Of a stretch of 41,236 bases of DNA, positions 1 to 41,236 are shown in pieces. Source of the stretch: Specibacter cremeus (lineage in GTDB: Bacteria > Actinomycetota > Actinomycetes > Actinomycetales > Micrococcaceae); contig NZ_RWKQ01000019.1 of NCBI RefSeq assembly GCF_003946885.1, positions 40,754 through 81,989 on the forward strand, written 5' to 3'. The notes under the pieces are model-generated. The model did no database searches. It was not told the DNA's origin and saw only the letters and a program-made list of their open reading frames with translations. Each line of letters starts with the position of its first letter. The first letter of the stretch is position 1. Position numbers and translations under genes: made by a program.

Positions 1-20
1 ACGGGCTCAATCACCGGTGC
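1..20. repeat. Partial copy of dispersed repeat
   Basis: The first bases contain GGCTCAATCACCGGTG, which matches part of the dispersed repeat seen near 22592-22607 and, less exactly, near 27840-27870. Here it overlaps the stop codon of the amidohydrolase, so the repeat supplies the end of that reading frame. Only a fragment is visible because the window starts here. Confidence 0.5.
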
Positions 21-1392
21 GCTCGTAGACCACCTTGCCGCCGAGCACCGTGTAGTCGACCGGCACGCCGGGCAGGTCCGCGGGGGACAGGTCGAACGGG
101 TTGGCGCCGAGCACGGCCAGGTCGGCCACATGGCCCACGCGCAAACTGCCCTTCCAGCCCTCGGCGCCGTCCTGCCAGGCCGGCGTGACCGTGTAGGCGC
201 GGAGCAGGTCGCGCATGCGGGTGCGCGCGTCGGCGGCCGGGCCCATCCACTCGTTCGCCGCCGCCAGCCCCACCCGCCAGTCGGGGACCGTGACCGGGGC
301 GTCCGAGCTGAGCGCCAGCGGCACCCCGGCGTCCAGTGCGGCCTGCAGCGGCCAGGCCTCGGCGGCGGTCTTCTCGCCCAGCACGCCGGCCACCCAGGCG
401 GCCGTGTGGTGGGCGATGCCGCCCTGCACGTTCAGCCCCATGCCCAGCGGCGCCATCCGGGCCAGCGTCTCCGGCGTGGCCAGGTCGCCGTGGATGATGT
501 AGTGCCGCAACGGCGCCTGGCCCGCCGCGGCCAGGGACGCCACCGTGTCCACCGTGACGTCGATGCTGCGGTCGCCCGTGGCGTGCACGCCGACCTGCAG
601 GCCCCGCTCGTGGACCAGTGTGATCATCCGGCGCAGCGATTCCTCGCCGTCGGCCGCGTCCGTGCCGCCCGTGAACGGCGCGCCCTGGCTGCCATCCGGG
701 TAGTGCCCGTGGATCCAGGCGCTGTGCATGGGCGGGATGCCGTCGGCGAACACCTTCACCCCGGCGATCCGCAGCGTCTCCGGGTTGGGCGTGCGGGTGT
801 CGATGCGTGCCAGCCCGGCGGCCAGGTCGTCGACCGTGCTGCCCCCGTCCAGCAGCCCGAACAGCAGCAGCACGTTGACGCGCGCGGTCAGCAGGCCCTC
901 GGCGTCCAGGGCCAGGTACTCGCGCAGCACATCCTCGCCGAAGCAGCCGGTGGGGCCGGCGTCCTCGCCCGGGCCCAGGCCGGGCTCCGTGTAGCTGGTG
1001 ATGCCCAGCGAGGCGATGAGGCGCCCGGCCTTCAGGATGGCTGCGCGGCGTTCGGCCGCGTTCGTCACGAGCGGCCCGTGCGCCTCCTCCGGGGCCAGGT
1101 CCGAACCGAACATGGTGTTCGGCCACAGGGCGCCCAGCCAGGCGCCGTGCAGGTGTGAGTCGTTGATGCCCGGCAGGGCGGCCCGGCCGGCCAGGTCGAT
1201 CACCCGGGTGTCCGGGCCGATCAGGGCCTCGGCGCCGGCGCCGAGGCAGGTGATGCGGCCGTCGTGCGCGGCGAGGCCCTCCACGACGCGGTCGTCGCCG
1301 TCGAGCGTGAGGATCGGCCCGCCGCGCACGACGAGATCGGCGGGACGATCGGGGAGTGCCCGGGTGTGGTCGGGAGCCACTTGTTGCAGCAC
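7..1392 (-). CDS. YtcJ-type amidohydrolase (Amidohydro_3)
   Basis: Metal-dependent amidohydrolase of the YtcJ / N-substituted formamide deformylase-like group, predicted to hydrolyse an amide or related C-N bond in the cytoplasm. About 461 residues. Visible signatures are an N-terminal beta segment LVVRGGPILTLDGDD, the metal site PGINDSHLH, a K-containing strand GVKVFADGIPP, HATGDRSIDVTVD, and a late LSSDAPV containing the usual catalytic Asp. I place the start at the GTG at 1392 because AAGGAG lies 5 nt upstream (complement of 1398-1403); an in-frame TTG at 1419 is possible but lacks such a site. The gene is divergent from the alcohol dehydrogenase operon and shares its control region, suggesting a role in the same pathway. 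The true substrate cannot be read from sequence. Confidence 0.88.
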   Translation of the reverse strand: MLQQVAPDHTRALPDRPADLVVRGGPILTLDGDDRVVEGLAAHDGRITCLGAGAEALIGPDTRVIDLAGRAALPGINDSHLHGAWLGALWPNTMFGSDLAPEEAHGPLVTNAAERRAAILKAGRLIASLGITSYTEPGLGPGEDAGPTGCFGEDVLREYLALDAEGLLTARVNVLLLFGLLDGGSTVDDLAAGLARIDTRTPNPETLRIAGVKVFADGIPPMHSAWIHGHYPDGSQGAPFTGGTDAADGEESLRRMITLVHERGLQVGVHATGDRSIDVTVDTVASLAAAGQAPLRHYIIHGDLATPETLARMAPLGMGLNVQGGIAHHTAAWVAGVLGEKTAAEAWPLQAALDAGVPLALSSDAPVTVPDWRVGLAAANEWMGPAADARTRMRDLLRAYTVTPAWQDGAEGWKGSLRVGHVADLAVLGANPFDLSPADLPGVPVDYTVLGGKVVYERTGD

Positions 1393-1413
1393 TTTTTCTC
1401 CTTGGGGACGGGT

Positions 1414-1441
1414 TCGCAATTTGAGTCAACGTATGTAGACT
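1414..1441 (+). promoter_or_regulatory. Promoter with overlapping 18-bp operator (site 1)
   Basis: AGTCAACGTATGTAGACT at 1424-1441 is an imperfect inverted repeat (7 of 9 positions symmetric). Its right end forms a -10 box, TAGACT (1436-1441), directed towards the alcohol dehydrogenase operon, with a weak -35 (TCGCAA, 1414-1419) 16 bp upstream. The motif recurs with 16 of 18 identical bases at 20434-20451, again over a TAGACT -10 box with 16-bp spacing. A repressor bound here would block the -10 element. It also lies just upstream of the amidohydrolase, so it may control both directions. The protein that binds it is unknown and no candidate gene lies beside it. Confidence 0.6.
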
Positions 1442-1508
1442 ATCCCACAATGGTGCGGTGGATCACAGCCCGCCCCGCACCGCCTGACCAGTCACCGAGG
1501 AGACGACC

Positions 1509-2633
1509 ATGACGACTTCCCCCCAGACGATTCCCACGAGCACCCGGGCCGCGGTGCTCACGGCCCACGGTGAACCGCTCGAAATCCAGGACTTGCCGCT
1601 GCCGGCGGACATCGAGCCCGGTGCGGCGCTGGTGCGCATCACGCGCACCACGCTGTGCGGCACCGACATCGAGATCTGGTCCGGGAAGATGAGCTTCCCG
1701 GGCATGCTGCCCATGGTCCTGGGGCACGAGATGGTCGGGGAGGTCATCGCCGTGGGCGAGGGCGCCCGTGACGCGTTGGGCCGCGAGATCACCGTGGGCG
1801 CCCGCATCGGCTGGTCCGAGTCGACGTGCGGGAAATGCTTCGGCTGCCGGGTGCTGCGCGAGCCGGTGGCCTGCTCGCGACGCGGCTACGGCTTCATGCA
1901 GCGCTCCGACGTGCCGCCGTACGCCACCGCTGGGCTGGTGGAGACCTGCTACGTGACGCCCAACGCGGAGAAGCTGCTGCTGCCCGAGGGCCTCGACGAC
2001 ACGCTGGCCGCCATGGCCGGCTGCGCCGCGAAGACCGTGCTGCGCGCGTTCGACCGGGCCGGCGGCGTGCGTCCGGGCTCCCGCGTGGTCATCCAGGGCA
2101 GCGGCGCGCTGGGACTGTTCGCGACCGCCGTCGCACGCATCTCCGGAGCCGGCACCGTGATCACCGTCGGCGCACCGGCGGACCGGCTGGCCATGGCGAA
2201 GCGCTTCGGCGCCGACCACGTGGTCGACATCGCCGCCGGCCCCGAGGCGACCATCGCCGCCGTCAACGAACTGACGTCCGGCATGGGCGCGGACCTGATC
2301 CTCGACTTCGCCGGCGCCCCGTCGGTGGGCCCCGAGGCCGTGGCCATGGCCGCCCAGCGCGGCACCTTCGTGGTGGTCGGCTCCACCGGGCCCACGGGCG
2401 AGGCCATCACGCTCGGCGCCGTCATGGGCAAGGAGATGACGATCGTCGGCTCGCTCAACGGCGACATCTCCGACTACTACCGGGCCACCGAGTTCTTCCG
2501 CACGTTCGCGGACCGCATGCCGTGGCAAGACCTGTTCAGCGAGCCGGTGGGCCTGTCCGGGGCGAGCGAATGCATCGCGGACATGTCCCGGCTGGGCCAA
2601 ATCAAGGCCGTCATCGACCCCCGCCTCCCGTAA
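1509..2633 (+). CDS. Zinc-binding alcohol dehydrogenase (MDR family)
   Basis: Medium-chain NAD(P)-dependent, zinc-containing alcohol dehydrogenase of 374 residues, the usual family length. The GroES-like domain carries the catalytic zinc ligands Cys50 (CGTD) and His73-Glu74 (GHE), and a structural-zinc loop with Cys107, Cys110, Cys113 and Cys122. The Rossmann domain has GSGALG near residue 197. A purine-rich GAGGAG site precedes the ATG. It is the first gene of a run of seven same-strand genes with gaps of 0-31 bp or overlaps, so one operon is likely. In that setting it probably oxidises an alcohol released by the downstream esterases; this is inference from context. Confidence 0.9.
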   Translation: MTTSPQTIPTSTRAAVLTAHGEPLEIQDLPLPADIEPGAALVRITRTTLCGTDIEIWSGKMSFPGMLPMVLGHEMVGEVIAVGEGARDALGREITVGARIGWSESTCGKCFGCRVLREPVACSRRGYGFMQRSDVPPYATAGLVETCYVTPNAEKLLLPEGLDDTLAAMAGCAAKTVLRAFDRAGGVRPGSRVVIQGSGALGLFATAVARISGAGTVITVGAPADRLAMAKRFGADHVVDIAAGPEATIAAVNELTSGMGADLILDFAGAPSVGPEAVAMAAQRGTFVVVGSTGPTGEAITLGAVMGKEMTIVGSLNGDISDYYRATEFFRTFADRMPWQDLFSEPVGLSGASECIADMSRLGQIKAVIDPRLP

Positions 2634-2664
2634 CCCGCACACCCGCCTGACCGAAAGGACCCCC

Positions 2665-3642
2665 ATGTCTGCCACGCAGTCCACCACCCTGGTGCCGCGC
2701 CGGGCCATCGGCACCACCGCCATCGAAGCCTCCGTGCTCTCGCTCGGCTCCTGGCACACCTACGACCGCATGGACTTTGAGACCGCGGTGACGATGGTGC
2801 GCACCGCCGTCGACGCGGGCATCAACCTGTTCGACGTCGGCGTCTACGGCTTCCCCGGCATGATGCCGCCGGCCGTCACCGACGTGCTGTTCTCCGCGAT
2901 CATCCGCGCCGCTGGCGTGAAGCGCGAGGAATACCTGCTCTCCGAGAAGCTGTGGCTGGAGGGCTACGGCGACGGCGGCTTCCGGCCCCAGCTCGAGGGC
3001 GCGCTGTTCCGCGTCGGCACCGACTACGCCGACCTGGTGGTGCTCGGGGACCTGCGCCGCGACGACCTTCAGCTGCGCGACCTGGTGCTGGACCTCGCCG
3101 GGCTGCAGAAGTCGGGCATCATCCGGGCGTGGGGCGTGAACAACTGGTCGGCCACGAACATCCAGTCGCTGATCGACATCGCCCGCGAGGAGGGCGTGCC
3201 CGGCCCCGAGATCACGCAGCTGAAGTACAGCCTGTCCCGGCGCTCCATCCCGGACGGCGAGCCATTCGCGAAGCTGTGGGAACAGGGCATCACCATGCAG
3301 TCCTCCGATGTCCTGGAGGGCGGCATCCTGGCCGGAAAGGTCAACCCCGACCGCGAGGTGGGGCGCGACCCGGGCGGCATCCGGGCGAAGATCATCGAGT
3401 CCGTGCCGGCCGTCACCGCACTAGCCGGCGAACTCGACACCACCCCGGCGCAGCTCGCCGTCGCCTTCACCCTCACCCACCCCGCCAACACGACGACGCT
3501 CTTCGGAGCGACCCGCCTCGAGCAGCTCGAACAGAACATCGGTGCGATCGCCCTCGTGGAGCGCGTCGGCGCCGCCCGGCTGCGCGAACTCGTCGCCCCG
3601 TTCTGGGCGGATGCGGGCATCGTCGACCCGGAAGGACCGTAA
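2665..3642 (+). CDS. Aldo/keto reductase family protein, atypical active site
   Basis: Aldo/keto reductase-like TIM-barrel protein of 325 residues, most like the Kv-beta/YghZ-type branch (GINLFDVGVYG, GTDYADL, GVNNWSA). Of the classical Asp-Tyr-Lys-His tetrad, Asp57, Tyr61 and Lys95 are visible. The position that normally reads LYQIH reads LVVLG here, so the catalytic His appears to be Gly128, and the Asp-Tyr spacing is one residue short. It may be a reductase with altered chemistry or a non-catalytic NADP-binding protein. GAAAGGA precedes the ATG. It lies 31 bp after the dehydrogenase and 5 bp before the first esterase. Confidence 0.82.
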   Translation: MSATQSTTLVPRRAIGTTAIEASVLSLGSWHTYDRMDFETAVTMVRTAVDAGINLFDVGVYGFPGMMPPAVTDVLFSAIIRAAGVKREEYLLSEKLWLEGYGDGGFRPQLEGALFRVGTDYADLVVLGDLRRDDLQLRDLVLDLAGLQKSGIIRAWGVNNWSATNIQSLIDIAREEGVPGPEITQLKYSLSRRSIPDGEPFAKLWEQGITMQSSDVLEGGILAGKVNPDREVGRDPGGIRAKIIESVPAVTALAGELDTTPAQLAVAFTLTHPANTTTLFGATRLEQLEQNIGAIALVERVGAARLRELVAPFWADAGIVDPEGP

Positions 3643-3647
3643 CCGCC

Positions 3648-4643
3648 ATGACCGGCACCGATACCGCAATCGCACCCGTCCCCTTCGACCCCGAGCTCGC
3701 CCCCATCCTCGAGGCCATGGCCGCCGCACCGCTGCCCGCCATGACCGCGGAAACGCTGCCGCTGATGCGCGACGGCGCCGCGGACATGTTCCCGTCCGCG
3801 GCGGACGCGATCGGCGACCGCCCGGTCGAGACCGAGGAGCGGCTCATCCCCGGCCCCGCCGGCGCCCCCGACCTCGAGATCACCATCCTTCGCCCGCGCG
3901 GGCACGACGCCTCCGCCACCGTGCCCGGCCTCTACAACATCCACGGCGGCGGCATGATCGTGGGGCACCGCTCCTGGGAGACCGGCCGCCTGGTCGACCT
4001 GGTGCTGGAACTGGGCGTCGTCGTCGTCAACGTCGAATACCGGTTGGCCCCGGAACACCCGTTCCCGGCCGGTGTGGAGGACTGCTACGCCGGGTTCGCC
4101 TGGTTCGCCGCGCACGCCGCGGACCTCGGCGTCGACCCGGAGAAGATCGTGGTCATGGGCGGCAGCGCCGGCGGCGGGTTCTCCGCGGCCGTGGCGTTGC
4201 TGGCTCGCGACCGCCAGGGTCCGGCGATCGCCGGGCAGCTGCTGCTGTGCCCCATGCTCGACAACACCAACACCACGGTGGCCAGCCGGCAATACGACGG
4301 GATCGGCACCTGGCAGCGCGACGCGAACCTGCTGGCCTGGAAGTGCGTGCTCGGCGCCGAGCTGGCCTCCTCGACGGAGGCGTCGCCGTACGCGGCGCCG
4401 AGCCGTGCACAGGACCTCTCCGGCTTGCCGCCGGCGTTCATCGAGGTGGGGGCCGCGGAGATGTTCCGCGACGAAGACGTCGAGTACGCGTCACGCATCT
4501 GGGCCACCGGCGGACAGGCGGAATTGCACGTCTGGAACGGCGGGTTCCACGGCTTCGACATGTACGCCCCGGACACGGAGATCACGCGCGCCGCGCTGAC
4601 GGCCCGCAGCTCGTGGCTACGCCGCGTCCTGGGGATCCGGTGA
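3648..4643 (+). CDS. HSL-family alpha/beta hydrolase (esterase) 1 of 4
   Basis: Serine esterase of the hormone-sensitive-lipase (bacterial family IV) type, 331 residues. The oxyanion-hole motif HGGG is at 99-102, the nucleophile is Ser173 in GGSAGG, and the acid and base are Asp275 (RDED) and His301 (FHGF). The conserved YRLAPEHP follows the HGGG strand. No signal peptide is seen, so it is cytoplasmic. I chose the ATG at 3648 because the longer open frame upstream only shadows the preceding gene. It is the first of four consecutive paralogues that share PFDPEL-like N-termini and GPAGAPD segments, evidently arisen by tandem duplication. The natural ester is unknown. Confidence 0.9.
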   Translation: MTGTDTAIAPVPFDPELAPILEAMAAAPLPAMTAETLPLMRDGAADMFPSAADAIGDRPVETEERLIPGPAGAPDLEITILRPRGHDASATVPGLYNIHGGGMIVGHRSWETGRLVDLVLELGVVVVNVEYRLAPEHPFPAGVEDCYAGFAWFAAHAADLGVDPEKIVVMGGSAGGGFSAAVALLARDRQGPAIAGQLLLCPMLDNTNTTVASRQYDGIGTWQRDANLLAWKCVLGAELASSTEASPYAAPSRAQDLSGLPPAFIEVGAAEMFRDEDVEYASRIWATGGQAELHVWNGGFHGFDMYAPDTEITRAALTARSSWLRRVLGIR

Positions 4644-5596
4644 GGGCCGTCCCCGTCCCCATCGACCCGGAGATCGCGGCGCGGATGGCCGGGCAGCCGG
4701 CCGGCGAGCCGATCACCCGGGAGACCCTCGTGGCGAGCCGGGCCGGCATGGCCGGGTTCTTCCCGCCCGCAGCCGAGGTGATCGGCGCCCGGCCGGTCCG
4801 GGCGGAGGAGCGGCTCATCCCGGGGCCCGCGGGCGAGCTGGAGGTCACCATCATCCGGCCCGCCGAGCCGCGGCCGGACGCCCCGGGCCTGTACAACATG
4901 CACGGCGGCGGCCTCATCATGGGCACCCGCCACATGGACACGGGCCGGATCGTCGACCTGGTCGAGGAGTTCGGCTTCGTTGCCGTCAACGTCGAGTACC
5001 GGCTGGCCCCGGAGCACCCGTACCTGGCACCCATGGACGACTGCTATGCGGGGCTGGACTGGATGGCCGGGCATGCCGGCGAGCTCGGCTTCGACGCCGG
5101 GCGGCTGTTCACGATCGGCGGCAGCGCCGGCGGGCTGCTCAGCGCCTCGATGGCGCTGCAGGCCCGCGACAACGGCGGCCCGGCCATCGCCGGCCAGGTG
5201 CTGCTGGTGCCCATGCTCGACTACCGCAACACCTCCGTCTCCACCCACCAGTACCCCACCGACGGGCCCTGGAGCCGGCACATCGACGTGCTCTCCTGGG
5301 ACTGCGTGCTCGGGGACCTGGTCACGGGCGACGACGTCTCGCCGTACGTGGCCCCGGCCAACGCGGCCGACCTGTCCGGCCTGCCGCCGGCCTACATCGA
5401 ACTCGGCTCCGCCGAGACGCTCCGCGACGAGGCGCTCGCCTACGCCACCCGCATCTGGGCGGCCGGCGGCGAGGCCGAACTGCACATCTGGTCCGGCGGC
5501 ACGCACGGCTTCGAGATGTTCCACCCGGACACCCGGCTCGCCCACGACGCCCTGGCCGCCCGCTCGAGCTGGTTTCGCCGCATGCTGGCCCGCTGA
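4640..5596 (+). CDS. HSL-family alpha/beta hydrolase (esterase) 2 of 4
   Basis: Second tandem esterase, 318 residues. The GTG start at 4640 overlaps the TGA of the previous gene (GTGA), implying translational coupling. Oxyanion motif HGGG at 88-91, nucleophile Ser162 in GGSAGG, Asp263 (LRDE) and His289 (THGF) complete the triad. The N-terminal cap region differs most from its neighbours: it is shorter, with an Ala/Gly-rich stretch, and residues 24-40 replace the helix seen in copies 3 and 4. This hints at a different acyl or alcohol preference. Cytoplasmic, with no signal peptide. Confidence 0.89.
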   Translation: MRAVPVPIDPEIAARMAGQPAGEPITRETLVASRAGMAGFFPPAAEVIGARPVRAEERLIPGPAGELEVTIIRPAEPRPDAPGLYNMHGGGLIMGTRHMDTGRIVDLVEEFGFVAVNVEYRLAPEHPYLAPMDDCYAGLDWMAGHAGELGFDAGRLFTIGGSAGGLLSASMALQARDNGGPAIAGQVLLVPMLDYRNTSVSTHQYPTDGPWSRHIDVLSWDCVLGDLVTGDDVSPYVAPANAADLSGLPPAYIELGSAETLRDEALAYATRIWAAGGEAELHIWSGGTHGFEMFHPDTRLAHDALAARSSWFRRMLAR

Positions 5597-5621
5597 AACC
5601 TCCCACCGAATCGAGGACCCC

Positions 5622-6587
5622 ATGACCACCGTCCCCTTCGACCCCGAGCTGCTCGCGGGCCTGGCCTTCTTCCAGCGGGAGATCGAGGGCACCCCGCTGC
5701 GCACTGGGAACATCCACGCCAGCCGCGCCCGCTTCGCCGCCCTGACCGCCCCCATCGAGGCGGTCGTCGGCGACGCGCCCGTCGCCTTCGAGCACGTCTC
5801 GGTGCCTGGGCCCGCGGGCGCGCCCGACGTCGCGCTGACCGTCATCCGCCCGGCGGCCGGCACGAGCGGCGCCGCGGGCGTCTACAATATCCACGGCGGC
5901 GGGACGGTTCTGGGCAACCGTTTCTTCGGCGTCGGCGAACTCATCGACCTCGTCGTGCGCCACGGCGTCGTCGCCGTCACGGTCGAGTACCGGCTCGCCC
6001 CGGAGGATCCGTACCCGGCCGGCGTCGAGGACTGCTACGCCGGGCTGGTCTGGATGGCCGGGCACGCCGCGGAGCTCGGCATCGACCCCGCACGCATCGT
6101 CGTGCAGGGCGCGAGCGCCGGCGGCCTGTTGAGCGCGGCCGTGTCGCTGCTCGCCCGCGACCGCTCGGGTCCCGCGATCGCGGGGCAGATCCTGGTGAGC
6201 CCGATGCTCGACGACCGGAACGACGCCCCATCGACGCACCAGTTCGACGACGTCGGCGTGTGGGACCGCGGCGCCAACCACGCGGGCTGGACCGCCTACC
6301 TCGGCGACGCCCGGGGGTCGGCGGATGTCCCGGCCTACGCGGCGCCCGCGCGGGCCACCGACCTTTCCGGCCTGCCGCCCGCGTTCATCGAGTTGGGCGC
6401 CTGCGAGGCCCTGCGCGACGAGGACATCTCCTACGCGAGCCGCATCTGGGCGGCCGGCGGCCAGGCCGAGCTGCACATCTGGCAGGGCGCCTTCCACGGT
6501 TCCAACGGGATCGCCCCCGGCGCGGAGGTCTCCCGGGCCACCGACGCCGCCCGGCTCAGCTGGATGCGCCGCATCCTCGCCCTCTGA
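5622..6587 (+). CDS. HSL-family alpha/beta hydrolase (esterase) 3 of 4
   Basis: Third tandem esterase, 321 residues. HGGG at 91-94, Ser165 in GASAGG (Gly replaced by Ala before the nucleophile, still GxSxG), Asp266 in LRDED and His292 in FHGS. The residue after the catalytic His-Gly is Ser rather than Phe as in the other three copies. Its cap region (LAFFQREIEGTPLR) is closely related to that of copy 4 and unlike copies 1 and 2, so the array probably formed by at least two duplication steps. A 25-bp gap separates it from copy 2. Confidence 0.89.
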   Translation: MTTVPFDPELLAGLAFFQREIEGTPLRTGNIHASRARFAALTAPIEAVVGDAPVAFEHVSVPGPAGAPDVALTVIRPAAGTSGAAGVYNIHGGGTVLGNRFFGVGELIDLVVRHGVVAVTVEYRLAPEDPYPAGVEDCYAGLVWMAGHAAELGIDPARIVVQGASAGGLLSAAVSLLARDRSGPAIAGQILVSPMLDDRNDAPSTHQFDDVGVWDRGANHAGWTAYLGDARGSADVPAYAAPARATDLSGLPPAFIELGACEALRDEDISYASRIWAAGGQAELHIWQGAFHGSNGIAPGAEVSRATDAARLSWMRRILAL

Positions 6588-6606
6588 CCCCAGCGAAAGG
6601 ACAGTC

Positions 6607-7578
6607 ATGACCCCTGTGCCGGTTCCGTACGATCCCGAGCTCGAGGAGGGGCTCGCGTTCTTCCTGGACCTGGTCGAGCGGATCCCGTTGCGCGAGCACA
6701 CGATCCTGGAGAACCGGGCGCACTTCGCCACGATCATCCAGCCGATCGAGGAGCAGGTCGGCGACCTCCCGCTCGACTGGGAGAACAGGGTCATCCCCGG
6801 CCCGGCCGGCGCCCCCGATGTGGAGATCACGATCATCCGGCCGAAGGGCGCCGTGTCCGGCGCCGGCGTGCTGGGCATCCACGGCGGCGGCATGGTGCTG
6901 GGCACCCGCTTCTTCGCCACCGGCGAGCTGATCGACCTGGCGCTGCGCCACGGCGTCGTCGGTGTGGCCGTCGAATACCGGCTGGCGCCGGAGCATCCGG
7001 GCACCGCCGCCGCCGAGGACTGCTACGCCGGGCTGGTCTGGTTCGCCGGGCACGCCGCCGAGCTGGGCGTCGACCCGGGGCGCATCATCGTCTCGGGTGC
7101 GAGCGCGGGCGGCGGCCTGTCCGCGGCCGTGGCACTCATGGCCCGCGACCGCAAGGGACCGAAGCTGGCCGGCCAGCTGCTGAACTGCCCGATGATCGAC
7201 GACCGCAACGACACCGTCTCCTCTTACCAGTACGACGGCATCGGCGCCTGGGACCGCAACAACAACGACACCGGCTGGAGCGCGCTGCTTGGCGTGACCC
7301 GGTTCACGGATGCCGTGTCGGCGTACTCGGCGCCGTCCCGCGCCACCGACCTGTCGAACCTGCCGCCGGCCTACATCGAGGTCGGAAGCGCCGAGGTGTT
7401 CCGCGACGAGGACGTGGACTACGCGACCCGCATCTGGGCGACTGGAGGCCAGGCCGAATTGCACGTGTGGTCCGGCGCCTACCACGGCTTCTCCGGATTC
7501 TCCCCGGACGCGGTCGTCTCGCAGGCCGCCAACGCGGCCCGCGACAGCTGGATCCGGCGCACCCTTGGCCTTAGGTGA
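6607..7578 (+). CDS. HSL-family alpha/beta hydrolase (esterase) 4 of 4
   Basis: Fourth tandem esterase, 323 residues, preceded by GAAAGGA. HGGG at 92-95, Ser166 in GASAGGG, Asp268 in FRDED and His293 in YHGF. The cap segment LAFFLDLVERIPLREH matches copy 3. The PYDPEL start and C-terminal SWIRRTLGLR match the pattern of the other copies. It is separated from copy 3 by 19 bp, and its TGA lies at the likely start of the exporter gene. Cytoplasmic serine hydrolase; substrate unknown. Confidence 0.89.
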   Translation: MTPVPVPYDPELEEGLAFFLDLVERIPLREHTILENRAHFATIIQPIEEQVGDLPLDWENRVIPGPAGAPDVEITIIRPKGAVSGAGVLGIHGGGMVLGTRFFATGELIDLALRHGVVGVAVEYRLAPEHPGTAAAEDCYAGLVWFAGHAAELGVDPGRIIVSGASAGGGLSAAVALMARDRKGPKLAGQLLNCPMIDDRNDTVSSYQYDGIGAWDRNNNDTGWSALLGVTRFTDAVSAYSAPSRATDLSNLPPAYIEVGSAEVFRDEDVDYATRIWATGGQAELHVWSGAYHGFSGFSPDAVVSQAANAARDSWIRRTLGLR

Positions 7579-7618
7579 GCACACTGGAGCTCGCCGCACC
7601 GGGACCCTCCGGCGCACC

Positions 7619-8779
7619 GTGCTGCTGCTCGGTGCGCTGGAGGCGTTCGGGCCGCTGTCGATGGACCTGTACATGCCGTCGCTGCCGCACCTGGCCGCCT
7701 CGCTGCACACCACGGACACGCTCGCCCAGGCGACCATGTCGGTGTGCATGATCGGTCTCGGCGTCGGCCAGCTGGTCGCCGGCCCGCTCAGCGACCGGTA
7801 TGGACGACGGCGGCCCCTCCTGATCGGGGTCGGCCTGTTTGCGCTGTTCTCACTGGCCTGCGTGTTCGCACCGAACATCGAGGTGCTGCTGGCCGTGCGG
7901 TTCCTGCAGGGACTGGCCGGGTCCGCCGGCGTCGTCATCACCCTGGCGATCGCCCGCGACCTGTTCAGCGGCGTCGAATTGTCCAAGATGCTCTCGCTGC
8001 TGGCGCTGGTCAGCGCCTCGGCGCCCATCTTGGCCCCGATCGCCGGCGGCCAGCTGGCCCGGGCCATGGACTGGCGCGGCATCTTCGGCGTGCTGGCCGG
8101 GATCGGCGCGCTGTTGTTCGTGCTGGCCGCGACCCTGCTGCGCGAGAGCCACCCGCACGGGCAGCGCACCGCGGCCGGGTTCCATGGCACGGCCCGCCAA
8201 TTCCGGGAGCTGGCCCGGGACCGGCTGTTCGTGGTGCTGCTGGTGACGTCCGCCGCCAGCGGGGTCGGGTTCTTCACGTACCTGTCGATGTCCAGCTTCG
8301 TCATGCAGAACCAGTTCGGTTTCACGCCGCAGCTGTTCAGCCTGGTGTTCGCGCTCAACGCGCTGGCCAACATGGGCGGGTCCCAGGTCAGCCGTGCGCT
8401 GGTGGGCCGTCTCGGGCCGCTGCGCACCTACCTGGCCGGGTACGGGGCCACCGTGCTCGTGGTGTTGGCCATGCTGGCGGCCGCCCTGCTCTCGGCGCCG
8501 CCTCTGGTGTTCCTATTGTGCCTGGCGGCCTACTTGGCCGCCGGGTCGATCAGCGGGCCGAACACGACCACGCTGGCCATGAACGGGCATGGTGAACGGG
8601 CCGGGACGGCGGCCGCTATGTTCGGCATGGCCATGTTCGTGGTGGGTCCCATCGTGTCTCCGCTCGCCGCGTTGGGCGGGGCGACGGCGGCAACCATGGC
8701 GTTGACCATCGCCGGCGCCGTGCTCGTGGCCGGCGCGCTGGCGTTCACGATCGTCCGCCGCCGCGCCCGCCACGCATGA
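7619..8779 (+). CDS. Bcr/CflA-type MFS transporter, start uncertain
   Basis: Major facilitator of the DHA1 Bcr/CflA drug:proton antiporter type with 12 predicted membrane segments. The first is GALEAFGPLSMDLYMPSLP, followed by the motif A loop GPLSDRYGRRRPL and FLQGLAGSAG. The start is unclear. The only in-frame start after the previous stop that keeps segment 1 is a GTG at 7619, giving 386 residues with almost no N-terminal tail and no good ribosome site. A GTG at 7575 overlaps the previous TGA exactly as in esterase 2 and would begin MSTLELAAPG, but in another frame, so a one-base indel between 7575 and 7619 (real or sequencing error) is plausible. As last gene of the operon it could export a product or a toxic intermediate. 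Confidence 0.82.
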   Translation: MLLLGALEAFGPLSMDLYMPSLPHLAASLHTTDTLAQATMSVCMIGLGVGQLVAGPLSDRYGRRRPLLIGVGLFALFSLACVFAPNIEVLLAVRFLQGLAGSAGVVITLAIARDLFSGVELSKMLSLLALVSASAPILAPIAGGQLARAMDWRGIFGVLAGIGALLFVLAATLLRESHPHGQRTAAGFHGTARQFRELARDRLFVVLLVTSAASGVGFFTYLSMSSFVMQNQFGFTPQLFSLVFALNALANMGGSQVSRALVGRLGPLRTYLAGYGATVLVVLAMLAAALLSAPPLVFLLCLAAYLAAGSISGPNTTTLAMNGHGERAGTAAAMFGMAMFVVGPIVSPLAALGGATAATMALTIAGAVLVAGALAFTIVRRRARHA

Positions 8780-8822
8780 CATCAAGACTCGGCCCAAGTC
8801 ACGTACGGTGAACAGCCCGGCG

Positions 8823-9938
8823 TCAGGGAGTGCTCGGCGCCGCCATCCTGCGCTTCTGCACCGCAACCTCCTTGGAAAGGAGCTGCGCAACGACGAACGC
8901 GGCGTCGCGGCCCATCCCGATGAGTGCGGCCGAGAGCGGCGAGTACTGGAACGGCAGCCCGACGAACGCCAAGCCCGGCACGCCGACGGCCAGTCCGCGC
9001 ACGTGAGCGGGTAGACCGTTCCCACCGAACGCTGCCGGGATATCGATCCATCCCAGGTCGGGCAGCGATCCCGTACACCACACCACGGTCGTGGCATCCA
9101 CGATCTCGCCGTCTTCGAGCGCAGGGCGGCCGTCGCTGACGCCGACGACCCGGCCGACCTGCCGGACACCGGCGTCGGCGAGGTCGCGACCGTGGTTGCG
9201 CACGCGATTCACTCCGTGTCCGCGATGCTCCTTCAGGAACCGCTGGCCGCGCTTGGTGTCGAGGGTGACCCGCAGCAGGTGGCGCAGGAAGACGCCGGAG
9301 AGCAGGTTGCCGAGCGGGGTGTCCACGCGAAATGGCACCTCCCCGGGGTTGCGTCCGGCGAGGGTCGTGGCGTGTCCGGATTCCGCCGCCTCGAGCGCGA
9401 TGTCCGTGCCGGAGTTCGCGGCCCCGACCACGAGCACCGGCCCCGGTGCGAGATCCTCCGGACCGATGTAGTCAAGCGAGTGCCGCTGGCGGATCGTCGC
9501 ATCGAGCTCCGACGCGAAGCGCGGCCGGATCGGGCGATGGTGGGCACCGGCGGCGACCACGACGCGCTCGGCGAGCACCTCATCGCCAGTCGACAGGACC
9601 AGGCGGAAGGCATCATCCGTGCGGGAGAGCCGGTCCACGCGTACACCCATGCGCAGCGGAAACGCATGCGCCTGGGTGTACGCCTCCAGATAGTCGGCGA
9701 ACTGACCCGCGGTCGGGAACTCGAAAGCCCCGATGGGCAGCCGCATCCCCGGCAGCTCGCAGAATCGCCGCGCCGTGAACAGCCGCAGCGAGCGGTACCG
9801 TTCGCGCCACGGATCGCCGACTCGGGGATGGGCGTCGATCACCTCGAAGGAGACGGCGCGCTCGGCAAGAAGCCGCGCGGTGTGAAGACCGGCCGCGCCG
9901 GCCCCGATGACAACAGTATTGACGGCAGTGGTGGACAT
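8823..9938 (-). CDS. FAD-dependent NAD(P)-binding oxidoreductase (FMO-like)
   Basis: Flavoprotein of about 371 residues with two Rossmann motifs: GAGAAG near the N-terminus for FAD and GAANSG in the middle for NAD(P)H. This is the layout of flavin monooxygenase / Trk-type oxidoreductases. PRVGDPWRERYRSLRLFT is the typical segment after the first beta-alpha-beta unit. I start it at the ATG at 9938 because AGGAGG (complement of 9944-9949) lies 5 nt upstream, which excludes the longer frame to 9989. It lies 68 bp downstream of the LuxR-type regulator on the same strand and is probably its target. Substrate unknown. Confidence 0.85.
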   Translation of the reverse strand: MSTTAVNTVVIGAGAAGLHTARLLAERAVSFEVIDAHPRVGDPWRERYRSLRLFTARRFCELPGMRLPIGAFEFPTAGQFADYLEAYTQAHAFPLRMGVRVDRLSRTDDAFRLVLSTGDEVLAERVVVAAGAHHRPIRPRFASELDATIRQRHSLDYIGPEDLAPGPVLVVGAANSGTDIALEAAESGHATTLAGRNPGEVPFRVDTPLGNLLSGVFLRHLLRVTLDTKRGQRFLKEHRGHGVNRVRNHGRDLADAGVRQVGRVVGVSDGRPALEDGEIVDATTVVWCTGSLPDLGWIDIPAAFGGNGLPAHVRGLAVGVPGLAFVGLPFQYSPLSAALIGMGRDAAFVVAQLLSKEVAVQKRRMAAPSTP

Positions 9939-10006
9939 GAGAACCTCCTGATCTGGTTCACGGTATCCACGCGCGCTCTGGGCTCGCATCGGCAGAAATG
10001 ACCATT

Positions 10007-11620
10007 TCAGGATGCCGCGGCCAGGCCGTTCTTGAAGGCGTACGCCGTGGCAGCCGACCGGCTCGAAACGGCGAGCTTGACGAGGATGTTGCTGACGTGC
10101 CGGGCGACCGTGCGCTCACTGAGGAACAACTCCTCGGCGATGCGACGGTTCGACCACCCCCGCGCCACCAGTCCCAGCACTTCGCGCTCGCGCGCACTCA
10201 ACCCTGCCGCAGCTCCGGCACCGGTCTTCGCGGCCGATGCGGCCCGTTCGAGCCGTTTCAGGTCGGGTACCGCCCCGAGCGACTCCAGCACGCCACGGGC
10301 GGCGTCGAACTCGAGCTGAGCGCCGCCCTCATCGCCCGTGGCACGCACAACCTCACCGATCGCGATCCGGGTGATTGCGGCCTCGTAGGGCGCATCGAGT
10401 CGCCGCCATTGCGCCCACGATGCGCGCAGCGCACGCAGCGCATCGGCATGGGCGCCGTCGACGAGGGCGCACATGCCTCGGGTCCTGGTCGCGAGGGCGT
10501 GCAGATACAAGGTGTCGAATGCGGCAGCGGATGCCTCAAGCGCCTGTGCTGCGGCCCGTGCGTCGGGCGTGAGATGCCGCTCGAGGGCCACTTGCACGGC
10601 GCACGCGAGCAGGTCGGCACGCTGCGCGGGCTCGGTGGCCGTGTCCAGCGCCGACTCCAGCCCCACCCACGCCGCCGTCAGCTCACCGGCGTCGCGGTGC
10701 AGCATCGCCAGGCACGGCTGCACGGCTCTACCGAAGGCGGCCGCCTTCCGCAATGCGGCGTGCGCGTCGGCGGCCCGGCCGGCGACCCGATGCAGCTCCG
10801 CAGTGCGGTACCAGGCGTTGCCGAGCGTTTCGATCCGCCGGTCGGTCGCGCAGACATGCTCGACCGCCTCGGTGGCGGCGGCCCACTCCCCGCCCAGCTG
10901 CAACACGGCCGCACGATGCAACGTACACTCACCGCGGAACAGTTCCAACCCCCGCTGCGCATCGCACCAGGTGCCCAGTTCGCGGGTCCACACCCTCGCC
11001 CGCTCGATGTCGCCGCGCCCGAGCAGGCTCGCGATCACCGCGCAGAAAGCGGGGCCGGCGGCCCGGTCGCTGACCCGGCCGTCCGCGATCATGAGGATCA
11101 CGCGGTCCAGCAGCGCGACCGCCTCGCCGGCGCGGCCGAGGCCGAGCAGGGCACGACCGAGCCCCATGGTGGCCAGCGTCTCGGTGTCAGTGTCGGCGGC
11201 CGCCCTCGCGTCGTCGATCGCCGCTTCGAAGAGCGGGGCGGATGCCAACGCGTCGCCGCGAGCGAGCGCCTCCATCGCCAGGCAATGCGCACGCATGGCC
11301 TCGGTCGCCGCCGACGCGTCGGGGCGTTCGCACAGCTCCATGAGACGACCCAGCCAGGCACTCGCCCGCACGGCGTCGCCGTGCTCGGCGAACGTGAATC
11401 CGAGCCAGAACACGCAGCGCACCGCAGATGCGAGATCGCCGTCCTCCAGGTAGCGAAGGTGGGCTCGATCCCAAGCTCGGGTGCTCACCTCATCATGGCC
11501 GAGGAACCACGCCGCTTGGGCGAGTTCATCCAGCTCGCCACCGCCGAGCGCTTCCTCGCGGGCGCAGAGGTGCTGATACCGGCCTGTCCAGTCCACGACC
11601 GGAGTGTCGCGGATCGCCAT
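10007..11620 (-). CDS. LuxR-family transcriptional regulator with TPR-like region
   Basis: Regulator of 537 residues. The C-terminus (about 475-530) is a clear LuxR/GerE helix-turn-helix: [40 protein letters not shown]. The remaining 470 residues are Ala/Leu-rich helical repeats such as [13 protein letters not shown] and [17 protein letters not shown], resembling the tetratricopeptide part of large LuxR proteins but without the P-loop ATPase domain of the LAL/MalT type. TACTGT sits 5 nt before the ATG, consistent with a leaderless transcript. It probably controls the adjacent FAD oxidoreductase. The signal it senses is not visible. Confidence 0.88.
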
Positions 11621-11630
11621 GCACTACAGT

Positions 11631-11717
11631 ATGCGGGTGAGCCTGCACCGCCGCAAGGACGCGGACTCGACAGTCCTCTGCCTCGACGAGTTCGGCCCGG
11701 AGAAGACCTGGGTCTGA
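11631..11717 (+). pseudogene. Possible IS630-type transposase fragment
   Basis: A 28-codon open frame contains the string VLCLDEFGPEKTW. The part CLDEFGP resembles the second catalytic Asp segment of IS630-family transposases (often DEFGP followed by LN). Nothing else of such a gene is present on either side. If genuine it is a short relic at the border of the decayed region; a chance match cannot be excluded. Confidence 0.3.
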
Positions 11718-11764
11718 GGCGCGTTATGTGGGTTGTTTTCGGCGTGTTGCCTTGATTTGTGGTG

Positions 11765-11811
11765 CCTCTGCGGCGTACCAGCGGTTGTCCAAGACCGTTG
11801 GACCGCAGAGG
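11765..11811. repeat. Two-tier hairpin ahead of transposase relic
   Basis: CCTCTGCGG and CCGCAGAGG form a perfect 9-bp outer stem. Inside it CCAGCGGT pairs with ACCGTTGG (7 of 8). The hairpin sits directly before the transposase relic and could be the subterminal end structure of the element or a transcription terminator. No T-tract follows. Confidence 0.55.
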
Positions 11812-11821
11812 TGTTCCCGTG

Positions 11822-12113
11822 GTGCCCACTGAAGACCTGTTTGTCTACGTCTCTGTCGTTGCCGATGACGGGATCGGCACCGACGCGATCCGCATCCCAC
11901 CCAGGCCGGGCCCGGCCCCGGCCTGCAGCGATGCCGAACCGGTGACCATCGCCGCGGTGCCCGCGACTGGGCGCACCTGTTCCCGCACCCGCCAATCCGA
12001 GGCCGACCGGCGCATCCGCCGGCTGGCGGCGCCTTCGACCAGCTGCGCGCCCTGCTCCTCGACCGGCACGCCCGCTTCGGCCGCGCCGCCGCCCACGGCG
12101 AGTGGCTCCACGG
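11822..12113 (+). pseudogene. Decayed DDE transposase remnant (IS982-like)
   Basis: Reading on the + strand, VPTEDLFVYVSVVADDG..RPGPAPACSDAEPVTIAAV (frame 1), then DWAHLFPHPP (frame 2), then QSEADRRIRRL, then AFDQLRALLLD, then HARFGRAAAHGEWLHGFR give the ordered pieces of one transposase split over several frames, with an internal deletion before HARFG. The pieces resemble IS982/IS4-like DDE transposases (SDAE..T.A near the N-terminus, FP..P.QSE.NRR.R, and FGRDAAHGEWFYGF). Family assignment is from memory and should be searched. The element lacks its C-terminal half and ends exactly where the SIR2-like remnant begins. Confidence 0.6.
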
Positions 12114-12470
12114 CTTCCGGCCGGCCTCCTTGTCCTTCTCAGTGGCCTCGAAATAGCCCGCCAGCAGCGCGCTGCCTGCCACACGGGTCCGTCCAAGCTG
12201 CTCGTGCAGCGCGGAATACCCCGGCTCCCGTCCGTCGCCGTGCTCGCCCCGCCACGTCTCGATGTCTGCGTCCGTCGGGTCGTCATCAAGCGGGGTGCCG
12301 GCGGCGGTCGCGGCCCTGCGGACCAGGTTCGTGATCACACCCCATCCTGTGGGTATGCCGGCTCCCGTGGACGTGCCCGAGCCGAGCAGGAGCGCATACA
12401 CGCCCGGCTGCGCGTGCATGGCCAAGGCAAGGCTGATACACGGATCTATGGAAGCTGCCGGTGCGCTCAT
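12114..12470 (-). pseudogene. Truncated SIR2-like (defence-type) protein, N-terminal part
   Basis: From the ATG at 12470, 119 residues match the start of SIR2-like proteins of the defence-associated (SIR2_2) type: the NAD-binding signature LLLGSGTSTGAGIPTGW at about 27-43, and the helical PGYSALHEQLGRT..GYFEATEKDKEAGRK. Intact relatives are many hundreds of residues long and continue after GRK with a PT.AH motif. Here the frame enters the transposase relic at about 12114 and homology stops. The gene was evidently cut by the mobile element or an associated deletion. No partner defence gene remains nearby. Confidence 0.65.
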
Positions 12471-12571
12471 GATGCCAAAGTGCGGCTGTCCACCTCGATC
12501 GCAGACTCGCCGCCGAGATACTGTTTTGGGCGTGGGGATGGTCGTAACGTACGTGCCGTCGGTTCTTCGGG
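12471..12571. other. Short intergenic stretch upstream of SIR2 relic
   Basis: The 101 bp between the SIR2-like relic and the sigma-factor gene hold no gene I can support and no clear promoter. Together with the relics, the 950-bp interval 11621-12571 contains no intact coding sequence. Confidence 0.6.
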
Positions 12572-13495
12572 TCAGTCCGCGCTCCGGCGGACCTGGTTCG
12601 CCTCGCGGATGACCGCCCACGCGTCGGCGACCGGGCCCACGTGGCCGAGCTTGTCGGGGTTGATCACCGTGCGGATCGCCTGGATGCGCCCGCCGAGTAT
12701 GTCGAGCGTCCAGGTGTTGAGAACCTTGCCGTCCCGGTCGCGGAAGATCGCCCCGGGCTGGCCGTTCACCTCGTGCGGCTCCACCGTCCCCCCGATCCGG
12801 GCGAACCAGGGCAGCGCGGAGGCCAGCACCCGGGCCACGTTCTGGGCGCCGAAGATGCCCCGGCCCCACTGGGGTGCCTTGCCGCCGCTGTCCGCGACCA
12901 GCTGCACGTCGGCGGCAAGCAGTTCCCGCAGGCCCTCGACGTCGCCTTCCCGCAGCGCGTCGAAGAAGCGCCCCGCCAGCGCATTGCGCTCCCTGCGGTC
13001 CGCTGCGAACCGCGGGCGTCCTTCGTCCATGTGGCGGCGCGCCCGCACCGCGAGTTGGCGGCACGCCGCCTCCGAGCGGCCCACCGCGGAGGCGATCTCG
13101 GGGAAACCGAAGCCGAACACCTCGCGCAGCACGAAGACCGCCCGCTCGAGCGGGCTCAGCCGCTCGAGCAGCAGCAGGGCCGCCATCGAGACCGAGTCGG
13201 CCAGTTCCGCCGCGCGGGCGGGATCGCTGTACGGATCGCTGACCAGTGGCTCGGGGAACCACTGACCCACGTACGTCTCCCGCCGGACTCTGGCCGAGCG
13301 CAGCACGTCGATGGAGATCCGGGTGACGGCGGCCGAGAGAAAGGCCTTGGTCGAGGTGGGAAGGGTCGGGGAGCCGTCATAGCGCAACCAGGTCTCCTGG
13401 ACGGCGTCCTCGGCATCGCCCACGCTGCCCAGGATTCGGTAGGAGATCGCGAACAGCAGCGGCCGCAGCGCCTCGAACTCTTCGACCCGGCTCAC
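12572..13495 (-). CDS. sigJ: ECF41-family RNA polymerase sigma factor (SigJ-like)
   Basis: Extracytoplasmic-function sigma factor of group ECF41, 307 residues. Sigma2 spans about 5-70 (DAEDAVQETWLR) and sigma4 about 105-160. A C-terminal SnoaL-like extension follows (about 170-307), which in this group replaces an anti-sigma factor by modulating activity in cis. The group's signature motifs are present: WFPEP at 79-83 (usual WLPEP), DSGGK at 202-206 (usual DGGGK) and NPDKL at 279-283. The GTG start at 13495 overlaps the TGA of the upstream epimerase gene. ECF41 genes are known to sit beside COE genes (carboxymuconolactone decarboxylase, oxidoreductase or epimerase), which fits here. Confidence 0.92.
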   Translation of the reverse strand: MSRVEEFEALRPLLFAISYRILGSVGDAEDAVQETWLRYDGSPTLPTSTKAFLSAAVTRISIDVLRSARVRRETYVGQWFPEPLVSDPYSDPARAAELADSVSMAALLLLERLSPLERAVFVLREVFGFGFPEIASAVGRSEAACRQLAVRARRHMDEGRPRFAADRRERNALAGRFFDALREGDVEGLRELLAADVQLVADSGGKAPQWGRGIFGAQNVARVLASALPWFARIGGTVEPHEVNGQPGAIFRDRDGKVLNTWTLDILGGRIQAIRTVINPDKLGHVGPVADAWAVIREANQVRRSAD

Positions 13496-14414
13496 GCCAG
13501 CTCTTCCTTGAAGCCCTGGCGCCACGAGGGGTAGCGCAGCTCCCAGCCGAGTTCGCGCTTCGCCTTGGCATTGGAAAAGCCGCGACCCTCGGTCATCATC
13601 ATCACGGCCATGTCCCCGGCCAGCAGCCGGGCCAGCCAGGCGGGGACCCGCATGGGCCGCTTCGCACCCGCACACTCAGCCAGGTACGGCAGCCATACGC
13701 CGGCAGGGGCCGGCTCGTCGTCGACCACGTTGAACACTCCCCGGGCGTGCTGTTCCACGGCCAGCACCGTGGCGCCGGCCGCGTCGTCGAGATGCACCCA
13801 CGAGTTGTAGCCGGTGCCGCCGCCGACCAGCGGGTACTGCCGCTTGCGCACCAGCGTGACCTGGTCGTCGATGGCCCCAGGTCCATACAATGCCCCGTAC
13901 CGCAGGACGGCCCCGCCGGCGGTGACCACCACGTCCTCCAGGTGGTGCAGCGCGTCCGACAGCGCGGCCGCGAGGTCCGGGTTCAGCGGGTCCTCCTCGG
14001 TGTTGACCCAGGGGCCCGTGCGGACGGCGTTGAAGGCGCCGAAGCCCTGGGCCACCAGGTGGGACACCCCGGCGGCCTCGGCGGCGGCGAGCAGGTGGTC
14101 CGTCCCCTCGGTGCGCAGCCGGTTGGTGACTGCGAAGAACCTGTCGGGATGCCTCAAATCCGGCTTGCCGGCGTGCGCCGCGGACAGCCCCGTCATCTGG
14201 TGCACGATCACATCCGGCCGGGCCGTGGCCACCGCCTCGCCGACCGACGCCGCATCCAGGCCGTCCATCACCACTGCCTCGGCGCCCAGCTGCTCCAGCA
14301 ATCCCACCGTGCCCGGATCCGTCGTCGTCCCCGTCACCTGGTGGCCCCTCGCCACGAGCTGCGGCACCAGCCGCCGCCCACAACCCCCGTCCCGCCTGCC
14401 ACGAACACCCGCAT
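13492..14414 (-). pseudogene. ECF41-associated NAD-dependent epimerase (COE), apparent frameshift
   Basis: NAD(P)-binding epimerase/dehydratase of about 307 residues, the COE partner of the sigma factor. The start is MRVFVAGGTGVVG (ATG 14414, AAGG 8 nt upstream). The continuation RRLVPQLVARGH..VIVHQMTGLS..SWVHLDDAAGATV..GVFNVVDDEP, ending KEELA, lies in a different frame. The switch is at about 14370-14380, in GGGCGGCGGCTGG, where one base is missing relative to the expected GVVGRRLVPQL. The break falls inside the Rossmann glycine loop. Either the gene is inactive or the base was lost in sequencing. Its stop overlaps the sigJ start (GTGA). Confidence 0.8.
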
Positions 14415-14457
14415 GGCCATCACCTTCCTGATTCCAGAGCCTTTCTCCTGAACCCAA

Positions 14458-14484
14458 GACGAGACAGCCCGGCCGTCTGTGACA
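14458..14484 (-). promoter_or_regulatory. Predicted ECF41-dependent promoter of the COE-sigJ pair
   Basis: Reading the minus strand, TGTCACA (complement of 14478-14484), 16 bp of spacer and CGTC (complement of 14458-14461) match the published ECF41 target promoter (TGTCACA at -35, CGTC at -10). It lies about 45 bp upstream of the epimerase start, giving a leader of roughly 35-40 nt. The sigma factor probably drives its own operon through it. Confidence 0.75.
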
Positions 14485-14559
14485 TGGCAGCGACGTGAGC
14501 ACAACCCGGAATCCGCCACGTGGTTCCCCTCGCGGCGTCCCGGTGATAGCCTCGCCACC

Positions 14560-15018
14560 ATGCCGCTGGGTTGGAAGCTTGTCATCGATGCCGCCAACGC
14601 GCCAAGCCTCGCGGATTTCTGGGCCGCCGTACTCGGCTACGACGTCGAGGATCCCTCACCGCTTATCGACCGTTTGCTGTCAGCGGGGCAACTGCCTGAA
14701 ACGGCGGTCGCGGAGCACGACGGCCACCATATCTTCCGCGGTTTTTCCGCCATACGCCACCCGGATGACCCCTTCGACCCGGTAAGCGGCGTGGGCCAGG
14801 GCCGGCGCTTGCTGTTTCAAGACGTGCCAGAACCCAAGACCGTCAAGAATCGCCTGCATGTCGATGTGCATGCTCCGCCGGGCACCCTGGATGATCACGT
14901 TGTGCGTCTGGAGGCCCTTGGTGCCCAACGCGTTGCAGAGTTTGACAAGGGACCGGCCGGACACTGGTGGGTGATGCGGGATCCCGAGGGAAACGAGTTC
15001 TGCATCGCTCAGGCGTAA
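14560..15018 (+). CDS. VOC (glyoxalase-like) family protein
   Basis: Protein of 152 residues with the paired beta-alpha-beta-beta-beta modules of the vicinal oxygen chelate superfamily, nearest the Glyoxalase_6 type: WKLVIDAANAPSLADFWAAVLGYDVED at the start, NRLHVDVHAPPG for the second module, and the closing VMRDPEGNEFCIAQA. The reaction is unknown; many such actinobacterial proteins are uncharacterised. I prefer the ATG at 14560 because TAGCCT lies 7 nt before it, the spacing of a leaderless -10 box; the longer frame from 14479 adds non-conserved residues. Convergent with the ABC operon. Confidence 0.82.
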   Translation: MPLGWKLVIDAANAPSLADFWAAVLGYDVEDPSPLIDRLLSAGQLPETAVAEHDGHHIFRGFSAIRHPDDPFDPVSGVGQGRRLLFQDVPEPKTVKNRLHVDVHAPPGTLDDHVVRLEALGAQRVAEFDKGPAGHWWVMRDPEGNEFCIAQA

Positions 15019-15074
15019 CCCGACGCACCCGCACAAGGTGACATCCCGCCGTCGTGCCTGAAAACCAAAACCAG

Positions 15075-15122
15075 GGCGCACTTGCGCACGAAAACCGGCG
15101 GATTTCCGTGCGCAAGTGCGCC
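15075..15122. terminator. Perfect 16-bp-arm hairpin between convergent genes
   Basis: GGCGCACTTGCGCACG (15075-15090) and its exact reverse complement (15107-15122) enclose a 16-nt AT-richer loop. It lies between the VOC gene and the end of the ABC operon, so it can serve both as a terminator, although no long T-run follows. Confidence 0.7.
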
Positions 15123-15143
15123 GCAGTTGAGCGGGGTAGAGAC

Positions 15144-15977
15144 TCAGGCGGCCGAATCGGCCCGCAGTTCCAGCCACTTGGCGCGGCGTTCGGCCTGGGC
15201 CTGCGGGTTCGCGATGGGGGAGGCCATCAGCAGCCGGCGCGTGTACGGGTCCTGCGGGTTGGCGGTCACGGAATCGCCGCGGCCCGTCTCCACGATGTCG
15301 CCGCGGTACATGACGGCCACGCGGTGGCAGACGCGGCGGACCACGCCCAGGTCGTGCGTGACGAACAGGTAGGAGACGCCCGTGTCGCGCTGAAGCTCGA
15401 TGAACAGGTCCAGGATGGCGGCCTGCGTGGTCAGGTCCAGGGCGCTGACCGGCTCGTCGCAGACGATCAGCCGCGGCTTGCGGACCAGGGCCCGGGCGAT
15501 CGCGATGCGCTGGCGCTGGCCGCCGGAGAACTCGTGCGGGAACCGCCCCACCACGGTGGACGGCAGCTTGACCCGGTCGATCATCTCCTTCACGGCGGCG
15601 TCCGCGGCCCGGCGGCCCAACCCGGACGTGGTCAGCGGCTCGGCCAGGATGTCCCCGACCGACATGGACGGGTCCAGCGAGCCGTACGGGTCCTGGAACA
15701 CCACCTGGATGCTGGCGGCCAGCTTGCGGCGGGCCGCCCGCGTCAAGTGAGTGATGTCCGCGCCGTCGAACGTGATCTGGCCGCCGGCGACCGGGACCAG
15801 GCCCAAGATCGCCTTGCCCAGCGTGGACTTGCCCGAACCGGATTCGCCCACCAGCCCCACGCATTCGCCGGCCCCGATGTCCAGCGACACCTCGTTCAGG
15901 GCACGGAACGTCTTGCGGCGCCCGGGCAGCGGGTAGTCGATGGCCAGGTCCTGCACGCTCAACAGCGGGGTGCTCAT
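15144..15977 (-). CDS. Oligopeptide-type ABC transporter ATP-binding protein (OppF/DppF-like)
   Basis: ATPase subunit of 277 residues for a family-5 (oligopeptide/dipeptide/nickel-type) importer. Walker A is GESGSGKST, the Q-loop lies in VVFQDPYGSLDP, the signature is FSGGQRQRIAIARAL, Walker B is LIVCDEPVSALD and the switch His is in FVTHDLG. The C-terminal NPQDPYTRRLL is typical of Opp/Dpp ATPases. Its ATG overlaps the stop of the permease-ATPase fusion (ATGA). Last gene of the operon. Confidence 0.93.
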   Translation of the reverse strand: MSTPLLSVQDLAIDYPLPGRRKTFRALNEVSLDIGAGECVGLVGESGSGKSTLGKAILGLVPVAGGQITFDGADITHLTRAARRKLAASIQVVFQDPYGSLDPSMSVGDILAEPLTTSGLGRRAADAAVKEMIDRVKLPSTVVGRFPHEFSGGQRQRIAIARALVRKPRLIVCDEPVSALDLTTQAAILDLFIELQRDTGVSYLFVTHDLGVVRRVCHRVAVMYRGDIVETGRGDSVTANPQDPYTRRLLMASPIANPQAQAERRAKWLELRADSAA

Positions 15978-17767
15978 GCGTTGACCGCCTTTCGTTCGGT
16001 GGTGTCATACGCGGCGTCGAGTTCGGTGCGGCTGGCCGCGTCGTCGAGCGAGGCGGCGATCAGTTCGCGCGTGTAGTCGTTCGCCGGGTTCGTGAAGATC
16101 GTGGCAACATCCCCGACCTCCACGATCTCCCCGTGCTTCATGACGGCGACCCGGTCGCAGATGTCCGCCACGACGCCGAAGTTGTGCGTCACGATGACCA
16201 GCGCCATGCCGTATTCCTGCTGCAGTTCGCGCAGCAGCTCCAGCACCTCCGCCTGGACGGTGACGTCCAGCGCCGTCGTCGGCTCATCGGCGATCAGCAC
16301 CGACGGGTGGCCCGAGATGGCGCCGGCGATCAACACGCGTTGGGCCATGCCGCCGGAGAGCTGGTGCGGGTAGGAGCGCATCACGCGGGCCGGGTCATGG
16401 ATGCCCACCCGGGTCAGCACGCCGATGGCACGTTCGCGCGCCTCGGTCCGGCCAAGCTTGTGCACGCTGCGCAGCGGCTCAATCAGCTGGTAGCCGATGG
16501 TGTACGACGGGTCCAGGTTCGTCATGGGCTCCTGCGGCACGTAGCCGAGCTTGCTGCCGAGCAGCTTGTGCCGGTCCTTGCGGTCCAGGGCGCTGACGTC
16601 CCGTCCGCCGATCCACAGCGCGTCGCAGCTCGCTACCCCGGCGGCCGGGAGCAGGTCCAGGATGGAAAACACGGTCTGCGACTTGCCGGAGCCGGATTCG
16701 CCCACGATGCCGAGCACCTCTCCGGGGGCCACATCCAGGTCGATGCCGTGCACCACCTCGATGTCGGCGTCGGCGCCGGGGTAGCTGACCTTCAGGTTGC
16801 GCACCTGCACGGCCGCCGCGGCGGGTTCGTAGTGCAGCGCGCCGGTGGTTGCGTCGTCAACGGACGACGGCGCGGCGGGGCGCCTTTTGCGCCGCGGCGC
16901 CGGCTGGCGGACGCTGAGCACGTCGCTGAGCGTGGACCCCATGACGGCCAGCGCCGCGATCGTGATGCCCAGGGCGAGCGAGGGCCACAGCAGCAGCAGC
17001 GGGTCGGTGAGGATGGCGGTGAAGCCGTCGTTCATCATGGCGCCCCAGCCCGGGGTGTTGGCGCTGCCGATGCCCAGGAATTGCAGGCCCGCCTGCATGC
17101 CCATGGCCATCCCGGCGGTCAGTGCGGTCTGGATGATGATGGGCGCGTACACGGCCTTGATCACGTGCTTGGCCAGGATGCGGGTGTTCGAGAGGCCGGA
17201 GACGATGGCCGCGTCGATGTAGGCCTCGTTGCGGACCGTCAGGGTGGTGGAGCGGGTCAGACGGAAGTAGCCGGGCATCAGGAACACGCCCACCGTGATC
17301 ATGATGAACGTGAAGCTGTTCCGCGAGGCGGCGGCGACGATCAGCAGGATGATCATGCCCGGCACGGCCTGCAGCGCGTCGCTGACCCAGGTGGCGATCT
17401 TGTCGAAGACGCCGCCGAAGTAGCCGGCCGCCAGGCCCGACGGGACGCCGATGCCGACGGCAACTGCGATGGCGATCGCGGCGCCGATGAGGGTGGTCCG
17501 GGCGCCGAACAGCAGCCGGCTGAGGATGTCCCGGCCGGTGCTGTCGCCGCCGAGCGGGTGGGCGGCGCTGGGCGGGGCCTTGAAGAGGGACAGGTCCACG
17601 AAGTTCGGGTCGTGCGGGGCCAGCAGCGGGGCGAAGACGGCCACCAGGACCACGACGGCGAAAACACCCAAGGAGATGGCGCCGGCGGGGCGGCGGAGGA
17701 AACGGCCCAACACGGAACCGCGGCGGGCCGCCCTCGGGTCGATGTTGTCGGTCAGGGGGGCGGTCAT
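15974..17767 (-). CDS. Fused ABC permease-ATPase (DppC-DppD-like)
   Basis: A 597-residue protein joining two usually separate subunits. Residues about 1-295 form a DppC-type permease: an N-terminal signal-anchor helix [42 protein letters not shown], and an EAA-like loop [22 protein letters not shown]. After a basic linker ([11 protein letters not shown]), about 320-597 is a DppD ATPase with Walker [10 protein letters not shown], signature [14 protein letters not shown] and Walker [13 protein letters not shown]. The fusion places the ATPase on the cytoplasmic side, as required. It overlaps its neighbours by ATGA at both ends. Confidence 0.92.
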
Positions 17768-18705
17768 TGCACACGCGCTTTCGGGTTGAGCCAGCCGAGG
17801 ACGACGTCGAGAACGAAGTTGACGATCACGACGAACAGGACGGAGACGACGGTGATGCCCAGCAGGATCGGGATGTCCCCGTTCTGGGAAGAGCCGTTGG
17901 TCATGGCGCCGATGCCGGGAAGCGCGAACACCTGCTCAACGACCACGGCGCCGCTGAGCAGTCCCACGAACATGAGGGCCAGCACGGTCAGCGAGGCGGG
18001 TGCGGCGTTGCGCAGCAGGTGCAGGACCACGCGGGTCTGGGTGAGTCCGCGGCTGCGCAGCGTGCGCACGAAGTCCTGGCCGTTCACGGCGATGAACGCG
18101 TTGCGCAGCTGCTCGGCCACCATGACGATGGCGCCGAGGGCCAGCGCCACGGCCGGCAGGGTGATGGAACGCAGCCAGCCCTGCACGGACATGGTGGGCT
18201 GGACGTAGCCGACGGCCGGGAACCACTTGAGGTTCACGGCGAACCAGACGACCAGCACCAGCGAGACCCAGAAGCCGGGGAGGGCGAACAGCACGACGGC
18301 GGCGCCCTTGACCAGCTTGTCGATCCAGGTGCCCGGATTCAGGCCGGCCAGGATCCCGAAAAGGCCGCCGAACACGGCGGACAGGATGATGGCGAACGTG
18401 ACGACGGACAGCGTGACGGGCAACTTGAGGCTGATCTGGCCGGACACGGGCTGGAAGTTGCGCCACGAGGTGCCGAAGTCGCCGGTGATGGCGTGGCCGC
18501 CCCAGTCGAGGAACTGCGTGAGCAGCGGCCGGTCGGTGCCGATCTTGTGGGCCAGCGCGGCCTGCTGGGCGGGCGTGGCTGAGCTGCCCAGCAACCCGAC
18601 GGTCGGGTCGCCGATGGCCAGGTGGGCGAGGAAGAAGGTCGCCGTGCCGACCACCAGCAGCAGGATGATGCCGGAGATGAGTCGTTTGAGTGTGAACCTG
18701 AGCAT
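17764..18705 (-). CDS. Oligopeptide-type ABC permease (DppB-like)
   Basis: Permease of 313 residues, family-5 type, with about six membrane helices. It opens with MLRFTLKRLISGIILLLVVGTATFFLAHLA, and has the typical GDFGTSWRNFQPVSGQI periplasmic segment and the EAA loop GQDFVRTLRSRGLTQTRVVLHLLRNA. Two ATGs, 6 bp apart, can start it. I chose the one at 18705 because AAGGA lies 7 nt upstream, against only 1-2 nt for the ATG at 18711. Its stop overlaps the start of the fused subunit. Confidence 0.92.
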   Translation of the reverse strand: MLRFTLKRLISGIILLLVVGTATFFLAHLAIGDPTVGLLGSSATPAQQAALAHKIGTDRPLLTQFLDWGGHAITGDFGTSWRNFQPVSGQISLKLPVTLSVVTFAIILSAVFGGLFGILAGLNPGTWIDKLVKGAAVVLFALPGFWVSLVLVVWFAVNLKWFPAVGYVQPTMSVQGWLRSITLPAVALALGAIVMVAEQLRNAFIAVNGQDFVRTLRSRGLTQTRVVLHLLRNAAPASLTVLALMFVGLLSGAVVVEQVFALPGIGAMTNGSSQNGDIPILLGITVVSVLFVVIVNFVLDVVLGWLNPKARVQ

Positions 18706-18725
18706 GTCCATATCCTTGCAGGGTT

Positions 18726-18759
18726 GGCGGCGGGCGGGCCGGGTGGCCCGCCCGCCGCC
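18726..18759. repeat. Intercistronic GC hairpin after substrate-binding protein gene
   Basis: GGCGGCGGGCGGGCC and its exact complement form a 15-bp stem with a 4-nt loop (GGGT) in the 60-bp gap between the lipoprotein gene and the permease. Such hairpins commonly protect the 3' end of the upstream message and lower downstream expression, matching the need for excess binding protein. No T-run follows, so full termination is unlikely. Confidence 0.75.
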
Positions 18760-18765
18760 GGCCGG

Positions 18766-20289
18766 CTAGCCTTTGAAGCTGATCTGGCGAAGCGTCGGGA
18801 ACATCATGCCGGTCACGGGCGTGACCGTGATGTTCGAGGCGGAGACGTAGACGTTGTCGGCCTGGTACCAGACCGAGAACCACGCCTTTTCGGTGACGAG
18901 CGTATTCAGCTTCTCGATCTCGGCGGGCTGGGCGTCCGGGGTCGCCGCGAGCACCTTCGAGACTTGGGCCTGCACGTCCGGGAACTTGTCCATCTGCGGG
19001 TTCGGGTTGAACCACTGCGGGGTGGAAATCTGCCGCGTCACGGTGGCCACCGGGTTGGAGTCCATCGCAAGGAACGAGACGAACATCGGGTACGTGGGGG
19101 CCTTGGCCTGATAGTCCATGTACTGCATATTGTCCCACTTGACCTTGATGCCCAGCTGGCCGAACGTCTGGTCGACGGAGGGCTGCCACACCTGGAACAC
19201 CTGCGTCATCGGCATGGTGACGCTGAAGCCGCCCGGGTAGCCGGCCTCGGCCAGCAGCGACTTGGCCTTGGCCAGGTTGAACGCGTACTTGTCGTTCAGG
19301 CCAGGCAGGTTGCCGGGCATGCCGGCCGGGAACACCTGGTTGGTGGCCGCGCCCAGGCCGTTGCCGATTGCCTTGAGGATCTGCGCGCCGTCGAACGCGT
19401 AGTTCAGCGCCTGGCGCACCTTCACCTCGCCCAGCGGCTTGAACTTCTCGCCGGCCTGGTCGGTGAAGCGCAGGCCCACCCAGCCGGAGACCTTCTTGGC
19501 CACATTCCAGCCCTGCTGCGTGGCCTGGTCCATGGCGGCCTTGTCGGCGTAGTTGACGTTGATCTGGCCGGAGAGCATGGCGTTGTCGCGGGCCGTTTGG
19601 TCCTGGATCGGGAAGATGGCCAGCGGGTCGCCCTTGAACGCCGCCGCGTCCCAGTGGTCCTTGACCTTCGTGAAGTGGTACTCGGAGCCGGCCACACTGG
19701 AGGAGTCCAGCGTGTACGGGCCGGAGCCGACAGGGGTCTTGGCGAGGGTTCCGGCGTCGATCGCCTTCGGCGCCATCATGTAGCTGCGGCCCAGGCCCAT
19801 GAAGTACAGCAGCGTGTCGTCACGCTCCTTCAGGTTGATCTCAATCGTGTCGGCGTCGACCTTCTTGAAACCGGCCACCTTGAGGTAGGCCTCCTGGGAA
19901 CGGGCGCCCTTCTTCAGGTATTCGAGGCTCTTCACGGCGGCGTCGGCGTTGAAGGGTTCCCCGTCACTGAACTTGGCGTCCGTGCGCAGGTCCATGGTCA
20001 CCGTCTTGAAGTCGGCGGAGACCTTCCAATCCTTGGCCAGGGCCGGGACCGGCTTGCCGTCGCCGTCGACGGCGACCAGCGGGTCGTAGACGGCCGACAG
20101 GTACGGCCCGTCGAAGCCGATGTCGGCCAGGGATGGGTCCCAGGAGGTGACGTCGGCGAAATTGCCGATGTTCAGTGCCGTGTTGCCGGCGCCCGAATTG
20201 CCCCCGCCGACGTTGCCGCCGCCCCCCGAACAGGCGGACAACGCGAGTGCCGTAGCGGCCACAAGGGCCAGGGCCGATGCTCTTTTCAT
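18766..20289 (-). CDS. Family-5 ABC substrate-binding lipoprotein
   Basis: Extracellular solute-binding protein of 507 residues. The lipoprotein signal MKRASALALVAATALALSAC ends in a lipobox with Cys at residue 20, followed by a Gly/Asn-rich tether. Family-5 landmarks include TSWDPSLADI, KDWKVSADFKTVTMDLR and DAKFSDGEPFNADAAVKSLEYL. It delivers substrate to the DppB / DppC-D / DppF-like subunits downstream. Family 5 binds peptides, but also nickel, opines, glycosides and other compounds, so the ligand is open. A longer frame to 20412 is a shadow: it has no signal sequence at its start. The promoter upstream shares an operator with the esterase operon. Confidence 0.93.
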   Translation of the reverse strand: MKRASALALVAATALALSACSGGGGNVGGGNSGAGNTALNIGNFADVTSWDPSLADIGFDGPYLSAVYDPLVAVDGDGKPVPALAKDWKVSADFKTVTMDLRTDAKFSDGEPFNADAAVKSLEYLKKGARSQEAYLKVAGFKKVDADTIEINLKERDDTLLYFMGLGRSYMMAPKAIDAGTLAKTPVGSGPYTLDSSSVAGSEYHFTKVKDHWDAAAFKGDPLAIFPIQDQTARDNAMLSGQINVNYADKAAMDQATQQGWNVAKKVSGWVGLRFTDQAGEKFKPLGEVKVRQALNYAFDGAQILKAIGNGLGAATNQVFPAGMPGNLPGLNDKYAFNLAKAKSLLAEAGYPGGFSVTMPMTQVFQVWQPSVDQTFGQLGIKVKWDNMQYMDYQAKAPTYPMFVSFLAMDSNPVATVTRQISTPQWFNPNPQMDKFPDVQAQVSKVLAATPDAQPAEIEKLNTLVTEKAWFSVWYQADNVYVSASNITVTPVTGMMFPTLRQISFKG

Positions 20290-20433
20290 GTTTTCTTCTC
20301 TCGATTGCCAGGGTGGGTTGGCGCGCACAGGCCACAGGTCCCGTATGAGCGTAAGCGGTGATGGATTCGCTTCGAACGTGGCGACCCGTGACCCATGCGT
20401 GCCCAAGATCACAAACGACGTGTCGTGGCGGTA

Positions 20434-20461
20434 AGTCTACAGGCGTTGACTAGAAATGCAA
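20434..20461 (-). promoter_or_regulatory. Promoter with overlapping 18-bp operator (site 2)
   Basis: On the minus strand TTGCAT (complement of 20456-20461) and TAGACT (complement of 20434-20439), 16 bp apart, form a promoter for the ABC operon, with a leader of about 140 nt. AGTCAACGCCTGTAGACT occupies 20434-20451 on that strand. It matches site 1 (1424-1441) at 16 of 18 positions, differing only in the two central bases, and has the same position relative to the -10 box. Confidence 0.65.
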
Positions 20462-20533
20462 GCCGTGACGCAATTCACGCCGGCCGCCCCGGATTGGGAC
20501 ACGGCCCAGGGCGTCGAGTGCAAAAATGGGTCC

Positions 20534-21385
20534 ATGACTTCCTCTCCCTCCACCCCCGCCCTCGCCCTGACCATCGCCGGTTCCGAGGCGACCGGCGGCG
20601 CGGGCGCCCAGGCCGACCTGAAGACGTTCCAGGAACTTGGCGTCTTCGGCATCGTGAACCTGACCTGCATCGTCTCCTTCGACCCGGCCAATGACTGGGG
20701 CCACCGGTTCGTCCCGGTCGAGCCGCAGGTCATCGCGGACCAATTGGAAGCGACGACGGCGGCGTACGGTGCCGCTTCCGGTGCACCGCAGGTGCTGGAC
20801 ACGGTGAAGATCGGCATGCTGGGCAGCCCTGCCACGATCGCCACCGTGCGGGAAGCCCTGAAGGACGCCGACTTCAAGAACGTCGTCCTTGACCCGGTGC
20901 TGATCTGCAAGGGCCAGGAGCCGGGCCACGCGCTGGACACCGACACCGCGCTGACGGAGCAGATCCTTCCGCTGGCCACGTTCGTGACGCCGAACCACTT
21001 CGAGGCCGAGTCCCTGTCCGGGATGGCCATCGGCAATGTCGAGGACCTCAAGGCCGCCGCCCGCAAGATCCACGAGCTCAGCGGCGCGGCCGTGCTCGCC
21101 AAGGGCGGGGTGCGGCTGGAAGGCGCGGACGCCGTCGACGTTTTCTTTGACGGCGAAACGCTGGAGGTGCTCAGCGCGCCGAAGGTCGGCGAGGTGGCCG
21201 TCTCCGGCGCCGGCTGCTCGCTGGCCGCGGCCGTGACGGCGGAGCTGGCCAAGGGCGCCACCGCGTTGGAGGCGGCCCGCACGGCCAAGTCGTTCGTCAC
21301 CGAGGGGATCCGGAACCGGGTGGCCTCCGGCGCCCCGTTCACCGCCCTGTGGCAGGGTGGCGCGGGGGCGCCGCCGGCCCGTTAG
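20534..21385 (+). CDS. pdxK: PdxK-type pyridoxal / hydroxymethylpyrimidine kinase
   Basis: Ribokinase-fold kinase of 283 residues of the ThiD-like pyridoxal kinase group (pyridoxal + ATP to pyridoxal 5'-phosphate). GSEATGGAGAQADLKTFQELG is the N-terminal substrate motif. The usual GTGD active-site motif reads SGAGCSLAAA with Cys228, and a second Cys125 lies in the lid (LICKGQEPGHALD). This pair is the hallmark of the dual-cysteine kinases described in Gram-positive PdxK. I start at the ATG at 20534; the longer frame to 20456 lies over the divergent promoter. Possibly leaderless (AAAAAT 6 nt upstream). Confidence 0.85.
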   Translation: MTSSPSTPALALTIAGSEATGGAGAQADLKTFQELGVFGIVNLTCIVSFDPANDWGHRFVPVEPQVIADQLEATTAAYGAASGAPQVLDTVKIGMLGSPATIATVREALKDADFKNVVLDPVLICKGQEPGHALDTDTALTEQILPLATFVTPNHFEAESLSGMAIGNVEDLKAAARKIHELSGAAVLAKGGVRLEGADAVDVFFDGETLEVLSAPKVGEVAVSGAGCSLAAAVTAELAKGATALEAARTAKSFVTEGIRNRVASGAPFTALWQGGAGAPPAR

Positions 21386-21427
21386 AAACGGTTGCCAGCC
21401 GGGGGCGGAACGTGCCAAGCTCGCTTC

Positions 21428-21760
21428 ATGAGTGAGGAAAGCCGGACCGAGCGTTTCGCCCCCGACGTCGCCATGACCCGCAACGACGCCCTCCACCAGT
21501 ACGAGTTGCGGGTCGCCGACACGCTGGCCGTGCGCGTGAAATTCCGCGACCTGCCCGGCCACGTCGACCTCATCCACACGGAGACGCAGGCCGGGTTCGA
21601 GGGCAAGGGCCTGGCGAAGGTGCTGGGCCGGTACGCGCTCGACGACGTCGTCGCCTCCGGCAAGCGCATCATCCCGCATTGCCCGTTCATCAACCGGTTC
21701 ATCCGCAATCACCCGGACGACTACGACCAGTACACCGACTTCCCGGAGGATGCCGCCTAG
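21428..21760 (+). CDS. Small GNAT-like N-acetyltransferase (NATD1/YjdJ type)
   Basis: A 110-residue protein of the short GNAT group (NATD1/YjdJ). YELRVADTLAVRVKFRDLPGHVDLIHTE is the beta-rich N-terminal half; GFEGKGLAKVLGRYALDDVVASGKRIIPHCPFINRFI carries the shortened acetyl-CoA loop (GKGLA) and the conserved HCPF. These proteins are small and widespread, and their natural substrates are unknown. Its stop is immediately followed by the ATG of the SDR gene (TAGATG), so the two are probably co-transcribed. Confidence 0.83.
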   Translation: MSEESRTERFAPDVAMTRNDALHQYELRVADTLAVRVKFRDLPGHVDLIHTETQAGFEGKGLAKVLGRYALDDVVASGKRIIPHCPFINRFIRNHPDDYDQYTDFPEDAA

Positions 21761-22531
21761 ATGTCGGCGGCACAGGTGGAGACGGCCCTCATCACCGGCG
21801 CCTCGTCGGGCCTGGGTGCCGAATTCGCCCGGCAGCTCGGCGCCACCCGGACGAACCTGGTGCTCGTGGCCCGGGACGCCGCCCGGCTGGAGGCGAAGGC
21901 CGTGCGCCTGCGGCAGGAGTTCGGCATCGACGTGCAGGTGCTGCCCGCGGACCTGTTGACGGACGACGGCGTCGCCGCCGTGGGTGCCCGGCTCGCCGAC
22001 CGCGCCGCACCGGTGTCCACGCTGGTCAACAGCGCCGGACACGGCCTGGTGACGCCGTTTGACAGGAGCACCGTGGCGGAGGAACTGGACCACCTGCGCC
22101 TGCTCGTCACCACGCCCCTGCAGCTGTCCCATGCCGCGATCGGTCCCATGCTTGAACGCGGGCACGGGCGCATCATCAACGTCTCCAGCATCTCCGCGTT
22201 CATCCCGCGCGGTACGTACGGGGCGGCGAAGGCCTGGATCCTCAGCTTCAGCCGCTGGGCGAACTGGCAGTATGCGTCCCGCGGCGTGCACGTCACGGCC
22301 GTCTGCCCGGGGTTCGTGCACACCGAATTCCACCAGCGCATGCGCGCCGACATGGGGCGCGTCCCGCGCTGGATGTGGCTGGACGCCGAACGCGTCGTGC
22401 GCGAGGCCCTGGCCGACTCGGCGGCCGGCAAGGGCGTGAGCGTGCCGACGAAGCGGTTCAAGGTCCTGGCCGCGCTCGGCAGGTTCGCCCCCACGTCGTG
22501 GGCGGCGGCCGCCGGGAACCGGGGCCGCTGA
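21761..22531 (+). CDS. Short-chain dehydrogenase/reductase
   Basis: Classical SDR of 256 residues: cofactor motif TGASSGLG, NSAG, and the catalytic Ser in INVSSISAF with YGAAK at about 151-155 (YxxxK). The closing region VCPGFVHTEFHQRM is typical. The cofactor-binding segment ends in an Arg (VARDAARL), which favours NADPH. The ATG directly abuts the stop of the acetyltransferase gene. Substrate unknown. Confidence 0.9.
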   Translation: MSAAQVETALITGASSGLGAEFARQLGATRTNLVLVARDAARLEAKAVRLRQEFGIDVQVLPADLLTDDGVAAVGARLADRAAPVSTLVNSAGHGLVTPFDRSTVAEELDHLRLLVTTPLQLSHAAIGPMLERGHGRIINVSSISAFIPRGTYGAAKAWILSFSRWANWQYASRGVHVTAVCPGFVHTEFHQRMRADMGRVPRWMWLDAERVVREALADSAAGKGVSVPTKRFKVLAALGRFAPTSWAAAAGNRGR

Positions 22532-22532
22532 T

Positions 22533-22626
22533 TGAGCCCATCGGTGGTCGAGCGCTGTCGGTGGTCGAGCTTGTCGAGACCCGATTTCGACAGGCTCAAT
22601 CACCGGTGGTCGAGCTTGTCGAGACC
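22533..22626. repeat. Dispersed palindromic repeat cluster
   Basis: GGTGGTCGAGCTTGTCGAGACC occurs at 22560-22581 and again at 22605-22626, with a shortened copy starting near 22543 and inverted TTGAGCC / GGCTCAA pieces between them. Related pieces are found at 1-20 and 27773-27872. Such repeats are spread in intergenic regions of many actinobacteria; their role is not established. Confidence 0.75.
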
Positions 22627-22934
22627 CCACCTACTTTTCGCGGTCCTACCCGATTCGGTGGGACCGCGAGATGTCGGTAGGGCTTCGCGGAGACCGGTGA
22701 CTTCCGTGCCCGAGTGCGCCCAGAGCAGGCGCGCGGCCGCGGCTCGCTGACACGAACATGAAGTTCTGCGCAGGGGAGGCATCCATGAGCCGCGTAGCTT
22801 GACGAGTTGCCCAACGCGAGGGACTTTGCCCGCTCAGAACTGTCGGCCGCACACCCGTGGCGCCGGGTCGGACCCGCTGTCCCGAGATGCACCCGCCTCC
22901 AAACGTGCGGGGCTGCGGCAACCGCGACCGCTGA
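22627..22934. other. Intergenic stretch with one hairpin, no gene recognised
   Basis: CGCGGTCC (22639-22646) and GGACCGCG (22661-22668) form a hairpin with an inner ACC/GGT extension, possibly the terminator of the SDR transcript. The rest (about 265 bp) has only short, unconserved open frames on both strands and no tRNA-like fold that I can see. Confidence 0.5.
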
Positions 22935-23000
22935 CCCAACTACGACGCAGTAAGTGCTGAGAATCTGCGGAAAATCAGCACTTACTGCGTCTCAGTTGGG
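22935..23000. terminator. Long near-perfect hairpin (17 + 7 bp arms)
   Basis: GACGCAGTAAGTGCTGA (22944-22960) pairs perfectly with 22975-22991. After a symmetric 2-nt mismatch, CCCAACT (22935-22941) pairs with AGTTGGG (22994-23000). The loop is 14 nt. Located at the 3' end of the decayed transporter; it may be its former terminator. It has the same architecture as the hairpins at 15075 and 33657 but unrelated arms. Confidence 0.7.
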
Positions 23001-24191
23001 CTACGGCCGGCCCACCGTCCAGCAGCGGGTTCTCGTCCTGTGTCGCCACGAGTTCGCGCGCCTCGGCAACGGTGTCGACGCTGGGCATCGACCTGGGCAG
23101 CGGCTTTTGCGCCGATTCGCGCAGGAAATAGATGGCGACCGCGCCGATGGCCGACGTGGCCATCAGGTAGTAGGCCGGCATCATGTCGTTGCCGGTGCGC
23201 GTGATGAGCCCCTGGACGATGAACGGCGTGGTGCCGCCGAAGATGGCGACGGCGAAGTTGTACGCGATGCCCATGCCGCCGTACCGGCTGGACGTCGGGA
23301 ACAGTGCCGGCAGCGCGGAGGCCAGGTTCGCCACGTAGAACGTGGCCGGGAACGCGACGAGGGCCAAGCCCAGCAGCGTCGACCAGACGGCGCCGGCGCC
23401 GATGAGCAGAACGCCGGAACCGCCGGCACCACGGTGCTCAGGGCTCCGACCCACAGCACGGGGCGGCGGCCGATCCGGTCGGACAGACGCCCGGTCAGCG
23501 GGATGCACGCGGCCATGGTGACGAGCACGGGGATGGTCAGCAGCATGCCGTGGATGGGGTCGTAGCCCTTCGCGTCGATCAGGTAGGTCGGCATTTAGGA
23601 GGCCAACGCGTAGCCCACCGTGTTCGCGGCCGCGACGAGGACCATGGCCGGCAGGATCTGGCGCCCGTACACCCTGACCAAGTGGACGGGGCCGTTCGAG
23701 GTGTCCTCATCGGCGGCCGCGGCCGACTTGGCCGTCTCCTCCGGGGCGTCCAGGGTCGCCCGGAACTGCGGCGATTCCTCGATCTTCATCCGGAAGTAGA
23801 AGGCGATGGCGCCCAGCGGCCCGGCGACCAGGAACGGGATGCGCCAGCCCCACGCCTCCACGACGTCCTACTCGAGCGTCAGTTGCAGGACGGAGACCAG
23901 GGCGGCGCCGATGGCGAAGCCCAGGTAGCCGCCCAGGACCTTTTGCCGCCCGACCTTGTCGCCGAGCCAGCCGAACACGCCGACGTCGTACCATTCCATG
24001 GTGTTGCCGACGATGGTGCCGCCGAGCGCCTTCCGCAACATGGGACGGTCGACGACGTTGACGTCATCGACCGTGAGGCGGCGCTTCTTCAGGCGTGGCC
24101 GGGGCGGCGTGCGGCTCGTGGTTGGGACGGTTTTTTCGGTGCCCCGGGCACCGGTTGCTTGCGACTGTTTGCTTCCGTACTGCTTTCGCAT
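22975..24191 (-). pseudogene. Decayed MHS-family MFS transporter (ProP-like)
   Basis: Pieces of a metabolite:proton symporter of the MHS family appear in order. MLRKALGGTIVGNTMEWYDVGV is joined directly to GDKVGRQKVL and then to YLGFAIGAALVSVLQLTL, so two segments of roughly 60 residues each are missing. An in-frame TAG (23868-23870) precedes EAWGWRIPFLVAGPLGAIAFYFR. A TAA (23595-23597) replaces the codon before MPTYLIDAKGYDP. A frameshift at about 23415 leads into LLIGAGAVWSTLLG to the end. The start is taken at 24191. Five independent lesions make function impossible. It is divergent from the MBL-fold gene and may once have imported its substrate. Confidence 0.9.
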
Positions 24192-24206
24192 GCCGGACAA
24201 GCCATA

Positions 24207-24223
24207 AATTCTATCAGATGGAC
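24207..24223. promoter_or_regulatory. Candidate regulatory motif upstream of MBL-fold gene
   Basis: On the minus strand GTCCATCTGATAGAATT resembles GTCTATACTGGTAGAAAAT found upstream of the sulfatase at 25063-25081, if a one-base gap is allowed. The shared, AT-richer block in both control regions suggests a common regulator, but the match is imperfect and only two copies are seen. Confidence 0.3.
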
Positions 24224-24301
24224 TAATTCCGACCCCGGGACTGGGAGATGATGGGACCGATGCCGGATCGGTACACAGGCGTTCGCGAGGGAAGGCTGGA
24301 C

Positions 24302-25042
24302 ATGGAATCTGGGACATGGGTAAAGGTTGCCCCCGGCGTTTTCCACCGCCGCTACCAGCCGCTGGACATCGGGATCGTTGTCATTGTGGGCGGGGCCGGC
24401 CTCCTGCTGGTGGACACCCGGTCGACGCCGAAGGAGGGGGCGGAACTCCTTCTCGACGTTGGCGCCGCATTCGATAAGCCGATCCGGTGGGTGGTGAACA
24501 CACACGCCCATTTCGACCATGTTTTCGGGAACCAGGTGTTCGGTCCGGGATCGCCGGTGAATGCGCGGATCTACGGGCACCGGGACATCGTGCGGCACTG
24601 GCGCGATTACGAGGGTCCGCGCCTGGCCGCCTGGCGTCGCGATCCGACGTGGGAACCGGACAAGGCGTGGGGTGACGTGATATTGACGGCGCCCACCGAC
24701 CTTATCGACGATGCGCTGGACGTGGATCTTGGTTCACGCACTGTCCACCTGGTCGCGCTGCCGCCGGGGCACACCGACACGGATGTAGTGGTGCACATCC
24801 AGGACGCCGGCGTGTGGGTGGTCGGCGACGTGGTTGAGGAGTCCGGACCGCCCATGTTCGGATCCGGCTGCTTCCCGGCCCTGTGGCCGCGGCAGCTGGA
24901 TCATCTGCTGGGCCTGCTCGGAGACGGCGACATCGTCCTGCCGGGCCATGGCAGGCCGGTCGACAAGTCGTTCGTTGCGACGCAGCGCCGCGAGGTCGCC
25001 GCCCTGGCGCGGGCCCACATTGCCGCGGGGCCGCCCTTGTGA
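24302..25042 (+). CDS. MBL-fold metallo-hydrolase
   Basis: Metallo-beta-lactamase-fold hydrolase of 246 residues. The metal motif HAHFDH is at 68-73, a further His follows in LPPGHTDTD (about 155), an Asp in VVGDVVEE and a His in LPGHGRPV. These are all the usual zinc ligands. A GAGGGAAGG stretch lies 6 nt before the chosen ATG at 24302; an in-frame ATG at 24248 would add 18 poorly conserved residues. No signal peptide. It is followed 81 bp later by a sulfatase on the same strand, so a role in handling a product or related ester is possible. Substrate unknown. Confidence 0.85.
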   Translation: MESGTWVKVAPGVFHRRYQPLDIGIVVIVGGAGLLLVDTRSTPKEGAELLLDVGAAFDKPIRWVVNTHAHFDHVFGNQVFGPGSPVNARIYGHRDIVRHWRDYEGPRLAAWRRDPTWEPDKAWGDVILTAPTDLIDDALDVDLGSRTVHLVALPPGHTDTDVVVHIQDAGVWVVGDVVEESGPPMFGSGCFPALWPRQLDHLLGLLGDGDIVLPGHGRPVDKSFVATQRREVAALARAHIAAGPPL

Positions 25043-25062
25043 GGCGCAGCTCACATCGGTTT

Positions 25063-25081
25063 GTCTATACTGGTAGAAAAT
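25063..25081 (+). promoter_or_regulatory. Candidate promoter/operator of sulfatase
   Basis: TATACT at 25066-25071 is a good -10 box about 50 bp before the sulfatase start, inside GTCTATACTGGTAGAAAAT. The TCTA..TAGA halves form a small inverted repeat. No convincing -35 is visible. The block resembles the motif at 24207-24223. Confidence 0.35.
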
Positions 25082-25123
25082 AGAATGCGGACGCTGTCGG
25101 TTCGCCAGTGTGAGGAGCGGTGC

Positions 25124-27454
25124 ATGGCCCAGATACGAACCAGCTACACCACGCGCGGCTATGAAAACTTCGCCGGCACCGTCGCGGAGGTCGCCAGCGA
25201 ATCGGTGCCGTCCTGGCCTGGGGTGCGCAAGGCGGCTCCCGGCTCGCCCAATGTGATCGTGGTGCTGCTCGACGACATGGGCTTCAGCGACATCTCGCCC
25301 TTCGGCAGCGAAATCGACACGCCCCACGTGCAGGAACTGGCCGATTCGGGCTACCGCTTCACCAACTACCATTCGACGCCGGTGTGCTCGCCGGCCCGGG
25401 CGGCCCTGCTGACCGGGCTCAATCCGCACCGGGCCGGATTCGCCTCGGTGGTGCACGCGGATCCGGGCTTCCCCGGCTATGTCATGGAGATCGCCGACGA
25501 CGTGCCCACCATCGCCGAATCGTTCCGGGCCGGCGGCTATGCCACCTTCATGGTCGGCAAATGGCATCTGACCACGGAATCGAAAATGCATGACGGCGCG
25601 GACAAGTCCTCCTGGCCGCTGCAGCGCGGCTTCGACCGCTACTACGGTTCGATGGACGGTTTCACCACCCTGTTCCAGCCGCACCGTCTCGTCTGCGACA
25701 ACAGCCCCGTCACCATAGACGAATTCCCGGAGGGCTACTACCTCACCGACGACCTGACCGACCGCGCCCTGGGCATGATCAAGAGCCTGCGGGCCAATGA
25801 CGGACACCGGCCCTTCTTCCTCTATTTCGCCCACCACGCCGTGCACGGGCCCATCCAGGCCAAGCCGGCGGACATCGGGAAGTACCGCGGCGCGTACGAC
25901 GCCGGCTGGGACCACATCCGAAGCGCGCGCTTTGCCCGGCAAGTCCGCGACGGGCTCTTCCCGGAGGGCACCGAAGCGGCGCCGCGCAATCATGAGGCCG
26001 GCGCCGACGTCGTGCCGTGGGACGAGCTGACCGACGAACAGCGTGCGCTCTTCGCCCGCTACATGGAGGTCTACGCGGCCGCGGTGGACAACGTGGACCA
26101 GAATCTTGGCCGGTTGACCGCGCAGCTCAAGGAGATGGGCGAATACGAGAACACCATCATCCTCTTCACCTCCGACAACGGGGGCACCGGCGAGGGCGGG
26201 CCCGTGGGGACGCGCAGTTACTTCAGCCAGTTCGTGCAGCTCGCGGGCCTGCCGACGGACTGGGAACGGGACGTGGACAGGGATCCGGACCTGATCGGCG
26301 GACCACGGGTCTTCGCGCACTACCCGCGTGGCTGGGCGTACGCCTCCAACACCCCGTTCCGGCTCTACAAGGGCGCCACCTACGAGGGAGGGGTCCACGT
26401 CCCGCTGGTGGTCTCCTGGCCGGCCGGACTGCCCCGGGCCGCGGGGGACACCGGTGCCCGGAACCAGTTTGCGTTCGTCAGCGACGTGGGCCAGACGCTA
26501 CTCTCCCTGGCCGGGGTTGCACCCCTGGAGCACCGGCACGGCGTGGCGGCGCAGCCGGTGGACGGGGTGGCGTTGGATGCGGTGCTCTCCGATGCGAGTG
26601 CACCCAGCCCGCGCCGCAGCCAGTACTTCGAGTTCGCGGGCAACCGCGCCCTCGTCGACGGCGACTGGAAGATCGTGACCAACCATGCCTTCGGCACGCC
26701 CTTCACCGACGCCGAGTGGAGCCTGTTCCACCTGGCCACGGACCCCACCGAGCGGGTGGACCTTGCCGCCGAGCAGCCCGGGCGGGTCGCCGCCCTGGCC
26801 GAGCAGTGGCGCCGGGAAGCCTGGGCCAACACCGTATTCCCGCTCGATGACGACGGCTCCCTCTTCACCGTACGCCCGTCGACGGAACTGGCGCTGGAAC
26901 GGCCCGTGCGGCTCTATCCCGGGACCCCGACACTGGAGCGCTTCCGGGCCAGCAAGCTCACCAAGCTCCGCAGCTTCGAGATCGATGCCCGGCTGCGACC
27001 GCGCCCCGGCGACGAAGGCGTGATTGTTGCCCACGGCGACCAAGGCGGCGGGTACGTCCTCTTCGTCGAAGCGGGCTCCCTGGTCCTGGCCTACAACGAA
27101 TACGGCCGGATGCACCGGGCCTCGGCGCCGTTCGGCGCCGAGGGGGAAGCCCTGCTGTGCGTCCGGTTCTCCGCACTGGCGGATCTGCGCTGGTCGGTGG
27201 ACGTGCTACTGGACGGAACGCGGATTCTTGGCCTGGATCCGGTGCTGCAGCTGGTCGGCATGGCCCCGTTCACCGGCATCAGCGTGGGTGTCGACCGGGG
27301 CAACCCGGTGGACTGGGACCTGTTCGAACGCCGCCGCTCCTTCCCCTTCTCCGGCGTGCTGCGCCATGTCCAGTACCGTCCCGGGGCGAAGGCGGATTAC
27401 AACCCCGAGGTGATCATCGACGTCGAACGCGAGATCGCCCGGATCTACGAGTAG
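25124..27454 (+). CDS. Type I (arylsulfatase-like) sulfatase
   Basis: Formylglycine-dependent sulfatase of 776 residues hydrolysing a sulfate ester. The active-site motif is CSPAR with Cys88 to be converted to formylglycine. Metal ligands Asp50-Asp51 are in VLLDDMGFSD and the later FTSDNGG; KWHL holds the conserved Lys and His. After the sulfatase core (to about 570) comes a beta-rich C-terminal region of about 200 residues (YVLFVEAGSLVLAYNEYG, VDVLLDGTRILG) resembling the jelly-roll extension of large actinobacterial arylsulfatases. There is no secretion signal, so it appears cytoplasmic. The ATG at 25124 has GAGGAG upstream. No formylglycine-generating enzyme gene is in the window. Confidence 0.92.
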   Translation: MAQIRTSYTTRGYENFAGTVAEVASESVPSWPGVRKAAPGSPNVIVVLLDDMGFSDISPFGSEIDTPHVQELADSGYRFTNYHSTPVCSPARAALLTGLNPHRAGFASVVHADPGFPGYVMEIADDVPTIAESFRAGGYATFMVGKWHLTTESKMHDGADKSSWPLQRGFDRYYGSMDGFTTLFQPHRLVCDNSPVTIDEFPEGYYLTDDLTDRALGMIKSLRANDGHRPFFLYFAHHAVHGPIQAKPADIGKYRGAYDAGWDHIRSARFARQVRDGLFPEGTEAAPRNHEAGADVVPWDELTDEQRALFARYMEVYAAAVDNVDQNLGRLTAQLKEMGEYENTIILFTSDNGGTGEGGPVGTRSYFSQFVQLAGLPTDWERDVDRDPDLIGGPRVFAHYPRGWAYASNTPFRLYKGATYEGGVHVPLVVSWPAGLPRAAGDTGARNQFAFVSDVGQTLLSLAGVAPLEHRHGVAAQPVDGVALDAVLSDASAPSPRRSQYFEFAGNRALVDGDWKIVTNHAFGTPFTDAEWSLFHLATDPTERVDLAAEQPGRVAALAEQWRREAWANTVFPLDDDGSLFTVRPSTELALERPVRLYPGTPTLERFRASKLTKLRSFEIDARLRPRPGDEGVIVAHGDQGGGYVLFVEAGSLVLAYNEYGRMHRASAPFGAEGEALLCVRFSALADLRWSVDVLLDGTRILGLDPVLQLVGMAPFTGISVGVDRGNPVDWDLFERRRSFPFSGVLRHVQYRPGAKADYNPEVIIDVEREIARIYE

Positions 27455-27465
27455 GCGCCGGCGGG

Positions 27466-27741
27466 TCAGGCGTCGTGGTCGGTCTCCAGGATGCGCACCA
27501 GGGACTCCAGCGCGGCGTCGGCGCCGTCGCCCTCGGCACGCAGCACGACGACGTCGCCCTGGGCCGCGCCGAGGCCCATCAGGGCCAGGATGCTGGCGGC
27601 GTCCAGGGCGTCCTCGGCCGGTTCGCCCAGGCGGGCGATGGTCACCTCGACGGGCAGGTCGGCGGCCGCCTCGGCGAAGATGGCGGCGGGGCGGGCGTGC
27701 AGGCCCACGCGGCTGGCGATGGTGGCGGTGCGTTCGGTCAT
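27466..27741 (-). CDS. ptsH: PTS phosphocarrier protein HPr
   Basis: HPr of 91 residues, the cytoplasmic phosphocarrier between enzyme I and the fructose EIIA domain. The phosphorylated His15 is in RVGLHARPA. The regulatory serine region reads DAASILALMGLGA (Ser50). Last gene of the fru-pts cluster; separated from ptsI by about 137 bp that hold dispersed repeats, so its expression may depend on read-through. Confidence 0.93.
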   Translation of the reverse strand: MTERTATIASRVGLHARPAAIFAEAAADLPVEVTIARLGEPAEDALDAASILALMGLGAAQGDVVVLRAEGDGADAALESLVRILETDHDA

Positions 27742-27772
27742 GATGGGCTCCAATTCGGAATGGGGTGGCGGT

Positions 27773-27872
27773 GGTTGAGCTTGTCCTCCGGTGGTCGAGC
27801 TTGTCGAGACCTTGGATCTCGACAGGCTCTGGATCTCGACAGGCTCGATCACCGGGTGGGTTGTTCGATCAC
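27773..27872. repeat. Dispersed repeat cluster between ptsI and ptsH
   Basis: Copies of GGTGGTCGAGCTTGTCGAGACC (27790-27811), the complement-type TCTCGACAGGCTC (twice, near 27817-27845) and CGATCACCGGG (twice) fill the gap between the two PTS genes. The mixed orientations can fold into hairpins in the fru-pts mRNA. It is the same repeat type as at 22533-22626. Confidence 0.75.
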
Positions 27873-27878
27873 CGGGGG

Positions 27879-29588
27879 TTAGAGGCCGAGCTCGTCCAGC
27901 ACGGGCAGCCGGGCGCGGACCCGGCTGCGGGCCTCGGCGGCGGACGGTGCGGACACGGCCAGCCGCGCCAGCGACCCGGCGGTCTCGGCGGTCACGCTGC
28001 GCAGCACGGCGCTGACCGCCGGGATGGCCCGGGCGGACATGGACAAGGTGGTCACGCCCAGCCCGGCCAGCACGACGGCGAGGGCCGGGTCCGCGGCCGA
28101 CTCGCCGCAGACGCCAACGGGCTTGGGTGCCCGGCCCGGACCGCCGGTGTGGCGCGCCTGGGCGCGGGAGCCCTCGACGGTCGCCTGCACGAGTGCCAGC
28201 ACGCCGGGCTGCCAGGGATCGTTCAGGGCGGCCAGCGGGCCCAGCTGCCGGTCGGCGGCCATGGTGTACTGGGTGAGGTCGTTCGTGCCGAGGCTGGCGA
28301 ACTCGGCATGGTCGAGGATGTGCCGGGCGGTCAGGGCCGCCGATGGGACCTCCACCATGACGCCGGGCGTCTGGAGGCCGGCGGCGGTGCACAGGGCCGC
28401 GAACGAGGCGGCCTCGTCGGCGGTCGCGATCATGGGGGCCATGACCCACACATCGGCGCGTGACTGTCCGGCCGCGTCGGCGATGGCGGCGAGCTGGCGG
28501 GCCAGCACGCCCGGGGAGGTGCCGTCCGTGCGGAAGCCGCGCACGCCCAGGGCCGGGTTCGGCTCGGTGGCATCGGTCAGGAACGGCAGCGGCTTGTCCG
28601 CGCCGGCATCCAGCGTCCGGACCACGACCTTCTTGCCGGGGAACGCGTCGAACACGCCCTTGTATGCGGCCACCTGTTCGTCGTGGCCGGGTTCGGTGTC
28701 GTGGCCCAGGAAGCAGAACTCGGTGCGCAGCAGGCCCACGCCCTCGGCGTTCGCGGCGGCCGCGGCCACCGCGTCCTTCGCCCCGCCCACGTTGGCCAGC
28801 AGCGGGATCCGGTGGCCGTCGGCCAGCCGGCCCACGCCGTCGAACCCGGCCAGTCGCGACACCTGTTCGGCCCACCGGGAGGCGGCCTCGCGCTCGGCGT
28901 CCCCGGGGTCGGTGGTCACCACGCCCCGGCCGCCGTCCACGAAGATCTCGTCGCCGTCGGCCAGTTCGCCGACGCCGGCCGCGGCCACCACGGCCGGCAG
29001 TCCCAGGTTCCGGGCGATGATGGCCGTGTGCGATTGCGGGCCGCCGCCGGCCGTGACGAGGGCCAGCACCTTGGCAGGGTCCAGCGTGGCCGTGTCGGCC
29101 GGGGCCAGGTCGTCGGCGACCAGGATGAAGGGCGCGTCGGCGTCCGGGATGCCGGGAGCCGGCACGCCGCGCAGCTGGGCCACGATCCGGGCCCGCACAT
29201 CGAGGACGTCGTGGGAGCGTTCGGCCATGTAGCCGCCGAGGTCCAGCAGCATGGCGGCCACGCCGTCGCCGGCCTCCCAAATGGCCCGCTGGGCCGATGC
29301 GCCCGCGTCGATGAGCTTCACGGCGGACTTGAGCAGCATGGGGTCCGCCGCCATCAGGGCCGTCGCCTCCAGGACGGCCTTGCCGTCGCCGGTGGCCTTT
29401 GCGGCCCGGCCGCGCAGCTCCTCCTTCACGACCGCCGCCGCGGACCTGAGGTTGCCGGCGGCGGCCTCCGCCGTCGTCGTGCCCTCGCGTTGTTCGCCGG
29501 CGGGCGGGGCGGCGATGGCCGGCGGCATGACCCGCACCGGTCCCACGACGCGCCCCGGCGTGACCCCGACTCCGGAATAGGTGTGCAT
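27879..29588 (-). CDS. ptsI: PTS enzyme I (phosphoenolpyruvate-protein phosphotransferase)
   Basis: Enzyme I of 569 residues, which takes phosphate from phosphoenolpyruvate and passes it to HPr. The phospho-His domain has GGGPQSHTAIIARNLGLP with His187. The PEP-binding barrel shows LLRTEFCFLG, VVRTLDAGADKPLPF, PALGVRGFR and the late GTNDLTQYTMAADR, with VCGESAADP near the C-terminus. The ATG at 29588 has GAGGGAG 5 nt upstream and replaces the longer frame to 29609. It follows fruA by about 20 bp. Confidence 0.94.
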   Translation of the reverse strand: MHTYSGVGVTPGRVVGPVRVMPPAIAAPPAGEQREGTTTAEAAAGNLRSAAAVVKEELRGRAAKATGDGKAVLEATALMAADPMLLKSAVKLIDAGASAQRAIWEAGDGVAAMLLDLGGYMAERSHDVLDVRARIVAQLRGVPAPGIPDADAPFILVADDLAPADTATLDPAKVLALVTAGGGPQSHTAIIARNLGLPAVVAAAGVGELADGDEIFVDGGRGVVTTDPGDAEREAASRWAEQVSRLAGFDGVGRLADGHRIPLLANVGGAKDAVAAAAANAEGVGLLRTEFCFLGHDTEPGHDEQVAAYKGVFDAFPGKKVVVRTLDAGADKPLPFLTDATEPNPALGVRGFRTDGTSPGVLARQLAAIADAAGQSRADVWVMAPMIATADEAASFAALCTAAGLQTPGVMVEVPSAALTARHILDHAEFASLGTNDLTQYTMAADRQLGPLAALNDPWQPGVLALVQATVEGSRAQARHTGGPGRAPKPVGVCGESAADPALAVVLAGLGVTTLSMSARAIPAVSAVLRSVTAETAGSLARLAVSAPSAAEARSRVRARLPVLDELGL

Positions 29589-29608
29589 GAGAGCTCCCTC
29601 GCGGTTCA

Positions 29609-31735
29609 TCAGCGTGCCGTGACCTCTGCCACAAGCGGCGTTGCTGCCACAGTATCAACGGGCCTGCGCACGGCCCACCGCTTCAGCGCCACGACGGCCA
29701 ATGCCGCAATGGCCACGCCGACGGCGATGGCAAGGACGAACATGGCCAGGTTGCCGATCGCGAAGAACACGAAGATGCCGCCGTGCGGGGCCTGGGACGT
29801 GACGCCGGCCGCCATGCTGATGGCGCCGGTCGCGGCGCCGCCGAGCATCATGGACGGGATGACGCGCAGCGGGTCGGCGGCGGCGAACGGGATGGCGCCC
29901 TCGGAGATGAATGAGGCACCCAGCAGCCAGGCCGCCTTGCCGTTCTCGCGTTCGGCCAGGGAGAAGCGGCGCTTGTCGATGACCGTCGCGAGGGCCATGG
30001 CCAGCGGCGGCACCATGCCGGCCGCCATCACGGCCGCCATGATCTCCCACGGGGCGTGGTTCAGCGCCGAGCCCGTGCCCAGGCCCGCCACGGCGAACGC
30101 GTAGGCCACCTTGTTGACCGGCCCGCCCAGGTCGAAGCACATCATCAGGCCCAGGACGATGCCCAGGGCGACGGCGGCAGCCCCGGACATGCCGGTCAGC
30201 CAGTGGTTCAGGCCCTGCGAGAGCCACGCGATGGGCCCGCCCAGGAACAGCAGCATGGCGCCCGAGGCGATGATGGAACCCAGCAGCGGGATGATGACCA
30301 CGGGCATCAGGCCGCGCAGCCAGCGGGGGACCGGCCAGGTGCCGATCCAGTGCGCGGCCAGGCCGGCCAGCAGGCCGCCCACCAGGCCGCCCAGGAAGCC
30401 GGCGCCCATGAACACGGCGACGGCGCCGGCCGTGAAACCGGGCGCGATGCCTGGCCGGTCGGCGATGCCGAAGGCGATGTACCCGGCCAGGGCCGGGACC
30501 AGGAAGCCCATCGACAGGCCGCCGATCTTGAACGCAATCGCACCCAGGTACAGGGCCAGGTTGCCGTCGGGCAGGTTCAGCAGCGTGTTGTGCATCAGGA
30601 TCGTGTCGGCCTGGTTGTTCAGGCCGATGCCGAACCCGGCCAGCAGGAAGCCCAACGCGATGAGCAGGCCGCCGCCGGCCACGAACGGGATCATGTAGCT
30701 GACACCCGTGAGCAGGACCTTCTTCACCTTCTGGCCCAGGTGCTCCGACGCCGCCTCGGCCCGATGCTCGGCGGCCTCCTCGGCGCCGAAGTGCGGCACC
30801 CGGTGCGCGTTGGGGTCCACGGCGGCGGCCAGCGCCTCGGTGATCATCCTGGCCGGTTCGTCGATGCCGCGCTTGACCGGGGAGCTGACTACCGGCTTGC
30901 CGGCGAAGCGTTCCTTCCCGCGCACGTCCACGTCCACGGCGAAGATGACGGCGTCGGCCGCCGCGATCACGGCCGGGTCCAGCGGCGTCACGGCCCCGGA
31001 CCCCTGTGTCTCGACCTGCAGGTCGACGCCGGCGGCCCGCGCCGCCTCGACGAGCGAGTCGGCGGCCATATACGTATGGGCGATGCCCGTCGGGCACGCC
31101 GTCACGGCGACGAGCCGCTTCGGGGCGCCCGCCGGCCTGGCTTCACCGGCGTTGGGGCCCCCGCCCGCTTCGCGGGCGCCCGAAGCCGCTCCCGGGGCCC
31201 CAACGCCGGCTTCGCCAACTCCGGCCGACGCCGTGCGAGCCGTCGCCGTGGCGGGCGCACCAGCACGGGAAGTTTGGGCGGGCTTGTCCGCGAGGGCGGT
31301 GTCCACCAGGGCCACGATGTCGTTCGGGGTGTCGGCGCTGCGCAGGGCGGCCGTGAAGTCCTTGCGGATGAGGGCGCGGGCCAGCTTGGAGAGCAGCTTG
31401 AGGTGCTCGTTGTCCGCGCCGGCGGGGGCCGCGATGAAGAAGATGATGTCGGCCGGGCCGTCCTTGGCGCCGAAGTCGACGGCCGGGTTGAGCCGGGCCA
31501 TGGCCAGCGTCGGTTCCAGCACGGCCTCGGAGCGGCAGTGCGGGATCGCGATGCCGCCGGGGACGCCGGTGGCGGTCTTCTGTTCGCGGGCCCAGGCGTC
31601 GGCGAACAGGGCGTCGATGCCGGTGGCCCGCCCGGTGCCGACGATGACGGCGGCCAGGTGGCGGATGACGGCGGCCGGCTCGGCACCCAGATCGGCGTCG
31701 AGGACGACCAGCTGGGGGGTGATCAGGGTTGTCAT
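29609..31735 (-). CDS. fruA: PTS fructose transporter EIIABC
   Basis: Complete fructose permease of 708 residues in the order A-B-C. EIIA (1-150) has the phospho-His66 in GIAIPHCRSE. EIIB starts near 207 with the phospho-Cys214 in VTACPTGIAHTYMAAD. EIIC (about 335-690) has some nine hydrophobic segments and the motifs CFDLGGPVNKVAYAF and SEGAIPFAAADP. It imports fructose as fructose 1-phosphate. The Ala/Gly-rich A-B linker (about 151-206) contains a DNA palindrome (31146-31209). The ATG overlaps the fruK stop (ATGA). Confidence 0.94.
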   Translation of the reverse strand: MTTLITPQLVVLDADLGAEPAAVIRHLAAVIVGTGRATGIDALFADAWAREQKTATGVPGGIAIPHCRSEAVLEPTLAMARLNPAVDFGAKDGPADIIFFIAAPAGADNEHLKLLSKLARALIRKDFTAALRSADTPNDIVALVDTALADKPAQTSRAGAPATATARTASAGVGEAGVGAPGAASGAREAGGGPNAGEARPAGAPKRLVAVTACPTGIAHTYMAADSLVEAARAAGVDLQVETQGSGAVTPLDPAVIAAADAVIFAVDVDVRGKERFAGKPVVSSPVKRGIDEPARMITEALAAAVDPNAHRVPHFGAEEAAEHRAEAASEHLGQKVKKVLLTGVSYMIPFVAGGGLLIALGFLLAGFGIGLNNQADTILMHNTLLNLPDGNLALYLGAIAFKIGGLSMGFLVPALAGYIAFGIADRPGIAPGFTAGAVAVFMGAGFLGGLVGGLLAGLAAHWIGTWPVPRWLRGLMPVVIIPLLGSIIASGAMLLFLGGPIAWLSQGLNHWLTGMSGAAAVALGIVLGLMMCFDLGGPVNKVAYAFAVAGLGTGSALNHAPWEIMAAVMAAGMVPPLAMALATVIDKRRFSLAERENGKAAWLLGASFISEGAIPFAAADPLRVIPSMMLGGAATGAISMAAGVTSQAPHGGIFVFFAIGNLAMFVLAIAVGVAIAALAVVALKRWAVRRPVDTVAATPLVAEVTAR
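31146..31209. repeat. Intragenic palindrome in the fruA EIIA-EIIB linker
   Basis: CCGGCGTTGGGGCCCC (31146-31161) and its exact complement (31194-31209) flank a 32-nt centre that itself contains a small GCCCGC-TTC-GCGGGC hairpin. It codes in frame for linker residues about 176-197 (Gly/Ala/Pro-rich). It looks like a palindromic element tolerated inside the flexible linker. Confidence 0.75.
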
Positions 31736-32712
31736 GTCAGTTCTCCAAGGCGTACGGCCAGGGCCGTCACGGTGACGGCGTCGGGGTGGGTTTCATTCAG
31801 GACCGGGACGCGGGTTCCCGGCAGGGAGGCGGCGGCTGCCCCATGGGCCACCGCCTGCTGCAGGCACCGGGTGGCCGGGGCTCCGGCCAGGGTGCCCAGC
31901 AGGTAGCCGGCGAGGGCAGAGTCGCCGGCGCCGACGGTGCTTTTCGCGATGATTTTCGGGCCACTGGCGAACCAGCTGCCCTCGGCCGTGACGAGCACGG
32001 CACCCTTGGCGCCGAGCGTGGCCAGGACGGCGCCCACTCCGCCGTCCGGGCCGGGCCCCACCAGGGTCTGTGCGGCGGCGGCGGCCTTGGCAGGGTCGGC
32101 CTCCAGCGACGGGCCGTCGCTGATGCCGGTCAACTCGGCAAGTTCCTCGGCGTTGGGCTTGAGCAGGTCCGGGCCGGCGGCCAGGCTGGCGGCCAGCGGC
32201 GCGCCGGAGGAGTCGACGGCGATCTTGGGGGAGTGGGCGCCGTGGCGGGCCCGCACGGCCCGGATGACGCGGGCGTGGAAGTCGTCCGGCGCCCCCGGCG
32301 GCAGCGAGCCGGCCAGCACCAGCCAGCTGGCGCCGTCGGACTCGGCGACACACAGCTCCAGCAGCGCCTGCGCCTGGTCGGGGGTGAGCGCCGGGCCCGG
32401 TTCGTTGACCTTCGTCGTGGTGCCATCGGGTTCGGTGATGGCCACGTTGCTGCGCAGTGGCACGCCGATCGGCAGGGCATGGTGCGGGATGTGCTCGGCG
32501 GCCAGCGCAAGCACGACGGCGTCGCCCGGGTCGCCGGGCAGCAGCGCCAGGGCGGTGGTGCCGGCGGCCGAGAGCGCCCGGACGATGTTCACGCCCTTGC
32601 CGCCGGGGTGGCCGGTGGCGGTGACGGCGCGTTGCACCTCGCCGCGGGCCAGCGGGGCGGCCAGCTCGATCGTGCGGTCCAGGCTCGGGTTGGGGGTGAG
32701 GGTGACGATCAC
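31732..32712 (-). CDS. fruK: 1-phosphofructokinase
   Basis: PfkB-family sugar kinase of 326 residues converting fructose 1-phosphate to fructose 1,6-bisphosphate. TLTPNPSLDRTI at the N-terminus and GGKGVNIVRAL are fructose-1-phosphate kinase motifs; the ATP/anion-hole motif is STVGAGDSALAGYL with the catalytic Asp. It overlaps fruR upstream and fruA downstream, each by 4 bp, so the three are translationally coupled. Confidence 0.94.
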   Translation of the reverse strand: MIVTLTPNPSLDRTIELAAPLARGEVQRAVTATGHPGGKGVNIVRALSAAGTTALALLPGDPGDAVVLALAAEHIPHHALPIGVPLRSNVAITEPDGTTTKVNEPGPALTPDQAQALLELCVAESDGASWLVLAGSLPPGAPDDFHARVIRAVRARHGAHSPKIAVDSSGAPLAASLAAGPDLLKPNAEELAELTGISDGPSLEADPAKAAAAAQTLVGPGPDGGVGAVLATLGAKGAVLVTAEGSWFASGPKIIAKSTVGAGDSALAGYLLGTLAGAPATRCLQQAVAHGAAAASLPGTRVPVLNETHPDAVTVTALAVRLGELT

Positions 32713-33497
32713 GCGATCACGACCTCGACCCCGGCGGCGGCCAGCGCGGCGGCCAGGTCCGCGTCCGGTTCGGACGTCGTGATGAGCGTGTCGATGTCCT
32801 CGAGGGTGGCGAAGCGCACCAGGGTTTCCGCGCCCAGCTTGGAGGCGTCCGCCAGCACCACGACCTGCCGTGCGGCACGGACCATGGCCGTCTTCGTGGC
32901 GGCCTCGACCGGGTCCGGGGTGCTCAGGCCGAACCCGGCGTGGACGCCGTTCGTGCCGAGGAACGCGACGTCCGGGCGCAGGCCGGCGAGCTGTTCGGTG
33001 GCGCGCGCGCCGACCACGGCGCTCGTCAGCCCGCGCACCCGGCCGCCGAGGATGTCCAACTGCAGGTTCGGGTTGGCGGCCAGGGTCGTGGCGATGGGCA
33101 GCGAGTTGGTGATGACCAGCAGCTCGTCGGCCGGGGCCGAGGGCGACCAGCCGGCCAGTCGGTCAGCCAGCGCGGCCGTCGTGCTGCCGGAGTCCAACAG
33201 CACCGACGCGGTCGCGGCGTGCGGGACCAGCCGCATTGCGGCGGCGGCGATCCGGCGTTTCTCGTCCAGGCGCCGGCCGGCGCGCTCGGTCAGGCTGGGC
33301 TCGGAGGTGCTCAACCGGTCGAGTGCGACCGCCCCGCCGTGGACCCGGCGCAGGATGCGCGAATCCTCCAGCGAGGCCAGGTCGCGGCGGACGGTCTCCT
33401 GCGTGATGGCGAAGAGTTCGGCCAATTCGGTGACCGTCACCCGGCCCCGGTTGCCGACCAGCTCGGCGATGCGGTCGTGCCGTTCCTCTGCGAACAT
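32709..33497 (-). CDS. fruR: DeoR-family repressor of the fructose operon
   Basis: Transcriptional regulator of 262 residues. An N-terminal DeoR helix-turn-helix (VTVTELAELFAITQETVRRDLASLE) is followed by a sugar-phosphate-sensing DeoR C-terminal domain (LLDSGSTTAALADRL, ITNSLPIATTL, LGGRVR, FLGTNGVHAGFGLSTPD). First gene of the operon, so it is autoregulated; it probably responds to fructose 1-phosphate or fructose 1,6-bisphosphate. Likely operators are the AAACRCAGAT repeats at 33559-33606. Confidence 0.92.
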   Translation of the reverse strand: MFAEERHDRIAELVGNRGRVTVTELAELFAITQETVRRDLASLEDSRILRRVHGGAVALDRLSTSEPSLTERAGRRLDEKRRIAAAAMRLVPHAATASVLLDSGSTTAALADRLAGWSPSAPADELLVITNSLPIATTLAANPNLQLDILGGRVRGLTSAVVGARATEQLAGLRPDVAFLGTNGVHAGFGLSTPDPVEAATKTAMVRAARQVVVLADASKLGAETLVRFATLEDIDTLITTSEPDADLAAALAAAGVEVVIA

Positions 33498-33521
33498 GGC
33501 GCTCCTTGCGGGTCGTCCTGC

Positions 33522-33535
33522 GTGACAAGTGTCAC
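33522..33535. promoter_or_regulatory. CRP/GlxR-like binding site in fruR leader
   Basis: GTGACAAGTGTCAC is a perfect palindrome apart from its two central bases and fits the GTGA-N6-TCAC core recognised by CRP/GlxR-type cAMP regulators. It lies 24 bp upstream of fruR and downstream of the predicted start of transcription. At that position a bound regulator would be expected to repress or modulate rather than activate. Confidence 0.5.
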
Positions 33536-33553
33536 AGGATGTTGATTTGCCTG

Positions 33554-33606
33554 ACTCTATCTGCGTTTATCTGCGTTTGTCAATAAGTTCCAACATAAAC
33601 ACAGAT
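33554..33606 (-). promoter_or_regulatory. fru operon promoter with three FruR-type operator repeats
   Basis: On the minus strand TTGACA (complement of 33578-33583), 18 bp of spacer and TAGAGT (complement of 33554-33559) form a strong promoter for fruR-fruK-fruA-ptsI-ptsH. The spacer consists of the tandem repeat AAACGCAGAT, exactly twice (33559-33568 and 33569-33578). A third, inverted copy, AAACACAGAT, lies upstream at 33597-33606. A repressor binding these would cover the promoter; FruR is the obvious candidate. Confidence 0.72.
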
Positions 33607-33656
33607 TTACCCGGCGGTCCGCCGCTGCCACCCCGGCGACTGCACGCCGCCGCCCA

Positions 33657-33717
33657 ATCGAGTGATCGATACATCGGGGTGCGCGGACCTCGCACCCCGA
33701 TGTATCGATCACTCGAT
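33657..33717. repeat. Perfect 27-bp-arm palindromic hairpin
   Basis: Positions 33657-33683 are the exact reverse complement of 33691-33717, with a loop of only 7 nt (CGGACCT). The arms contain TGATCGATACATCGGGGTGC. It lies in the 425-bp gap between the divergent fruR and the esterase gene, where no transcript needs a terminator, and no T-run follows. Strong perfect identity of the arms suggests recent origin or active maintenance. Confidence 0.85.
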
Positions 33718-33841
33718 CCGCTAGGACGCTCGAAACCCGGGAGAATGCACGCCCCCACCACTCATCGAGCCGGTGTCCCCGACGGGATTGGGCATCGCCG
33801 AGTCCCGGGTATCGCCGAGTCTGACCCAACGCTGCTTGTCG

Positions 33842-33857
33842 GACCGAGCGTTCGGTC
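33842..33857. promoter_or_regulatory. Near-perfect palindrome, TetR-like operator candidate
   Basis: GACCGAGCGTTCGGTC is symmetric at 7 of 8 positions per half and resembles typical TetR-family operators of the ACCGANCGNTCGGT kind. It lies 66 bp upstream of the esterase gene at 33923. No TetR gene is adjacent. It could also be a weak hairpin. Confidence 0.35.
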
Positions 33858-33922
33858 TGTCTCGGTGGCCGGCGACCGGGCCCGCGCTGTACTTTTCCCG
33901 GCGCACGCGCAAGTCTGGGCGC

Positions 33923-34558
33923 ATGGAAACCGTTGCCTGGTCGCGTCCGGAGGACGAACGTGCGGGGACGCCGCTGCTGCTCATGCTGCACGGCTACGGC
34001 TCGGACGAGCGGCGCATGAGCGCCCACTTCGACGCCATGCCCAGCGGGTTCACGTGCGCCGCGCTGCGGGCCCCGCGCGACGTCTCCGGCGACTACGGCT
34101 GGTTCCTGCTGGACTACTTCCTGGCCAACGACTTCGCCGAGGTCGTCTCGGCCGCCTCCGGCGTGCTGGCGTGGCTGGACGCCGTCACGGCGCGATACGG
34201 GTTCCGCAGCGTGTCCGTGCTCGGATTCTCGCAGGGCATGGCCATGGCCACGACGCTGCTGCGGCTGCGCCCGCGCACGGTGAGCGCCGCCGTCGGGCTT
34301 TCCGGGTTTGTCCTGAAGAACCACCTGCTGGCCTCCATGGAACCGCTCGCCGAGCGTGTCCCGTTCCTCTGGGCGCGCGACCCGGCCGACCTGGTCATCA
34401 ACCGGGACGCCGCGGCGTTCACGGCGGACTGGCTGGCCGCGAACACGGACCTCTCGATCGCCGACTACGACGGCATGGGCCACCATTTGCGGGCCGACGA
34501 GCTGATGGACGCGGCGTCGTTCCTGACCGTCCACGTGGCCGGCGCGTCGCGGGGTTGA
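33923..34558 (+). CDS. Phospholipase/carboxylesterase-type alpha/beta hydrolase
   Basis: Small serine hydrolase of 211 residues of the Abhydrolase_2 (phospholipase/carboxylesterase, YpfH-like) group. LLLMLHGYGSDERR gives the oxyanion strand, the nucleophile is Ser103 in LGFSQGMAM, the acid is probably Asp156 in ARDPADLVI, and the base is in GMGHHL (His187 or His188). It is unrelated in sequence to the four HSL esterases on the left. I start at the ATG at 33923; the longer frame to 33773 adds a low-complexity leader without homology. Confidence 0.85.
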   Translation: METVAWSRPEDERAGTPLLLMLHGYGSDERRMSAHFDAMPSGFTCAALRAPRDVSGDYGWFLLDYFLANDFAEVVSAASGVLAWLDAVTARYGFRSVSVLGFSQGMAMATTLLRLRPRTVSAAVGLSGFVLKNHLLASMEPLAERVPFLWARDPADLVINRDAAAFTADWLAANTDLSIADYDGMGHHLRADELMDAASFLTVHVAGASRG

Positions 34559-34631
34559 CCGCACCGAACTCTGCACCCAACGATGGCGGCCAGTCAACCG
34601 AATGGGTGATGGCCGGGCGGAGCCGGATTCC

Positions 34632-34637
34632 TAGGCT
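34632..34637 (+). promoter_or_regulatory. -10 box of DUF2871 gene
   Basis: TAGGCT about 45 bp upstream of the GTG start fits the actinobacterial TANNNT -10 consensus. No clear -35 is visible. Confidence 0.4.
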
Positions 34638-34682
34638 GGAATCACGACCCGCACCGGGCGCCACCCCTGGAAGGACCCTCCC

Positions 34683-35123
34683 GTGAAAAAACTGTTCTAC
34701 GCCGCGTTCGCCTACCTCGTCCTCGGCCTCGCCTCCGGCCTGTTCTTCCGCGAGTTCACGAAGGCCAAGGGTTTCGACGGTGCCACCCAGCTGGCGGTCG
34801 TGCACACGCACCTGCTCACGCTCGGCTTCATCGTGCTGCTGCTCGTCCTGGTGCTCGAGGCCGTGTTCGGGCTGACCAAGTCGAAGCTGTTCGGCTGGTT
34901 CTTCTGGACGTACAACGCCGGGCTCGTGCTGACGGCGGCCATCCTGACGGACCACGGCATGCTGCAGGTGGACGGCGTGACCGACGTCTCGGCGGCCATC
35001 CCCGGCATCGCCGGCCTCGGACACATCCTGTTGTCCGCGGGGATGGTGCTGCTGTTCCTCGCCCTGCGGACCCGGATCATGGTGAAGCACGACGCCGCGT
35101 CCCCGGCCCTCGCCGTCGGCTGA
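34683..35123 (+). CDS. DUF2871 family membrane protein
   Basis: Integral membrane protein of 146 residues with four predicted helices: LFYAAFAYLVLGLASGLFF, LLTLGFIVLLLVLVLEAVFG, FFWTYNAGLVLTAAIL and GLGHILLSAGMVLLFLAL. It matches the DUF2871 pattern (HTHLLTLGF, and GHILL). A conserved His pair (VVHTHLL) could bind a metal or haem, which is speculation. The GTG start has GGAAGGA upstream. Function unknown. Confidence 0.82.
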   Translation: MKKLFYAAFAYLVLGLASGLFFREFTKAKGFDGATQLAVVHTHLLTLGFIVLLLVLVLEAVFGLTKSKLFGWFFWTYNAGLVLTAAILTDHGMLQVDGVTDVSAAIPGIAGLGHILLSAGMVLLFLALRTRIMVKHDAASPALAVG

Positions 35124-35188
35124 CCTGCGCTGAACCCCGCCCAGCCTCGTGGCCTACGCTTGGACGAGATCGAGGTCAGGGGTTTTCT

Positions 35189-36070
35189 ATGACACGCAAG
35201 AAGGACGAGCTCGCGCTTCCGGGAACGGAAACGGGAGCGGCACACCCGGGTCCGGCCGTGGGGCTGGCCGCGGCCGCCGCCTTCGACGAGCACGGCAGGC
35301 CCCGTCCGGCCGTGCAACGCATGCTGCTGCAGGCCGTGGAGGTCCAGCGCCCCGTGGTGCTCGCGAACCTGCGCCGGCTGCGCAAACGGCACCCGGACGC
35401 GTCCGCGTACGAGCTGGGCCGCAAACTGGAACGCGACTACCTGTCCGCCATGTCCGCCGGGGGTGCGGCGATCGGCGCCACGGCCATCATCCCCGGCGTG
35501 GGCACCATCGCGGCACTGTCGGTCTCCGCGGCCGCCACGGTCGTGTTCCTGGAGGCGACGGCACTGTACGCGCAGTCCGTCGCCGAGTTGCACGGCATCC
35601 GGCTGCAGGACCCGGAACGGGCCCAGCTGGCCGTCATGGCCATCGTGCTCGGCGAGGAGGGCACGGCCATGTTGAGCGGCCTGGCCGGGCACGCACAGGG
35701 CAAGGGGAAGACGCCCATGCAGGCATGGGGCAGGGCGGTGGGCAGCGGCATGCCACTGACGGCGGTGAAGAGCATGGCCGGCTCCATGCAGCGGCGGTTC
35801 CTGCGCAAGATGGCCGTGCAGGGCACCGCGTCCGCGATCGGCAAGTCCATCCCGTACGGCATCGGCGCGGTCGTGGGCGGTACCGGCAATTACCTGCTGG
35901 GCCGGGCCGTCATCAAGTCCACGCTGCGCGCCTTTGGCCCGGCGCCGGTCCTCATCCCCGCGGAGCTCGCGGCCGAGCTGGACGCACCCCGCAAGGACGT
36001 CAGCGGAACGCCAACGACGCCACGGCGAAGATCAGCAGGCCGGCCAGTGAGCCGACCACCGTGCCGTTGA
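35189..36070 (+). CDS. Hypothetical protein with Gly/Ala-rich hydrophobic region
   Basis: I do not recognise a named family with certainty. The 293-residue protein has a charged N-terminus (MTRKKDELALPG), a helical segment rich in Arg, then a glycine-rich hydrophobic stretch (SAGGAAIGATAIIPGVGTIAALSVSAAATVVFLEA) and another near 215-240 (YGIGAVVGGTGNYLLGRAV), so membrane association is likely. Conserved-looking content ends near LIPAELAAELDAP. The last 20-odd residues (PTTPRRRSAGRP) overlap the 3' end of the convergent DUF445 gene by 71 bp and look like read-through past a lost stop. TACGCT lies upstream as a possible -10. Confidence 0.7.
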   Translation: MTRKKDELALPGTETGAAHPGPAVGLAAAAAFDEHGRPRPAVQRMLLQAVEVQRPVVLANLRRLRKRHPDASAYELGRKLERDYLSAMSAGGAAIGATAIIPGVGTIAALSVSAAATVVFLEATALYAQSVAELHGIRLQDPERAQLAVMAIVLGEEGTAMLSGLAGHAQGKGKTPMQAWGRAVGSGMPLTAVKSMAGSMQRRFLRKMAVQGTASAIGKSIPYGIGAVVGGTGNYLLGRAVIKSTLRAFGPAPVLIPAELAAELDAPRKDVSGTPTTPRRRSAGRPVSRPPCR

Positions 36071-37271
36071 TGCGGATGAACTGCAGGTCCCGGCCCACCT
36101 GCAACTCGATCTTCTCGCTCGTCTCCACCGCGTCCCAGCGTTCCACCGTGTCCGTGATGATCGACGCGATCTCGTGCCGGTACGTGCGCACCAGGTAGGA
36201 GGCGGCCTCGGAGATCCACGCGTTCGTCTTGGCCGCCAGGTCCGGGTCGGTGACCAGCCGGGTGCCGAAGTCGCGGATCGCGCCGGTGAACTTCTTCCGC
36301 AGCTCGCTGTCCGGGTCGTCCACGGCCTCCAGCAGCGCCCTCTTCACGGTGTCCCACGTCCGTCCGGCCAGATCGCGCACCTGCGGGTCGTCGAGCACCT
36401 GCCGCTTGATGGATTCGGCGCGGGCGATCATGGCCGGGTCGTGTTGCAGATCCTGGGCCAGCGTCTTCAGGTACTCGTCCAGCTGCCGGCGCAGCTCATG
36501 GTTCGGGTCGTCCTGGACGGCGCGGGCGAATTTGTACAGCTCCGCGTACAGCTTGTCGCCCACCATGCCGTCCACGAACGACGGCACCCACGCCGGCGAC
36601 CGGTCCGCAACGAGCCGGGACACGACGTCGTGGTTGCGCCCGATCCACTCGGTGGACCGGTCGACGAGCAGGTCCACGAGCTGGTGGTGGTGGCCCTCGT
36701 CGAAGACCCGCTCGGCCATCCGCCCGATCGGCGGCCCCCACGGCGGGGCGAGCACATGCTTGCGCACCATCGCCTCGATGACGTCGCGGACGTCGTCGTC
36801 GTTCAACACCGTCATGGCCCCGCGAATCGCGGCAGCGCCCTCCGTGGCCAGGCGTTCCGCGGCCGCCGGCCTCGCCAGCCACGCCCCCACCGTCTGTGCC
36901 AGCCGGGAGGCGGCCAGTTTGTCCCGCACCACGGATTCGGACAGGAAATTGGTCTCCACGAACTCGCCCAGGCTGGCGCCGATGGCGTCCTTCTTGTTCG
37001 GGATGATGGCCGTGTGGGGGATCGGCAGCCCCATAGGGTGGCGGAACAGCGCGGTCACGGCGAACCAGTCCGCGAGCGCGCCGACCATGCCGCCCTCGGC
37101 CGCGGCCCGCACATAGGCCAGCCACGGGTACCGGTGCTCCAGCGCGAACGCGACGGCGAAGATGACGGCCAGGGCCACGAGCAGGGCCAGCGCGATGGTT
37201 TTCATCCGGCGCAGCCCGGCGGCCTTCTCGGCCATGGACGAGAGGGGCTGGGTGGAGACTTGTTGCGCCAT
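36000..37271 (-). CDS. DUF445 family membrane-anchored protein
   Basis: Protein of 423 residues of the DUF445 (YjiN-type) family. One N-terminal membrane helix (TIALALLVALAVIFAVAFALEHRYPW) is followed by the family core GGMVGALADWFAVTALFRHPMGLPIPHTAIIPNKKDAIG. A long helical region follows, then a C-terminal hydrophobic helix (INGTVVGSLAGLLIFAVASLAF) preceded by the family-typical LQFIRINGTVVG. Function unknown. TACGCT sits 6 nt before the ATG at 37271, implying a leaderless mRNA. The longer frame beyond the ATG is a shadow over the divergent gene. Confidence 0.88.
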   Translation of the reverse strand: MAQQVSTQPLSSMAEKAAGLRRMKTIALALLVALAVIFAVAFALEHRYPWLAYVRAAAEGGMVGALADWFAVTALFRHPMGLPIPHTAIIPNKKDAIGASLGEFVETNFLSESVVRDKLAASRLAQTVGAWLARPAAAERLATEGAAAIRGAMTVLNDDDVRDVIEAMVRKHVLAPPWGPPIGRMAERVFDEGHHHQLVDLLVDRSTEWIGRNHDVVSRLVADRSPAWVPSFVDGMVGDKLYAELYKFARAVQDDPNHELRRQLDEYLKTLAQDLQHDPAMIARAESIKRQVLDDPQVRDLAGRTWDTVKRALLEAVDDPDSELRKKFTGAIRDFGTRLVTDPDLAAKTNAWISEAASYLVRTYRHEIASIITDTVERWDAVETSEKIELQVGRDLQFIRINGTVVGSLAGLLIFAVASLAFR

Positions 37272-37277
37272 GGTGCA

Positions 37278-37342
37278 AGCGTAAGGGACGACGGCGGCAG
37301 GGGGCTGGGTGCGCGGCCGCACCACCCGCGCATGGCTACGCT
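37278..37342. promoter_or_regulatory. Divergent leaderless-type promoters
   Basis: The same -10 box, TACGCT, occurs on the minus strand (complement of 37278-37283), 6 nt before the DUF445 ATG, and on the plus strand (37337-37342), 7 nt before the glycerophosphodiesterase ATG. This spacing would start transcription at or next to the start codon in both directions. Confidence 0.55.
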
Positions 37343-37349
37343 GGGGTCC

Positions 37350-38186
37350 ATGCAGATCATCGCCCACCGCGGCGCCAGCGGACAGTACGCCGAACATACC
37401 CGGGCCGCCTACCTGCGGGCCCTCGCCGACGGGGCCGACGGCGTGGAATGCGACGTCCACCTGAGCTCTGACGGGCAGGTGGTGCTCATGCACGACGACA
37501 CGGTGGACCGCACCTCGGACGGCACGGGCCCCGTCGCCGGCAAGACCCTCGCCGAGCTGCGCGCCCTGGACATCAGCTCGTGGAAGGGCGTCGCGCTGCC
37601 GGACGGGTACGGGGCCGTGGCGGACCAGCTGCTGACGCTGGCCGAGATCCTCGATCTCCTGCGCGCTGCCGGACGGCCGGTCAAGCTCGCCATCGAGTTC
37701 AAGTACGACGTGTTCACGCCGGGCACCCGGGTCGACCCGGCGCTCGTGGACCGCACGTTGGCGGGGCTGGCCGCGGCCGGGTGGGTGGCGGCCACGTCCA
37801 CGGTGGACCAGGTCGCGGTGTCGTTCATGAGCTTCCACCCGGACGTGGTGCGGCGCATCGCCGCCAACCTGCCGGCCCGGCACGTGTGCCAGCTGATCGA
37901 TGACCTTCCGGCTGATTCCGCCGGGGACCCCACCGGCGAGTATGGGCGCCTGTTCGCGGATGCGCTCACCGTGCTGGACGACGGCGTCGCCCAGCTGGCC
38001 GGGCCCGGTATCGGCTTCCTGCGGGCACACACGGAACGGGCGCGCGGGTGGCTGGCGGCCGGCCGGCGCTTCCGGGTGTGGACCGTGAACACGCCCGAGG
38101 ACCTGGACTTCTGCCGCGACCTCGGCGTGGCCGAGGTGACCACGGACTGGCCGGGGCGCATTCGTGGGCTGACCGCCCACGCTTGA
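37350..38186 (+). CDS. Glycerophosphodiester phosphodiesterase
   Basis: GDPD-family TIM-barrel enzyme of 278 residues that splits glycerophosphodiesters to glycerol 3-phosphate and an alcohol. The N-terminal HRGASGQYAEHT has the catalytic His6 and a variant of the usual PENT. GVECDVHLSSDGQVVLMHDDTVDRTSDG holds the metal Glu and Asp and the second His. IEFKYD and the closing VWTVNTPEDL..GVAEVTTDWPG are also typical. No signal peptide, so cytoplasmic. I prefer the ATG at 37350 over that at 37332 since the latter overlaps the predicted -10. Confidence 0.92.
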   Translation: MQIIAHRGASGQYAEHTRAAYLRALADGADGVECDVHLSSDGQVVLMHDDTVDRTSDGTGPVAGKTLAELRALDISSWKGVALPDGYGAVADQLLTLAEILDLLRAAGRPVKLAIEFKYDVFTPGTRVDPALVDRTLAGLAAAGWVAATSTVDQVAVSFMSFHPDVVRRIAANLPARHVCQLIDDLPADSAGDPTGEYGRLFADALTVLDDGVAQLAGPGIGFLRAHTERARGWLAAGRRFRVWTVNTPEDLDFCRDLGVAEVTTDWPGRIRGLTAHA

Positions 38187-38213
38187 TCCAGCTTGGTGTG
38201 ATTGCATTGGGGA

Positions 38214-40076
38214 ATGGCTTCACCCATTGAGGACTACGCGCTCCTGTCCGACCTGCATACCGGCGCGCTGGTCGGCCGGGACGGCAGCATCGACTGGTTG
38301 TGTTTCCCGCGCTTCGACTCGCCGTCCGTGTTCGCAAACCTGCTCGGCACCCAGGACAACGGCCGCTGGCTGATGGCACCGGTGGGCGGCAACGCCCGCG
38401 TCGTCAGCCGTGAGTACGTGGACAGAACGTTCGTGCTGCAGACCGTGTGGGAGACTGACAGCGGCGGGGTGCTCATCACCGAGTTCATGCCCGTGGGGGA
38501 CAGGCGCGCGTCGATCGTGCGGCGCATCCAGGGCCTTGTCGGTTCCGTGGACATCCACCAGGAGATCACCGTCCGGTTCGGCTACGGCAAGGTGCTGCCG
38601 TGGGTGCGGCGCGTGCGGGAGGCGGACGGCGTGGAGGCCGTGGTGGGCGTGGCCGGACCCGACGCCGTGGTGCTGCGCGGCAACCAGCTGCCGCACGCCT
38701 CCGACCACAAGCACGCGGGCACGTTCACCGTGCGCGCCGGCGAGCACGTGGACCAGGAGCTGACCTGGTACCCGTCGCACCGGGACGTGCCGCCGGGCAT
38801 CGACATCGACGCCGCGCTGGCGGAGACGGTGCGCTACTGGGAGAAGTGGGCGGCCCGTTACAACCAGGACGGCAAGTACGCCCCGGCCGTGGAACGGTCC
38901 CTGCTGGTGCTTCGGGCGCTGACCCACGAGGACACCGGCGGGATCGTCGCCGCCCCGACCACGTCGCTGCCGGAGGACTTCGGCGGGGCGCGCAACTGGG
39001 ACTACAGGTATTGCTGGCTGCGCGACGCCGCCCTGACGCTGGAGGCCATGCTCACGCACGGCTACGCCCAGGAGGCGTTGAAGTGGCGGGACTGGCTGCT
39101 GCGCGCCGTCGCCGGCGACCCGGAGGACCTGCAGATCATGTACGGGCTGGCCGGCGAACGCGAGCTGGCCGAGGAGGACCTCGAGCACCTGCCCGGCTAT
39201 GAGGGCGCCATCCCCGTGCGCATCGGCAACGGCGCCGTCGGCCAATACCAGGCCGACGTCGTCGGGGAGGTCCTCGTCGCGTTGGAGAAGCTGCGCCTGG
39301 CCGGCGGCCACGAGGACCACTTCTCCTGGCCGCTGCAGCAGTCAATGCTGCATTTCGTCGACAACCACCTCACGGACCAGGACCACGGCATCTGGGAGAT
39401 GCGCGGGGACCTGCAGCACTTCACGCATTCGCGGGTCATGATGTGGGCGGCGTTCGACTGTGGCGTGCGGGCCGTGCGCGACCACGGCCTGCACGGCCCG
39501 GTGGAGCGCTGGGAACAGTTGCGGGAGCAGCTGCGCGAGGAGATCCTCGAACACGGCTTCAACAAGGAGCTGAACTCGTTCACCCAGACCTACGGGGGCA
39601 CCACCACGGACGCGTCGCTGCTCGTCATCCCCCAGGTGGGTTTCCTGCCGTACAAGGACCCCATGATGCTGGGCACCGTGGCGGCCCTGGAGCGTGAACT
39701 TATCGGCGACCACGGCCTGATCATGCGCTACCGGACGGAGACCGGGTTGGACGGTCTGGAGCCGGGCGAGCACCCGTTCCTGGCCTGCTCGTTCTGGCTC
39801 GTGGAGCAGTACGCGCACGTCGGGCGGCGGCAGGACGCCCTGGCGCTGATGGACAAGCTGGTGGCGCTGTCCAACGAGCTGGGACTGCTCAGCGAGGAGT
39901 ACGACATGGGGCAGGGCCGGATGGCCGGGAATTTCCCGCAGGCGTTCTCACACTTGGCGCTCGTGCGCGCCGCCGACGCCCTGCACGGGACCGAACAGCT
40001 GAGTCTGGCCACGGACGCGATCAACATCATCCGCCCGCTGGAGCAGGAGCAGGCCGCCGCGCCGGGCCCGGCATGA
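38214..40076 (+). CDS. Glycoside hydrolase family 15 protein (trehalase/glucoamylase-like)
   Basis: GH15 enzyme of 620 residues. The N-terminal segment SPIEDYALLSDLHTGALVGRDGSIDWLCFPRFDSPS and beta-sandwich are followed by an (alpha/alpha)6 barrel with DFGGARNWDYRYCWLRDAALT (about 260) and GIWEMRGDLQHFTHSRVMMWAAFD (about 392), which contains the likely general acid Glu. Mycobacterial relatives of this type act as cytoplasmic trehalases, so trehalose is a reasonable substrate; alpha-glucans remain possible. There is no signal peptide. Its TGA overlaps the azlC start (ATGA). Confidence 0.9.
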   Translation: MASPIEDYALLSDLHTGALVGRDGSIDWLCFPRFDSPSVFANLLGTQDNGRWLMAPVGGNARVVSREYVDRTFVLQTVWETDSGGVLITEFMPVGDRRASIVRRIQGLVGSVDIHQEITVRFGYGKVLPWVRRVREADGVEAVVGVAGPDAVVLRGNQLPHASDHKHAGTFTVRAGEHVDQELTWYPSHRDVPPGIDIDAALAETVRYWEKWAARYNQDGKYAPAVERSLLVLRALTHEDTGGIVAAPTTSLPEDFGGARNWDYRYCWLRDAALTLEAMLTHGYAQEALKWRDWLLRAVAGDPEDLQIMYGLAGERELAEEDLEHLPGYEGAIPVRIGNGAVGQYQADVVGEVLVALEKLRLAGGHEDHFSWPLQQSMLHFVDNHLTDQDHGIWEMRGDLQHFTHSRVMMWAAFDCGVRAVRDHGLHGPVERWEQLREQLREEILEHGFNKELNSFTQTYGGTTTDASLLVIPQVGFLPYKDPMMLGTVAALERELIGDHGLIMRYRTETGLDGLEPGEHPFLACSFWLVEQYAHVGRRQDALALMDKLVALSNELGLLSEEYDMGQGRMAGNFPQAFSHLALVRAADALHGTEQLSLATDAINIIRPLEQEQAAAPGPA

Positions 40077-40825
40077 GACTGCGGGACTCCCCGGCGGCCC
40101 GGATCGGCGCCTCGATCGCCATCGCCACCGGCCTGTACGGCGTGTCCTTCGGGGCGCTGTCCGTGGCGGCCGGACTGGACCTCTGGCAGACCATGGCGTT
40201 GAGCCTGCTGCTGTTCAGCGGCGGCTCCCAGTTCGCGTTCATCGGCGTGGTCGCCGGTGGCGGCACGGGTGTGGCGGCCATGAGCGCCGCGGCCCTGCTG
40301 GGCATCCGCAACGGCGTGTACGGCATGCAGCTGAACGCGCTGCTGCGCCCGGCCGGGTGGCGGCGGTTCGTGGCCGCCCAGTTCACCATCGACGAATCGA
40401 CGGCGACGGCCACCGGCCAGACCGATCCGGATGAGCGGAAACGCGGCTTCTGGGTAGCCGGGGTGGGCGTCTTCGTCCTCTGGAACCTGTTCACGGCCAT
40501 CGGCGCGCTCGCCGGCGCCGCGATGGGAGACCCGAAACAGTGGGGCCTGGATGGCGCGGCCGTGGCCGCGTTCCTGGGCCTGCTGTGGCCACGCGTCAGG
40601 GCGTTCCAGCCGGCCGCCATCGCCGTCGTGTGTGCGGTTGCCACGCTGCTGGCCGTGCCGTTCGTGCCGCCGGGCGTGCCGATCCTGGTCGCCGCCGTCG
40701 TCGCCGCCGGGATCGGCTGGTTCCGGCACCGCAACGTCCGCCACGACGCCGACGGCATGGAGCCGGACGTTGAACCGTACGCGCACCACGGCGGCGCCGC
40801 CCTCGAGCCGGGGGAGCGCGCATGA
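40073..40825 (+). CDS. azlC: AzlC-family branched-chain amino acid exporter subunit
   Basis: Membrane protein of 250 residues, the large subunit of an AzlCD (LIV-E type) exporter. The family motif is IATGLYGVSFGALSVAAGLDLWQTMALSLLLFSGGSQFAFIGV, with ALLGIRNGVYGMQL and FTIDESTA later. The C-terminal tail of about 35 residues is hydrophilic and longer than usual. It overlaps both the GH15 gene and azlD by 4 bp. Confidence 0.92.
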   Translation: MRLRDSPAARIGASIAIATGLYGVSFGALSVAAGLDLWQTMALSLLLFSGGSQFAFIGVVAGGGTGVAAMSAAALLGIRNGVYGMQLNALLRPAGWRRFVAAQFTIDESTATATGQTDPDERKRGFWVAGVGVFVLWNLFTAIGALAGAAMGDPKQWGLDGAAVAAFLGLLWPRVRAFQPAAIAVVCAVATLLAVPFVPPGVPILVAAVVAAGIGWFRHRNVRHDADGMEPDVEPYAHHGGAALEPGERA

Positions 40826-41133
40826 GCCTGTGGCCGTGGGTGTTGCTGGCCGCACTGTTGGCGTATGCGACGAAACTGCTCGGCTATCTGGTGCCGGGCA
40901 GGTGGCTGGCGAACCCGCGGATGTCGCACCTGGCCGGCACGTTGACCATCGGCCTGCTGGCGTCGCTGACGGTGGTCAACGCGGCGGCCAGCGGGACCGC
41001 CGTCGTGCTTGACGCCCGGATCGGCGCGCTGGTCGCGGCCGCGACCGCACTGTTGCTGCGTGCCCCGTTCCTCGTGGTGGTGCTGGTGGGCGCGCTTGCC
41101 GCGGCCGGGCTCCGCCTGCTCGGCGTGCCCTGA
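40822..41133 (+). CDS. azlD: AzlD-family branched-chain amino acid exporter subunit
   Basis: Small membrane protein of 103 residues with four hydrophobic helices (LWPWVLLAALLAYATKLLGY, LAGTLTIGLLASLTVVNAA, ALVAAATALLLRAPFLVVVLVGALAAAGLRLLG). It is the usual partner of AzlC, and its start overlaps the azlC stop (ATGA). Confidence 0.92.
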   Translation: MSLWPWVLLAALLAYATKLLGYLVPGRWLANPRMSHLAGTLTIGLLASLTVVNAAASGTAVVLDARIGALVAAATALLLRAPFLVVVLVGALAAAGLRLLGVP

Positions 41134-41166
41134 ACCGTGGCCCGGGATCTAGCCCGAAGTTACGTG

Positions 41167-41207
41167 GGCTTTCTGCCCGGTTTCGTTGAGTTTCCGGGTG
41201 GAAAGCC
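41167..41207 (+). terminator. Terminator hairpin after azlD
   Basis: GGCTTTC (41167-41173) pairs with GAAAGCC (41201-41207) and, after a symmetric TG/TG mismatch, CCCGG pairs with CCGGG around a 13-nt loop. The following TTCTTTC is moderately T-rich. It lies 34 bp after the azlD stop, the end of the GH15-azlCD operon. Confidence 0.75.
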
Positions 41208-41236
41208 TTCTTTCGGCCTAAATATGTAGTCAGAAT

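Follow-up and report, generated by a model that had tools for sequence, protein, structure and literature searches.

A predicted TetR-family operator joins an esterase operon and an Opp-type importer operon of Specibacter cremeus in one candidate regulon

TetR-family proteins with a BetI-type C-terminal domain (PF00440 followed by PF13977) include local repressors that bind a palindromic operator in the promoters of adjacent genes; BetI itself is the choline-sensing repressor. In this family, an operator at the repressor's own promoter is common but not obligatory. The TetR-family protein encoded in the gene cluster analyzed here is similar to these repressors in its domains, its size, the palindromic promoter operator and the location of its gene beside the putative targets. 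The gene is intact (PF00440, 45.4 bits against a cut-off of 24), and the closest sequence of solved structure is PDB entry 2nx4, a TetR family regulator (E 7e-35, nearly the whole protein). The protein differs from BetI in that its predicted targets form an ester/importer cluster rather than the choline-betaine genes, and assignment as BetI was rejected because the NCBIfam BetI models score far below their cut-offs (56.2 against 118 and 53.4 against 201.3 bits).

The enzymes and the importer of the cluster likewise have described relatives. All four HSL-type esterases (EstA to EstD) contain the Abhydrolase_3 domain with the HGGG and GxSAG motifs. EstA shares these features with HSL-family esterases such as heroin esterase (PDB 1lzk, 183 bits), is closer to PDB 7wol (230 bits), and reaches the cut-off of none of its listed NCBIfam models. 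The importer is of the Opp/Dpp type and resembles the oligopeptide, opine and nickel ABC importers (SBP_bac_5, OppBC) in having a SBP_bac_5 binding protein, two BPD_transp_1 permeases and two ABC ATPase domains, but departs from them in carrying a permease-ATPase fusion; its binding protein reaches none of the listed NCBIfam cut-offs. A search for the compound through PDB and NCBIfam neighbors of the alcohol dehydrogenase (ADH), O-methyltransferase, amidohydrolase, short-chain dehydrogenase (SDR), AKR2, esterase and binding protein returned only distant or unspecific matches, and for the SDR nothing was found at E 1e-40. Ephedrine breakdown and N-substituted formamide deformylase may be relatives. 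Among open-licence titles and the opening parts of abstracts, nothing was found on the operator or the cluster.

The window is a 41,236-nucleotide stretch of S. cremeus DNA, and its relevant features are given in Table 1. Gene calls are open reading frames scored by composition and family matches; the starts of EstB, the MFS transporter and the amidohydrolase were judged by eye.

Table 1. Operators, promoter elements and genes of the candidate regulon (positions are those of the window unless prefixed)
Feature	Position	Strand	Basis or remark
TetR-family gene (TetR_N and BetI-type C-terminal domain)	C11:36248-36841 = L006:11249-11842		just upstream of the window
Operator 1, AGTCAACGTATGTAGACT	1424..1441	+	core TCAAC-N4-GTAGA; between the divergent amidohydrolase and ADH genes
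Operator 2, AGTCAACGCCTGTAGACT	20434..20451	-	precedes the first importer gene by 145 bp
-10 element TAGACT, ADH operon	1436..1441	+	sequence; within operator 1
-35-like TCGCAA, ADH promoter	1414..1419	+	sequence only; weak, 16-bp spacer, poorly conserved
-10 element TAGACT, importer operon	20434..20439	-	sequence; within operator 2
-35-like TTGCAT, importer promoter	20456..20461	-	sequence; 16-bp spacer
Amidohydrolase (Amidohydro_3, PF07969)	7..1392	-	6e-52; start codon GTG at 1392, judged by an AGGAG ahead of it
Zinc alcohol dehydrogenase (ADH)	1509..2633	+	family match
Aldo/keto reductase AKR1	2665..3642	+	family match
HSL-type esterase EstA	3648..4643	+	family match
HSL-type esterase EstB	4640..5596	+	family match; start uncertain
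HSL-type esterase EstC	5622..6587	+	family match
HSL-type esterase EstD	6607..7578	+	family match
MFS transporter	7619..8779	+	family match; start uncertain; ends the presumed ADH operon
Second ABC ATPase of the importer	15144..15977	-	family match
OppC-type permease fused to ABC ATPase	15974..17767	-	family match
OppB-type permease	17764..18711	-	family match
OppA-type solute-binding protein (SBP_bac_5), first importer gene	18766..20289	-	family match

An earlier note on this DNA had drawn attention to two look-alike 18-mers at the ADH and importer promoters. Both are present exactly as described, and the observation was, if anything, understated. The two 18-mers are the only matches in the window at up to three mismatches, and just one of 100 dinucleotide shuffles of the window yielded two or more such matches. 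In the genome (G000, 4.31 Mb, 98 contigs), AGTCAACGNNTGTAGACT has two exact copies, namely operators 1 and 2, and one copy with a single mismatch (C11:37968-37985, located 2.8 kb before the window), all the remaining copies having three mismatches. The symmetrised dyad, AGTCTACRNNYGTAGACT, identifies a fourth place with two mismatches (C11:39802-39819), followed by four places with three. At up to two mismatches, this dyad occurs at only four places in the 4.31 Mb, all on contig C11 within 23 kb and each ahead of a gene start, two of them just upstream of the window; the genome scan proposed in the earlier note thus returns few copies. Compared with the numbers expected from base composition alone (window G+C, genome length), 3 places were seen against 0.028 at up to one mismatch, 4 against 0.78 at up to two, and 8 against 13 at up to three, so that only the top four stand out. 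The pattern GTCTACRNNYGTAGAC at up to one mismatch has four places in this genome against none for the reversed control, and 21 places in 15 of 57 other genomes (genus, family and order) against 55 for the control. The two additional operator-bearing intergenic regions, both outside the window, separate the O-methyltransferase from an alpha-beta hydrolase gene and AKR2 from the SDR. The predicted regulon accordingly comprises at least four operator-bearing intergenic regions and is larger than the earlier note had it.

Comparison with related promoters lends good support to the view that the right half of each site is a -10 box. The right arm at the ADH promoter reads TAGAAT, which is nearer to TATAAT than TAGACT is, in 24 of the 27 other loci in which the site is retained (TAGACT in two, TAGATT in one), and that of the AKR2/SDR promoters is TATAAT in 25 of the 26 listed. 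The case for a -35 element is weak: the hexamers 16 bp upstream are TTGCAT at the importer promoter and TCGCAA at the ADH promoter, and conservation of this part between genera is poor.

The dyad is conserved beyond the genus. A scan based on the TetR protein provided loci for the best 80 of 96 relatives; in these 80 loci, the dyad at up to two mismatches occurs at 63 places, all 63 outside the matched cluster genes, whereas eight scrambled dyads gave 0, 0, 0, 0, 0, 0, 1 and 0. Four loci with a TetR protein only 25-28% identical (L145, L147, L148 and L149) were taken out of the 80 as negatives, leaving 76, in which L086, L098, L100 and L107, the same contigs as G576, G106, G128 and G083, are each counted once. 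The core TCTAC-N4-GTAGA at up to one mismatch has 258 sites in 72 of these 76 loci, which, the sequences being related, are not independent trials, and none in the four negatives. In the same 76 loci, the best of 29 scrambled dyads has 63 sites, and the median over all 30 dyads is 6.5. That best scrambled dyad, ATCTC-N4-GAGAT (second among the listed controls, its 63 sites being spread over 45 loci), was considered as a rival signal and dismissed: 37 of its 63 sites lie inside matched genes, compared with 2 of 258 for the real dyad, and it appears to be codon-driven.

Individual clusters follow the same pattern. In G106, which belongs to another genus and carries a syntenic cluster, the dyad precedes TetR, O-methyltransferase/alpha-beta hydrolase, AKR2/SDR, amidohydrolase/ADH and OppA; in Arthrobacter luteolus (L086), despite gene rearrangement, sites lie ahead of OppA, amidohydrolase/ADH, AKR2 and O-methyltransferase/SDR. 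The motif is therefore kept upstream of the orthologous ADH/esterase and importer operons in both, where its loss from close relatives would have counted against the earlier note. Sites were also found at TetR, O-methyltransferase and amidohydrolase/ADH in G128 and at TetR in G083. Among loci with an ADH more than 55% identical, 28 of 31 have TCAAC-N4-GTAGA upstream of it, our own genome included (its site, present in both L006 and the window, is counted once, and L159, where the ADH starts at the locus edge, is left out). Some lineages retain less. G228 and G254 each have one site with three mismatches ahead of OppA, and none was found at AKR2/SDR of G228; in 11 Agromyces and Leifsonia loci with very similar clusters (L070-L079 and L084), no 18-mer was found at up to two mismatches, only the inner core being retained; and in four Leucobacter loci, the OppA-like genes (56-58% identical) have no site (7 mismatches). 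Given the few copies and the motif kept upstream of matching operons, the proposal that the esterase operon and the importer belong to one regulon is supported.

Whereas the earlier note suggested a regulator of the GntR, LacI or IclR type, the 18-mers are most likely read by the local TetR-family protein, judging from its gene in the cluster and from the retention of the operator with TetR orthologs. Possible regulators among the 30 scanned proteins, a part of the contig's open reading frames, are of the TetR, LuxR, sigma factor, DeoR-type, HTH_3 and ROK classes. The putative recognition helix AGFANGALK, which was not among the scan patterns, is invariant in all 79 TetR orthologs (from the best 80 of 96). 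More distant relatives, 30-38% identical, number 28, that is, 26 further matches given a locus and two paralogs from our own genome. All 21 relatives with GFANGA[LM]K have the core, 76-93 bp ahead of the matched start of TetR, as against none of the seven with other helices; in the original split by exact GFANGALK, the counts were 20 of 20 and 1 of 8, the exception being GFANGAMK, which was regrouped after the result had been seen. Thus, the recognition helix is associated with the operator sequence. The rule is not strict, because a relative found through the motif (G025) combines the helix GYANGALKP with a perfect copy of the core 130 bp upstream, whereas GYANGALKR occurs in one of the seven relatives that lack the core. 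With regard to autoregulation, the core at up to one mismatch lies within 300 bp upstream of the TetR gene in 40 of the 76 related loci (from the best 80 of 96), the other 36 having at least two mismatches; in our own genome there is no good site, the best core match at the TetR promoter having four mismatches, so that autoregulation is unsupported here.

It is improbable that a TetR paralog on contig C38 mainly acts on these operators, or acts together with the cluster protein by cross-talk. Its recognition residues, AGFANGALKPYF, are nearly those of the cluster TetR, so it could bind too, a dyad, TCTATGATTGTAGA, lies between its gene and that of a copper amine oxidase, and the promoter of the cluster TetR lacks a clear site; but the paralog is only 33-34% identical overall and is encoded on another contig, whereas the dyad goes with orthologs of the C11 protein in 72 of 76 loci (from the best 80 of 96). 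There are differences, too, in the residue that follows the helix (P in the 21 relatives with GFANGA[LM]K; H, R or L in the orthologs) and in the last base of the left arm, this arm being TCTAT in 18 of the 21. There is very little to recommend the LuxR-type protein (10007-11620) or the sigma factor (12572-13675) as the reader of the 18-mers: both genes sit between the two operons, but although both were among the queries, neither has a listed match in any of the 80 loci (best non-overlapping matches at E up to 1e-15), where the dyad persists, and both were set aside on this ground. Equally remote is the explanation of the likeness as a by-product of similar promoters or as chance. Some of the likeness would be shared by all promoters, the right arm being itself a -10 box; conservation extends, however, to the left arm and the four-base spacing, and the shuffles, the rarity in the genome, the 258 sites compared with at most 63 for 29 scrambled dyads, and the helix-operator association all argue against it.

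The mode of action and the direction of the pathway might also differ, in that TetR could activate rather than repress, or the regulon could mainly serve biosynthesis of a product through the O-methyltransferase, the reductases and the exporter. Membership of the O-methyltransferase and the MFS transporter in the regulon is compatible with this unlikely alternative, but repression fits an operator placed over the -10 box, and the Opp-type importer with its binding protein, the esterases, the amidohydrolases and the copper amine oxidase neighbors are a better fit to uptake and breakdown.

With high confidence, we therefore interpret the 18-mers as operators of the local TetR repressor, which would control the cluster and be released by an inducer. 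A TetR dimer is expected to read the inverted repeat TCTAC-N4-GTAGA through the helix GFANGALK, with TCAAC as the left arm in the promoters of ADH and of the importer. When bound, it would mask the -10 box together with some of the spacer and thereby keep RNA polymerase from initiating, and a single operator per intergenic region could control both divergent genes. The genes so controlled would be O-methyltransferase and alpha-beta hydrolase; AKR2 and SDR; amidohydrolase and the ADH-AKR1-EstA-EstB-EstC-EstD-MFS operon; and the OppA-OppB-OppC/ATPase-ATPase importer. The operators would be freed by the inducer, which is probably either the compound that the importer takes up or a product of its degradation, and uptake and breakdown would therefore begin together. 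Since the switch is kept in matching clusters of many other actinobacteria, the esterase and alcohol enzymes and the importer are very probably switched on together to use one common compound. From the enzyme families, import and degradation of an ester or amide is plausible, and the presence of copper amine oxidase genes next to TetR proteins related to that of the cluster suggests a link to amines.

More tentatively, and with somewhat less than even confidence, these proteins could form a large actinobacterial BetI-like TetR family in which a single helix (GFANGALK or a near variant) and a single operator (TCTA[C/T]-N4-GTAGA) are shared. One branch would be located beside copper amine oxidase genes, and the other would run an undescribed pathway of uptake and breakdown (importer, esterases, amidohydrolases, reductases and O-methyltransferase) for an amine-yielding ester or amide; the branches may share operators, coupling amine oxidation to ester uptake. 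On the main interpretation, the two look-alike 18-mers lead to a defined regulon, for which a candidate regulator can be named and a core operator and target genes can be listed over several actinobacterial families. The operator-helix pair allows sequence-based prediction of target genes for related TetR proteins, and inducer screening would be a direct path to the compound used by this recurrent cluster. As to the distance of about 19 kb that the earlier note gave for the two sites, the exporter and importer genes adjoin in A. luteolus, so that the separation of the two operons is partly due to other genes situated between them here.

Both 18-bp sequences that the earlier note had read as a shared operator are present without a mismatch at the coordinates given there, and a scan of the window (C11:40754-81989) finds no other match to them with three or fewer mismatches. 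Across the 4.31-Mb genome (98 contigs), the note's pattern identifies two exact copies and a third with one mismatch (C11:37968-37985, on the contig of the window), followed by matches with three mismatches. The near-perfect symmetry of the third copy led to the use of the symmetrised dyad AGTCTACRNNYGTAGACT in scans. With up to two mismatches, the dyad occurs at four places, all within 23.2 kb of a single contig; the four next-best places, each with three mismatches, are on other contigs, and a reversed control pattern has five places at up to three mismatches in the whole genome. Base composition predicts 0.028, 0.78 and 13 places at up to one, two and three mismatches, respectively, compared to 3, 4 and 8 observed, so that only the top four stand out. 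A looser pattern has 4 places in this genome against 0 for its reversed control; across 57 further genomes, drawn from the genus, family and order, it is no commoner than the control (21 versus 55 places). The proposal that the esterase operon and the importer belong to one regulon is right, and the regulon is larger than was stated.

Operator sites and associated genes (C11, contig of the window; L164, locus of the paralogous regulator on another contig, C38)
Feature	Coordinates	Position or description
Dyad site	C11:37968	Just upstream of the window; between O-methyltransferase and alpha/beta hydrolase
Dyad site	C11:39802	Just upstream of the window; between aldo/keto reductase AKR2 and short-chain dehydrogenase
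Operator 1	C11:42177	Between divergent amidohydrolase and alcohol dehydrogenase (ADH) genes
Operator 2	C11:61187	145 bp ahead of the importer binding-protein gene
OppC-type permease fused with ABC ATPase	window 15974-17767	Single protein
Copper amine oxidase ORF	start L164:3378	Minus strand

Beyond ADH, this operon encodes a second aldo/keto reductase (AKR1), four tandem HSL-type esterases (window 3648-7578; pairwise identity 52-63%) and an MFS transporter. The importer consists of a binding protein (OppA), one permease, the permease-ATPase fusion and a second ATPase. The two operons are separated by genes for a flavoprotein, a LuxR-type protein, a sigma factor and an NAD-binding protein, none of which has a match among those listed for 80 related loci. 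The sigma factor, whose C-terminus weakly matches SnoaL-like domains, and the adjoining epimerase-like NAD-binding protein (window 12572-14502) may be an ECF41-like pair.

Judging from sequence, the best candidate for the regulator is a TetR-family protein with TetR_N and BetI-type C-terminal domains; its gene ends at a distance of 1.1 kb from the dyad at C11:37968 and is convergent to the O-methyltransferase gene. In a genome of another genus of the same family (G106), genes for TetR, O-methyltransferase, alpha/beta hydrolase, AKR2, short-chain dehydrogenase, amidohydrolase, ADH, AKR1, two esterases, MFS transporter and importer form one stretch in conserved order, with dyads at five places: ahead of TetR itself, between O-methyltransferase and hydrolase, AKR2 and dehydrogenase, and amidohydrolase and ADH, and ahead of OppA. 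More dyad copies are found in G128 and G083. G106, A. luteolus and G228 each have two esterase genes (EstA- and EstD-like), compared to the four in tandem here. Two dyad-like places 26 bp apart (G035:C16:16016-16057) occur in a genome that has no matched TetR of this cluster. Searches of listings of openly licensed literature found no paper on the operator or the cluster.

A scan of the genome collection with four TetR orthologues identified 96 relatives; the 80 top-ranking ones, mostly from Microbacteriaceae (e.g., Leucobacter, Leifsonia, Agromyces), Pseudonocardiaceae (e.g., Amycolatopsis, Actinokineospora, Saccharothrix), Streptosporangiaceae and Jiangellaceae, were used. Their loci contain the 18-mer with up to two mismatches at 63 places (eight scrambled dyads: 0, 0, 0, 0, 0, 0, 1 and 0), mostly at orthologous promoters (O-methyltransferase/importer, 15; O-methyltransferase/hydrolase, 15; AKR2/dehydrogenase, 12; AKR2/amidohydrolase, 9) and never inside matched cluster genes. 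The 11 Agromyces and Leifsonia loci with the most similar clusters (L070-L079 and L084) lack the 18-mer at this threshold; their outer bases differ and the inner part is retained, and the core was accordingly defined as TCTAC-N4-GTAGA. With up to one mismatch, the core has 258 sites, only two of them inside a matched gene, in 72 of the 76 loci that remain when four with a 25-28% identical TetR, all lacking the core, are set aside; the highest count among 29 scrambled dyads is 63 sites, and the median of all 30 dyads is 6.5. Of the 76 loci, those that lack a core are three short contigs (L110, L142 and L144) and the full-length L126. Upstream of ADH, 28 of 31 loci retain TCAAC-N4-GTAGA; in the exceptions, ADH directly follows importer genes (L080, L089) or comes after the short-chain dehydrogenase (L114). 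In Leucobacter coleopterorum (L134:12525-17100), the matches to AKR2, amidohydrolase and ADH are all split in two, as would be expected of interrupted frames.

The stretch AGFANGALK in the DNA-binding motif, the recognition helix in TetR proteins, is invariant in all 79 orthologues compared, and its residues were not part of the scan patterns. Among 28 proteins 30-38% identical to the cluster TetR (26 further relatives given a locus and two paralogues from this genome adjoining amine oxidase genes), the core (up to one mismatch) precedes the matched start by 76-93 bp in each of the 21 with GFANGALK or GFANGAMK, in 18 cases as TCTAT-N4-GTAGA, and in none of the seven with other helices. The GFANGAMK protein was regrouped after the result; the scripted split on exact GFANGALK gives 20 of 20 versus 1 of 8 (Fisher p 7e-6, only a guide given that the proteins are related). 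There are exceptions to this rule: an exact core lies 130 bp upstream of a relative with GYANGALKP (G025), although this one was found through the motif and hence is a biased pick, and L038, with GYANGALKR, lacks the core. One of the 21, the C38 paralogue from this genome, has nearly the same helix as the cluster TetR and TCTATGATTGTAGA (L164:3435-3448) between its gene and the copper amine oxidase ORF; cross-talk with the window operators is possible.

The right arm of the dyad, TAGACT here, is the predicted -10 box; it reads TAGAAT at ADH in 24 of 27 other loci and TATAAT at AKR2/dehydrogenase in 25 of 26. A protein bound to the dyad would stand in the way of polymerase, as expected of a repressor, and an inducer derived from the imported compound would free the four promoter regions at the same time; we infer binding, repression and inducer. 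A site of the autoregulatory type ahead of TetR is common in relatives (40 of 76 loci); for the TetR promoter of this genome, the core scan does not support autoregulation.

In A. luteolus, the importer genes directly follow TetR, with AGTCAACAACTGTAGACT in between, and adjoin the MFS gene. Two genomes of another family found via OppA rather than TetR (G254 and G228) contain TetR on the same strand within an Opp-TetR-hydrolase-O-methyltransferase array, where a single site, with three mismatches, precedes OppA and the stretches covered contain no second one at this threshold. These arrangements suggest that the esterase operon and the importer operon form a single module; the OppA-like genes of four Leucobacter loci, which have no site, count against this view. 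Of 395 genomes sampled from the family, 4 have ADH orthologues (E up to 1e-110), none of them among the other genomes of the genus examined; of 396 sampled from the order, 3 have OppA orthologues (E up to 1e-130), a sample that does not include the carriers G106 and A. luteolus. Such a rare and patchy distribution in the genomes sampled may reflect horizontal transfer.

The enzyme families point to ester, amide, alcohol and carbonyl chemistry. Within the stretches covered, the 76 loci encode a second amidohydrolase (44), copper amine oxidase (34), a MoaF-like protein (32) or a phosphotriesterase-like protein (16); the first three and a branched-chain-type importer recur beside TetR in several families (L070, L115, L137, L159 and others). 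The amine oxidase genes, together with the paralogous TetR adjoining such genes, suggest an imported compound that yields an amine, a weak lead that we consider rather unlikely to hold. Elsewhere in the window (24248-27454), a metallo-beta-lactamase-fold protein is followed by a sulfatase-family protein.
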